Assembly (NCBI GenBank): GCA_963682175.1 | Contig: OY821770.1 | Coordinates: 16,522,501-16,586,500, forward strand | Source: Triglochin maritima | Lineage: Eukaryota > Streptophyta > Magnoliopsida > Alismatales > Juncaginaceae | DNA: 64,000 bases | Direction: 5' to 3' | Shown: piece by piece, positions 1 through 64,000 of the stretch | How the letters are laid out: each line of letters starts with the position of its first letter | Numbering within the stretch: the first letter of the stretch is position 1 | The notes under the pieces: generated by a model | Databases searched by the model: none | What the model was told of the DNA's origin: nothing | The model's input: only the letters and a program-made list of their open reading frames with translations | Position numbers and translations under genes: made by a program

Positions 1-1600
1 TGAATGCAAATTACCCACATCCCGAGCATAAACGCATGCAAAGGACTCATTTCTATCATAAAGACCAAGTTCAAGATTATCGGGTTTCAAATGAAAATGC
101 ATCCAAGCATAAAAGCATTCAAGACCTAATTACAAAAAGAACAAGGACTTAAGCATAAAAGTAGCCGGGGACTTAATTGCAAAAAGCCAAGGACCTAATA
201 GCAATTAAAGCATCAAAATATTATCTTGGAGAAAATCTAAAGAAAATTCATTGTGGATCTCCAAATATATGAAGGAAATAATTCGGAGCTCAAGAGAATG
301 GAAAGAAATCATCCAGTGGCGCAAAGGAGGATCAAATCATACCATAAACATTCAACCAAAATCCGGACAAAATCAGAGCAATATATGCGGCGTTTCCGCC
401 GCATATTACACTTACCATGAGGCGTTTCCGCTGCACCAGAGGCGATCCGTGTGCTCAAATTTTGTCCAGTCGTGTCTGGACACGTGTACTCTCCAATTCT
501 ATACTTAGGTCTCTTGTAACAACTATAAATAGCCCCGAGAACGATGTTAAAAGGGTCTTGGCCTTAGACCTAGTTTTTTAGTTGTTGTTTTTATTTTTAG
601 TCTTAGTTTTGTATTCTTCTTTTTAGTAATAAAATTCTGTCTTTTATTTCTTGTTTTTAGTTTTCTTTTGTAATTTCTCTAGGACCCCTTCTTCCTCCCC
701 TTATGAGTTTCTAACTCTTTCCAAAGGGTGGAGGTGACGGATTTAGGGTGATGAGAAGAGAATGAATGTTATTATTTTAATTTCGTGATTAGTATATTTT
801 GATTACTTGAGTTTATGTTAAATTATTTATCATGTAATGCTTCATAACTAATATGATTTATTATAAGTTTCTGAATTCTCTAATCTAAACCCTATATCTA
901 AACCTCCACCTAGGGCTGCAACTCGGATAATATAACTCGGATACCAACTGTATCCGAATTCGAATCCGAATACCATATTCCATTACCAAATTCGAATTCG
1001 AATCCGAATTCAGTAGAACTATCCGAATCCGAATCCGAATCCGAATTCAGTAGAACTATCCGAATCCGAATTCGAATCCGAATTCAGTAGAACTATCCGA
1101 ATCCGAATACTAAATTTTCGTATTAAAATTTTAGAATACTAAATTTTGGAATACTAATTTGTGTATTTGACCATGTATTCGAATAATTCGGATAATTCGG
1201 ATAATTCGAATATTAAATAGCTTGTATCCGAATTCGTATCCGAATTCTAATTGGTAAATTTTTTTAAACCAAATTCGTATCCGAAATTAAATTGGTAACA
1301 TTGAACTTACCAAATACCAACTAAATAGAAATTTTCGAATCGGATACTCGGATACTTGGTAACCATTTGCACCCCTACCTCCACCCAACGGAATTCACTT
1401 CTTTGTTCTTGTTTTAGTTTTATATGTTCTTGTTTCTTGCTTTAGACAATAAAAAACCAAAAATCTCAAAAACCCAATTTATTCTTCTCTCCTTCTTTCC
1501 CCCAATCGAAATCACACTAATAACAAATCTCTCCCTCCTTGTGTTCGACCCGTATTTGCCACGTCTTCATTGACACCGTGCACTTGCGGTATAAATTAAA
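1..1600 (+). mobile_element. Left-truncated retroelement LTR
   Basis: A promoter-like block has a TATA box (ctataaatag near 529) and an AATAAA-like stretch near 627. The right edge has the ending gcacttgcggt, then an AT stretch, then tcatca at 1600. The solo LTR at 11930-13399 ends in nearly the same way (gcacttgcag, AT stretch, taatca), so I read this as a related LTR whose left end lies outside the window. There is no coding sequence. A hAT MITE sits inside it. The family assignment is inference; a Ty3-type element is likely. Confidence 0.5.
911..1377 (-). mobile_element. hAT-type MITE, copy 1
   Basis: This is a 467-bp non-coding element. Its ends are TAGGGCTGCAA on the left and TTGCACCCCTA on the right, which are inverted repeats with one mismatch and match the Ac-like TAGGG consensus. 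An exact 8-bp target duplication, cctccacc, flanks it at 903-910 and 1378-1385, as expected for hAT. The interior is made of TCCGAAT/ATTCGGAT words. A block of about 36-40 bp containing cagtagaactatccgaat is repeated three times near 1008-1105. It aligns along its whole length, in reverse orientation, with the element at 31202-31703. Confidence 0.9.
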
Positions 1601-2070
1601 ATTCTCATCATCCCTCTTCTTCTCGCGTTCCTTCTCCTCCTCTCTCCTCTTCACCTCCCTCTTCCTCTCTTCTTCCTTCTCCTCCTCTCTCTTCTTCTCC
1701 TCCTCTCTTCTTCCTTCTCCTCCTCTCTCTTCTTCTCCTCCTCTCTTCTTTCTTCTCCTCCTCTCTCTTCTTCTCCTCCTCTCCTCTTTCTTCTCCTCCT
1801 CTCCTCTTTCTTCTCCTCCTCTCTCTTCTTCTCCTCCCTCTTCCTCTCTTCTTCCTTCTCCTCCTCTCTCCTCTTCTCATCCCTCTTCCTCTGTTCTGCA
1901 TTCTCCTCCTGTCTCCTCTTCTCCACTCTCTTCTTCCTTGTCCTCCTCTTTTTTCCTCTGTTCCTCCTTCTCTTTCCTCTTCCTCTCTTTTTTTTTCTCC
2001 TCTTCCCTCTTTTCTACCTTCTGCTCTTCTCTCTTCCTCTCTTCTTCCTTCTCCTCCTCCTCCTGATCCT
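1601..2070. repeat. Polypyrimidine (CTT/CTC) microsatellite tract
   Basis: About 470 bp consist almost only of C and T on the plus strand. All six frames are largely open for this reason, so the Ser/Leu-rich plus-strand ORF is not credible. On the minus strand the tract would encode Glu/Lys/Arg repeats, and its right part forms the tail of the gene at 1877-3849. It begins exactly at the end of the LTR on its left. Confidence 0.85.
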
Positions 2071-3849
2071 CCTCTATATTTTCATATTGGGTCTTCTCCC
2101 CAATGTGAGTTTCACATGCCCATGTTCCTCGTAGAGACACAATCTCTTCGCTCAGCCTCCGACACTCTTCGTGGGACATCCTCAGTTCTTCCTCCAGTCT
2201 GTTAACCTCTTCAGTCGCCTTCTTAAGGGCTGCTTCGGCTTGCAGCCATTTTGTCTTAACCCCACTCAGTTCCAACTCTTGTAGTAGTGGGTCCAATGGA
2301 ACGCTGCAGTCTCTAAGTTGTCGCCTTGACAGAGGGCATGTTGAAGCTGACCCCTTTGCTTTGTGTGACTCTTGAGCAGGATTTTGATCGGAACTCATCA
2401 GTTGCCGCTCCATTTCACTTAGTGATAGAGGCCCCTTCAGGTCGAATTTGCCGTTGTAAATCTCAGCTAAGGTTATTCCACGTTCCTCCCATTTCCTCAG
2501 GGTTAAACGTTTCCCAAACATTTCTGTCCAGCTTTTCATCCGTGGATATGCTCGTCTGGGCTCCCCCAATTTGAATTTCTCACAAAGTCACTCCTTCAAA
2601 TGGAAAAGATTAAATGTTAATAGGCACTTCACAAAAAATACATTATTTATTCCGGACATACATACATCGTATTCCGGACAAAAGATCTTACTATTCCGGA
2701 CAGACAGACATCGTATTTCGGACAAACCTACTCGTGATTCCGGACAGCCAAACAACGTATTTAGGACATACAAAAATCTTATTCCAGATAAAAGATCATA
2801 CTATTCCGGACAGACAGACATCGTATTCCGGACAGACCTACTCCTGATTCCGGACAGCCAAACAACGTATTCCGGACAGACAAAAATCTTATTCCGGACA
2901 GACAGACATCGTATTCCGGACAGACCTACGCCTGATTCCGGACAGCAACATAACGTATTCCGGACAGATATACATCTTATTCCCGACATACCGAACTACT
3001 TATTCCGGACAGACAGACATCGTATTCCGGACATACACAACATTGATTCCGGACATAAACACAACGTATTTTGGACAAAATTGCTTACTTGTAGTATTGC
3101 TACAGAACCATCGACACAGCCCTGCTTCATAATGAAGTTCCCGGCCGATCTCCTTTCCTGCAATTCTAAGCTGGCTTCCTCCAGACCCCGAACCAGTGCA
3201 GCGTGAACTGCACGTGCCCATGCATATCTGTTGATGTGTTTGAAGTCCCTCAAATGCTTCATGAACCAAATTTTGGTTCGAAGTGTTCCATCAAAGAACA
3301 AAAAATGGTTGAAGATGAAACAAATAAGGAGTCGAACGTACTCCTCGGGGTCGCCCATCACACTCGTTGCAGTCAGATGCCCTAATAGTTGAGTGTTGTC
3401 AAGGTTCACCCCATCTCGCTTCTGTACGCCCGTCGGTGTCGTAACAACTCTCTTCCCACGCACTCTTAGCCCCAGAATTAGGGCAACGTCTTCAGCTGTA
3501 AGGGGGACTACCCCTGAACCTATTCTCAGCCCCACCTCCTTCGCGTCGTAGTGTTCGATGAACCACCCGAGTATTTCATTGTCCGTTGGAATGTTAGGAA
3601 AATGTAGGAAGTGACCGAAAGTGGTCCCCCGGAAGACCTCCTTTTCGACGTCCTTCATCCTACCGAACTGCTTTTGAATCGCCGTCCAACCACACTTCGT
3701 TTCCCGGAAGTAGTACATGCTTCCCTAAAACAAACAAAAAATACAAAGAAAGTTCGCAAATAAAAAAATCCACCCACGAAAAAATCCCTAAATCGACTCA
3801 CCTGATCAGCCACAACTTCTGGAGCGACAGCATTACTCGGTGAATCCAT
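1877..3849 (-). CDS. Plant-mobile-domain (PMD/MAIN-like) protein, three exons
   Basis: The model joins exon 1 (3849-3802, starting at ATG 3849), exon 2 (3724-3089) and exon 3 (2578-1877). All junctions are GT..AG and phase 0 (CAG|GTGAGT, TTTTAG|GGA, CAA|GTAAGC, GAG|AAA), giving about 461 residues. Residues 91-106 read LTAEDVALILGLRVRG and residues about 182-200 contain RYAWARAVHAALVRGL. Both fit the PMD/DUF1985 fold family of MAIN-like and transposon-associated proteins, which are known or suspected nuclear factors. Exon 3 is a predicted coiled coil (residues about 330-390) followed by a Glu/Lys/Arg tail from the microsatellite. No catalytic domain is visible. The gene could be a host MAIN-like gene or cargo of a transposon. 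The start and introns are inferred from sequence only. The low-complexity tail may not be translated as modelled. Confidence 0.6.
2648..3081. repeat. 22-bp minisatellite with a TTCCGGA core, inside intron 2
   Basis: About 20 tandem units of 20-23 bp each begin with tattccggaca and continue with variable text such as gacagacatcg, gacctactcctg or gccaaacaacg. The variable parts recur in a higher-order cycle of several units. No unit contains a stop on either strand, which explains the long artificial ORFs here. The array lies wholly between the proposed donor (3088) and acceptor (2579) of the PMD-like gene. Confidence 0.9.
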
Positions 3850-4629
3850 TTCTCATTTTGTTGTGAAACACACGTAGAGGAACGGTTGTTCGGATTTCTC
3901 TGTTCACAGTTACAGACACAAAGATGAAGGAACTATTCGTTTCCTTCCTTTTTCATGGGTCTATTCGTTTCCTTCCTCGAGACTCGAACCGTCACCACAT
4001 TATGTCTGCGCGTTGTCTCATCGTTTGATTTGGAAACGAACCATCGTACGCAATGAACCGTCAATTTTTTTAAAAAAATAGGCGCGTAGGGCGACGACTA
4101 CGTGTCAACCTGACTGGACGCTGACTCAACACACCTCAAGGGCCATGTCATGCGCATCACGGACGCCAACGTCCGTGTATAAGGGTCTTTTTTATTAAGG
4201 TGACTTGTGTACTCTAGTGGTCGTGGAGTGTTGTAGTGGTAGAAAATGAATTTGTATCACAAACTCATAATCAATATAATTAGTCACTGGACCGTTGGAA
4301 TAGACATCTTTTGCATATCAGTGGTTATTGAGAGAAGAGTCTCTGAAACTTGAGACAATATAATGCATTTTTTCTTCTTCTGAATTTTGTACTTTTTTTA
4401 TTTACCGGTGCCAATATTAAGGCCCATAGATTTTGAGATAAATGAAGAAAGGAGAAATATATAGTTTCTCTAACTAGGTGTCGAACTTGCAACATTTGCT
4501 TGAGAAAATATTAAGATGATCGTTAGTATGTTATCGTCACTACCTACTGTCAAGTTTAGACCATACAATCTAGAACCACAAGCAATGAAGAGCATCGACT
4601 AAATTCTACAAATGTCATTGGTAGTTACC
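3850..4629. other. Gene-free upstream stretch
   Basis: This is 780 bp upstream of the minus-strand PMD-like gene, and its promoter should lie here. I see no clear TATA box with a defined start. A short hairpin (ggacg..cgtcc near 4164-4178) lies in a GC-richer island at about 4080-4180. Nothing is recognisable from 4250 to 4629. Confidence 0.4.
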
Positions 4630-6520
4630 TGTTGGTGTTTTGACATTAATCCATGTTAATTCTCATGATTAATCAAATTAATTTTAATCAATCAATCTAA
4701 TCAATCAAAGTGAACAAACATGATTACATACATGACATAAATTTTTGTATATGTGTGAATATCTTAATAGGTTGATGAAGAGTATCAAGAAAAGAAGCAT
4801 TAAAACGTAAACCGAAGATTGTAACAAAACTTTTGACTAAAATTTGTAATTTTCTATTTATTGAGTTTATAGGATTAAATGTAAATTTGAGTACTAGGAT
4901 TCTGTTTCAATCCAGTTCGGTTGATCGAATACCTAATGGATGACCAAACTCATCATATCAGTAGCTGTTAGAATTCTCTCTGAAATTGTTTACTTGGATG
5001 ATCGATTATCAATCAGTCAATCGAATCCCGTTGGACTAGTTTTGGTTTTTTACTCCAACAATGACATTTATATTTTGTCTTAGAGCCTTTTTTTAACAGG
5101 TTACGAGGTCTGAATAAATGTAGGTATGAATCACCATACTAGAAGTGAATGACTTATCAAAATAAACTACATCTCATTTGTTTTCAGTGCTCTCTGAACC
5201 GTACAAGAAGGTTAGGTCCGTAATCTAATAAGGCGGTACTTCTTCGAATAATCCACACTCTTTCACATTCTGACCAGGGTGCACCTTCTGGTCAACCCGG
5301 ACGCTAAAGTTTACCAGTTGAGCATGTAATTTAGTACATTCTGTTTCGTTTCCATCGTCATCTTTCGCGACACTTCTGGTTACTTGGAATCCACCTCGAA
5401 TGCTCTTGACATTTACAATTTTATGTTCTTACCCCTTAAAATGAACTCACCATTTTCCAGAGGTTAGAACATTGGCAAACAAATCCCGAAGGAAAGGCTA
5501 CAGTAGACCTCTCGGTTTGAGAAATCAGAGGATCGAATGAAGGCTTCGGGATCGAGGTATCATTAGTCGAAGACCCGGTCAAGCTAGCCTTTATGATATT
5601 ATGTTTTTTACTAGCTATTCCAACTTCATGTTCCTGAGTTGCAGAGAACAATCGGAACATGATCTTGTGTGGAACTGTCGGATTTCTGACGTGAAATATC
5701 AAAGCTAGGTGACATTGGGATCAGTCATGGTCTTATAGACTTAACCAAACGTCTAGTTGGTCCATTGTCGGACGGCCGATCTCCTATCGATCCACCGTTT
5801 ACTTCTTGGTCTATAGTGCGCAACGACTTTTTTCATGTGTCAATGTACTCGTTGGACTCACAACCGATATTTGTTTTCCAGTCGTTCGTGCTAAAAGAAA
5901 AACTATTGATATTCTAGACTGTTATTTTATCGAACAAGTGAACCCAATTCGGTCGACCAAAATTAAATCATAGGAAATTCAACAAAAGTTACTACAAGTT
6001 TATGATCTCTTAGTCGAACCTTATTCAGTCACCCGAACCCATTATTTTGACCAAGTCAATTCCCTATTTCGGACAACCGTTCTTCAAACGGTCGTCCGAA
6101 TATGTGCAGATTTCTACCCAACCTTAAGTCAAATTATATCTTTCTTGGTTCAAATCCCACAAACTCTTCCAAATGGCTAGTAGAAGTTGAAACTTTATAA
6201 ATAGGAGTTCATTCATAAGTTTAAAAAAAGAAGGCACTCTATACTCCTATCATTTGTGCTCAAATCTCAAATACTTTCAATTCCAATTTCATATCCAAGT
6301 GTGCTCAGGTCTAGAGTGTTTGATCGTGATTCCGAATTTCATATCCAAGAATCACAAAGTGTTGTAAAGCTTTGTGGAAGCTTCCTCTCGGATTGTGAGA
6401 TGAGAAATCGAGCAAGGTGAGGTTGTTCGCAAGGCTCGTGGGGGTAAAGGTGTTGATCTCAGCCCAATTTGTGTGATTTGATTTTCAATTTTGTATGCTG
6501 CAATTGTTGATTCACAACAC
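4630..6520 (+). mobile_element. Degenerate SIRE-like copia LTR with an insertion
   Basis: It starts TGTTGGTGTTTTGACATTAA and follows the SIRE-like LTR family copies at 30278 and 59667 (the latter read on the minus strand): the same AATCAATC stretches, decayed palindromes near 4915 and 5770-6100, a TATA-like tttataaatagg near 6195, and the family's gtgtgctcaggtctagag and cctctcgg...gtgag motifs near 6300-6420. Homology is interrupted from about 5085 to about 5720. The right end is not definable; 6520 is where I lose the alignment. The palindromes here carry many substitutions, so this is an old copy. Confidence 0.6.
5172..5702 (-). pseudogene. Exon-like fragment inside the LTR, unrecognised
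   Basis: This is the only coding-looking part of the segment that interrupts the LTR at 4630-6520. On the minus strand an open segment (5702-5458) ends in ATG|GTGAGT. After a putative 46-bp intron a second segment reads on to a stop near 5225, with residues such as LVNFSVRVDQKVHPGQ. The composition is more gene-like than the surrounding DNA. I do not recognise the family. It may be a captured host-gene fragment or chance. Confidence 0.2.
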
Positions 6521-7109
6521 TTCTGAATTTGCCTAATTTTGACTTGAATTGCTAATATATATAGTCTCCACTTGAGTTGGCATTTGCTTGATTTAATCTT
6601 GAATTATTGTGCTTCCCTTGTGCTAAATTTTTATGCCGATTCACATCTAATTTGCTGCTGCATTTACACTTAATCTTTGTGTCAAATTTTGGATTGCATT
6701 TTAATGTTGAATTGGCTGAATTCTGCAAAACATCTAATTCTATGAACCTCTGTGATTTCTTGGTGAAGTTGTGCTTAAATCTTGGCTGAATTTTCTCTGA
6801 ATTTGATCACCACATTTGAGCTGAATCTTAATTTCATGAAGACGTCCATTTATCTTGTGGAGATGCAAATGGTCCTCTGATTCTTCCAAGATAGTTAGGT
6901 CTCGTGGTGATTTTTCCTTCCTTCTTGTGGCTAAATTTTTGTCTCCACTGCTGCGTTTAGAGATCGTGTTTGTTTGTTTGTGTATACTTAATAGACCACT
7001 TATGAAATGGTAGTATGTTTGGATAGTATATAAATTTGTTAAGTGATGAATTATTAAGATCGATTTGGTTTGTGGTTTAAATGCTGGTTTAAATGTTGCT
7101 ATGTGACCG
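6521..7109. other. Gene-free AT-rich spacer
   Basis: Low-complexity text with recurrent ttgaattg/ctgaatt words. No ORF of substance, no repeat termini and no homology to the other elements in the window that I can see. Confidence 0.4.
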
Positions 7110-7241
7110 GAGGAACTTCCGTGTCATCTCTCCTTCATTGATTTTTCTTCCAAGGACCAAATGAGAGTTAGTAATATCGGTGAAGTGAGTGTTCATGTCG
7201 CTTATGTTCTCACCGATTTGCATAGAAAATATCTTAATTAA
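7110..7241 (-). pseudogene. Copia gag N-terminal fragment
   Basis: Translating the minus strand gives MQIGENISDMNTHFTDITNS and then a lysine/arginine helix with RKFLRS. This is the UBN2-type gag pattern of plant Ty1/copia elements (two helices around a FTDI motif, then a KILRSLP-like motif). It directly continues the leader that follows the LTR at 7242-8399 and ends at a stop near 7110. The rest of gag is missing on this side. Confidence 0.7.
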
Positions 7242-8399
7242 GTCAGAATCTTTAACTTAATTAGTCTTCTTTTCTAATATTCCGTAGGCCAGATCACTAG
7301 ATCTATATCCGCATGATGAAGTTACACATTGTGGAATTCATTTTTGATACCAATTATAAAGTATTCATGATTGGACAAACTAGATTTATTGTTATTAAGT
7401 GTTCAAGTTTGAACACTAGATCGATATTGCGTATGTGTTTTACATCTCTATTTATAACCTCCAAAAGAGTTATAGCCGTTTGGGATGAATTGGGTAAATA
7501 TTGTGTAAGATACACAAAACAGAAACTGACAGGACCCAATTATGAGTAAGTTCGGTCGACAGAATCGGGATGAACTGTCGACCGTTTGGCAATTTTGATT
7601 ATTGTTCGGTCGACCGGTAAAAGAACGGTCGACCTCCAAAGGCTATAATCTTGGTACACTTAAGTTATCGGTTGAACACCGAATAGGGTTCGGTCGACCG
7701 ATTTATAACAGGCTCTATGGGGTTGACAAACAAGATCATATTCGGTCGACCGAAACAAGTTCCTCGGTTGACCGAAAACTAACAGGAAGTTTTGGTTTGT
7801 CGAGTCTTCTTAAGTTCGGTCGACCGATACACTAAATGTATTTGGGGTATATGGAGATAATACGAATAAGACTGTTTGGTATATATGACAAAACAAACGG
7901 TCAGAAATTTGTTGTTGTTCGGTCGACCGAAAAGGTCTGGACGGTCGACCGAACTTGGGCAGTAAAACACTAATAGGATATATGATCACTCGGTTGACCG
8001 AACAGTCTATTTCGGTCGACCGAATGTGGGCAGACAATTCAACTTAAGTGTTTAGTGTTTTCTGGTCTATGTTTGGGTGATCTATTGAAGTCCAAATTAT
8101 GTGAAGTTTTGTGTGTGACTTCTATAGGGAACCTAGTGTGTGTTTGAGTAGTTTTTAGCTCAAGTATGCTCAATTACACAAAGTTCCTAAGTCTCAAAGA
8201 AACACAAATTACATGTCTTCAAATGAGCTTGATTACATGCCTTGACTTGATTTCATTTCTTCTTTGAGTCTTGATCACTTGTAGAGGTTAGCACAAAACA
8301 ATATATATGCAATGCAACATGTGTGCTACTCTACATGATCACAATTAATATTAGGTTGATTAAATCATTAAAACATAGATTAAGGCCAAAAAGCCAACA
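7242..8399 (-). mobile_element. SIRE-like copia LTR plus leader, copy A
   Basis: On the minus strand it begins TGTTGGCTTTTTGGCC at 8399, immediately after a polypurine tract. It carries the paired-palindrome array in U3, a TATA box (ggttataaatag near 7450) and, further on, a tRNA-Met-type site tggtatca near 7345 followed by ATGAATTCC. Compared with the complete family member at 41389-42782, the U5 part is missing, so LTR and leader are fused by deletion. It is about 98% identical to copy B (9901-11058) and of equal length (1158 bp). Confidence 0.85.
7553..8022. promoter_or_regulatory. Paired CGGTCGACCG palindrome array, copy A
   Basis: Palindromes begin at 7553, 7575, 7607, 7626, 7669, 7691, 7743, 7765, 7817, 7920, 7942, 7991 and 8013. 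Apart from the single one at 7817 they form six pairs with start-to-start distances of 22, 19, 22, 22, 22 and 22 bp. Eight have an intact GGTCGACC core. The others carry one or two changes, mostly C-to-T or G-to-A at CpG. The array lies in U3, upstream of the LTR TATA box on the minus strand. Confidence 0.85.
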
Positions 8400-8414
8400 A
8401 TTTCCCCCTTTTTG
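8400..8414 (-). other. Polypurine tract of the SIRE-like element
   Basis: The minus strand reads AAAAAGGGGGAAAT directly before the LTR start TGTTGG. This is the plus-strand priming site of LTR retrotransposons, and this sequence is typical of SIRE/Maximus-type copia elements. Confidence 0.85.
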
Positions 8415-9232
8415 ATGATGAGAACCTATATCTTAACACTTGAAATTTTTGGTTGTAAACTATGCATCTAAATGCTCTCCCTATAGATGTGCATAGCTTT
8501 TGTTCAATTTCAATCAAATTTCAAGTTACCCCATTTATTATCTCTCCCTATTTGACATCCATAAAAAAATATAAGAGTTAAGCATTGTGGATGCCTTGTA
8601 ATGAAGTTTCTCCCTCTAAATTTTGTATTTCATTACATTAAGAAAATGATATTCATTAAGCTCCTCCTATCAATATGAATATGATTTTTCGATTAAGTTC
8701 AATTCTTAATTCTCCCCTATTAACATCAAGTGAATATTACAATATAGCATGTGATGTATTCATTTCTCTTTTTTGACATCCATTTAAAAATTTGACATTT
8801 AAGCAAAAGATGTGATTCAAATTTAAATATTTGCAATGAATGAGTATATGATTTGTCAATTAAGCATATAAAACCTAGACTAGAACCAATTTATTCAAAA
8901 ATTTAGAGGATAAGAAATTATACCCACTTTGAAGCTTTGAATTGGTTCCAATCTCATTTGGTGATGCAACCGGCTTTGAATTTGACTCTTAAGCTTGCCC
9001 AGTCACCACCGATTTCCTCCTCAAGCACCTACAAGTGTAGATTTAGGTACCCAAACAACTTTGGGTCCTTGAATGTTAGCTTTGGGAACCGAAACCATTT
9101 TGGTTTTTGGAGCCCACACACTTGACTTGAAGAACTATGCTTTACAACTAAGTGCTTTCCATTTAAAGTTGTATGAATTACATGGTTTTTAACATATGAA
9201 TCATTATATCCCAAACCATGTTTTTGCAAAGA
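8415..9232 (-). mobile_element. 3' internal non-coding region of the SIRE-like element
   Basis: On the minus strand this runs from the gag remnant to the polypurine tract. It contains AGGGGGAGAG-like purine words typical of the long 3' region of SIRE/Maximus elements. The first about 200 nt (9230-9030) still read as decayed gag text, including the lysine/proline/tryptophan-rich spacer that follows the zinc knuckle. No protease, integrase, RT or RNase H remains, so the element could not move by itself. Confidence 0.65.
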
Positions 9233-9900
9233 TTATCTTTGACTTCCTAATAGCATATTTAGCATCTTAGTTCCATTAGTGAATCTTTCAAGATCTTTTC
9301 TTAATTGCACATTACAAGCTTGAAGATCTAATTGTTCACTACCAATGGGTATTGCTTTTAAACTTTCAATAGTTGATGCATTAGTTTCAAGTTTAGAAAG
9401 CACCTCATTTTTCTCATTCATGTTTGTTTCAATTTGGTTTTGGAGATCATTGATTAGCTTTCTAGAACTTTTGTTCTTTTCACAAATGATCTCATATTGT
9501 TTAACTAAGTCATGAAATGCATTTTGAAGCTCATCATGTGTATAAGTTTCTTCATTACCACTAGAATGTGAGCTATCACTATAATAAGACTTAGTTGAGC
9601 ATGATCTAATAGAACAAGAGTTAGAGTCTACCTCACTTTGATCATCTTCAATAGCCATGAAGCATGAGTGAGCCACCTTTCTTCTACTTTGCAAGGAAGA
9701 TGATGATGATGGTGATGAAGAGTCATCCCATTTGCCTTGTGAGCTTCCTCCTTCCTTTCTCTTCTCTTGCTCTTCTACTTTTCTCTTCTCCTCTCCCTTC
9801 CCTCATTTTTCTTCTCCCCTTCTCGTCTCTCATTTTCGCTCTCCTCCTTCTCCTTTTCTTTTTCTCTTTTCTCACTTTTTCTAACTCTTCTTTCATTTTG
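9233..9900 (-). pseudogene. Copia gag C-terminal remnant, SIRE-like
   Basis: The minus strand encodes a Lys/Arg/Glu-rich segment (9917-9723) and then, in another frame, 153 residues (9694-9233). These have CFMAIEDDQSE, a serine-rich linker, ELQNAFHDLVKQYEI and a coiled coil. This order (basic linker, FMA..., acidic/serine patch, ELQ coiled coil) is characteristic of the region after the gag zinc knuckle in SIRE/Maximus copia elements. At 9901 the leader reads directly into it, so the N-terminal half of gag is deleted. A purine-rich expansion (9740-9880) separates the two frames. Confidence 0.75.
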
Positions 9901-11058
9901 GTCAGAATCTTTAACATAATTAGTCTTCTTTTCTAATATTCCGTAGGCCAGATCACTAGATCTATATCCGCATGATGAAGTTACACATTGTGGAATTCAT
10001 TTTTGATACCAATTATAAAGTATTCATGATTGGACAAACTAGATTTATTGTTATTAAGTGTTCAAGTTTGAACACTAGATCAATATTGCGTATGTGTTTT
10101 ACATCTCTATTTATAACCTCCAAAAGAGTTATAGCCGTTTGGGATGAATTGGGTAAAGATTGTGTAAGATACACAAAACAGAAACTGACAGGACCCAATT
10201 ATGAGTAAGTTCGGTCGACAGAATCGGGATGAACTGTCGACCGTTTGGCAATTTTGATTACTGTTCGGTCGACCGGTAAAAGAACGGTCGACCTCCAAAG
10301 GCTATAATCTTGGTACACTTAAGTTATCGGTTGAACACCGAATAGGGTTCGGTCGATCGATTTATAACAGGCTCTATGGGGTTGACAAACAAGATCATAT
10401 TCGGTCGACCGAAACAAGTTCCTCGGTCGACCGAAAACTAACAGGAAGTTTTGGTTTGTCGAGTCTTCTTAAGTTCGGTCGACCGATACACTAAATGTAG
10501 TTGGGGTATATGGAGATAATACGAATACGACTGTTTGGTATATACGACAAAACAAACGGTCAGAAATTTGTTGTTGTTCGGTCGACCGAAAAGGTCTGGA
10601 CGGTCGACCGAACTTGGGCAGTAAAATACTAATAGGATATATGATCACTCGGTTGACCGAACGGTCTATTTCGGTCGACCGAATGTGGGCAGACAATTCA
10701 ACTTAAGTGTTTAGTGTTTTCTGGTCTATGTTTGGGTTATCTATTGAAGTCCAAATTATGTGAAATTTTGTGTGTGACTTCTATAGGGAACCTAGTGTGT
10801 GTTTGAGTAGTTTTTAGCTCAAGTATGCTCAATTACACAAAGTTTCTAAGACTCAAAGAAATACAAATTACATGTCTTCAAATGAGTTTGATTACATGTC
10901 TTGACTTGATTTCCTTTCTTCCTTGAGTCTTGATCCCCTGTAGAGGTTAGCACAAAGAAATATATATGCAATGCAACATGTGTGCTACTCTACATGATCA
11001 CAATTAAGATTAGGTTGATTAAATCATCAAAACATAGATTAAGGCAAAAAAACCAACA
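9901..11058 (-). mobile_element. SIRE-like copia LTR plus leader, copy B
   Basis: This is the near-identical twin of 7242-8399. On the minus strand it starts at 11058 with TGTTGG and forms the 5' side of the deletion derivative, with internal remnants 8400-9900 and copy A as the 3' side. Its right edge abuts CACTA coding sequence at 11059 (ccgtc), so the element inserted into a CACTA transposase gene. I could not find the matching left target duplication. Confidence 0.8.
10212..10681. promoter_or_regulatory. Paired CGGTCGACCG palindrome array, copy B
   Basis: Same layout as the array in copy A, shifted by 2659 bp, with the same 22/19/22/22/22/22 pair spacing. One core changed to GGTCGATC near 10348, and one that is GGTTGACC in copy A is GGTCGACC here. 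Confidence 0.85.
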
Positions 11059-11929
11059 CCGTCGTCATATTATGAAGCTAAGAAAGTTGTCAAAGAGTTA
11101 GGGCTCGGTTGTAAGAAGATTGATGCTTGTCCTAAAGATTGCATGTTGTACTGGAAAGGGGATTAAAAGAAAGACATTTGTGATCGATGTGGGACGTCGA
11201 GATGGTCACAAGAAGCAGATGAAGAAGGCGTAATCCGGGAGAAAATTTCGGCTAAGGTGCTGAGGTATTTTCCATTGATTCCAAGACTACGTAGGTTGTG
11301 TATGCAATAAATGATTTTCCGGCATATGCTAATATTTGTGGTTGGAGTACGAAATGAAAAATTGCTTGTCTGGCATGCAATAAGGATACATACAATATTC
11401 GATTGAAGCACGGACAGAAAGAATCTTTCGTGGATAACAGAAGATGACTTCTAGATGATCATCGTTGGTATCGGAATAGGATTTTTTTTGTTGGAAACCA
11501 AGAGTTTCATACCGCGTTGTCTGCCTTATCAGGAAATTAAGTGTTGTAGCAGCTTGCCGGTTACGAAGACATTCAGTTTGCAAAACCATGACCGTCTGCG
11601 CATGGAAAAATGAGAAAAGATGTCGAGGAAGTGAAGCTTTCTTATGGTTGGAAGAAAAAATCAATTTTTTTTAACTACCATATTGGAAGAATCTTCTTCT
11701 TCGACATAATATAGATATGCAAACAGAGAAGAATGTCTATGACAACATATTAAATATTGTGTTCAAAATAGACAAATCAGAAGATGATGGAATGCTCTGA
11801 TGGACCTACAAGAAATGGGTATTCGTCTAGAGTTACATCTGGGGGAATAAAGTAAAGGCAATGGTCCAGAATTTCGATTCGTCTTGTTGAATCAACAGAA
11901 ATATATATTCTTTAAGCTGCTGCATGACT
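11059..11929 (+). pseudogene. CACTA (En/Spm) tnp2 transposase, N-terminal half
   Basis: Conceptual translation with several frame changes gives family landmarks in the right order: SYYEAKKVVKELGLG, CPKDCMLYWKGD, a zinc-binding CDRCGTSRW, AKVLRYFPLIPRLRRL, DFPAYANICGWST, ACLACNKDTYNIRLKHGQK and NLPYWKNLLLRHNIDM. These match Transposase_21 (tnp2) of plant CACTA elements, which cuts at CACTA termini. There are in-frame stops (for example after YWKGD) and frameshifts, so no product is possible. The left end is cut by the copia insertion and the right end by the solo LTR at 11930. Confidence 0.85.
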
Positions 11930-13399
11930 GATTAGTAGCATATCATACATCATACTCATGCTATATATTCTTTATTTTACCCCAAGTTTGTGCTACTAAA
12001 GTGTTTGTTGTTATATTTTAGGTATTAGGTAATAAAGAAGAGAAATGAAGAGAAAAAGGACTGAAATGTACGTAAGAAGAAATGACTTAAATGAAGCAAA
12101 ATGAACCTATATGTCATATAAAATGAGCCATCAGCAAGAGGGAATGACCTGAATGTAAGCCTGGAGGGACCAAACAATAAACTGAGAAACTGCACACCAT
12201 CATGAATAATATTTTGACAATTAGATTAGGGCGCAGACTCAAATGACTGACCATGGCACACCCCACATGTAGAATTGAAGCAATTAAGAAGGCATCCAAA
12301 TACGGGTCGCATTAGACCAATAGTGACCACTAATTGGCGGCCCTAGACCTCCAATTGGCGGTCCATTTTGGTCAAGATCCAATCTGAATTCTTGTGGTTG
12401 TGTATTATGTTATCTGTGTCCATTTTAGGCATGTTTCAGTAGTCCCACACCGAGGGATTGTCCCCGGTTGTCTTTTTCATGTTTATAAATAGAACTCCTC
12501 TTCTTCCTTTGTAAACCACCCATCGCTTGGTAGTTATTGTCTCTACTTGGAGTAAGACTTTGAAGCAAAACTCAAGGTGGAGAGGATGTCACTTTGTAAT
12601 GTGAGTCATGTAAATAAAACATTTTCTTCTTAGTTAAATATTGATTCCTTTAGTCTTGCATACTTTGTTTCCTTAAATCTTATTGTAATTAGTTAGCTTA
12701 ATGAGTAGAGAGTAGATCCACCCCATTTGGGATGAAGGTGAAGTAGATCATGTGATGCATTAGTGATGGGTTCTTTTATTTATGTCATTGCATGTGCTTA
12801 ATGTAGATCTATACTCGTAGCATGCTTCAACTAGTATTATATGGGATAATGTCCACACTACGTACTTATCTCATGCTAGCTTTAGAGTTTATTTTGTTGC
12901 TTGTAATGGTTTTATGGAAATCACTAATTATGTATAGATACTTGATTAGTAGAGAATGGATGAATGAATTAAGTTATATGAATGAGTTAATTGACGTTCT
13001 AATGTCCACACCGTGTACTTAGTTCATCCTTGAGAACTCATAGTTCATCTTACCTTCATATCTAACTATATTAGTCATGTATCTATGTAAATGTAGTTGA
13101 TGTTAATTAGACTCCACACTAGTTTATAGTTGATTTCACTTACTTTACACCCTTGTGCCTCAGGGAATGAAGACTCACTCACACACATACCTACACACCT
13201 CCACTTTATGGGGATTTAGTTTATTTGTTAATTCATTCATAGTTTAGTGTAGTTAGTTAGTAAAGTTCACTCATTCTCCTCTCAATTCACACTCGAGTAT
13301 GGTTGGAACAACAACACTCACAACTCCTTGGGGTTTGACTCATACTTGTCGTGTCTTTACCGACGTCGTGCACTTGCAGTTATTTAAAATGATTAATCA
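11930..13399 (+). mobile_element. Solo LTR inserted in CACTA tnp2
   Basis: A 1470-bp sequence begins TGATTAGTAGC and ends GATTAATCA, so its tips TGATTA/TAATCA are inverted. An exact 5-bp duplication, atgac, flanks it at 11925-11929 and 13400-13404. Removing it rejoins the tnp2 reading frame (HD followed by LKVPDEFWSNI). A TATA box (tttataaata) lies near 12483. The end resembles the LTR at 1-1600. No coding sequence is present. It is probably a Ty3-type solo LTR produced by LTR-LTR recombination. Confidence 0.85.
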
Positions 13400-14310
13400 A
13401 TGACCTAAAGGTTCCTGATGAGTTTTGGTCAAATATCAAGGCAAGTGTACAATTGAAAGAGAGAGATTTCTGGTTTAAAAATCCATGATTGTCACATACT
13501 TATGCAACAGATCCTTCCTCTTGCTCTTCGGAAAGTATTGGATGCAGATATTTATGGCGTTATTGTGTCACTCTCTTCATTTTCAGGGGGATTTATAATC
13601 AAGTAATTGATGTACAAGAAATGGAAAAGTTGAAGGGTGAAATAATTGTTACTCTTTGTAACCTCGAGCGTATCTTTCCCCCGGGATTTTTCACAATCAT
13701 AATACATATACCTATACACTTAGTTGATAAAGTTTTATAAGGTGGACCAGTGTTTTACAGATGGATGTATCCTATAGAGCGTTATTTGCTAACACTGAAA
13801 TGTTATGTTCAAAACAAAAGTAACCTTGATGGCTCTATTGTAGAAGGGTACTTGGCAGAGGAGTGTTTGACATTTTGCTCTCGTAATTTTGATGAGGTGG
13901 AGACAAAATTAACATGTGCAGATCGGTACATCTATGGAGAACCACTTGGGGCAGGGAAAATCTCTTTTTTAGATCGGGTTTTGTTGGAGAAAGCTCATCG
14001 TTACGTACTGTTTAATCTAGATATTGTGGCACCGTATTTAGATCTCCATTTGGAAGAAATAACTTCTAGTGACAAGAACTTGAATCCTCATCAACTTGAA
14101 AAGCTGCATAGTGATATGTTCGAGAGTTAGTTTTGTAATTTTGTAAATCATATGCGTGTTCAAGTGAATTCAGATGTTACTGGTGACTTGAAATGGCTGG
14201 CAAGAGGTCCATCCGCTCAGGTTACATCTTATGAGGGATTTTGTGTGAATGGATATAAGTTTCATATCAAAAGCTTGAGAGTATAAGAACAACCTAACAA
14301 TGTGGCATTA
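13400..14310 (+). pseudogene. CACTA tnp2 C-terminus with DUF4218
   Basis: This continues the transposase after the solo LTR. It starts with KVPDEFWSNIKASVQLKERD, then the DUF4218 signature: EIIVTLCNLERIFPPGFF, GGPVFYRWMYPIERYL, SIVEGYLAEECLTFCS. The best open part is 13750-14130, with RWMYPIERYLL at its start. Stops occur after WFKNP, at 13738 (just before GGPVF) and at 14128. DUF4218 always follows the tnp2 catalytic domain in plant CACTA elements. Confidence 0.85.
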
Positions 14311-14312
14311 CC

Positions 14313-14654
14313 ATGTCAGCTGAAACATCAAGTTATTCAAATAGTAGGGATAGAAATCCCATATTTGATGTCCTTACCTATTATGGTACGTTGGATGAAG
14401 TGATTGAGTTATCCTATGGCCCGAGCTTGAAGATATTGTTGTTTAAATGCATATGGTTTGATGAGTTAGGAAGGGATGGGATACGAGTTGATAAAAATGG
14501 TTTTACTTCCATTAACATGGCCCAAACAAAGCACAAGAAAGATCCATTCATTTTAGCATGTCACGTCGAACAATGGTTTTATGTTCAAGATCTAGTTGAG
14601 TCTAATTGGCACATTGTATTGAAATATCGACTTAGACATTTCTTTCATGATTAG
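14313..14654 (+). pseudogene. DUF4216 domain of CACTA transposase
   Basis: A 113-residue open segment contains LLFKCIWFDELGRDGIRVDK, NGFTSINMAQTKHKKDPFIL, WFYVQDLVESNWHIVLK and RHFF. This is the DUF4216 pattern (KC.WFD, YGFT.., PF.LA.Q..QVFYV, NWHVV). It lies directly downstream of DUF4218 in the usual order. The N-terminal methionine of the open segment is not a real start; this is the tail of the same gene. Confidence 0.8.
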
Positions 14655-14761
14655 GTAGGGTTTACAATGTATTTGTTATATATTACATGTTACATTGAAA
14701 TAATTTAGTTTGAATCATTCATTGTTCTAAAAGTCTTTTTTTTAAAATATGTTATACAGCT

Positions 14762-16621
14762 ATGCCTCCCCATAGGCATGTTGTTTGGCCTTGACAGACG
14801 GAAGACGAGCCTCAGTCACGAGATGCACATTGTCATATCATCGAGGTTATTAGACCTTATAAAGTGGAGGGGATACCAGCAAGGGTACGAGGTGAATTGG
14901 ATTGGAGAGCAGAAGGTTGTCAGTGTCGTGGCAACGTTCGAGCACGTATCATTGACGACATTGAAGGTGATAATGTCTTAAATTTGATAGTAATATTTAA
15001 TTTCATATAAATTACCTAAAAATAGATATTATTCTTTTGTAGGACAAACTGATGAGGGTGAGACATCAACGAAGAGATGTCGGTGGCCAACTAGAGGCGT
15101 GGATCTTATTCCCTCTACTGGGCATCGATTCCAAGTTAAATGGAACGACCACTTTGTTTTGGTTGGGCCTTCTGGTGAGAAGTTGAACACAACTTTGGCA
15201 CTATTGGACAAATAGCCTGAGTTGTGGCCAATGAATGTGAAGATGGCACATCAGAGTCGTCAATCATTGGTCGACACGTGAGATATTCTTCTGCTACGTT
15301 ATGGTTCCTTATTTATCGTATTTTTGAATTAAAACTTGAATGCTAAAATGTCTTGCTAACAAATAATTACATGCTATTCGTAGGATCGTTTTGACTTCGA
15401 TAACTATGTGAACGCCAGGCTCTATTGTTTTCATATGATCGATGGTTTCCTTCAAGATTACCTTTATTCAGTGAAGAAGAAATATTATGCGCCATTCAAT
15501 ACAGATGACGAACGAGTTGCTTACTTGTCTTGCAAGGGCAATACGAGGGTGCACATGATGCAATTTCACCAAATGTTGGAGGAATGGAACACTAAAACTG
15601 CAGAGGTATAATTTTTGAGTCTTCAAGCATTTTATTTGTTTACGTGTCGTATCAACTCTTATGTTTTAATGTTTTTTGTTCATTGTAGAAAAAAATGTTA
15701 ACGAATAGCAAGAACCACAGTTGTAAGAAGATGAACCACATGACAAGATCTAAGACAATCACCAACAAAACAAAACTTCACGTAAGTTTTGTGTTTCAAT
15801 AAGTATTTATAACTTATAATGGTTTGAATCTTTAAATTAGTATTGATTGATTCTTATATTGAGTTGTTTCTTTTTTTATTAAATAATTAGATAGATGAGA
15901 ATGAAATCACGAGACCTGTCACCAAACTCGAAAAAATGGCTCTCTATTATACTAATGGGCCACAAATGGTAAGTTTGAATCTTTTAAAAGACAAAATTAA
16001 GTTTCAACTTTATCATTTGGATTTTATTACATGTTCAAAATAATGTAGTTTGAGATACAACAATTAGCGAGGCAGAAATTAACACAACAAACACTAACCC
16101 TAGAGCGGGGTGAGCGTTCAATGGTTAAGACTCGTGATATTATCGAGGAAGATGCGATAGAAGAAATTGTAAGGAAAGAGAAGTCTGATTGATTGCGCAG
16201 AGCTAGCATTGGAGCCTATAGGACATGCATGACTTCGATATGTCGACACGACACTGTTCATCTCGAGCAACTTCAAACTAAAGTTTCACAATCTGTATCG
16301 CTTGTAAGTGTATACTAACTTTGTAGCATGTAAAAAATATCTAAAACAATATTAAAACACATTGCAGGAAGAGCACGAGAAGTTGAAGACTGAAGTCGCT
16401 AAGTTGATGACGGCTCATTTTAGAGAAGATCAAGTATATGTATGTTTAATTTGTAGTTGGTTTTTTTAATTTATTAAAATTTTATATATGTTTGGGTTGT
16501 TCAACTAATCAAAATCAATTTCATTTTATAGAGTTGTGACTTCGATACATCTTCACAGCATGACGACGATTCATCGACCGATCCAACTTCTTTCGAGCCT
16601 TTGCTAGTACTTTTTAGTTAG
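14762..16621 (+). pseudogene. Second CACTA gene, TnpA-like (multi-exon)
   Basis: Exon-like blocks are separated by short AT-rich introns with AG/GT edges. The blocks are about 14762-14990, 15043-15213 (RCRWPTRGVDLIPS, HRFQVKWNDHFVLVGPSG), 15384-15611 (LYSVKKKYYAPFNTDDER), 15689-15780 (KKMLTNSKNHSCKKM), 15892-15968, 16049-16302, 16368-16440 and 16532-16621. The order of a TRG...WN domain, a K.Y.....TDEER helix, a NSKNR-like motif and a C-terminal coiled coil is that of the plant transposase Ptta/TnpA family carried by CACTA elements beside tnp2. TnpA binds subterminal repeats. Premature stops occur in the first block (MPPHRHVVWP then TGA), after ALLDK and after RKEKSD. Confidence 0.65.
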
Positions 16622-16865
16622 TTTTTTGGTGTAGATGGACGTATGAATATATGTGAATTATATGTCTTCGCTTTCTTTTGGCTTATAAAATAAATTATAT
16701 ATTGGCTTTTGAATGTGTTCTACATTTGATATCATTGTGAATGTGTTTGGTTGAATAAGGTCTAGATTTGAATGGATGGTTGAATGAGTTCAGGTCGACA
16801 AGAATTTTTTCTGCAAGTTGTATCAACCCGATAAGGGTCGTCTTTAACTAACTAACAACATTTAT

Positions 16866-17200
16866 TTTGTAGCAGGTGTTGTAAATCGTCGGCACTAATA
16901 ACAAAAAAATTAGCCTGCCAACAGAGTATTCGCCAAGCTGCTAATTCAATGCCGACAGAATGTTTGTCGGCATGCAATTCTAGTCTGACGGAAAATCTGT
17001 CGGGCCTTACATTTTTGCACACCCTTTTATGACGCGAAAATTGAGCCGACGAAAATTTCGTCGGCATTGTATGTCCTGACGATACTATTCCTGGTGGACC
17101 AATGCCAATGAAATTACCGTCAACACAAGCCAATGCCGACGGAAATGACACCTTTTGCCGATGAAAATGTCCGTCGGCAAATGCCCTCCTTCCTGTAGTG
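16866..17200. mobile_element. Right end of the CACTA element: subterminal repeats and TIR
   Basis: The last bases, ccttcctgtagtg, are the inverted form of CACTACAGGAAGG, the diagnostic CACTA terminus. The 330 bp before it carry at least eight direct and inverted variants of gccgacggaaa/gtcggcat, as expected for TnpA-binding subterminal repeats. The 3-bp target duplication would be tcg (17201-17203). The left terminus is not in the window to the left of the transposase, so the element is truncated or its left part has been displaced. Confidence 0.9.
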
Positions 17201-17203
17201 TCG

Positions 17204-19862
17204 ATCTCAACATTAACAAGTCGAGGGAATTTCATTTTAAATTATAAGTATGGGAACTCACTGAGAGTACAAATTTTTAAGTTAATGCATGGAATTTAAG
17301 TTTCAATTTTTTTTAAAATGATATCTTTCAATCAGCTACAAGTTTTAGAAATCAATTTTTCGATTGATTAAAGTTTTTTTTAACTACAAATCATACATGG
17401 CAAATATAAATATTAAGTTGCGGTGACTATCATCTATTTTCTTGTGGACAACTTCTACTAATTCAAGGAAAGTCAGATTTTCAAAGGAAGGAACACTATC
17501 ATGTATTGCCTTCAAAATGACTCGCAATTAATTTTAATGAATTTTCACCTAGAGTAATATGCCTTATTGGTGCCGACATTTCGTATCATCTTTGTGGTAC
17601 CAATAATTAACACTTCGCGTCTAGCAAAGTTAGAATTGAAAGTTGGACTCTTCTCTAGCTATGCCTTAATGGTAACCACTAAGACAATGACACAATGTCT
17701 CTATCCAAATCAAAGTTAATGATCTAATAATGTAATATAATAAACTTTAACTAGCTTAGCAAAATATGTTGTTATAGGAATACACCGAATTGGAGGAGTT
17801 TTGTTTTAAACGACCGTCATAACCAACGAGTCTCGACTGAACCAACTTAAATACACAGTTCAACTGCTCCATTGTTAGATGCTAATTATACTATTAGATG
17901 TCTCACTTCCTTCCAACATGATCTAATCATCCGAGTTAGGCAAGCACATCAGATTAATTAATGGAGCCCACAGTTTCTTAAACAAATGCAAAAAAGAATC
18001 CTAAGTGTCGTAGCTATCAGTATAACACACAGTGTATGTATGATGTCGAAAGCAGCCTTTGATCAGTATAGTTTAAGGTGCAAAATTAAATGACAATCTT
18101 TATCTAGTGGTTGGGAATGATTAGAGTGGGGGATTAATTTTAAAAAAAGGTCTCTGGTAGTGGTGTTGTAAACTTCATATCTTTTGAATTCCTAGCAATC
18201 CAACTGAAGCCACACACACACATACATATAAATCTCAACTCTTAAGTTGTGTTTAGGAAGTCATTCTAATGAATTTTGACTTTTATAATCAACTCCGAGT
18301 GAGGCAAGCACATTAGATTAATTAATGCAGCTCACGTTTTCTTAAACAATTGCAAAAACGAATCTTAAGTGACGTAGCTATAAGCATAACAAATAGTGTA
18401 GGTATGATGTCGAAAGCAGCCTTTGATCAGTATAGTTTAAGGTGCAAAATTAAATGACAATCTTTATCTAGTAGTTGGGAATGATTAGAGCGGGGGATTT
18501 AAAAGAAGGTCTCAGCTGGTAGACTGGTAATGGTTGCTTTTGGATTCTTAGCAATCCAACTCAAGCCACACACACACATATAAATCTGAACTCTTAAGTT
18601 GTGTTCAGGAAGTTATTCTAATGAATTTTGACTTCTATAATCAACTATATCTTAACATCATGGGACTTTGTAAATATCTTTTTATTAAATAACTGTATTT
18701 ACAAACATTTTCTTGTGTTTGATTTTGTTTCTGAAAATCCTCAAAGTTCAAATCTACAAAGTTGGAATTATCACCAAGCATACCTTAAGGAGTTCGAATT
18801 CAATTTTGTAAGAATAAGTCTCAAACAGGATTTGTAAACAAATGAGGTGATCTTGAATGGTACGCTACGTAGTGACTCTTTATTATTAATAAGACATTGC
18901 AATCTTATAATGTTGAGTGCGAACCTAAACGATCAAAATGATTCGCTTAAGTGACTAATAATTCCCAATGTCTCAGATCTGCCAAAGTGGTGGTTGTTGA
19001 GATGTCATTTCGTTGAGGACAAATTCGCTTTTAAATAGTGCCCCCAATTTTAATCAGATTATATATATCACTTTTAGTCCCACAAGATATGTTGTTGTTT
19101 GTCATATTTATCTATATATATAAGCAATAAATAAGTGAATAAACTTAAATACTGTTTTATTTTTATTATTGTTAGCATGTGATTAAGTTTGATAATATGT
19201 CTCAAAGCCAAAAGTGGGACAACTTTAATGAACCTTAATATTTCTTCCCCGATACTTGTATGGAGCTTGTAGGGAATTCGATGTTATTGTTACTGATTAC
19301 TTTACATGGAATACGGAATTAAATTTTAGCATGTGACTAACACCAGTAACACCTATTAAGATTAGTGATAACACCAGTATATATTAATGCGAATAAAAGA
19401 AAGCTAATTCGACATACCCTGAACACCCCCACCAAGTGCTTTATTTGTTGACACCGAGTTGGTATGTCACTTTGAGAAGCAACTTTCAAAAGGAACGAAA
19501 CAAAAGAAAAATTGAAAAGGACTTGTAGTAGTTGGTTGAAACATTCCCATCAACTTTGATCTCACTGGACATTCTTATTTTTATCGGTGTTACGATTAGT
19601 CCGTTTAAATTCTCGTGGCTAAACGCGTCGTAGTGAAAATTACGACGGTAATATGAGGGTAAATTTTATAGTAGTATGCGATAAATATTATCATTTATCT
19701 CCACTTTTATTTTATTTTTGTACTTGAATAATGCAACACTAGGTATGTTTTGTTGAATTTTGTAGGATTTAAGGAAATAAGTAAAATTGTCACAAACATT
19801 AGAGTACGAACAAACTTAAATGCATATATATACACACAACACACACATATACAAATTTTACA
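17204..19862. other. Gene-free AT-rich region
   Basis: I see no credible gene here. Apart from the tandem duplication at 17931-18650 it contains AT- and CA-rich stretches (tatatata near 19060 and 19110, acacacac near 19833). It may be ordinary intergenic DNA between the CACTA element and the Mutator-like element. Confidence 0.4.
17931..18650. repeat. 364-bp tandem duplication
   Basis: Two direct copies, 17931-18294 and 18295-18650, start with ccgagt(t/g)aggcaagcacat and share long identical runs such as the segment around gatgtcgaaagcagcctttg. They diverge by scattered substitutions and small indels around the CA repeat. No coding content. Confidence 0.85.
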
Positions 19863-19971
19863 ATGAGACTAGGTCTCATTCTAAAAAAATGAGACATCAT
19901 ATTTTCATTCCTTAGATCTAGATCCAACGGTTGGTTTATCCAACATTCAATTTATACAACCAAAAGGTAAT

Positions 19972-20271
19972 ATGGAAACGCCTCCGATCCATTCCTACTC
20001 TGTCCAACAACACATCACCTCCCTTCTTCTCAACCTTCCTCCATCATCCTCCACCAATCTCATCCCACCTCTGCAACAACCCAACCGCTACTCCGCCTGG
20101 CGGAAGAAGGTGAGGCTCATCGGCTTCCACTACCGCTGCGGGGAGACCTTCTGTGGTACCCACTGCTACCCGAAGTACCATCGCTTTGGCTTCGACTTCA
20201 AGATGGAGGGGAAGGAGGTCATTACTCGCGCCTATCCCCTCATCAAGGCCAACAAACTCAATAAGATCTGA
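19972..20271 (+). pseudogene. Stress-associated protein (AN1 zinc finger) gene fragment
   Basis: A 99-residue ORF ends with a clear AN1 finger: RKKVRLIGFHYRCGETFCGTH, then CYPKYHRFGFDFKMEGKE and a KANKLNKI tail typical of plant SAP proteins. SAPs (A20/AN1) act in stress signalling and ubiquitin binding. Here the first CxxC pair is lost (the segment reads YSAW), a conserved Cys and a His in the H.C motif are changed, and no A20 domain precedes it. The zinc site cannot form normally. The region is much more GC-rich than its surroundings. It is most likely a gene fragment captured by the surrounding MULE or a retro-copy. Confidence 0.75.
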
Positions 20272-20572
20272 TCGGAATATCGAAATGGGATTGTTGCTGC
20301 TGGTAGTGAATGGAAATGGATCGTGATGTTTGGTTTGGTTTGGCTGGTGATTGTTTTCTGTATTAATTATTTTTTTAAAAATATTGCTATTTTAATATGT
20401 AAATTCATGTCTTCCATCTACTGCTTGTATAACTCAATCCACTTGACCCATTTCCTTCGTCAAAGAGGGAGAAGATTTGGGATCCCTTTCTTTCTTTCTC
20501 ATATTGCTTGCATTTCTTCTTCCTCATTTATTTTATATTGTTATGCTGCAGCTGATATATAGTAGGAGTCAC

Positions 20573-23500
20573 AACTATGTACTCACTTAATACATTTGTT
20601 ATGTTAATCCAACATGTTACGACACTTATTTTTGGTAGTTTTGATGCGAGTGTCAACGAAGTTTGTGTTAGTAACTTTTTTTCCAGGAAATGTGACCAAA
20701 TATTTGGTTTGTTTCGTAGTTCCTTAAGTATATCATATGCTTCCAGTGAAGCATATAATATATGTGTGTGTGTTCAATACAACATTATAAGTTTAATACA
20801 TAACTATATCATGTCAATACACAAGTGTATCATTTTATTACACAAGTTCAAAAACTCTTTAATTCATAAAAAATATTATTAAAATACACAATTGCATTAT
20901 AGGTTGAATATAATGTTGTTTAGTATGGTTTAACTTGTCTATTGGATATTTTGGTTAGAGAATATTTTGAAAAAATCATTAGTAAAATACACAACTGCAT
21001 TATAAGTTTAATATACACAACTCTCAAAATTGTGCATATTAAGGCATGGTATGGGAGTTAAGGCATTGAATGGTGTTGGGGAGAGGGAAAATGTATATTT
21101 TGTACATAAGACTAAATTACTATAGTATGATTTTTTTTATAGAAAAGAGAGAGATGAAAAAGAGATGTTGGAGATAGAAATGACATTGAGCACTCTACCA
21201 AACTGCATTAATTTCTTAAATACAACTTCCAATGAATACACATCTATATGCGTTCAATACACAACAGTTAATGTTTAATACACAAATATATCATTTCGAT
21301 ACACAATATATCATTTTATTACAGAAGTTCAACAAGTCCTCCATAAAAACTCATTTACAAAATCTGCCAAGCAACAAAAATATTTTTAAAAATCTGTCAA
21401 GCAATCTGTCATTATCAAATCATACAAGTCTACATATATAAGCAATTTCTAAGTAAAGAATATATCATATGAAATATTTAGTCGATACATCAATGTATAA
21501 ATGTCAGTTTTGCTTCAGATAATTCTTGATTGAAGAAGCTGGTTTCAAGTCTGTGTCACTAATTTAATGAAATAATTTTCTTTGAGATGTAATATTTGGA
21601 AAATTATTTTGATGATTTGGTTTTATTTTGTTTGGAATGTATTAATCCAGTGATGGTTCATAACATTCAAGATATGGAGATATGATTTTTGCTTCGAGTC
21701 CCTGTTATGTAGGATGAATACTTGGAGTGACCATTTTCCATGACCACAACTATTATCCGAGGCTTATTACATCTCACACTTATTTGATTTCAATGTCTTT
21801 TCATCCTAACTAGGTTTTTAAATGATAAGTTTAACTTATCCTCTTTGTAGTGCAAAAATTTACCCAATTGCCTTTCTGAAAAATTTCTGAAGAGATTTCT
21901 GAAGAGATTAAAGAAAAGAGAAAATGATTAAAGAACAAAGTCTAGTATATATCAATGAATGCACTGCGTGGTTAATGGTTAGTATTGAACTCGTGTAGTT
22001 ATGTATTGTAGTAATGTAGTTGTGTATTGTTATATCATTTTTGTGTATTGAACTTGTGTAGTTATGTATTCCACCGAATATGAAGTGTAAATCTCAAAGA
22101 TTTCTACATTTACATTAAATATTCTGTATTTCTGCTTTCTGGACTTTTGAATGTTGCATCTCAACTTATTAAATATGCACATCTGCATCCCAGTTTTTGA
22201 ACTTCTGCATTCAATATTTTTGAACAATCCTCTATGGTTGTCTACAAGTCATAAATTAACTTATTGTGTATGTATTAGATTATATGTTTAGATCCTTAAT
22301 AGTTTGGTGTCTAATTTAATGTTGTTTAATGTTGTCTTATTATAAAGTAATATTCAGTAGACATTCACTTCCAAAAATAAATTATTCACTTCCAAGAATA
22401 AACTAATATTGTTTGGTGTCTAATTTAGAATGATATTTTGTTATATCATCAACAAGGAGATCCGTGTGTCCCAAGAGTTTGAACAAAGACTCATATTACA
22501 TGTTGATCATTCTTGACTGTGTTCTCGAGTTTCTACTTTGTTTGGACTGCTGTAATTTCTGTCTTCTTTGGACATCTGGAGTTTCTGCCTTTGTGGTCAG
22601 GATTTTTGCCTTTTGTGGAAGTAGTCAAGGTGTCTATACTGGAGTTCCTTGTTAGGACTGACATGATGGTTGTGGAAGTATTGATGATATATATCTGACT
22701 TAATTTGTGGACATTGTGGAAGTAGTGATAATATCTGAGTTAAGTAAGATTGTAGTAGATATCATCTTTTTTGTTGTTGTTATATACTTGTAACCAATGT
22801 GGCTACATTTTGTATATAGTAAGAATCACAACTATTTACTCTTGTAACACATTTGGTATGCTAATCCAACATGTTACGACACCTATTTTTGGTAGTTTTG
22901 TTGTAGAGTGTCGACGAAGTTTATGTTAGTAACTTTTATTTCCAGGAAATGAGACCAAATATTTAGTTTGTTCGTATAGTATATCATGGAGTTGGACCAA
23001 ACTTTTATTTAATTTGTCCAAACTTTTATTTCCAGTGAAGCATAATATATATATATGCATTCAATACACAACATTATAAGTTTAATACATAACTTATCAT
23101 TTCAATACACAACTGTATCCTTTTATTACACAAGTTCAAGAACTCTTTAATTTATAAAAATCATTATTAAAATACACAATTGCATTATAAGTTGAATATA
23201 ATGTTGTTTAGTATAGTTTAGTTTGTCTATTGGATATTTTGGTTAGAGAATATTTTGAAAACAAATATTATTAAAATACACAACTACATTATATAGATAA
23301 CTACAAAAGTTCGATATAGATAACTACAAAAGTTTGATATACAATTACATCATTAAAATACAAGCATTGCATCACTTCGTAAATAAAACTTCTGGTGAAT
23401 ACATATCTATATGCATTCAATACATACAGTTGGTTGTTGCCGGAGATAAAGAAGTGAGCAATATATATTTCAAAAGAGATACGTACATAAACATGAATTG

Positions 23501-24400
23501 TTGATCCTTATGGAGGAAAGGAAGTAGATGGAGGGTTCATGTTGTTTATGGTATGTGAGTTAAGACATTAATTGGTATTGGGGAGAAGGAAAATGTTTGA
23601 TTTTGTATATTTTTGTGATCAAACATATAAATGATTAATTGAAGTCAACTTAGGGAGCATGTGGATGATAACGGACTCACATTCGTGACTCCGTTACTAA
23701 TTACTATTAATCCACCAAGCCGATCGAAGTGTGCACTTGACATACCATACGATTAAGTTGAGTCACGAATGTGTTTTCGAAGTTCACATCACTACTCCAT
23801 CTATCAGAGTTGTGGTGTGTCATACACTTATCTACATGGTTGGGTGTTTTGTTGTCTTCCTAACTTTCACACACAACACTAGTATTGTTTTGGAATTTAA
23901 TGGGAGTTTGGCTTGAATAAGAAACAATTTGTATTAAGGAATCCAATTCTTCACTCCATCTAACACTCCCCTTTCATCTCACTTAGCTTCCTGGGAGGGT
24001 CCAATCTTACCCAACTCTTGTTCACACCAAATTGCAACAAGGGCATCTTAGCTTCAATTCACTTACCCACTTAAGCCTACCATAGATGCTAATGGACTCA
24101 CATAAGATTAAATTACTATAGTATGACATATTTTTCTATAGGAAACAGAAAGAGAGGAAAGAAAGATGTTGGAGATAGAAATAAAACTTCAGTGAATACA
24201 TATATATATGTATTTAATACACAACAGTATATGTTTAATACATCAATATATCATTTCAGTACACAATAATATCATTTTATTACACAAGTTCAACAACTCC
24301 TTCATAAAAACTCATTCACAAAATCTGTCAAGCAATAAAACATTTCTAAAAATCTGTCAAACAATCTATCACTATGAACCATACAAGTCATGTAGTTCCC
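20573..24400. repeat. Long direct duplication inside the putative MULE
   Basis: The segment 20573-21440 recurs as 22828-23440 plus 24108-24400. Shared text includes aatccaacatgttacgacac, then aataca/acacaa-rich stretches and aaaactcattcacaaaatctg. The second copy is interrupted at about 23650-24108 by unrelated DNA. The intervening 21440-22828 holds short ORFs with no recognisable family. The direct copies may reflect duplication within the transposon or two related elements side by side. Confidence 0.7.
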
Positions 24401-24687
24401 GCCTTTGGCATTCCACTTTGTCCACTTCCTTTTGTCTTAGACTTTCCAGGTTAGAGGACTTGAACTCCTGTTTCATCCTTTCTCAGATTAGGAATTTCAT
24501 TCCGACTTGCTGAAATAGAATTTATCTTTTGCACTTCTGTCATAGCACCTGACAATGTTTTTTCCACAACTGCATAAATTTCTTCATTTTTGAAAGCTTC
24601 ATGTATCAGTTTATTGGAACTATAATTGAGATTACCTGGAGTAGACAATACAGTTAGTTTGTAAAAGTAGTTTATACTAATTAACAA
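24378..24687 (-). pseudogene. Possible transposase C-terminal remnant
   Basis: A 78-residue minus-strand ORF contains NYSSNKLIHEAFKNEEIYAV and ASRNEIPNLRKDETG, followed in another frame by about 30 further residues. I do not recognise it with certainty. Its place in a MULE-like element makes a FAR1/MURA-type tail possible, but this is inference. Confidence 0.2.
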
Positions 24688-26246
24688 TAGTTTATCTTAC
24701 AATTTTCTAGTGTAGCACAAATGTTTGTCGTTTTATTACACCACTAACTTATTTTACAAAACAATGGTTTTAGTAAATTAAAGAACTAAACCAAACTATT
24801 TAACAACTATGACAATATATTATTTTAAATATAACTTAACAAGAATAATATACTTACAATAAGTGTAACTTGAGATGTTGGTTGAACAAACAAATGATTT
24901 TCCATTGATGTTGTTTCCACCTATATAATGAATAACAATCACAACACTAATATATTAAACAACTAAATTAGATTATAAATCATTTCAAAAAGAATACTTA
25001 GAATAGGTGTAACAGGAAATGTTTGTTGAACAACAATATAGTTTACCGTTGAGTTCAATTCAACCTATCAAATAATAATAGTCATGTATTGAACTAGTGT
25101 AGTTATGTATTATACTAGAACAGTTGTCTATTGAACTAGTGTAGTTATGTATTGTAATAGTATTGTTATGTATTATTATTGCATTTTTGTGTATTAAATT
25201 GTTATGTTTGTGTAATATTAAACTAGTGTATTCCTGTTACATCAGAACACCTCAGACTCAAATTCAAAAGAATCTCAAATCCAACTGAAATCTAGTGCAA
25301 CTTTCCAGATCTAACTCAGCCATTAGTGAATACTTGAGTTGAATATTACTATTTCATCACAATATACTTGGAAGTTGGAAGTTCAGCAAAATCTTCAAAC
25401 TTATCCCACCTCCAGCCAATGCAAGAGCTAAATAGTAACACCTGAACACATAAGATTTAAATTTAAATGAATTCTTCTAATCCAACTGAAACGTTATATA
25501 AATTTCCTAATATGACTGGATTTGTATCTATGGCAAGCGTTGAAATTTACTATCTCATCACAATACACTGGAATATCAACTACATTGTCCAATCCAATCA
25601 AATTTTGAGTAGACAAAGAGAAAATAAATAGAAACTCAATCAAAGCCTTCAAATGCAACCAAAACCTCGACAAAACTCGCGAAACTTACCGTGAATACAT
25701 GACTCAAAAAAACATTGTTTCTAAACACTAAACCGAAATTCCAGCAAAATTTCCCAATTTAACCTTATTTGCAGCAAACACAAGATCTAACCACCATCAA
25801 CATCCGAATAACACACCATGCCAAAATCCAAACAAACTCCACAAATCCGACGTACTTGACTCCTACCTAAACACCAAATAACTCAACAAACCACACACAA
25901 ATCTCATACGAATCTCTAAATCCAAACTCGATTAACTCCCTCATGATTGTCGATGGTTGGGTGAGATGGGGAAGGACGGAAGGAGAGTGGAGGTCGATCT
26001 TCCATCGTCTTTTGGAAGGTTGCTGGAGGGGAGGTAAAAGGAGGACGAGATGGGTGTGATTGGGAAGGAACGAAAGAGGGAGGAAGGAGGACGTGATGGG
26101 TGCGTATGGGAAGAAAGGAGGGGAGGGGAGGGGAAAGGAAGACGGGGGGTGATTACAAAATTACCTTATTCATCTTTCACCGTTAGATTTGATCTTGATG
26201 GTGCATGTTTGTGGTCTTATTATATGAAATTGAGACATGATCTCAT

Positions 26247-28241
26247 TCTAATACTCTCCTACACACACACGCACATATAAATTAAGAAGCATTTCAAAAT
26301 ATACATTTCACATGTTCATGTGCTCTTTTGTGCTTCAAATTATAAAAAAAGCAAAATTCAAGTGAGAAATTCAGAGTAAGCAATCAATTATGAATTTGGA
26401 AAGATGCGATTCCAGACAACCCCTCACCAAATATATCATAATATTTACTACCAAAATCCAAATCTTGTGATTCAAAATACTGTGGAAAGCCAATTTTAAG
26501 GAGCGAATATTTGTCTCTTAAGAATTTCTAAATTCCTATGATACAATGGCTAAAAACGTGTGTCAAGACAAACTATAATTGGAAACCGAGCAATCGACAT
26601 ATAATCAGTAATTGGGGCATAACTATCTGATACGATATCCAAATATGGCGATTCAAAACGTGTTTTTTTCCAAACAAGACATCAATATGCACAACTTTTG
26701 TATTTCATGTATTTCCAAGTTAGGAACCTACAAGGCTAGTAAAAGTTGTGGAAGACTGCTGATATGAGAGACAGAAAATCCTACTTGTATTGCCTGTATA
26801 AAGGGATGGAAATGAGAGAGTCTCTCCTCCTCCACAACTTAATTTTTCTTCTTTTTTGTTTCTTTTAATTTTCAGAAGTGTAATGACAAGAATTCCAGAA
26901 CTATTGATGCAATAAATTTCATTTTCTTCTTTTACTTTTTGCAGTAACATTGGGTCCTTTGTACTATTTCATTTTTTCTCTTCTTAATCTTGTTTTCTCC
27001 TATGATTCTCCCCATGTTACTCACCATAACGAGTGACTAAGCCCTCTGTGGGATGGGATAGGTAGATCAGGTTGATAGGAATGAAATAATTGAGAAAACT
27101 GAGCTTCAAAGTGTAGGTGTTCTTATTGTTGTAATTTTTTTTGTTTTTTTGTGTTAGTGACTTTAACTATATGATTTTATCATTGAAATATTAAATAACA
27201 TGGATATAAAACTTCATAAGAATACACTATTTAATCTTGTTAGATCTAATATTGTAGTCAATTTTGATCACTTAAGAACACGTTGTTTTATGTGATGCTT
27301 AGTTTTTATAATCCAAATCTTTTTTTTTCTTCTTCTTCTCAACATTGAATTCTTCTCAACCCTAAATCCATATACCTTATCTCCAATTTTAATTTGAATT
27401 ATAATCTCAAACATCCTAGTTTAGATTAAGTTTAAATCATTAGGTGCACCGTGCACGATTTATAAAAAACAAAATAAAACCTCTCTCCACCATAAGTTTT
27501 TGCATGCACGTTAATTTAGTTGCATAAATCATTCGAATTGGAATTCACAACCACCTCATTGTGTTTGATTCGTATGCTACGACAACATAAGCTTGCAATA
27601 AAAAATCTAAGTAGAGAAAATTGACATAATCTCTATTAATTGAAGATAAGAACAATATAAGAAAAGTAACATATTTTTAAAATCGAAATTAATAATGTAT
27701 CTTCAAAAAGGTTTTCTCATTGAAACCTTTGAAGTCACTTCTTTTAAGTCATTTTCAAAATAAACATAGAGATCCAATTCAAAGGCTAAAATGAAGTATG
27801 CAAGTCAAGATGAACCTAAGGAAGTGTAGAGGAAGGAAGTGCGAAGAACGGCCAAAACAAATCGAGAATCGGGTGAAAATCGAGCGTTGATTGACCATTT
27901 GGAGTGGCGGTTAATTTGTTTGATTAAAAAGAAGTCAAAGTTTTCTCTGATGGATTCTAGATCGACTGTTTTGGTGCGTGGTCGACTATTGTTGGGTTGT
28001 GTGTGACACATGTTGGATTCAATTTTTAGGGGTTTTTAGTCTAGTTTTGCTTTTATCTTTAGCCTTGTTTAATGGATTGTAAACTAACTAAAACGACTAA
28101 ATTTAATCATCTTTGGAGACTAATTGATTGAGTTTAGAGACTTTTATAAAAGGGAGTTATGACCCAAGCTTCATTGGATCAAGTGAATGGAGGAGGTTTT
28201 ATCTTTTTTTAAATAAAGGGAGAGTCACATAGGGTTTGACT
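26247..28241. other. Gene-free AT-rich region
   Basis: No gene is supported. A TATA-like motif with a short leader (ttttataaaaggg near 28142) may be a remnant of another LTR promoter. Short ORFs at about 26720-26950 and 27805-28011 show no family features. Confidence 0.35.
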
Positions 28242-30252
28242 TGAAAGGAATGTGTTTTAAAAGTTTTAGTTTAGAATGTCTTTTATTATGAATTGAATGC
28301 ATCGAACATTTTGTTTCTTGATTAATGTTGTCGTCTTTTGGAAGTGTTAAGGAAGATGTTCTTTGTCCCTAACCGTAAAGCTCTAAAAGATAATGGTTTG
28401 CATAAATCAAAAGTAATTCATAATCATGGTAATTAACATGAAACATTAATTACCGAGTTACGATTGTCATATTGGTTAAGATAGATGTTGTAGCTCTACA
28501 AATATTTAACAACAAGAGTATATGAAATATAAAATGTTTCTTTCATATATTGAATTGACCTAACAAATAAAACATTATGGAATTGTGTTTGTGTCATTAA
28601 TGTTTCATAGTGTCTTTGAATCCTAAGATATGAGACATATATTTTTTCACATAAGAAGTGTATAATTTGATTATTATGAAAAGCTATTAATGTGTATAGT
28701 GATAAATGTATTAATTGGTTATACATAACTTGTGGGTGAAAATGTTATATGACAAAATATTATCATTGTCCCCCTTGACTGGAGTGATGATATTGTTGGG
28801 CTCTTTGATAAAATAAAATGTGCACAATCTAATTTGTGTATAGTTACATATTTATAATTAGCTTGAAACATCAAGAAATGAATATATAATATAAAAGTGA
28901 TATATTTCTACTTCGTATAATATTCTCAATATCATGAGGCAAGAGATAGACACAAGTGATATTAAATATCACTAAATGGATTGTGTTTAGTTTGAGTGAG
29001 CAAAACATCTTTGTTATTCGGGTATCTATAATGTGTAGCTAGATACCGGTTATAGTTTATGATATATAGTGTTTTATAATATCGTCAACATAACTTAGAC
29101 CCTCTTATAGGTTACACCACAGAACTGGGAAACAAGAAATTTGATTTTACATTTTATATGATGTATTGAAATACATGTGATACGATATTAAAATCAAATA
29201 TGTCTTTATTACGACATGGTTAAAATAATTAATAAATTTATATGAAATGCAAATATATTATGGGGTATAATGTTTGACATTATATATGATAATATGTTGC
29301 ATAATATAATGTGTTACATAACATTATAATATATAAATTTGCTAAAACCCCAAGGATCTGATTTTGTTGGATATTAATCCAAAGTTTGATAAAGGCATAA
29401 ACGGTCAAACTGGTCGACCATTTAACAAACTTGGTTCGACCAAAATCAGGGATTTTCCTGATTGAGAGACAGTCGACCTTTTTGGCTTAACCGTTCGGTC
29501 GTGTCACTCAACCGAAACCAGAGACTTTTGGTTGTAGTGAATCAGTCGACTGGTTGGACGTGTTGTCCGACCAAAATTGATGATTTATAACCAATCGGTT
29601 GAACGGTTGACTATTTTGGTTGACCCTTTGCATGCGGTTTTGCCGGAATTAATAAGAGATTTTCTTCGATCATGGGTTGTAATTGTTCCAATTTGGTCAG
29701 ATGAGGTTAAGGGATGATTACGTGTCGAAATATGATTAGTTTAGAGAAGCTAAAAATAAGGGATGATGTGTAAGTGGGTTACACATGATGTAAGATTGAG
29801 GAAGCCCTATAAATAGGTGGTCCTTCCTCTCCTCTTTATATGTACATATGAATGCAAAATTCTCCACCAAATTCATCCCGAAATTCCCTTAGTTGAGTGT
29901 CTGAGAGATTAAATTCTCAGGAGTATCAAAGGGGTAATTAGTTAGATTTTAGTCTTGATTTAGAGATTGATTGACTAGTTCTGATCTCTCTAATCTTATT
30001 TAGAGTTTAGTGAACACTTGGAGGAATTTCGAGGTGATTCAACGCATCACATCTCCTTATTGGTAAAAGGTATTTAATAATCCCCTAGGTATGATCCTTT
30101 TTACGTATTTCAATATTAAATAGTTTATTACATATATTGAAGTACAATAAGGAATTTTGTGCATGTAAAACTGTTGAAAAATATGAAAATCGATCATAAA
30201 TGCTTGTTAATTTTTTTAAAGTATACACAAGTATATGGCACGAAATCCTACA
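28242..30252 (+). mobile_element. Old solo LTR of the resident copia family
   Basis: It begins TGAAAGGAATGTGTT and ends CACGAAATCCTACA, matching the LTR tips of the copia element at 43591-53280. An exact 5-bp duplication, tgact, flanks it at 28237-28241 and 30253-30257. The whole 2011 bp aligns with that LTR family, but with many substitutions and indels. TATA is at about 29800 (ccctataaatagg). Decayed palindromes (ggtcgaccat, ggttcgacca, cagtcgacct) occur at 29405-29640. It is the oldest LTR of this family in the window. Confidence 0.9.
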
Positions 30253-30277
30253 TGACTTGGATCTTGGCCACGTACGG

Positions 30278-31065
30278 TGTTAGCTTTTAGGCCTTAATAT
30301 ATGCTAGTTTTGATGATTAATCAAACTAATCTTAATCAATCAACATAGTCAATCAAAATGGACAAACATGATTATATGCATTTCATATCTACTTGTATGT
30401 GTGTAAATCATCTTAATAGGTTATCAAGATTATGAAAAAAAGAGTATTTGCAGAAACAATCAAGATTATAACAAAGCTTTGAAGCAAGACTTGTAATTCT
30501 TTATCTATTGAGTTCATAGAATGAAATGTAAACTTGAGAATTATGATTTGTCCACGTTCTGTTAGGGCAACGAAACCCTAACGGATGTCTGAACTGATCA
30601 TATCAACAATCATTAGCTTTTTACTTGATTTCTCTACTCGACGATCGTTCATCAATTGGTCAACCATTAATATCTTGGCCTCTGGCGTGCAATGACTCTT
30701 TCGACGTGTCAATATAGTTGTTGGACTCGCAACGAATATTTGATTTTCAACTGTTGCCGCTAAAAGACAAACTCTTAATCCGACTGACGGAATTGATTCG
30801 AATGATCAAAATTCTTGTGACTTAGTCGATTAAATCCATATTATTATTTTGGATCGGCCAACTAAACAAAATTCGGGCAACCAATATTATATTAGAGGAA
30901 CTTCGACAAAAGTTACTAGAAGTTGGTGATTTGTTATTCGACCATTGTTTGATCAACCAAAAGCTTAATTTTGACTAAGTCAACTTATTTTAGAGCAATC
31001 ATTCTTCAAACGGTCGACCGAATTTGTTGATTTCTGCCCTAGCTTAAGTCGATCCACCGAGCCCT
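30278..31065 (+). mobile_element. Truncated SIRE-like LTR, plus orientation
   Basis: It starts TGTTAGCTTTTAGGCCTTAA and follows the 59667 subfamily through the AATCAATC block, the cgacgtgtcaatata motif and one intact palindrome (acggtcgaccga at 31012). Homology stops near 31065, before TATA and U5. It faces a second LTR of the same subfamily in the opposite orientation, so 30278-32878 is a large imperfect inverted repeat. Confidence 0.75.
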
Positions 31066-31077
31066 ACTTTAGTATCA

Positions 31078-32878
31078 CTATTGGATCTCTATTCTAAGCC
31101 GAGATCAACCCCTTTACACCACGAACCTTTGCGAACACCCTCGTCTTGCTTGATTTTCTCCTTTCACAACCCAAAATGGAGCTTCCACAAAGCATTACAA
31201 CTAGGGGTGCAAATAGTTACCAACTATCCGTGTATTCGATTCGAAAATTTCTATTTAGTTGTTATTTGGTAAGTTCAATGTTACCAATTTAATTTCGGAA
31301 ACGAATTTGGTTTAAAAAAATACCATAGAATTCGGATACGAATTCGGATACAAGCTATTTAAAATCCGAATTATTCGAATACATGGTCAAATACATAAAT
31401 TAGTATTCCAAAATTTTAATACGAAGATTTAGTATTCAAAAATTTTAATTCGAAAATTAATTACAATATATATATATATATATATTCAATTTCGGATAAT
31501 ATCCGAATATCAATTAGTATTCGAAAATTTTGAAGTTTCGGATTCGGATTCGGATAGTTCTACTGAATTCGGATTCGAATTCGAATTTTGTAATAGAATA
31601 TGGTATTCGGATTCGAATTCGAATTTGGTAATGGAATATGGTATTCGGATTCGAATTCGGATACAATAGGTATCCGAGTCATATTATCCGAGTTGCACCC
31701 CTAATTACAACGCTTGTGTGATTTTGGATGTTGAAGTTAGAATCACTCACTAACACTCTAGATTTGAGAACACTTGGATATAAGATAGGATTGATACACA
31801 AGTGGCGAAAATTAAGCTTTGAGTGTAGGAAATGAGAACTTGAAGATGTAGAAAGTTTGACACTAAGGTATAGATCAATGAGTATTCAAGGTATGTAAAA
31901 CAAAGGTATGAGACATTATTTATATGCTTTGAAGCTCTACTAACTGTTTGAAAGAGTTTGTGAGATTTGGACCAATGAGAAACAAGATTTGAGTTGAGCT
32001 CGGTTAGAAATTTGTTCATGCTTTGTCGACCGCTTAAAGAATGATTGTCCAAAATGAAGAGTTGACTTTGTCAAAATTAAGCTTTCAGTTGACCGAATAT
32101 GGTTTGGATAACCGATCATCAACCTCTAGTAACTCTTGTCTAATTTCCTCTGATGTAATATCGATTGACCGAATTGGTCTCAGCTGGCTGATCCAAAATA
32201 AGAGTAAGGATTCAAGTGACTCGGTCACAAGCTTTTGATCATCTGGATCGATAATTTATCTTTTAACGCCAACGGTTAGAAATCAAATATCTGTTGTGAG
32301 TCTAAAACATTACACCGAATAATATATTGACACGTGGAAATAGTCGTTGCACGCAAAAAGCCAATAAGTAAACAATTGACTAATAAAAGATTGGTCGTCC
32401 GAAAATGGACATGGCAAATGGGCTATAAGACAAAATACAAGTGTGACCATTGAAGTAAAATCTAAAACTGGTCTAAGGGGATTCGATCAACCGAATGACA
32501 ATCAGTCGTCCGAGTGGACAATTCCAAAGAACATCATAACGACTATTGATGATATGATTTTGGTCCTCCGTTAGGTGTTCGATTGACCGAATAAGACATG
32601 GACAGAATCCTAGTACTCAAGTTTAAATATGGTTTTATGAACTCAATAAATAGAAAATTACAAATATTGGCCCAAAACTTTGTTACAATCTTGAGTCTTT
32701 GTCTCAATGCTCATTCTCTTTATGATCATATTCAACCTATTAAGATGATTTCTAAGTATACAAGTATATATGCAATGCATGTAATCATGTTTGACCACTT
32801 TGATTGACTGAGTTAATTAGTTAAGATTAGTTTGATTAATTATCAAAATCAACACGAATTAAGATATAAAAGCCAACA
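31078..32878 (-). mobile_element. SIRE-like LTR, minus orientation, interrupted by a MITE
   Basis: On the minus strand it starts at 32878 with TGTTGGCTTTT, directly after a polypurine tract, so it is a 3' LTR. It aligns with 59667-61371 throughout: decayed palindromes at 31990-32600, a TATA-like region near 31920, and gagcacacttgg-type and ccgagatcaacc text near 31090-31790. Its U5 end is lost at about 31078. The MITE at 31202-31703 sits inside it. Confidence 0.8.
31202..31703 (+). mobile_element. hAT-type MITE, copy 2
   Basis: A 502-bp element begins TAGGGGTGCAA and ends TTGCACCCCTA, a perfect 11-bp inverted repeat. It is flanked by an exact 8-bp duplication, attacaac (31194-31201 and 31704-31711). 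The empty site can be read in the related LTR at 59667-61371 (ctttacaacttgg), which confirms a clean insertion. It is the reverse-orientation homologue of 911-1377 with the same TCCGAAT/ATTCGGAT-rich interior and an added (TA)n run near 31470. Confidence 0.95.
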
Positions 32879-33060
32879 ATCTTCCCATTTTTTTATAATG
32901 GGAAACCTATATCTTAGTGATTGGGATTCAATTTAATTATTCCTCTTTCTATGTGATTTCTCCCCCTTCATATATATGAGTTATGCATGTATATTCTCCT
33001 ATCAATACGTATATTATGAATTAATTGAAACCCAATCTCTTATCAAGGAAGTGCGGAGAT
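32879..33060 (-). mobile_element. Polypurine tract and 3' internal remnant of the SIRE-like element
   Basis: The minus strand has AAAAAAATGGGAAGAT (32894-32879) immediately before the LTR. Upstream of it lies aagatataggtttccc and gggggagaaatc text that matches the 3' internal region at 8415-8600. The rest of the internal region is missing. Confidence 0.7.
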
Positions 33061-33241
33061 AATGGTGAAAAGGAATTCAAAATCAAGCAAGAATCGAGCC
33101 TAGAAAGTGTTGTTGGCGTGCACAGAAAATTGGCAAAAATGTATTCTTCGGTCAAAAAAGGAAAACAAAGAAAAATAGAAACTAGATGAATCTCATTTCC
33201 CTTTGACTGATATTCATTTGTATGTGCATGTTATTTGAATA
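33061..33241. other. Short spacer
   Basis: No feature is visible between the SIRE-like remnant and the next LTR-like block. Confidence 0.4.
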
Positions 33242-33962
33242 TGTTGGAAATCAAATTATGTTATTTGTTCATATTACTACAATTCATAATAGTAAAACAT
33301 ATTGGTTTTCTAGTTTACATACCACCTAAAATTTTCCTTATTTAAGGCATAAAAGACTAAACTAATATATGTTGTTCAATCAAGTTTAATAAAGATAACA
33401 TCAACCTATATAAAATAGGAATTTTTTTTAAAAATAATTATGAAAAATAAAATTGGAATGGCTTGGAGTCACATTGAATTGTGTTTAAGGACTTGTATAA
33501 AATAGGATATATAACCATTGGTTTATAAGCTAAGTGAAAGAAGCTTCATCTCTTAAAAGAGAGAAGGGAAAATCCACTTATGGTTTGGCTTCGATCCTGG
33601 CCAGCACTCATGTTGGGTTTGAGAGTCCCACTTGGGTGGGGTTAGCCACCAAACATGAGTGTTTGGTGAGAGAATTTTCTTGGTGATTGATGAAAAAAAT
33701 TTAGAGACGGAGAAACTAATGTGAGTGGTATGGGAAAACATAGTGTCTCCATCTTGTAATACATTGATTGACTTCCGATTTGGAGGCAAGATAGTTGAAG
33801 CAGACATCCCGAGGATGTAGGTATAAGTAAGTCTAACTTTGTTAGATTTGTGTGTTGTGGTTTGCATGTTGATAGTTTGTTGTTTGTGCACATACTATAT
33901 ATTTGTATGTTTTTTTTTTGTAATGGTGTTTGTTTGAATGATTTGTTGAAGTTTTCGCATCA
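33242..33962 (+). mobile_element. LTR-like block of a third copia type
   Basis: It starts TGTTGGAAATCAAATT. Further on it has ggccagcactcatgttgggt, an interrupted inverted counterpart (aacatgagtgtttggtgaga) and acatcccgaggatgtaggta. These are features I associate with LTRs of common dicot copia elements. No target duplication was found and the right end is a guess. The 112-residue minus ORF here is an artefact of this non-coding sequence. Confidence 0.4.
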
Positions 33963-36900
33963 AGTTTGATTATAGTTTATTGTATTGTATGCACTCAAGG
34001 TGTTAGATGTTTCGTATGAGAGTCCATATGTGGAAATTAGATGAGCTTCACACCCAACCGGTTTTATACATAATTTTTTGCAAAATAATGTTTAAATTTA
34101 TATTATAACAATTTTATTATTTTACCATTGTTTCAATAAAAACATAAACTCATTTATGTCTCTACGAGTGCAAATACCCACGGAAACAGTGAAACGGCTT
34201 TACACAATCTAATTATTTACAAGTGAAATTGCATTGGAAGAAAACAATTATAATGTCATAAAAGAAAGGATTTTTTTTGAAAATAAAATATTTAAAAAAA
34301 AAAATTTATTTTGAAAATTTTTCCTAAAAGAAATTCTTCCATCCATCCCCACAACTACGTCATCAACCTGATTTCCACGTCCTCGAGATGTCCAAAAAGT
34401 GTGAGACTGAAATGACGAGAGAGGTAAAAGATTCACGAACTTTCACAAACAAGAGTACGTGAACAGCTCCAACATGTCTTTCACCCACAACGTGCGCCGA
34501 AGGAGACACACAACCAACAGCTGCGTCACAGTGCGTTTGACGACGTAGGTTTTGCTATATTTATGTTTTTATCACGTGCAGTGCGCCATTCAATTCAGCT
34601 ATTCAACTCGCTAAGCTAGTGTTTGTTTATGTCGTTAATTCCAAAATGGGAAATGAGGTGAAACTAATCGTGCATGATTTGTGGCGTAGACCATCGACGA
34701 CTGGGTCGTGCACGACCAGGTCATCGACCTGATCGTGCAGGTCGTGCACTGTGCGCACAGTTTTTAAAGAAAATCTTTTTTGTTTTGATTTAAAAAAAAT
34801 TGAATCTTTTTTTTTTGAAAATACGTTTTCTAATTGTTTTTATTTTTGAATTTTTTTAAAGTTTTTCCAAAATCGACTTCCGAAAATGACGTGGATGAGA
34901 GATGTGAGTTGTTGTTAAGAGGTGAATAGTGTAGGAAAGAGAAGAAAGTGAGTTGGGGAGAAAGAAAACTGATGTAGAAGAGAGATAAAACTGATTTGGA
35001 AGAGATATAGAAGAGAGAAAACTCATGACCAAGTCGTCTCCGTCATTGTTATAGATGGTTCCTTTGAAATTGGACAAATATTCACACTAACAATAATTAT
35101 TTTGTAATTGGGAACCTCAACTAGTGGTGAACGTACGGGTAAAAGTTATATAAAATGAAGAGCGAATTAGGTCTACAATTGCTTTCCTTAAAGATGGAAC
35201 CTAGATTAATGGATGAGTATAAGTTTCTACCCACATCCACATCGTTGCCTACGCTCTGACGGGCAGTGGGCTCCACGTGAATAATAATTGATCTCGTGTG
35301 ATTACTGATTACCACCACCATACTATTTAGTATTTACTGTAACCATTATCATTGCTCTAAGTGTTACATTTAAGATTCAACTTGGAAATTGGGACCTTTG
35401 CATGGAATAACACTCCTGGTGTATAAAAAAACTCCGACTGTATAGGAATGATGTGCTTGTGGACCTTCAAATGTATGAAACACATGATAATGGGAAATTC
35501 ACGTTTTAGGAAACAAAACTTGGAGCTAGTGTGTTTATATGTAGTTAAAGGAATAAAAAACAACGCTAATTTTCAAATGACTAATATAGACATAATAGTA
35601 GATCTTCAATGTACCAATCGCGTACAGTTAATTGACATGATTCATTATCATGTCATGTCGGTATGCATTTTCTTAGAGAGGAGAACATATAATCATGAAG
35701 CGTGCATGCATTTTAAGAAATCAAAACCAAACTATAAGGTAAGGTATCAGAAAATGAATTTAACTAGAATATAATGTATAATTCTCATTTTTTTTAAAAC
35801 AACTCTCAAAATGCCACACAAGAAAATTATTTAGGTCGCTTTTCTGAGTTCGACATGTTTTTCTCAAAATCTACAACACAAAACGCCACCTACCTCGTGG
35901 CCAAAGGAAACCTTTGTCTCTTTCCATATGGTGTTTTCTTCCCTATTAAATGTTTACCACTTCAGTGGATGTAAATTTATGGAATCCAATGGTACCATCA
36001 TGGCATCCAATTAAGGTGCAGTAAGAAACAAACTTTCACGTTCTTGCCAGCTCTGCTTGTCCGCTTACAATTTAGTTGATAAAATTACAATATCATGCGT
36101 GAGAAGTGGGATACAATGATTGGAAGAAAAAAGAAAGTAAAAGGTGCAAAAAAGAATGAAAGAAAGTCGTTCCAAGGATTTTTAAATTTATTGTTGTGGT
36201 CCTCTTCACATGGCTGTAAACTTTATATTGTTTTTGTTATGTAAGTTCCATAAGTGGAGACGCCACTCTACACATGCCCACCAACAAAGTTTGCTTGTAG
36301 CACACTTTGGTAGCTACACATGTAAAGCACTAGAGCATCATACATGTAATGTAAATAATAAGTACAACATGAATGAAAGGGGCCTACGCAATTGGAGCTT
36401 TTTAATTGGGTAGTGGATGTGTGTTTTTGTAGCAAGGATATGGAATTTATGTTCCAGATGGATTTCGGAAGAGTGAAAGTATAGACAAGTTGAGCAAATT
36501 AAAATACAGGTATTTAGATGTTATTATGTCTTTACACACAGGTCGTTAGGTTTTTTTTTAATAAGTGGTACATTTGATTTCAGTCATTTGGTGGATCATG
36601 GATCTGTATCCCACAAACTACTTGTCGTTAAGCAGGTGAATTCGAACTTACATCCACCCCCACCAAACAAGTACTTGACCAGAAAATAACCTTCGTCTTT
36701 GTTACGCACTGAAAAGTGTTATTAGGGTCATGATGTCTAATCCTTTACTTGATTTTGGCCTATAGATTCCATCCCCTGAATTCATCAGGTTGTAAACTCT
36801 AGTTAATGCAAAAGTATCAGTTAAGGTTGATTCTTCTGTGACTCGTTTGAGTTGGGCTAGACAAATGTTTCATTAGAGCTAGACCCAAAATTAAGTAGGG

Positions 36901-37740
36901 CGAACAGTGATTCACATTTAAGCAAGTCAGTTTGATTAGGCGTGCTAAGGGCTATGCTCGATTAACATGTGGACACTGAAACTAAAATTTTATAAATAAT
37001 ATTATGTGTGTCATTAGGATGTGCTATTTCAATTTCGTTGTTGCTCTCGATCATTTTATTGTAAATCTATTGCACAATACTCTATTCAAGTGGGCTTAAG
37101 AAGCTGAGTTTGGGCTCAGGCCCATCAATGTCAGTGTCACCTGGACTGGTAAACTCAAGCAAATCGTCGGCTCGATGTGATTTGAGTCTTTTGACCAAGC
37201 AATTCTTCTGAGTTTCATTAATAGCTAGCTATTCAGCCTTTTTATCTTTTGGAGAAATTATTGCTTCGTGTATATTTTATAAACTATTCATCTTTCAAGG
37301 CATACTAGAACTGAAAACATATCGGAGAAGTTTTGTTGTTGGGGTTTTTTAGAAAATTAACAACCAAAAACTGATAGGTGCAACAAATTTTAACTTTTGG
37401 TTTTCTAAAAACATGGGCTGCGTAAACCTTTGTTAATACCATACCATACAACAATAAGTTCGGTATTGATATTGTCATTTTGTAGTTGTATGTTAGTTTC
37501 TATAATATTTTTTACTTGCAGATACTAAACTAATCTTCTCAGAGGCGATTGAGGAAGTATTAATTGTAAATGACTAGGAATTGAAAGAAAGAAAAATTTT
37601 AAAAAAAAAAGACTAGGAATTGTATTTGTTGTATTGGGCTTTGTGAGGTTCCTTGGGCCTATATTCGGTTGTAACTAACTTTAGGACACATATGTATGTA
37701 TTTACAAGGGAATTAATTTTTTTTAATATATTTTAGACAT
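33963..37740. other. Gene-free region
   Basis: Almost 3.8 kb with no gene I can support. An ORF at 35448-35774 (108 codons) has no family features. A perfect 14-bp palindrome, ggtcgtgcacgacc, lies at 34704-34717 within a small cluster of gtcgtgca/gatcgtgcag repeats (34670-34760). A/T homopolymers are frequent at 34260-34300 and 34780-34860. Confidence 0.4.
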
Positions 37741-37848
37741 GAGAATCAACTTCATCATCCCTAAGTGCGAAAATAATTAATCTATCTGCGTCTATCGTTC
37801 TCTCTCCCACTCACTCTCTATCTCACTCGTGCAAAAATCACACGAGAT

Positions 37849-40683
37849 TAATGGTAGGTATCAGGTCTGGCCGGAGCCTAGCCCGTTTCAAGGGTTGCGG
37901 GCCCGGCCCGACCTGGGGCCCATGGTGGGCCGAACGGGCCGGGCCGGATCAGTCGGGTCGGGTTCGATTGAATTCAGGTATTGTCGGTCAAATTTGCATA
38001 TATTCATATAAATGTCATAACTTATAAATTTTCAATAAAAACACTATCAAATTAAAATTTCAACAAAATAATCAGTTCATCGACGTCATTGCCTCACCAA
38101 CTACCCCGTCTACTCATCCTAACCCACAGTGAAATTTTATTAAGTACAAATTACTTACAATAATACAATTTATAATATATTAAGCATTATAATTGTATAT
38201 AGTTTATTCGTCTTCGTCGGTGCTCTCATTGATTTGCATGTTCTGCATTCTCTATTCCACGTCTAACCAATCATTTAATCAAACACTTGTCTCTAGTGAT
38301 TTAGCGGATGTGTTGCGCCTCTTATCAGTCAAAACTCGTTTACCTGCGCTAAATGCAACCTTAGATGCCGCAGTTGACGTCGGCGGAGTTAGTAAATCAC
38401 GTGCTAATAAATAAACTATTGGAAATCTAGCATAGTTAGATTTCCACAAGTTTAAAACATCAAAAGATTTGGAATCTGCATTAGTTAAGTACATATCCAT
38501 ATTTAAATATGCATCTAATTCGTTGTGTGATTCAGTTTGTTCTAATCTTAATCTTTTTTGATTTAACCAATTCCATCGAAAGTTTTCATCATCATCTTCA
38601 TCTAAAAGGTGTTGTTGAGATGATGATGAACTAGCAATGTTTGAGCCCATTTGATTAACATTTTGTAATCGTTCATATAAACTAAAAAATCTATTAAGGT
38701 GAGTTTAATCTGTTTTAAGTAATCTTCATAATTTATATTTTCAAATATAGTTTCTAAATAAATTTGTAAACCGATCATTCTAAATTTAGGATCCATGACA
38801 AAAGCTAAACAAAAAAAATAGTGGGGGAGGTTTCCAATATTTATTAAACTTAGCTTCCATTACATTAATAATTTCTATAAAACTACCATTATTCTTTTAT
38901 TTGTTAAATACTTTAGTAATTGGAAGTAATTCAGATATAAATAAGTTAGTAGTTGTGTAATATGTTCCACTAAATGTGTTTGTGAAGTTGAAAAAGGGTT
39001 TCAAAAAATCTAACATAATTTTACAATTTTCCCAATAAGATTAGTTAAAATCCTATCATTTTGTTTTTCATTATAAAAAATTATAATCAAAGATTTATAA
39101 GGAAAACAACATTTCAACATTTCATAAGTAGAGCTCCATCTACGAGGGACGTCTAATTTAAATTTTCTAGGTCTAACATCATTACTCGAGCACAATTCTC
39201 TAAATTGTTGATATCTATATGTACTATTATTACCAAAATATGTGATAACATCTCTAATATTTTGCAAATAAGGTTTTATTATTTCAAGTCCATCTTGTAC
39301 AATTAAGTTTAAAACATGACAAACACATCTAATATGAAAAGGAATATCATCTAAGTGTGGATTACATAATGTTACAAGTAATTCTACTGCTCCGGAATTA
39401 TTACTAGCATTGTCAAAAGAAATTGCACAAAATTTATTTGTTATTGAATATGCATGCAGTACATCTCTTATTTGGTAATATAATCATAGTAGTATGTGGG
39501 TGCAAAATCGGTACATAAGATATAATATCCTATGTAAAACCCATGAATTATCTAAAAAATGAGCAGTTATGCAATAAAGTGAAAACTAGATTCTGAGGTC
39601 CAAATATCACTTGTCAATGCTATATTATAATGCATTGATGCAAATGTATTAATTAAGTCTATTTCCCTTTTATCATATTTTGTAGTTGCAGCAACCCATA
39701 ATGTGCGACCGGAAAATGGTTGAAATTGTGGATTATGGTAAGTAAATGCCTTTCTAAGATTTGGAGATTCAACTTGGCTAAATGATAGTTCATCTCTAAT
39801 TATATAATCAACAATTACGTGTCTACCTTTAATTGGATCATATTTCTTAGTTTTTAATGTTTCAGAACTAGAGTCTAAAATAGATTGTTGTGAACTAGAT
39901 GCTCCAACATTCCTAAGTTTATATTTTTTGCATGTCTACTAAGATGAGCGGTTCCTCCGACACCAGATGTAGTAAGTTGGGCACCACGTATTTTACATAT
40001 ATCCCATTCTTTTCCATTTTTATCTTGCGATATTTGAACCTGACTAGTTCTTCTTCTACTACTTTTGCTTCTACTTAATGAACTAACAAGTGGATTACTA
40101 ACCCCCTCAGGTTCAGGTGAAGAATTAATTGATGGGTCGGATGCCATGAAAATTAAAAAATAGGCAAACAAAAATATAATTTTTCTAACCAACGATAGAT
40201 TCATGATAATTAATCAAATAAACTAATTATACTAAACAAAGTAAAGGGTAAAGAAATGCAAACTAAATGGTGAGAAACGGAGAAGATTGTGTCGTGCGTC
40301 AGCGTGTCGCGAAATCGGATGAACTGAGCAGCAACTTTAGGCTTTTGCTCAAACTCGAATTCTCGACCTACTTAATCTTAGTGAATGATTAAGAATATTG
40401 GAATTTGGAAGTGAAAAAGATTAAAAAAAGAAGAATGAATGTGAATAAATGAATGTAATGGAGGTTTATATAGTTTTGTTGTAATGACATTTCGTAAATA
40501 ATTAAGGGACGTTTGTAATAACAAAAAACAACGCCTAAAACAGTAGTTGACTTACTGTGCTGACGTCAGCGATGAGGTCAACACAGTATAAAAAAAACAA
40601 CGGCTCTTAGAGCCGTTGGGAACAGTAACGGGCCCGCTGGAGCCTGTTTATTTTGCGTCGGTCCGACCAGACACCCACCTTTA
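37849..40683 (-). mobile_element. hAT transposon, full length but inactive
   Basis: A 2835-bp element is flanked by an exact 8-bp duplication, cacgagat (37841-37848 and 40684-40691). The ends TAATGGTAGGTATCAGGTCTGG and, inverted, TAAAGGTGGGTGTCTGGTCGG are imperfect terminal repeats. The left subterminal region is rich in gggccgggcc, as in many plant hAT elements. It holds one transposase pseudogene on the minus strand. Its TIR differs from that of the two MITEs (TAGGGGTGCAA), so it is not their obvious source. Confidence 0.9.
38279..40204 (-). pseudogene. hAT transposase
   Basis: In order on the minus strand: a damaged BED-type zinc finger near 40000 (EWDICKIRGAQL with an Arg where a Cys is expected, then HLSRH), the first catalytic Asp in ALTSDIWTS (about 39606), the second in AISFDNASNN (about 39410) followed by RCVCHVLNLIVQDGL, then LDVPRRWSSTYEML (39130), and the C-terminal dimerisation domain with FDVLNLWKSNYARFP and LARDLLTPPTST. 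The catalytic Glu expected in ASE.AFS is Lys (AAG at 38360-38362). Frameshifts, for example just after SESSFHF, and stops break the frame. hAT transposases cut and paste elements with 8-bp target duplications. Confidence 0.9.
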
Positions 40684-40998
40684 CACGAGATTGAGGAAGA
40701 ATCAACAGGATGAAAGAGAAGATTTTCATGAAAACCCTCAAAGATTTGCATCAGTTTAACCGGATCTTGGAAAGGAAAAGTAACCTTTTTATATCTTCTC
40801 CAGCGTAATCGGGTCGGCCACTCTTATCGAATAAAACCGAAAGAAAAACCTGGCTGGTCCGTATTAAAGATCCAGGCTAAATAAAGCCCAATAATACAGT
40901 TGTTACCGTATTACATGTATGAAAGCCCAAAGGCACTAACCATACAACAGCAAAGCAATGTATAGGGAAAGAGTTAACTAACATAACTTCCAAAACTC

Positions 40999-41388
40999 AC
41001 CCCTCAAATTGGTCTGTGAATGTCATTCATACCCAATTTGCCAAGTAACTTCTTAAACTGATTTCCTCCCAGTGGTTTGGTGAAACTATCAGCTGGTTGT
41101 TCCAAAGTGGATATTTGTCTAATCTTGATTCTCCATTCTAAATTTTGTTTCTGTCATGATAAACCGGATTTACTGCAATGTAGAGTGCAACATTATTATA
41201 ATAGAACAACAAGGCAAGTTCTTCAACATTTACATTCAAACATTTTGGTAGAAATCTCAACTAGGTAGCTTCATGACCCTATATTCAGCTTCACATGAGG
41301 ATTTGGAAACAACTGTCTATTTCTTGGATTTCCATGAAATCAAAGAGTCACCCAAGAACACACAAAAGCTTGTGACAAATCTCCTACC
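40999..41388 (-). pseudogene. Copia RNase H C-terminal fragment
   Basis: The minus strand encodes FCVFLGDSLISWKSKK, then a stop, then SSCEAEYRVM, and further on ADSFTKPLGGNQFKKLLGKL and NDIHRP before a terminal stop. This is the end of a Ty1/copia pol (RNase H with its SEAEYR motif, then the DxFTKPL tail). Introduced stops show it is dead. It is the left half of a relic whose other half is 42788-43135, separated by a solo LTR. Confidence 0.85.
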
Positions 41389-42782
41389 TGTTGGCTTTTT
41401 GGCCTTAATCTATGTTTTGATGATTTAATTAACCTAATCTTAATTATGATCATGTAGAGTAGCACACTTATTGCATTGCACATATATTGCTTTGTGCTAA
41501 CCTCTACAGGTGATAAAATCAACTTAAACACACACTAGGTTCCTCATAGAAGTCACACACGAAATTTCACATAATTTGGACTTCAATAGATCACCCAAAC
41601 TTAGACCGGAAAACACCAAACCTGAACCCTAACTGTCTGCCCACATTCGGTCGACCGATACAGGCCGTTCGGTCGACCGGATGATCAATTAATCTTGTTT
41701 GCGTTTCCCTGTCTTGTTTCGGTCGACTGCACCATTTCTTTCGGTCGACCGTTTGTGCTTATTTTCCCGACCGTTACTTTTGTCGTATATACCCAACGGT
41801 CGTATTCGTATTAAACCAATAATACCCCCAAATACATTTTATGTATCAGTCGACCGAGGACCACGATCGGTCGACCGTTTGTCCATCTCTTGACAAACTC
41901 GAATCTCCTGTTGAAAAACGGTCGACCGCTAGACTTTTTTCGGTCGACCGATTCTCCAATTGTTGTCAACCCCAAAGTGCCTGGACGAAATCGGTCGAAC
42001 GTACCCCTTTCTTGTGTTCGACCAATGACTTAAGTTTTCCTAAGTCGCAGCGTTGGGCGGTCAACCGTTGCTTAACCGGTCGACCGAACTTGGTGCAAAA
42101 CTGCCAAACGGTCGACCGTTCTTCCGGTTTTGGTCGACCGAATTCAGCCAGAATTGGGTCCTGCGTTTTCTGTTTTGTGTAATCATACATCAACTCATAC
42201 CCAATCAATCTCAACGGCTCTATTCTCTCTAATGGCTATATAAGGAGTTGTAAAACACATTTTAACACAACTCTCCCACTACAAACTTGTCCCAAACATT
42301 AGAGAGAATCCCAAACACTCAAAGCCTCAAATTTCCACACTTAGTGATCAATTCCTTAATCCTACTCAAGTGTGCTCAAGCTTAGAGAGTGTTGCTCCAC
42401 TCATATTGTTGTTGTCAAAGGAAGCAAGGACTTCGGTGAAAGCCCGAAGTGTTCCTCTCGGTTTGTGAGAGAAGAAAGTCAAGCTCGCGAGGTTGTTCGC
42501 GGAGTTTGTTTTGTAAAAGGCGTTCTCTCCCGGTCCGGAACGGGGAGTGGTTAGTGAAGACGTAGGCGGAGCTCGCGGAGTCGAGCGGAGCTTACAAGAG
42601 AGGACTAGGACCCGGGTGGGGTGCCGAACCTCTATAAAAATCGACGCGTCTTTGTGGTTTGCATTATTTCTTACTTGCTCGTTTAATTGTTTAAATTCCG
42701 CTGCATATAACTCCATCGATAAAACGAGTAGGTGATTAATTTAAAAAGTGATTAGTGGACCCATAACCCACACGATCCTACA
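41389..42782 (+). mobile_element. Complete SIRE-like solo LTR
   Basis: 1394 bp from TGTTGGCTTTTTGGCC to ACGATCCTACA, with an exact 5-bp duplication, ctacc (41384-41388 and 42783-42787). It is inserted in the RNase H frame of a copia relic; without it the relic reads on as TSSVGSRRF. It shows U3 with the paired-palindrome array, a TATA box (ggctatataaggag near 42235), a GC-rich U5 and a CA end, so it is the best template for this LTR family. The opposite strand at 42366-42716 is open but is not a gene. Confidence 0.95.
41648..42140. promoter_or_regulatory. Paired CGGTCGACCG palindrome array, solo LTR
   Basis: Nine exact GGTCGACC cores and several one-base variants form seven pairs. Spacers between the 10-bp sites are 12, 12, 11, 12, 12, 9 and 12 bp. 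Examples are the pair around 41648/41670 and the pair around 42107/42131. All lie in U3, about 100 bp or more upstream of the TATA box. Confidence 0.85.
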
Positions 42783-42787
42783 CTACC

Positions 42788-43135
42788 GACAGAAGATGTA
42801 GCCTAATCTGAATCACTGAATCTTAAGGTTAGAATTGGAGTTTCTCTTGAATATCAACCCTTGCCCTGGTGAGCCCTTAAGGTCCGTAAGTACTCTATAA
42901 GCTGCATCCAAATGATTTTGTTCTAGGTTCTGCATGTGCTGGCTAAGGGTCTCGACTACATTACATATGTTTTCTTTGCTTAAAGTCAGATAAATGAATC
43001 TTCCAATCATTCTCCTGTACATGATGGATCAATAAACTTCTTACTGCTATCAAATTTGAAATGTTGTCCCATAGGTGTCTTAGCTGGTTTAAATCCGAGT
43101 AACCATGTTCTTGTCAACAAGTTATTGTTGATACA
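42788..43135 (-). pseudogene. Copia RT/RNase H linker fragment
   Basis: The minus strand reads AKTPMGQHFKFDSSKK, then after a frame change YRRMIGRFIYLTLSKENICN, VVETLSQHMQNLEQNHLDAA and RVLTDLKGSPGQG, then DSD before the LTR insertion. These are the standard copia motifs after RT (YR.L.G.LIYL, LSQ.M, AA.RVL.YLKGSPG.G, DSDWA). It is old and broken. With 40999-41388 and the LTR at 37741-40983 it forms one relic. Confidence 0.85.
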
Positions 43136-43296
43136 ATTACAAATATAATCATGTAATAAAATGGGTTACAGATGTCGAATAAATAATTTAGTAGAATCCA
43201 GAATAAGCCAACATACAAAATCATGTTTGAACAACAAATAATGAAGTATAATGATCAGAAAACACCTTACAAACCGAGTCGTGAATTCCCACTTAC

Positions 43297-43404
43297 CTTA
43301 GAGAAAATATCGTCCTCACGTACTAGTGCAATGGGTCTGGCGCTTTTCTCCAAGGATAGAATTGTTCCTTTGTTGAACGAGAGCACACCAGAGCCGACGA
43401 ACCT
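43297..43404 (-). pseudogene. Possible orphan exon, 36 codons
   Basis: On the minus strand an acceptor-like ttgatatactttag is followed by an open 108-nt segment encoding RFVGSGVLSFNKGTILSLEK and 16 more residues, ending in AAG|GTAAGT. Both edges fit plant splice sites and the length is a multiple of three. I do not recognise the protein. No partner exon is visible, and the sequence beyond the donor runs into the copia relic. Confidence 0.25.
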
Positions 43405-43590
43405 CTAAAGTATATCAAAATCTCGCAAGAATCAACCGCCGGAGAACACTTGAATTCATGGAAACAAAAATCGCCGAAGTGGTTTTTCGTTGAGAGAAAG
43501 GTAGATAAAAGACGTATATTTCATAGGTGGATTGCAAGACATTTTATAATAGTCTATGCACAAAAATAGGACCCCTTAACCCCACAAACT

Positions 43591-45640
43591 TGTAGGATTT
43601 CAAGTTTAATTGTACATATTTATTTTCGAAATTTTTATGCACAATAAGGATCAATTTACAATTTTCTATGATTTATTTCATGCATGCATCAATTTGTTTC
43701 AATAACTAGTTTCAAAACTTTATTAAAACAAATATGGGCTCCGAAATTCATACCTAGAAGTTCTCTAAAACTTCTTGAAGGTTCGGAGACGTTGGGGATG
43801 CTCCTCGCTGCGCCGGATGCCTCCGAGTATTCACCAAACTCTAAACAAGATCGGAGAGAGGGAAGCTAGTCTCTCAATCTCCGATAGGGTTTAGAATCCA
43901 ATTACTAACCCCTCTTTAATTCCCTTGAGAAGATGATCTCTTAAGAACTAAAACTAAACTTAAGAATTAAGAGATTTTCGTGGAGAATTATGGAGATAGA
44001 ATTTTTGCATGAGAAAGCAATGAACGAATTAAGGAGGTAATGAGATAAACTTGTATTTATAAGTTCTCTCCAAATTACCTATTCATGTGCAACCTCTTGC
44101 CCATGATTTCATGCAAAATTCCATCTAACCATCCATTATTTAATAATAAATAATATTAGCCACGAATTAAATCAATTATGGATCAATTCCATGCATGATC
44201 TAATTAATTCTTAAATTAATTCTGCATTAACCGTCTGGACCGGTCGACCGTTTGGAGGTTCGGTTGACCGCTCGAACCAGGTGTCGATCGACCGTTCAAT
44301 AACTCGGTCGACCGTTCGTAATAGGAATTATTCCATCGCTATGTTCGGTCGACCGACCGATGACATTCGGTCGACCGTGCGAACAGATGAAAATTCCCTG
44401 TTATCGGTCGAGACATGTCCGGTCGACCGTGTCCTATCGGTCGACCGTTTACTGCTAACCGGTCGACCGTTGGAGCACTGTTCTGCAGACTTGTCAAATT
44501 TCGGTTTAACCCCTACAAAATTTGACATTTCGGGATTAGTAGTAAATTCACAACTTATGTAACATATTATCCTATGTAATGATCAATCATTACACCCCAT
44601 AACATTTACATCACATATGAATTTAATTTAGATTCTAATTATGTTATTAATCACAACATAATTTTGATTTTGCTTGTTCACCCCATGTGTCATATTTTCT
44701 ACATGAAACCCGACACATCTTATGAACTTAAAATCCCCATTTCTTGTTTCCCAGTTTTGTGGTGTGACCTATGGGAGGATCTAAACTAAGTTGGCAGTGA
44801 TATTAAGAGCTTAATATTACAAGCTATAAGCGGTATCTAGCTACACATTATAGCTCCCAATTAGTTAGATGTCTTAATTCCACTCGAACCAAAACCCGAT
44901 CCATTTAGTGATGGAGTGCACCACTTGTGTCCGTCCCTTGCCTCATGATATTAAGAATACACACAAAGTAGTATTGTGTCATCTTTGTATTAGTATTCAT
45001 TTCTTGATCTCTTCAAGCTAGTTATAAATATGTGACTTAACTCAAATCACATTGTGTACATTATAACTTTGCTTTATCAAGGGGCCCACTAATATCATCA
45101 CTCAATTAAGAGGGGCAATGATAATCTTTTGACTAACTATCTTCTCCAACGAAAGTTATGCTTAACCAACTAATGTCTTTACACTACACTCATCAATAGC
45201 TCAAGACACTAGTCTAATTAAGAACTCCTTAAGCGATCAGATATAAGTCTCATATCAAAGGACCAAGGACACAGTAAAATATTAATGACACAGAAACACA
45301 TTCCTATAATATTTTACTTGTTAGGTCAATTCGGTATACAAAAGTACTATTTTCCTCTTTTGTGTACCCGTGTTGTCACTCACTTGTAGAGCTAAAATGA
45401 TCTATGACCAACACGACAATCTTAACTCGGTAATTAATGTCCCATGTTAATTACCATGATTGCGAATATCTTTTGTTTTATGTAAACCAATATCTTTTAG
45501 AGCTCTACGGTTAAGGACCAAGAGCCTCTTCCTCAACACTTCCAAAAGACGAATAACATAAACAAGGAACAAAATGATTTCTCATTCAATTCATAATAAT
45601 TGACATTTAAAAGTAAAACTTTTAGAACACATTCCCTTCA
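43591..45640 (-). mobile_element. 3' LTR of the copia element
   Basis: On the minus strand it starts TGAAGGGAATGTGTT at 45640 and ends GAAATCCTACA at 43591. TATA (aacttataaatac) lies near 44055. The U3 palindrome array is at 44241-44469. It contains 44 bp with an extra palindrome pair near 44270-44315 that the 5' LTR lacks. Confidence 0.95.
44241..44469. promoter_or_regulatory. Palindrome array in the copia 3' LTR
   Basis: Seven exact GGTCGACC cores plus variants. Pair spacers are 10 bp (44241 with its partner), 10, 12, 5 and 12 bp (the last two sites, ending at 44469). The array lies about 170 bp upstream of the TATA box on the minus strand. The two pairs with a 12-bp spacer match the commonest geometry of the SIRE-like and gypsy LTRs. 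Confidence 0.8.
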
Positions 45641-45651
45641 ATCTCCCACTT
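45641..45651 (-). other. Polypurine tract of the copia element
   Basis: The minus strand reads AAGTGGGAGAT directly upstream of the 3' LTR start TGAAGG. Confidence 0.85.
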
Positions 45652-45724
45652 GTTATTAAAGTTTTCTTTCTCATACATACTCAATGCATAAAACAATAAT
45701 AACTAGGGTAAACCCCATTACATA

Positions 45725-48700
45725 TCAATCATCAAGCCAATCTACATGGTTCCTCAATCCCATGGACTCGAAATGCATTTCGCCCTTGGCTTGGGATAAG
45801 GGTTTTGTGAATGGATCAGCTGTGTTGCTGTTGGTGTCCACCCATAACAGATTTATTTTGCCTTCGTCGATGAGGTCACGCGTCACGAAGTACTTACGAT
45901 CCATGTACTTCACTTTGTGGTGTGATTTGAGATCCTTGATTTGCGAGATAGATGCACTATTGTCGCAAAATAGCTCTATTGGTCCCTCGCTCGAGGGAAC
46001 TACTCCAAGCTCTTCAAGGAACTTCTTAATCAACACTCCTTCCTTGTTCGCTTCAGCGACAACCATTACTTCGGAAGCAGTGGTTGAGTCGGCCGTAGTG
46101 CTTTGCTTCCAACTACGCCAACTCACAGCTCCACCATTCAGAAGGAAGACGTATCCTGATTGCGACCTTCTATCGTCTGGATCACTCATGAAACTCGCAT
46201 CCGAGTAACCTTCCGCTATTAATTCCCTTTGTCCTCCATAAACAAGAATCTTATCCCTAGTCCGGTTAAGGTACTTCAGGATATTCTTGACCGCAGTTCA
46301 ATGCTCAGGACCTGCGTTGGATTGGTGACGACTTGTCACGCTTAGAGCATACGAGACATCGGGTCTTGTGCAAGTCATCGCGTACATGATCGACCCAATT
46401 GCCGAAGCATAAGGGACATCCTTCATCTACTCTAAGTCCTTACAAGATTGAGCACGTTGAGACTTCTTGAGTTGCACACCCATACTCATTGGCACACTGC
46501 CCTTTTTGGAGTTGTTCATCTTGAACCTTTCCAAGACCTTGTCAATGTATGTACGTTGACTCAGGCCAATGAGTCTACGGGATCTATCTCGGTATATCTT
46601 GATTCCCAAGATGTATTGAGCCTCACCCATATCTTTCATTGAAAATGGAGATTTCAATGAACTTCTCGTTTGCTCAAGCAAAGGAATATGATTGCCCATA
46701 AGCAATATGTCATCGACATACAAGATTAGGAATACTACATGACTCCCACTAACCTTATTGTATATACAAGGTTCTTCCTTACTTTGAATGAAGTGAAGCT
46801 TCTTCACTTCCTCGTCAAAGCATTTGTTCCAACTCCTTGATGCTTGCTTCAATCCATAAATGGATCTTTGAAGCTTGCATACCTTCTCGCTATTCTTTGG
46901 ATCTTCAAAACCTTGAGGCGGTACCATGTACACATCCTCCTCCAAGTTCCCATCGTGAAATGCGGCAATAGCGAGCATGATCCGAATAGACTTGAACATG
47001 GCAACCGGTGAAAAAGTTTCATCATAGTCAATTCCTTGAACTTGAGTGAAACCCTTCGCTACAAGCCTTGCTTTGTAGGTTGTCAGGTTCCCATCCATGT
47101 CCATCTTCCTCTTAAAAACCCATTTATTATGAATGACCTTTTTACCTTGAGGAAGGTCAACCAAGTCCCATACTTGATTATCATACATGGATTCTATTTC
47201 GGATTCCATGGCCTTGAGCCATAGTTTGGAGTCTTCCCTCTCCATTGCTTCTTGGAAGGTCAAGGGATCATTGGTATCTAGTACCATGATTTCATGAAGT
47301 CCCAGATAAATATCGGGTTTCTTCTTTTCCCTCGTTGACCTTCTAAGTTCTTTTGGTTCTTCTCGTGTCTCTCGAACTTCTTCCACAATTTCTTGAGGAA
47401 TCGGTTCATGTTCAACTCTTGAACGTACACTTGGTGGGGACGCTTGAGATTCTCTCACAATTTCTTGTGATGGTCTATCGCTCACGCTCCCACTAACCAA
47501 AGGAATCTCGGTTGGGCCTTCATGATCTTGAATGTTATCATTCATGTCATGATCTTGTAGAGTATCTTGCGTTTCCTCAAGCACAACCCTACTCCCACTA
47601 CTTTTTACTCTTTCTAGAAATTCCTTTTCCAGAAATGTGGCATCCTCTCTACAATCACTCGATTGGAGGTGATATGCTAAAAGTAGTATCCTCTTGTCTC
47701 ACGAGGATAACCAATAAAGAAGCACTTATCCGCTTTTGGTTGAAGTTTGGTCGACATCAATCTCTTGACGTAAGCCTCACAACCCCAAATCTTGAGAAAA
47801 TTGAGCTTAGGTGTTTTACCACTCCATAGCTCATAAGGCGTTTTCTCCACGGATTTGGATGGAACATTATTTAGTGTGTAAGCCGCAGTTTGTAGTGCAT
47901 AACTCCAAAAGTAAAGAGGTAATTCCGCATGACTCATCATTGACCGAACCATGTCGAGCAATGTCTTATTCCTCCTTTCGGATACCCCATTCCACTGAGG
48001 TGTTCCGGGAGGGGTGAGTTGAGGTATACTACCAAACTCCTTTAGATATGAGTCAAATTCGGCACTTAAGTACTCACCTCCACGATCCGTTCGTAGAGAC
48101 TTGATTTTCTTGTCGAGTTGGTTATCTACTTCATTCTTGAATTCTTTGAACTTGTCGAAGGATTCACTTTTGTTTCTCATTAGATAAACATAGTCATAAC
48201 GACTATAATCATCCGTGAACGTAATGAAGTACCTGAAACCATCTCGTGCACTAGTACTCATTGGACCACATACATCGGAATGTATCAAATCCAACAAGCC
48301 ACTCGCCCTTGGGCCTTTCTTCTTGAAAGGCTTTTTGGTCATTTTTCCCATTAGACATGGTTGGCACGTCTCCAATGATTTAAAATCAAGTAGACCAAGA
48401 AGGTTAGCTTCTTGCAATTTCTTGATGCGCTTTTCATTTATGTGACCAAGACGATAGTGCCACAAGAGAGTATCATTCTCGTGAGTGGTATTAAGTCTTT
48501 TGTTATTGATATTAAAGATTAGTTTATTATTCAATTCAAGCAAATAGAGACCATTCCTTACGAACGCATTTGCATAGAAAACTCCATTCTTCGATATAGA
48601 CAAACAAGAATTTGAAATATTTATATTAAAATTATCCATATCCAGACATGATACAGAAATAATATTCTTGCTAATCGAAGGTACATAATAAACATTCTTT

Positions 48701-49794
48701 AGACATAAATTTAAACCACTACATAATTGAAGCACCACAGAACCTTGTGCAACCGCAGAAACGTTCGCACCATTTCCGACCTTCAATTCAATCTCGTTCC
48801 GTACGAGTTCCTTCCTATCCTTGAGTAGCTGCACATTAGAAACTATGTGAGCACAAGATCCGGTATCAATTACCCAATCCTGGACAGAGGTGGCTAAATT
48901 TATTTCAATAACAAATATACCTTTGGCCTTTTTGGGGCGCCGACGTTCAATCACTCCGTTGCCAAGGTCTTCCTTGTACTTGGGGCAATTTGGCCGGATG
49001 TGTCCTTTTTCACCGCAGTGAAAGCACTCCGTATTGGGAGTTGGAGATTTCTGAGATTTCCCCCTCGAGGCACTCTTATGAGCACCTCCTACTCCCTTGC
49101 TCTTGATTGAACCACTTTTGGTAGATTTGCCCTTTCCTTTACCAATCTTTTGGCTCCTCCCATGGACGGCAAGGACTTGCTTGTCTCTACCCTTGCCCAT
49201 GTCAACTTCAGCAGTTTTGAGAGCGTTGTGAAGCTCCTCAAGACTCACCCCTTTTTCACGCACGTGATAGTGCATCACAAAGTCCTTAAAGGACGGGGCT
49301 AGAGAGCCAAGAATCATATCTTCAGCAATGTCCTCGGGCATTGGTGAAGAGAGCTTTGCCAACTTCTCAAGGTATCCTTGCATCGTGAGAAAATGCATAG
49401 ATACCGATGTTCCCTCCGCCATATGGCACCTTGTGAGTGCGATGGTGGTCTTATAGTGCTCCTTTCGGGCACTATCCATGAACATCTTTGATAAAGCCTC
49501 CATGGTCTTCTTGGGTTTTGAATCCAAGTATTTCGCTTGAAGCGAGTCACCCATGGATGCTAGCATAAGACCGTGAACTTGGTTCTCTTGGTCGTCCCAC
49601 TTGGCTTTAGCCTCTTTCTCTTCATCGGTTAATCTCTCATTCCACTTTCGGATTGGACCTTCCAAAATGTGAGATAGTTTCTCAAACTTTAACACGATGT
49701 TGAGTTTGAGTTGCCAACTAATGAAGTTTGAGCCATCATTTGCTAAAGGGTGTTTTTCTATCATGGATCGTACGATAGGTTGGATGTTCGACAT
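45725..49794 (-). pseudogene. Copia gag-pol polyprotein
   Basis: The start is ATG 49794 (MSNIQPIVRSMIEK), downstream of a long leader; the upstream open codons lack gag features. Domains in order are UBN2 gag, zinc knuckle CFHCGEKGHIRPNC, protease WVIDTGSCAHI, GAG-pre-integrase LLWHYRLGHI, integrase with HSDVCGP, RTDRGGEY and NGVSERRNKT (all three catalytic residues present), RT with LYVDDILL, and RNase H with EGYSDASF and LFCDNSAS. Lesions are a stop at the end of GYYF (47677) and a frameshift about 30 codons later, a stop at 46427, and Trp-to-stop TGA at 46298-46300. In RT the segment FHDGNLEED lacks about 14 residues, including the first catalytic Asp. The element makes copies only if helped in trans. 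Confidence 0.95.
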
Positions 49795-51261
49795 TTTTCT
49801 ACAAAATAAATCATATAGGATTTTAATGCCAATTTTTATGTTTATTATACATACATACAAATGTAAATGTTGCAAATAAAAAAAATTGTTCATAAATGCA
49901 ACAATACAAGATCCCATTAATTGTAATAGACTAGCTAAGGGCTATCGAATACATTACAACATCAAGGTAAGAAAAACATTTTCTAATCACAACCTTTTTG
50001 AATTTTAGCAATATTAGCATCTTCAAACTCTTGTGATTCTTGTCGTTTTAATTATGAGGGAATGCGACCTATCCTCGTAAGAAAAACTTTTTCCCAAAAC
50101 CGAGCGAGGGCTCTAGGTAATGTTAAGAAAACTTATTTTCATTTGATACGAGATACGTTTATCCATTGTATTCACAACTAAACATACTTGGGGTTCACTA
50201 GGGTGAAACACACCTCATACATTTAATCGTGGCACAACAACAGACAACCATTATATCTCCCACTATTCCCAAAGATAGAGGGAGCTATCTCCCGCTAAGG
50301 GCGAGCAGAGTATCCCTCAATCAATGGCTGCTAGTGGATGAAATAAGAAGGAAATTATTCTTAATTTTTGTTGGACAATTTCATATATTTACATGTGATT
50401 TGGAATTTTAGGTTATCATGCATATTAATATTCATACACATCCTAACATTCACCACATTCATCACATGCATAACAGAAATTAAAAACAGAAATTAAACAT
50501 TCACACAATCCACATCGTGTGAGTTTATATGTTCCCTTCGATCCTCGATCCTCGATCGATGTGCTACAGCGGTGACTTCCTCTTGCACCGGAGATGTAGA
50601 TTTTACAGAAAATAAACATGCTCCTCACATTCGATAAAAACCGACTAGTGCAAGTCCTATGTAAAACCTCTCATATGCATAAGCAATTATCTAAAAGATG
50701 GAAATAGAGAATTTGGCTTTTACATACATAAGCCCCTGTATTATAACAATTATAAACATTCATAGGCGCTGATTTGGAACATATAAACTCACAATTCCTG
50801 CAAAAAACAACTCGAGCATCCATGCACGCAATATCGCTATAAACTATCCACCCTAGTTTATCAAGCATCTAGAATCTCAAACAATTCTTTGAAAAACATT
50901 TTGAAATCCATTAAAAACGTTTTTCATGCATCCATAGTTCAAAAATTAATGATGAACCGCTGTCCATCCAATTTCCAATGGAAAGATGAACCGCAGTTTT
51001 TTCGGTTTCGTTGATTCTCTTACAAAATAATCGTTTATACTTAAAACGAAATTATTGCAAGTTAGACAAATGTCTAAATCTTAATTCTAATAATTACATG
51101 ACATGTTTTAAAATACTTAAAATATTCAGAATGAATTGTTATGGAGAATTACATCAACAAACATTCGTAGACCGAAAAAACCGGTAAATCGAATTGTTTA
51201 AATCCTAGATGGTAAACTAAATTCGTTTACAACCTTAAATCATGAGAAAATTGAACCCTAA
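49795..51261 (-). mobile_element. Copia leader between the primer-binding site and gag
   Basis: About 1.5 kb, AT-rich, with no ORF of note. Long leaders are common in this type of copia element. Nothing else is recognisable. Confidence 0.6.
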
Positions 51262-51273
51262 GCTCTGATACCA
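51262..51273 (-). other. Primer-binding site (initiator tRNA-Met)
   Basis: The minus strand has TGGTATCAGAGC one base after the 5' LTR end (CCTACA). This is the standard 12-nt match to the 3' end of plant initiator tRNA-Met. Confidence 0.95.
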
Positions 51274-51274
51274 C

Positions 51275-53280
51275 TGTAGGATTTCATGTTTAATTGTACA
51301 TATTTATTTTCGAAATTTTTATGCACAATAAGGATCAATTTACAATTTTCTATGATTTATTTCATGCATGCATCAATTTTTTTCAATAACTAGTTTCAAA
51401 ACTTTATTAAAACAAATATGGGCTCCAAAATTCATACCTAAAAGTTATCTAAAACTTCTTGAAGGTTCGGAGACGTTGGGGATGCTCCTCGCTGCGCCGG
51501 ATGCCTCCGAGTATTCACCAAACTCTAAACAAGATCGGAGAGAGGGAAGCTAGTCTCTCAATCTCCGATAGTGTTTAGAATCCAATTGCTAACCCCTCTT
51601 TAATTCCCTTGAGAAGATGATCTCTTAAGAACTAAAACTAAACTTAAGAATTAAGGGATTTTTGTGGAGAATTATGGAGAGAGAATTTTTGCATGAGAAA
51701 GCAATGAACGAATTAAGGAGGTAATGAGATAAACTTGTATTTATAAGTTCTCTCCAAATTACCTATTCATGTGCAACCTCTTGCCCATGATTTCATGCAA
51801 AATTCCATCTAACCATCCATTATTTAATAATAAATAATATTAGCCACGAATTAAATCAATTATGGATCAATTCCATGCATGATCTAATTAATTCTTAAAT
51901 TAATTCTGCATTAACCGTCTGGACCGGTCGACCGTTTGGAGGTTCGGTCGACCGTTCGTAATAGGAATTATTCCATCGCTATGTTCGGTCGACCGACCGA
52001 TGACATTCGGTCGACCGTTCGAACAGATGAAAATTCCCTGTTATCGGTCGAGACATGTCCGGTCGACCGTGCCCTATCGGTCGACCGTTTACTGCTAACC
52101 GGTCGACCGTTGGAGCACTGTTCTTCAGACTTGTCAAATTTCGGTTTAACCCCTACAAAATTTGACATTTCGGGATTAGTAGTAAATTCACAACTTATGT
52201 AACATATTATCCTATGTAATGATCAATCATTACACCCCATAACATTTACATCACATATGAATTTAATTTAGATTCTAATTATGTTATTAATCAAAACATA
52301 ATTTTGATTTTGCTTGTTCACCCCATGTGTCATATTTTCTACATGAAACCCGACACATCTTATGAACTTAAAATCCCCATTTCTTGTTTCCCAGTTTTGT
52401 GGTGTGACCTATGGGAGGATCTAAACTAAGTTGGCAGTGATATTAAGAGCTTAATATCACAAGCTATAAGCGGTATCTAGCTACACATTATAGCTCCCAA
52501 TTAGTTAGATGTCTTAATTCCACTCGAACCAAAACCCGATCCATTTAGTGATGGAGTGCACCACTTGTGTCCGTCCCTTGCCTCATGATATTAAGAATAC
52601 ACACAAAGTAGTATTGTGTCATCTTTGTATTAGTATTCATTTCTTGATCTCTTCAAGCTAGTTATAAATATGTGACTTAACTCAAATCACATTGTGCACA
52701 TTATAACTTTGCTTTATCAAGGGGCCCACTAATATCATCACTCAATTAAGAGGGGCAATGATAATCTTTTGACTAACTATCTTCTCCAACAAAAGTTATG
52801 TTTAACCAACTAATGCCTTTACACTACACTCATCGATAGCTCAATACACTAGTCTAATGAAGAACTCCTTAAGCGATCAGATATAAGTCTCATATCAAAG
52901 GACCAAGGACTTAGTAAAATATTAATGACACAGAAACACATTCCTATAATATTTTACTTGTTAGGTCAATTCGGTATACAAAAGTACTATTTTCCTCTTT
53001 TGTGTACCCGTGTTGTCACTCACTTGTAGAGCTAAAATGATCTATGACCAACACGACAATCTTAACTCGGTAATTAATGTCCCATGTTAATTACCATGAT
53101 TTCGAATATCTTTTGTTTTTTGTAAACCAATATCTTTTAGAGGTCTACGGTTAAGGACCAAGAACCTCTTCCTCAACACTTCCAAAAGACGAATAACATA
53201 AACAAGGAACAAAATGATTTCTCATTCAATTCATAATAATTGACAGTTAAAAGTAAAACTTTTAGAACACATTCCCTTCA
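51275..53280 (-). mobile_element. 5' LTR of the copia element
   Basis: Same tips as the 3' LTR, starting at 53280 on the minus strand and ending at 51275 beside the primer-binding site. TATA lies near 51740. It lacks the 44 bp that hold two palindromes in the 3' LTR; the remaining seven exact cores are at 51925-52109. Confidence 0.95.
51925..52109. promoter_or_regulatory. Palindrome array in the copia 5' LTR
   Basis: Seven exact GGTCGACC cores. Pair spacers are 10, 12, 5 and 12 bp. The first pair joins the outer sites of two former pairs across the 44-bp deletion, yet keeps the 10-bp spacer. Confidence 0.8.
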
Positions 53281-53284
53281 AAAC

Positions 53285-53955
53285 TGTTAGATCCTAACTC
53301 TTCTTAATGCCTAATTGTGTTTAGGGGAGGTTTATAGAAGATTGAGATGGACGACTGAGATGGATTGAGGAGATTTGTATATAAGGTTCGGATTTCTCTC
53401 TCTCACTTCTCTCTCTCTCTCGCGTGCATTTCTCTCTCTCACTCTCATTTCCTTCCATGTTCCAGCCAGAGAAGTTGTGAGGTGTGATCGACGACACCCG
53501 GAGAGGCTCGGAAGGTTGCCGTAGTTGAGGAGATCATGTTCGTGAAGTTCACCGAAGAAGGAGTGCGTGGAGAAGCTCGCTGTGGTTCTTCAAAGACTTC
53601 TTTAAGCCTTAAGGTATGTCAAACTTGCTTTTATGCTCACCTATTATTAGTGTGGGAGTGGGAGTGGTTGACGGTAGGCCGTATGGCTCGTCGGACATGC
53701 ACAACAGTTTTTATGCACTATAACGGTCGACCGGTGTTTTGGGTTCGGTCGACCGATTGTAGTGTATTTTGGGCAATATCCCTCGCACCGGTCGAACGAT
53801 ACCTTTGAGTGGTCAACCGGTCGTGCATTTTGAGAGAAAGATGGAGGTTCTAGGTACTTTCGATCGGACGGGCCCCCCTTGCCGGTCGGCCAAAAGTACT
53901 ATTGTAGGTCGGTTGGGGCATTAACCATCCAAACGGTCGACCGCCTGTTTGACTC
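53285..53955 (+). mobile_element. Truncated 5' LTR of the chromovirus
   Basis: It starts TGTTAGATCCTAACTC and aligns with 62157-62832 of the 3' LTR, then breaks at tgtttgactc, where gag-like sequence begins (gagatcg). The last about 1 kb of the LTR, the primer-binding site and the start of gag are therefore deleted. TATA (tgtatataagg) lies near 53377, followed by a CT microsatellite. Confidence 0.9.
53724..53943. promoter_or_regulatory. Palindrome array in the chromovirus 5' LTR
   Basis: Three exact cores and several variants. Pair spacers are 12 (53724 with 53746), 11 and 12 bp. In contrast to the copia LTRs the array is downstream of the TATA box, in the transcribed part. Confidence 0.8.
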
Positions 53956-55302
53956 GAGATCGTAGCACCAGTGATGAGGTGGGTGAGGGGAGCAGGGAGG
54001 AGGAGTGGAGGACGCTCCACGACACGCTGGGTTGATTGGGTGAGTTTCTAGAGCGCCAATCTGCCCAGGCTGAGCAGGGAGGAGCAGGTGCGGTACTGGA
54101 TCGGTTCATGCGTCATCATCCCCCATCCTTTGATGGTCGTGGCGACCCTGAGGCAGCAGAGGATTGGGTCTTTAAGATCTAGAAGATTTTCCGGGCGATA
54201 GGATGCCCTCCTGAGAGGAAGGTGGATCTGACCACCTACGTGTTGGACGGCGGCGCAACCAACTGGTGGAGGTCTACTTCTGCTGTGGTTTTCGAGGACA
54301 GTGGGGAGTTAAGCTGGGCGGATTTCCTAGCGGATTTCAACCAGCAGTATTTTCCACAGCACGCCCGTGACAGGAAGAGGGAGGAGTTCCTAGCTTTAGA
54401 GCAGAGGGACATGACTCTAGCGGCCTACATCAGCAAATTTCACGCTTTAGAGAGATATTGTCCAGAGATCTACGTGACACAAGAGCAGAGGGCTTGGAAG
54501 TTTGTGCGTGGTCTAAGGTCACAGTTCAGGGCCCGTGTCACTATGAGCATGCCACAGACGTTAGCTGACGCTGTGAAGTTTGCGACCATCATGGATCAGG
54601 ATAGCCAGGAGATCGAGGAGTGTAGGAGGTCGCAGGTGAAGGTCAGAGTGCGTTCGGGGAGTCAGTTGTCAGGGAATCCGGGCAAGAGGCCACAGATTGA
54701 CGGAGGTGGAGCACCGTATGCTGGGCAGTACAGGCAGTGTGGTGGAGTCCATCCAGGACGCGGTTGCGGGCCCCGTTCTGGTGCTTGTCATGGTTGTGGT
54801 CAGCTGGGTCACTTTATTCGTTCTAGCCGGAGTAGGCCAGGTGGGCCCATTATTCGATCGGGATCATCCACAACTGGTGGAGCTAGACCGAGTCGTTTAG
54901 CAGCACCACCCCAGTAAGGGAAGAGAGCCAGACGCGTGTTCACCATCCAGGCAGAGGAGGCTAGACATGCCAGCACGGTGGTGGAAGGTACGCTACTCGT
55001 TGATGATTTGGTAGCTAGGGCGTTTTTTGACTTTGTGGCCACACACTTGTTTATTTATGAGCAGTTTGCGAGCGTGTTAGGACGTACCCCTGTGATATTG
55101 ACTGCCACTTCGGAAGTCAGCACACCCTTGGGTTTGGTGGGCACTGTGGGGAGATTTCTTCCCGGCGCCACGATTGCTTTGGCAGACCAAGAATTTCCGG
55201 CTGACCTGGTCTTGCTACCGATAGTAGACTTTGTCGTTATACTTGGGATGGATTGGTTGTCCCAGTACGATGTTCGAGTCTTATGCCGGGATAAGAAGCT
55301 TT
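53956..55302 (+). pseudogene. Chromovirus gag and protease
   Basis: Gag reads RFMRHHPPSFDGRGDPEAAE (54105 on), a stop at about 54179, then an open part from 54222 with WADFLADFNQQYFPQHARD and YCPEIYVTQEQRAWKFVRGL. The zinc knuckle CHGCGQLGHFIRSS has Ser (AGC at 54825-54827) in place of its last Cys. After an in-frame TAA at 54915 the retropepsin (RVP_2) follows in the same frame, with VILGMDWLSQYD. Its active site, normally D-S/T-G-A, is D-F-V-A (55029-55037), so it is inactive. The frame runs into the solo LTR at 55303. Confidence 0.9.
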
Positions 55303-57339
55303 TGAAGGGAATATGTTCTAAAAGTTTTACTTTTAAATGTCAATTGTTATGAATTGAATGAGAAATCATTTTGTTCCTTGTTTATGTTATTGTCTTTTAG
55401 AAGTGTTAAGGAAGAGGCTCTTGGTCCTTAACCGTAGAGCTCTAAAAGATATTGGTTTACATAAAACAAAAGATATTCGCAATCATGGTAATTAACATGG
55501 GACATTAATTACCGAGTTAAGATTGTCGTGTTGGTTGTAGATCATTGTTGCTCTACAAGTGAGTGACAACACGGGTACACAAAAGAGGAAGATATTACTT
55601 TTGTATACTGAAGAGACCTAATAAGTAAAATATTATAGAAATGTGTTTCTGTGTCATTAATATTTTACTGTGTCCTTGGTCCTTTGATATGAGACTTATA
55701 TCCGATCACTTAAGAAATGCTTGATTAGACTAATGTCTTAAGCTATCGATAAGTGTAGTGTAAAGGCATTGGTTGATGAAGTATGACTTTCGTTGGAAAA
55801 GATAGTTAGTCAAAAGATTATCATTGCCCCTCTTAATTGAGTGATGATATTAGTGGGCTCCTTGATAAAGCAAAGTTATAATGTGCACAATGTGATTTGA
55901 GTTAAGTCACATATTTATAACTAGCTTAAATAGATCAAGAAATGAATACTAATACAAAGATGACACAATACTACTTTGTGTGTATTCTTAATATCATGAG
56001 GCAAGGGACGGACACAAGTGGTGCACTCCATCACTAAATGGATCGGGTTTTGATTCAAGTGGAATTAAGACATCTAACTAATTGGGAGCTATAATGTGTA
56101 GCTAGATACCACTTATAGCTTGTGATATTAAGTTATTAATATCACTGCCAACTTAGTTTAGATCCTCCCATAGGTCACACCACAAAACTGGGAAACGAGA
56201 AATGGGGATTTTGAGTTCATAAGATGTGTCGGGTTTCATGTAGAAAATATGACACATGGGGTGAACAAGCAAAATCAAACTTGTGTTGTGATTAATAACA
56301 TAATTAGAATCTAAATTAAATTCATTTGTGATGTAAATATTATGGGGTGTAATGATTTATCATTACGTAGGATAATATGTTACATAAGTTATGAATTTAC
56401 TACTAATCCCGAAATGTCAAATTTTGTAGGGGTTAAACCAAAATTTGACAAGTCTGCAGTACTGTGCACAAACGATCAACTGGTTAACAGTAAACGGTCA
56501 ACCGAACGTGCACGGTCGACCGGACACGTCTCGACCGATAACAGGGAATTATCGTCTGTTCGGAACGGTCGACCGAATCTATCGGTCGGTCGACCGAACA
56601 TTGCGATGAAATATTTTATTGTTGCGAGCGGTCGACCGAATGTCGAACAGTCGACCGAAACTTGGTTCGAGCAGTCGACCGAACCTCCAAACGGTCGACC
56701 GGTCCAGACGGTTTTATGCAGAATTAATTAGATCATGCATGGAATTGGTCCATAATTGATTTAATTCGTGGCTGAGATTATTTGTTAGCAAATAATGGAT
56801 GGTTAGATGGAATTTTGCATGAAATCATGGGTAAGAGGTTGCACATGAATAGGTAATTTGGAGAGAACTTATAAATACAAGTTTATCTCATTACCTCAAA
56901 ATTAATTCATTGTTTTTCTCATGCAAAAACTCTCTCCATAATTCTCCACGAAATTTCCTTAATTCTTAAGATTAGTTTTAGTTTTCAGAGATCATCCTCT
57001 CAAGGGAACTAAAGAGGGGTTAGTAATTAGATTCTAAACCTTATTGGAGATTGAGAGGCTAGCTCTTCTCTTTCCAATCTCGTTTAGAGTTTGGTGAATA
57101 CTCGGAGGCAATCCACCGGGCGATTCAACCGTCAACGCGACTCTGGATCTTTGAGAGGTTTTAGAGAACCTCTAGGTATGATCCTCTTTGCAATTGTTTG
57201 TTTATTCTAACGCATGTTAAATAATTAGGATAAACAAATACATGTCTATATGAAAATCGAAGAAAATATGAATACTACGATCCTATATGTTTATAAAATT
57301 TCGAAAATATATACATACTATAGGGCACGAAATCCAACA
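55303..57339 (+). mobile_element. Solo LTR of the copia family, inside the chromovirus
   Basis: 2037 bp from TGAAGGGAATATG to CGAAATCCAACA. The target duplication is gcttt on the left (55298-55302) and gattt on the right (57340-57344), one mismatch. Removing the LTR and one duplicate rejoins the gypsy frame as KKLLIPRQGLPDLL. TATA is near 56868. Similarity to the resident copia LTRs is high but lower than that between those two, so it is an older insertion of the same family. Confidence 0.95.
56495..56701. promoter_or_regulatory. Palindrome array in the solo copia LTR
   Basis: Five exact GGTCGACC cores and several variants (GTCGACCG preceded by CA instead of CG). Pair spacers are 8, 11, 9 and 10 bp, less regular than in the other arrays, upstream of the TATA box. 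Confidence 0.75.
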
Positions 57340-57344
57340 GATTT

Positions 57345-59666
57345 TGATTCCAAGGCAGGGTTTGCCTGATCTGCTGATCAGGGGGGCGAAGGAGAGAGGA
57401 GGTCGGTTGGTAGTTTCTACAGTTAGAGCTCAGAAGTTGATTCAGCAGGGGAGCAGAGCTTTTGTGGCCACTCTATTAGTTTCAGATCTTGAGGTGAGCA
57501 GTTTAGAGGACATCGAGGTAGTCCGGGATTTTCTAGAGGTCTTTTCAGAGATTACTGCCTTGCCGCCTTGCAGGGAGATAGAGTTTGGCATAGATTTGGT
57601 AGCTGGGACCAAACCGCAGTCGAAGGCTCCGTACAAGATGGCACCTACAGAGTTGGCTGAGCTGAAGAAGTAGTTGCAGGTTCTGATGGATATTGGGTTT
57701 ATCCGACCTAGTGTCTCACCTTGGGGTGCGCCGATACTTTTCGTGAAGAAGAAGGATGACTCGTTGCGGATGTGTATAGATTACCGAATGCTGAATAAGG
57801 TTACCGTGAGGAATCAGTATCCTTTGCCCAGGATCGAGGACCTGTTTGACTTGTTGCAGTCACCGAAGGTGTTCTTGAAGATTGATCTACGATCCGGGTA
57901 CCATCAGTTGAGGATCAGAGAGACAGATGTTCAGAAGACAGCTTTCCGGACAAGGTACAGGCACTTTGAGTTTCTGGTGATGCCGTTTGGGTTGACGAAC
58001 GCACTTGCAGCTTTCATGGACATGATGAATAGGACATTTAGTCAGTACCTCGACCGTTTCCTGATTGTCTTCGTGGATGATATCTTGGTCTATTCACCAG
58101 ATATAGAGCAACACCGGGAGCATCTGAGGATTTTACTTGGCATTCTGAGAGATCAGCAGTTGTACGCCAAGTTTTCGAAGTGCGAGTTTTGGCTTCACAG
58201 TGTGACACTTTTGGGGCACATAGTATCGGGAGCTGGGATATTAGTGGATCCAGCGAAGGTCGAGGCAGTGACACAGTGGAGAGCCCCGACGAGTGTGACT
58301 GAGATTAGGAGTTTTGTTGGATTTGCGGGTTATTACCGTCGGTTCATCAAAGTCTTCTTAAGACTTGCTTCACCTCTGACAGCGCTGACGCAGAAAGAAG
58401 TGAAGTTTGTTTGGTCCCAGAAGTGCGAGGATAGTTTCCAGGAACTGAAGAGTCGGTTGAAGACTGCTCCAGTTCTGACTCTTCCCAGTGGCAGCAGAGG
58501 TTTCATGATTTACAGCGACACTTCAAGCGTTGGTTTGGGATGTGTACTGATGCAACACGGGTAGGTAGTGACGTATGCTTCAAGACAACTGAAGGTGCAC
58601 GAGTAGAATTACCCCACTCACGATTTAGAGTTGGCAGCCGTGGTTCATGCTCTGAAGATCTGGCGTCACTATTTTGTATGGTGAGCAGTTTGAAGTCTTC
58701 ACTGATCATCAGAGTCTGAAGTACCTGTTTTCACTGAAGTAGCTGAATATGAGACAATGCAGATGACTCGAGCTGATTTAGGACTTTGATTTCACCATCT
58801 CCTATTATCCGGGGAAGGTGAATTCAGTTGCAGACGCACTTGGCAGGAAAGTTGAGGTGTCAGCTGCGAGTTTGTGCATTCATGAGTGGAGGGTACTCGA
58901 GACTTTGTCAGAGTGGAGGCTGTTCACAGAGAGTTCGGAGGGGGCAGTAATTGTTGGGCTTCGAGTGGAGCCGCAGACTGTCAGTCGAGTTGTTCAGGCT
59001 CAGCACGGTGATGAAGAGTTGACTAGTCTGCTACAGTCAGCTGCCAGGGATGGATCAGACTTCACCATGGGAGTGGATGGAGGTCTGAGGTTCAGGAGTC
59101 GGATCTGGGTGCCGAAGGTCGATGAGCTGAGAGATGATATTATGGAGGAAGCACACCAAGCGAGATATTCCATTCACTCGGGGAGTACAAATATGTATAA
59201 GGACCTGCAGTGGAACTTTTGGTGGAAAGGGATGAAGCATGATGTGGCTGATTTTGTGGCTAGGTGTTTGGTTTATCAATAGGTTAAGATCGAGCACCAG
59301 AGACCAGCAGGACTGGTGCAGAGTATAGAGCTACCTGAGTGGAAATGGAAGCATGTGACGATAGATTTCGTCACCGGGTTGCCGAAGACGAAGAGCTTCC
59401 ATGACGCGATTTGGGTTATAGTCGATCGACTGACCAAGTCGGAACATTTTATGACTATCCAGACTACTCTACCTTTGGAGGGTCTGGCGAGGCTGTATAT
59501 CGAGGAGATTCTCAGACTGCATGGGGTGCCAGTGAGTATCATTTCGGATCGAGATCCGAGGCTCACCTCCAGATTCTGGGGAAGTTTGCAGTAGGCTTTG
59601 GGAACTCGGCTGAAGTTCAGTACAACATTTCATCCGCAGACTGATGGTCAGTCCGTGAGGACTATT
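57345..59666 (+). pseudogene. Chromovirus RT, RNase H and integrase (N part)
   Basis: RT has [64 protein letters not shown] and FVDDILVYS. RNase H has [20 protein letters not shown] and SRQLKVHE. The integrase zinc-binding region has EEAHQARYSIHSG and ARCLVYQ, the last Cys of HHCC being Tyr. The core has [23 protein letters not shown] and [14 protein letters not shown]. The catalytic Glu of the DDE triad, expected after QTDGQS, is Val (GTG at 59655-59657). Stops occur at 57671, 58562, about 58604, 59280 and 59592, with a frameshift near 58680. Sequence motifs place it in the Tekay/Del chromoviruses. Confidence 0.95.
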
Positions 59667-59900
59667 TGTTAGGATCTATGACCCTCTAATCAATAGAAAA
59701 ATGCGGAATTAAAAATACTAATCGAAGGATTAAGGAAGAGACAATTGCAAACCACAAATTCGTCGACACCGGAGTTTAGAGAGGTTCGGCACCCACACCC
59801 GGGTCCTAGTCCTCCTCGCAAGCCTCGCTCGATCCCCCGAGCCTCGCTTACGGTTCCACTAACCGATCTCCGTTCCGGGCCGAGACCAACGCCGTTTACA

Positions 59901-60282
59901 ACACCGAGCCTCGCGAACAATCTCGCCTCGCTCGTGTCTCCTCTCACAACCCGAGAGGGAGCTTCCTCGAAGCTTTACAACTTGGTGATTCTTGAATAAG
60001 GAATTGGAATCACAATCTAACTAACACTCTATACTTGAGCACACTTGGATATGATATGGAATTGGATATGCAAGTGGTGAAGTTTAGGTACAACACCGAG
60101 CCTCGCGAACAATCTCGCCTCGCTCGTGTCTCCTCTCACAACCCGAGAGGGAGCTTCCTCGAAGCTTTACAACTTGGTGATTCTTGAATAAGGAATTGGA
60201 ATCACAATCTAACTAACACTCTATACTTGAGCACACTTGGATATGATATGGAATTGGATATGCAAGTGGTGAAGTTTAGGCT
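59901..60282. repeat. 192-bp tandem duplication within the solo LTR
   Basis: acaccgagcctcgcgaacaa occurs at 59901 and again at 60093. The intervening 192 bp, through the ggatatgcaagtggtgaag segment, are repeated almost without change. The other LTRs of the family have one copy, so this is a recent local event. Confidence 0.9.
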
Positions 60283-60488
60283 TGAGTGTTGTGGATTGAG
60301 AGCTTGAAGATGGAGAGGATTTGGCTTTGAGTATTGGATAGATAGGAAGTGTTCAAGATCTTCAAAGCAACCAAATGAGGTCCTATTTATAAGCCTTCAA
60401 GCTCATCTAGCCGTTTGGGAGTTGGTGGGGAATGGACCAATGAGAAAGCAAGATGTGACTTAAGCTCGGCCAGAAATCGAGACAGATT

Positions 60489-61065
60489 TGGTCGACCGTT
60501 ATCCACACGGTAGTCCGAAACATTGGTCTGAACAAAGAACTCGGTTGACCGATTATGTATCGGATCACCGTTCACCAACCTCCAGTAGCTTTTATCTATT
60601 TAGCCCTAATTAAATTCGGTTCACCGAAGTCCATTCGGTTCACTGTTCCAAGGTGGACAGTAGAATTGATTGGGCTCTGATCTACTCAAGTTCGGTTGAC
60701 CGTGTATACTTCGGTATACCGAAGTAGCGCGGGAATTGCGCTGACAAAGCGTGGGAGATTGGTTTACCGATAACGGTCAAGTTAAATAGCCGTTGGTCTC
60801 CTAAAGCAATATGATTCGGTTGACCGAATGAAGTTCGGTGTACCGAATATGGATAAGTCAATTTGGCTTTAGGTCAAGATTTAAATACGACCGTTGGAGC
60901 AAAGTCCAAAACCGGTCCAGGTTAATTCGGTCTACCGAAGGCGGTTCGGTATACCGAGGTGGTTATTCCAGGGAACACCTAAAGGATTCTACACGGTTGA
61001 CCGCAAGGTGTTCGGTGGACCGAACTCTACAAGATTCGGTTTACCGAGAAGGGTTCGGTTAACCG
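60489..61065. promoter_or_regulatory. Paired GGT-NN-ACC palindrome array with 19-bp period
   Basis: At least 16 sites of the form CGGT-NN-ACCG lie in 580 bp, with centre dinucleotides CG, TG, TC, AT, TT, GT, CT, GG and TA. They form eight pairs, and every pair has a spacer of exactly 9 bp; examples start near 60693/60712, 60816/60835, 60927/60946, 60994/61013 and 61037/61056. Spacer sequences are unrelated. The array is in U3. Confidence 0.85.
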
Positions 61066-61376
61066 TGGGGATACGGGACAGAATCCTAATGTGCTCAAGT
61101 TTACATTAATCCTTAGGACTCAAATTATACTACATTACATATTGGTCCAAAGCTTGATTACATGTCTTGAGTCTTTATCTTCTTGTCCCCAAGCTCCTTA
61201 GCTTGATTCTTCATCAACCTATTAAGAATATCGCAAGTGCACGAATATATATGCAATGCATGTATTCATGTTTGCTTACTTTGATTGTCTAGGTTGATTG
61301 ATTAAATATAGATTAAGATTAGATTACTTAATCATCAAAACTAAATAAAGATTAAGGCTAAAAAGCCAACACTATT

Positions 61377-62123
61377 CAGATGCTAGAGGATATGCTGAGA
61401 GCTTGCACTCTGGATTGGGCAGGGCATTGAGATGACCACCTGTCGTTAATCGAGTTTGCCTACAACAACAGTTACTATGCGAGTATTGGGATGACGTCGT
61501 ACGAGGCTTTGTACAGGAGACCTTGCAGATCACCGGTATGCTGGAGTGAGGTAGGTAAGAGACAGTTTGTCGGGCCTGAGATTGTGCAGATGTATGTTGA
61601 GAAAGTTGACATGATCAGGCAGAGACTAGCGATAGCTCAGAGCAGGCAGAAGAGCTACGTGGATCGGTGTAGGTGTGTGCTGATTTTTTTGGTTGGCGAT
61701 CATGTCTTTCTGAAGATCTCACCATCTCGTAGGGTGATGAGATTCGGGAAGAAGGGGAAACTCAGTCCGAGGTATATTGGGTCGTTTGAGATATTAGACC
61801 AAGTTGGAGAGGTTGCCTACCGGATTGCGCTACCACCACAGTTTTTTGGTCTTCATAACGTCTTCCACGTTTCGATGTTGAGGAAGTACGTAGCAGACCC
61901 TTCTCATGTGATCCAGATTGAGGTTCCAGAGATCCAATAGGATTTGTCTCTTGAAGAGAGACCTATAGAGATTGTGGATCGTATGGAGCACCAGCTCAGA
62001 AGGAAGACCATTCTGATGATCAAGGTCAGGTGGCAGCATCACTGTGAGCGAGAGGCTACTTGGGAGATAGAGGAGGAAGTCCGGAAGTTGTATCCGGAGC
62101 TGTTTGGTAAGCTCTGGATTTAA
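61377..62123 (+). pseudogene. Chromovirus integrase C-terminus and chromodomain
   Basis: The frame continues from the LTR insertion with IQMLEDMLRACTLDW, a Trp-to-stop TGA near 61427, then EFAYNNSYYASIGM, YEALYRRPCRSPVCW, VGDHVFLKISP, KGKLSPRYIGSFEIL and GLHNVFHVSMLRKYV. After a stop at 61938 a chromodomain-like tail follows: PIEIVDRMEHQLRRKTI, IKVRWQHHCEREATWE, and a final TAA at 62121. A chromodomain at the integrase end is the hallmark of chromoviruses and directs integration to marked chromatin. Confidence 0.9.
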
Positions 62124-62143
62124 TTTTGTGGGAGAAATTCTTT

Positions 62144-62156
62144 AAGGAGGGTGGAT
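62144..62156 (+). other. Polypurine tract of the chromovirus
   Basis: AAGGAGGGTGGAT lies directly before the 3' LTR start TGTTAG. Confidence 0.9.
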
Positions 62157-62599
62157 TGTTAGATCCTAACTCTTCTTAATGCCTAATTGTGTTTAGGGGA
62201 GGTTTAGAGAAGATTGAGATGGACGACTGAGATGGATTGAGGAGATTTGTATATAAGGTTTGGATTTCTCTCTCTCACTTCTCTATCTCTCGTGTATTTC
62301 TCTCTCTCTCTCTCTCTCTCTCATTTCCTTCCACCTTCTAGTCAGAGAAGTTGTGAGGCGTGATCGACGAAACCCAGAGAGGCTCGGAAGGTTGCCGGAG
62401 TTGAGGAGATCGTGTTCGTGAAGTTCACCGAAGAAGGAGTGCATGGAGAAGGTCGCCGTGGTTCTTCAAAGGCTTCTTCAAGCTTTAAGGTATGTCAAAC
62501 TTGCTTTTACGCTCACCTATTATTAGTGTGGGAGTGGGAGTGGTCGACGGTAGGCCGTATGGCTCGTCGGACCTGCACAACAGTTTTTTTGCACTATAA

Positions 62600-63114
62600 C
62601 GGTCGACCGGTGTTTTGGGTTCGGTCGACCGGTTGTAATGTATTTTGGGCAATATCCCTCACACCGGTCGAACGATACGTTTGTGTGGTCGAGCGATCGT
62701 GCATTTTGAGCGAGAGATGGAGGCTCTGGGTACTTTCGGTCGGACGGGACCCCTTTGCCGGTCGACCGAAAGTACTGTCGTAGGTCGGTTGGGGCGTTGA
62801 CCATCCAAACGGTCGACCGCTTGTTTGACTCCTCTGACTGACGACTTAAGTTAACTTAATGGCCGGTCGACCGGAAGCGTTGTTTCGGTCGACCGTGTAG
62901 TGTGGATTGTTGGTGAGTTGTACTGGTGTATTTCGGTCGACCGGAGATGTTGGGTTGTTCGACCGTGTGATCTTTGTTTGCGAAAAGTTTTCTTACTGGT
63001 GCTTTTCGGTCGAATGGGTCCCCTTTGTCGTTCGACCGATTGGTGAGTTTTTCGGTTGGGTCAGTCCTCTAGGTGAGGATTCGGTCGACCGAAGAGCTTC
63101 TTTTCGTTAGACCG
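62600..63114. promoter_or_regulatory. Paired palindrome array in the chromovirus 3' LTR
   Basis: Eight exact GGTCGACC cores and about as many variants form roughly eight pairs. Spacers are 12 bp in at least five (for example 62600/62622 and 62863/62885) and 11 or 13 bp in two. The array starts about 350 bp downstream of the TATA box, so it would be part of the transcript. Confidence 0.85.
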
Positions 63115-63259
63115 TTTTTACACAGGTTTGGTGTTTTACTTGTGGTTGTTGATCAGCTAGAAGGAAACAGGTTCACCGGCCCTTTTGGGGTGACGGACGG
63201 ACAGGCCGACCCTATAGCGATCATTGGGGGCTCTTTGAGCATGTTGTGGTTGTTATTGT

Positions 63260-63440
63260 CGTGGCTCCGGTGAATGAGGCAAAGCCGTGGTTCCGGCAAA
63301 TGATGCAAAACTGTGGCTCCGGTAACACTGAGGCAAGTCGTGGCTCCGGCGAATAAGGCAAAGCCGTGGCTCCGGCGAATGAGGCAAAGTCGTGGCTCCG
63401 GTAACATTGAGGCAAAACTGTGGCTCCGGTGAATGAGGCA
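63260..63440. repeat. 26-29-bp minisatellite in the LTR
   Basis: Seven tandem units of cgtggctccggtgaatgaggcaaa and variants; some carry an insertion (gtaacactgagg). The period of about 27 bp is near a multiple of three, so it leaves open frames on the minus strand (PEPRLCLIRRSH repeats) that are not genes. Confidence 0.9.
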
Positions 63441-63835
63441 ATTGTTGGTGGTTTTCAGTGTTTGAGCTTGTGTCATTTATGGTTTTTCGTTTTCATTGTT
63501 TCATTCATGTGTTAGGGTTTGGCATACTGGGTTTCCTTATGGAAACTTAGGCATAGTCATATTGCTTTTCAGGCCGAGAGCGGCGTTAGGAGGGTGGTGA
63601 CTGTGGAGGAGGTGCTCGGGACCAGATCCTGCTTTCCTTCCTTTTGAGGTGGTTGTGATTACATATGTGTATTTCCTGTTTACGAGCTTTGGATGTAATC
63701 ACGTTCTTTTGTAAACTGGGTTACATATATATGTTATATGTTGGTGCACCTGTGTGTGTCTTTTCGTATTGTCCTCAATTGATTGTATGTTTTAATTTTT
63801 AAAATTTTCCGCTGTTCTGAGGACGTTACACAAAC

Positions 63836-64000
63836 ACAGGCACATGATCACCACGTGTGCAGGTGTACATTGGTCCAACCCGCCTCCACTCCTGCCACTC
63901 TCTCAAATTCTCGAAAATTAAGTGAGGAGAAAGACTTTAAACCCTTTCCGACAATTTCCGATGTGGGACTGAACCAACACATGGATTTATTTCCAACATT
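63836..64000. other. Flanking DNA right of the nest
   Basis: No feature is visible between the target duplication and the window end. Confidence 0.4.

Follow-up and report, generated by a model that had tools for sequence, protein, structure and literature searches.

The LTR activator boxes of the Tnt1/Tto1 type are short repeated promoter-proximal elements that govern LTR transcription. To our knowledge, these boxes are known from single families and are not common to copia and gypsy elements. A closer counterpart of the arrays described here is the repeated motif (RM) of Sireviruses. Bousios 2010 (PMC2829016) describes palindromic RMs, 12 of 13 with a CGG-CCG core. Each element has at least eight copies, which are grouped in the LTR ahead of a TATA box. 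Table 3 of that paper gives the RM of the Vitis Sirevirus as exactly CGGTCGACCG, and CGGT...ACCG arms are also found in the RMs of Osr10, Osr8, Barbara, and Inga. The RM was termed Sirevirus specific and absent from classic copia elements, a common binding protein for the RMs could not be named, and a word search of the main text turned up neither doublets nor a fixed spacing. The maize Sirevirus palindrome CACCGGACNNNGTCCGGTG (Bousios 2016, as cited in PMC5311732 and PMC10760457) clusters in the cis-region of the LTR. The same palindrome is given in PMC10760457 as the most abundant Helitron motif, at 10.7% of the structured regions of Helitrons, and is therefore a precedent for occurrence across superfamilies.

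Palindrome arrays in the window and their published counterparts

The window is a 64,000-nt stretch of Triglochin maritima DNA (GCA_963682175.1, contig OY821770.1, positions 16,522,501 to 16,586,500, forward strand). It contains 53 exact copies of CGGTCGACCG compared to a shuffle mean of 0.01, 59 exact copies of GGTCGACC compared to 0.31 by chance, and 122 positions that match the palindrome at ≤2 mismatches compared to about 5 expected. The earlier note had counted about 55 to 60 exact cores by eye, which is right because the exact count of GGTCGACC is 59. The presence of palindrome arrays in the LTRs of three families, which it had reported, was confirmed, and a motif scan recovered all the locations it had named in SIRE-like copia, second copia, and gypsy LTRs. 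For single LTRs, the numbers of sites were 12, 13, 17, 9, 8, and 11 for SIRE_A, SIRE_B, fam4, copia2_a, copia2_c, and the Tekay-like gypsy LTR, respectively.

Like the Sirevirus RM, these arrays consist of a palindrome with a CGG-CCG core, and the 53 exact copies are identical to the Vitis RM. The level of at least eight copies is matched in all six of these LTRs, with 7 exact sites in the copia2 5′ LTR. However, the motif is not restricted to Sireviruses here: copia2, whose junctions are not those of Sireviruses, carries it, as does the RVT_1 gypsy element. The maize palindromes differ in sequence and were interpreted, in PMC5311732 and PMC10760457, as small-RNA hotspots and secondary structure. 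The Tnt1/Tto1-type boxes are likewise short repeats in the LTR, whereas the motif in the window spans copia and gypsy elements. The proposal that no module of this kind had been described did not hold, because a 2010 paper (PMC2829016) had already reported the identical 10-mer and its grouping ahead of the TATA box in Sireviruses. As far as searched, the new points are the doublet grammar and the occurrence in gypsy and non-Sirevirus copia elements; the palindrome itself was already known.

Fifty-two of the 53 exact 10-mers lie inside the eight listed arrays; the exception, at 31011, belongs to an old SIRE-type LTR. The statement that essentially none occur outside the LTRs of these families was nearly right, but it missed a fourth array and degraded arrays in or near older LTRs. 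For instance, relaxed sites numbered 1 and 0 at 11.1 to 28.0 kb and 33.0 to 41.3 kb compared to 1.0 and 0.87 in shuffles, whereas the older SIRE-type LTRs at 4630 to 6465, 30278 to 31704, and 31705 to 32878 had 5, 2, and 4 compared to 0.23, 0.10, and 0.07, respectively. Tandem Repeats Finder did not list the palindrome as a tandem array where the arrays lie, and an ordinary tandem repeat was rejected on this basis. No Rfam match at the gathering score and no tRNA were found in the window.

The host elements

The SIRE-type LTR SIRE_A copy 1 (7242 to 8399, minus strand) starts with TGTTGGC and is 97.6% identical to copy 2 (9901 to 11058, minus strand). The end of copy 1 opposite TGTTGG is not recognizable, and the LTR is preceded by AGGGGGAA-AT/TG at 8400 to 8409, which, in this one LTR, has 7 of the 8 bases of the Sirevirus tract AGGGGGAG-AT/TG. 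Its array (7553 to 8022) has 12 sites at ≤1 mismatch with spacings of 22, 32, 19, 65, 52, 22, 52, 103, 22, 49, and 22 bp, and the array in copy 2 (10212 to 10681) has 12 sites with the same spacings. SIRE_B (41389 to 42782, plus strand) is a solo LTR with the 5-bp target-site duplication CTACC at 41384 to 41388 and 42783 to 42787; its identity to SIRE_A is 92% in the initial 129 bp and 74% across the array, which has 13 sites (41648 to 42140). The third SIRE-type LTR, fam4 (59703 to 61371, minus strand, the 59703 end being approximate), lies within the gypsy element and also starts with TGTTGGC; with motifs masked, it resembles the start of SIRE_A and the 3′ part of SIRE_B. It holds the fourth array (60489 to 61065), composed of CGGTNNACCG in 17 sites, with eight 19-bp doublets. 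The fam4 site centers are mostly not CG, and among the 12 sites with perfect arms there are 8 differing centers, so that the arms are kept and the center is free, as would be expected for a dimer spacer. This array and the 19/22-bp doublet regularity were both absent from the earlier note. As for coding sequence of the SIRE lineage, the translated copia2 and gypsy proteins matched only themselves in the window.

The second copia element, copia2, is full length (43591 to 53280, minus strand), with LTRs at 43591 to 45640 and 51275 to 53280 and the target-site duplication AAACT at 43586 to 43590 and 53281 to 53285. Its Pfam domains are RVT_2, rve, and Retrotran_gag_2, and its gag-integrase and reverse transcriptase sequences are in two overlapping frames (46430 to 49941, minus strand; RVT_2 at 8.8e-65 and others). 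The arrays in its 3′ LTR (44241 to 44469) and 5′ LTR (51925 to 52109) have 9 sites and 7 exact sites, respectively. A solo copia2 LTR within the gypsy element (55303 to 57339, plus strand), 87 to 89% identical to the other two, has an array of 8 sites (56495 to 56701). In addition, a degraded array of 4 sites at 2 mismatches (29411 to 29605) adjoins an old copia2-like LTR stretch (28241 to 29304, ∼75% identity). The Sirevirus marks sought in copia2, namely, AGGGGGAG with AT/TG, the LTR/primer junction CA/ATTGGTATCAGAGC, and several linker tracts, were not found: the element has AGTGGGAG-AT/TG and CA/GTGGTATCAGAGC, AGGGGGAG occurs nowhere within it, and a single AGGGGGAA lies inside pol at 49058.

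The gypsy element (53285 to ∼63830, plus strand) encodes gag, RT (RVT_1, 8.2e-32), an integrase zinc domain (Integrase_H2C2, 1.4e-14), and a weak chromodomain (6.1e-4), which is under the curated cutoff (20.1 versus 25.1 bits) and is the basis of the designation Tekay-like. Its truncated 5′ LTR (53285 to 53955) retains an array remnant of 3 exact and further degraded sites (53724 to 53943). The array in the 3′ LTR (62157 to ∼63830) extends from 62600 to 63114 and has 15 sites at ≤2 mismatches when counted from 62560 onward, with five adjacent pairs at exactly 22 bp. By pattern match alone, this array is flanked by a splice-donor-like motif (62488) and an acceptor-like motif (∼63567), and a second acceptor-like motif is at 63117.

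Doublet spacing and position relative to TATA

Most sites had a partner at 18 to 24 bp, chiefly at 19 or 22 bp. The frequencies of partnered sites were 83%, 92% (12 of 13), 94%, 100% (9 of 9), and 100% (8 of 8) for SIRE_A, SIRE_B, fam4, copia2_a, and copia2_c, respectively, compared to 26 to 37% for random placement (P of 0.0023 or less in each), the 18- to 24-bp range having been picked after inspection of the data. The doublet rule was weaker in the Tekay-like array (55%; P = 0.065). Adjacent spacings of exactly 22 bp numbered 4, 4, 2, and 5 in SIRE_A, SIRE_B, copia2_a, and the Tekay-like array compared to 0.23 to 0.34 expected, and there were none in copia2_c or fam4. Within families, the 12-bp spacers of the 22-bp pairs were more alike than shuffles (5.06 versus 4.01 of 12; standard deviation, 0.33), and the regularity is therefore partly due to local duplication.

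Phasing near 10.5 bp was apparent when the three families were pooled (R = 0.617; n = 33) and when fam4 was added with all spacings (R = 0.503; P = 0.0003), but it failed for spacings of >26 bp with fam4 added (R = 0.207; P = 0.40) and was absent in fam4 alone (R = 0.30). Some arrays were better fitted by other periods. Helical phasing as a general rule was therefore dropped, and the claim is restricted to the doublet distance. Two further candidate features were rejected. Inner half-sites were not more degraded than outer ones (15 versus 9; P = 0.31), a clear lean being found in the Tekay-like array alone (10 versus 1), and no symmetric flank extended past the 10 bp, the first flank position being 43% complementary compared to 40% expected, with a weak T/A preference. 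A TATAWA motif was found downstream of the array in five of the five copia-type LTRs examined, ∼100 to 180 bp past the last site by hand measurement. However, TATAWA also occurs within or ahead of the array in some of these LTRs, and in the Tekay-like LTR one TATA motif (LTR position 94) precedes the array and another (1570) follows it; the TATA evidence is therefore soft.

Relatedness of the LTRs and conservation of the sites

After masking of the motifs, BLAST between LTRs of different families gave a best E value of 0.30, which lies within the 1.8e-5 to 2.2 obtained as best values from 20 shuffled sets. The families therefore show no sign of descent from one ancestral LTR, and no other LTR similarity between them rose above noise. 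Similarly, the 12-bp spacers were no more alike across families than in shuffles (3.87 versus 3.85 of 12; 11 spacers from SIRE_A, copia2_a, and the Tekay-like array). Between SIRE_A and SIRE_B, identity was 91.7% in motifs and 65.3% in array spacers (P = 3.7e-9), and identity dropped to 50% when the frame was shifted by 10 bp. This difference was significant in one of six comparisons, and the remaining five were equal or in the same direction. In three LTR pairs, CpG loss was 2 of 67 in motifs compared to 25 of 87 outside (P = 1.2e-5).

The motif outside the window

The arrays are seemingly not limited to this locus, given the Vitis Sirevirus (PMC2829016) and a plant-like contig, L027, apparently from a Velloziaceae root metagenome. 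In the latter, which is unrelated in sequence to the window, 21-bp doublets occur three times, and a member of one of them is degraded; the contig gave no Pfam match above the cutoff and no match to the window gag. Of six loci in bacterial genome contigs, five had head-to-tail sites at a 21-bp period, and L027 alone was plant-like. Among viral contigs, an exact-pair scan picked out 23 stretches, each holding 2 or 3 exact sites; the G+C content was at least 0.58 in 20 of them. The three-palindrome pattern was found in one viral stretch (L006; G+C, 0.68; 3 exact sites), and L003 had 11 sites at ≤1 mismatch, four of them within a 19-bp tandem repeat. Bacterial and phage relatives were rejected, the viral stretches being mostly high in G+C and the bacterial-contig loci mostly head to tail at a 21-bp period. 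A search for further copies via pol proteins in viral contigs confirmed none.

Candidate docking sites for a dimeric protein

We consider it likely, with a probability of roughly 0.6, that the arrays are clustered doublet cis-sites for a dimeric sequence-specific DNA-binding protein in a transcriptional control region. The half-site would be CGGT, and each palindrome would consist of two half-sites in opposite orientation with 2 bp between them (CGGT-NN-ACCG, with the center usually CG); two palindromes, separated by about two helical turns (most commonly 19 or 22 bp), would then make up a doublet, and each array would offer 3 to 8 doublets. Since the array lies upstream of a TATA motif in copia-type LTRs, an enhancer-like promoter-proximal role would be likeliest. 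The protein, which is probably host encoded, may read the arrays as a dimer or a pair of dimers and may activate rather than silence, and the three families may have acquired or kept the motif under the same selection.

Unrelated spacers argue against a recent transfer of the array between families and fit either common selection or an ancient transfer with saturated spacers. Template switching between elements is established, and the 22- plus ∼51-bp rhythm is common to SIRE_A, SIRE_B, and the Tekay-like array; recombination or template switching could have carried one ancient array from family to family, with its spacers diverging fully while motif and spacing were constrained. We regard this as unlikely, because spacers and flanks are not shared across families, the gypsy array is in a different LTR context, and the degraded arrays in old SIRE-type LTRs and by the old copia2-like stretch suggest that these two families have carried arrays for a long time. 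Somewhat less probable still is that the doublet palindromes pair in the transcript as hairpins that feed small-RNA production, the arrays being mainly silencing targets or RNA structures. The RNA folds of three arrays were indeed more stable than those of dinucleotide-shuffled sequences (z of −7.9, −6.5, and −6.9 for SIRE_A, fam4, and the Tekay-like array, respectively), compensating changes were seen between the members of the SIRE_A doublet 10212/10234 and partly in the Tekay-like 63007/63029, and the maize palindromes are reported small-RNA hotspots (PMC5311732 and PMC10760457). However, good folding is built into any array of a single palindrome, and hairpins need complementarity of partners alone, not self-palindromic sites with identical letters across unrelated families; moreover, the partner centers, read from the site list, were fully complementary in none of the eight fam4 doublets. 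The likeness of spacers within families could also mean that the palindromes have no function and that local duplication or some mutational process spread them. This appears very improbable, given the Tandem Repeats Finder result, the better conservation of motifs, with three CpGs each, than of spacers between SIRE_A and SIRE_B, and the identical 10-mer in three families and in Vitis (PMC2829016).

A broader version of the docking-site reading is offered more tentatively. A plant protein, host or element encoded, may read CGGT-NN-ACCG doublets two helical turns apart, copia and gypsy elements of distant plants may have converged on them independently, and one trans-factor might switch several families or shield them from silencing. 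The motif is found in non-Sirevirus copia and gypsy elements with equal doublet spacing but with spacers that are not related. This pattern points to a trans-acting factor common to these elements, for which two palindromes 22 bp apart provide a defined bait. The prediction is that several retrotransposon families would be regulated jointly.

Palindrome arrays in three element groups

The palindrome observation is real and strong. Exact CGGTCGACCG, a 10-mer with arms CGGT-NN-ACCG, was found 53 times in the window compared to a shuffle mean of 0.01, and its core GGTCGACC, counted separately, 59 times compared to 0.31. When up to two mismatches were allowed, there were 122 positions (53, 32, and 37 with zero, one, and two mismatches, respectively) compared to ~5 expected from 20 simulations of a first-order Markov model. 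The LTR arrays indeed sit where the earlier note had placed them, and relaxed sites in long stretches free of these elements were at or below chance (1 at 11.1 to 28.0 kb, shuffle mean 1.0; 0 at 33.0 to 41.3 kb, shuffle mean 0.87). A separate minisatellite at 2648-3077 (22-bp period, unit TATTCCGGACAGACAAACATCG, ~19.5 copies) holds the palindrome TCCGGA once per consensus unit and showed no link to the LTR arrays. Tandem repeats of ATTCGGATTCGAATTCGA-like units occur at 952-1108 and 31567-31659, inside a shared inverted repeat (911-1377 versus 31703-31202).

Three element groups were defined from self-comparison, junctions, and Pfam. The SIRE-type LTRs, all of which start with TGTTGG or TGTTAG, include the two copies of SIRE_A (7242-8399 and 9901-11058), the solo LTR SIRE_B (41389-42782, CTACC duplication), fam4 (61371-59703), and older LTRs starting at 4630, 30278, and 32878. 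One of them is preceded by AGGGGGAA-AT/TG, which is one base away from the published Sirevirus tract; since copia2 and gypsy proteins, the only queries used, revealed no SIRE coding sequence in the window, the label rests on LTR marks. The second copia family, copia2, consists of a full minus-strand element (43591-53280; AAACT duplication, RVT_2 and integrase domains; LTR, copia2_a) and a solo LTR, copia2_c (55303-57339). Neither the tract of copia2, AGTGGGAG, nor its junction with the primer site, CA/GTGGTATCAGAGC, is that of Sirevirus. The third is a gypsy element (53285 to ~63830) in which RVT_1 and Integrase_H2C2 were recognized, together with a chromodomain match too weak to pass the cutoff; it is plausibly a Tekay member (lineage names after PMC6317226). 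In the 53281-53290 region, the AAACT duplication of copia2 and the gypsy LTR (TGTTAG) have the first LTR base in common, which suggests that copia2 landed one base in from the edge of the gypsy element.

The fam4 array (60489-61065), in the third SIRE-type LTR, was overlooked by the earlier note. It has 12 sites with perfect CGGT/ACCG arms and eight different centers, and five further sites with one arm mismatch; its 8 doublets are all spaced 19 bp. Fixed arms with a free center match the expectation for a dimer with a 2-bp spacer. The fam4 LTR also contains an exact 192-bp tandem duplication (59897-60280), which is either recent or an assembly artifact because the copies are 100% identical.

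By pattern match only, TATAWA occurs ~100 to 180 bp downstream of the last site in SIRE_A, SIRE_B, fam4, copia2, and copia2_c; the first three of these LTRs have extra matches that precede the array or fall within it. The gypsy LTR has matches at LTR positions 94, ahead of the array, and 1570, beyond it. The gypsy array might lie within a leader intron, since it is bracketed by splice-donor-like AGGTATGT at 62488 and an acceptor-like sequence near 63567, with an additional acceptor-like match at 63117 (all pattern matches only). Downstream of this array is a 26-bp tandem repeat, CGTGGCTCCGGTGAATGAGGCAAAGC, of ~7 copies (63260-63441).

Spacing and conservation of the sites

For doublet analysis, sites were called by arms CGGT-NN-ACCG with one arm mismatch allowed. 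The share with a partner at 18 to 24 bp, a range picked after inspection, was 0.83, 0.92, 0.94, 1.00, 1.00, 0.55, and 0.80 for SIRE_A, SIRE_B, fam4, copia2_a, copia2_c, the Tekay-like element, and the plant-like contig L027, respectively, compared to 0.19 to 0.37 for random placement. Pairing gave P values of ≤0.0023 for the first five, 0.065 for Tekay-like, and 0.029 for L027, the seven arrays not being independent because SIRE_A/SIRE_B and copia2_a/copia2_c are homologous. Over the six window arrays, the commonest adjacent distances were 22 bp (15 times: 4, 4, 2, 0, 5, and 0 in SIRE_A, SIRE_B, copia2_a, copia2_c, Tekay-like, and fam4, respectively) and 19 bp (11 times), and none fell between 25 and 31 bp. 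SIRE_A, copia2_a, and Tekay-like together have 11 pairs at 22 bp (the four in SIRE_B, being homologous, were not used); the 12-bp identity of their spacers was at shuffle level across families (3.87 versus 3.85, standard deviation [SD] 0.21) and above it within families (5.06 versus 4.01, SD 0.33). Two Tekay-like spacers are visible near-copies, so local duplication contributed to that array.

Helical phasing of the sites is suggestive only. Pooling the 33 spacings of SIRE_A, copia2_a, and Tekay-like gave a 10.5-bp vector of 0.617, with a phase of 0.16 bp, matched by 0 of 4,000 random placements; with fam4 added (46 spacings) it was 0.503 (P = 0.0003), and for fam4 by itself 0.30 (P = 0.32). 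The best period per array ranged from 10.0 to 14.0, the latter being the edge of the scan. With short spacings removed, the three families were still phased (R = 0.589, P = 0.004), and the signal was gone when fam4 was included (R = 0.207, P = 0.40).

Between the SIRE_A and SIRE_B arrays (10 and 15 gapped columns left out), 10 of 120 motif positions differed compared to 121 of 349 spacer positions (P = 3.7e-9). Since 64 of 381 positions differed beyond the array, the array spacers evolve faster than the rest of the compared LTR part. When just one of the two sequences was used to call sites, identity was 0.917 at the motif, 0.50 ten bases downstream, and up again at the doublet partner. Motif and spacer identities did not differ significantly in the other five comparisons: copia2_a versus copia2_c (0.929 and 0.851, P = 0.16), Tekay-like LTRs (0.931 and 0.906, P = 0.65), SIRE_A copies (0.983 and 0.983), the two copia2 LTRs (1.000 and 0.983, P = 0.53), and copia2 versus an old copia2-like stretch (0.544 and 0.426, P = 0.10).

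When LTR pairs were each treated as one element, which is uncertain for SIRE_A with its junction lacking a primer site, CpG differences were 2 of 67 in motifs compared to 25 of 87 outside (P = 1.2e-5), although site calling slightly favors intact motifs and sequence context differs between the two. By element, these were 1/32 versus 4/14 for SIRE_A (P = 0.025), 0/21 versus 4/37 for copia2 (P = 0.29), and 1/14 versus 17/36 for Tekay-like (P = 0.009). The low value in motifs would be consistent with sites that are covered by protein or little methylated.

Occurrence outside the window

A three-palindrome pattern search of bacterial genome contigs yielded six loci. Five (L024, L025, L026, L028, and L029) have head-to-tail CGGTCGACCG-containing repeats with a period of exactly 21 bp, a multiple of three, and are perhaps coding repeats. 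The remaining locus is the 3.1-kb contig L027 (G+C 0.44; longest reading frame, ≤124 residues), which had been assigned to an Acidobacteriota bin (CP_BM_ER_20) and which holds three doublets spaced 21 bp, one of them with a degraded member. Its motif-masked sequence matched the window at E = 0.23 at best. Because its name and k147 tag agree with the external-root metagenome of Barbacenia macrantha, as described in PMC9938248, we infer that it is plant DNA binned with a bacterium.

Origin and possible role of the arrays

What is common to the families is the motif and not, detectably, the LTR. With all sites of up to three mismatches masked and sensitive BLAST settings (LTR ends being estimates, off by a few bases to 30 for some), the best between-group E value was 0.30, within the range of the smallest E values of 20 shuffled sets (1.8e-5 to 2.2); this bears out the earlier note, which could find no further LTR sequence in common. 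Within-group matches persisted (SIRE_A/SIRE_B, 2.6e-41; SIRE_B/fam4, 6e-37; copia2_a/copia2_c, 0). The arrays may stem from an ancient transfer between families.

The earlier note knew of no such module, but CGGTCGACCG is already published for the Vitis Sirevirus in PMC2829016, where it is called Sirevirus-specific and a common binding factor could not be found; in the window it also occurs in copia2 and gypsy LTRs. No earlier report of sharing across copia and gypsy was found among the matches listed in open-licence literature. What is new, as far as this literature reaches, is the cross-family sharing of the palindrome together with the doublet grammar.

According to PMC5311732 and PMC10760457, maize palindromes are small-RNA hotspots, and in the latter Helitrons carry the same palindrome as the maize elements. 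Silencing through an RNA hairpin may explain the arrays; it is not favored by fam4, where 0 of the 8 doublets have fully complementary centers between partners. The best reading, to which we give a probability of about 60%, is a dimeric DNA-binding protein that would act through the palindromes on the LTR control region.
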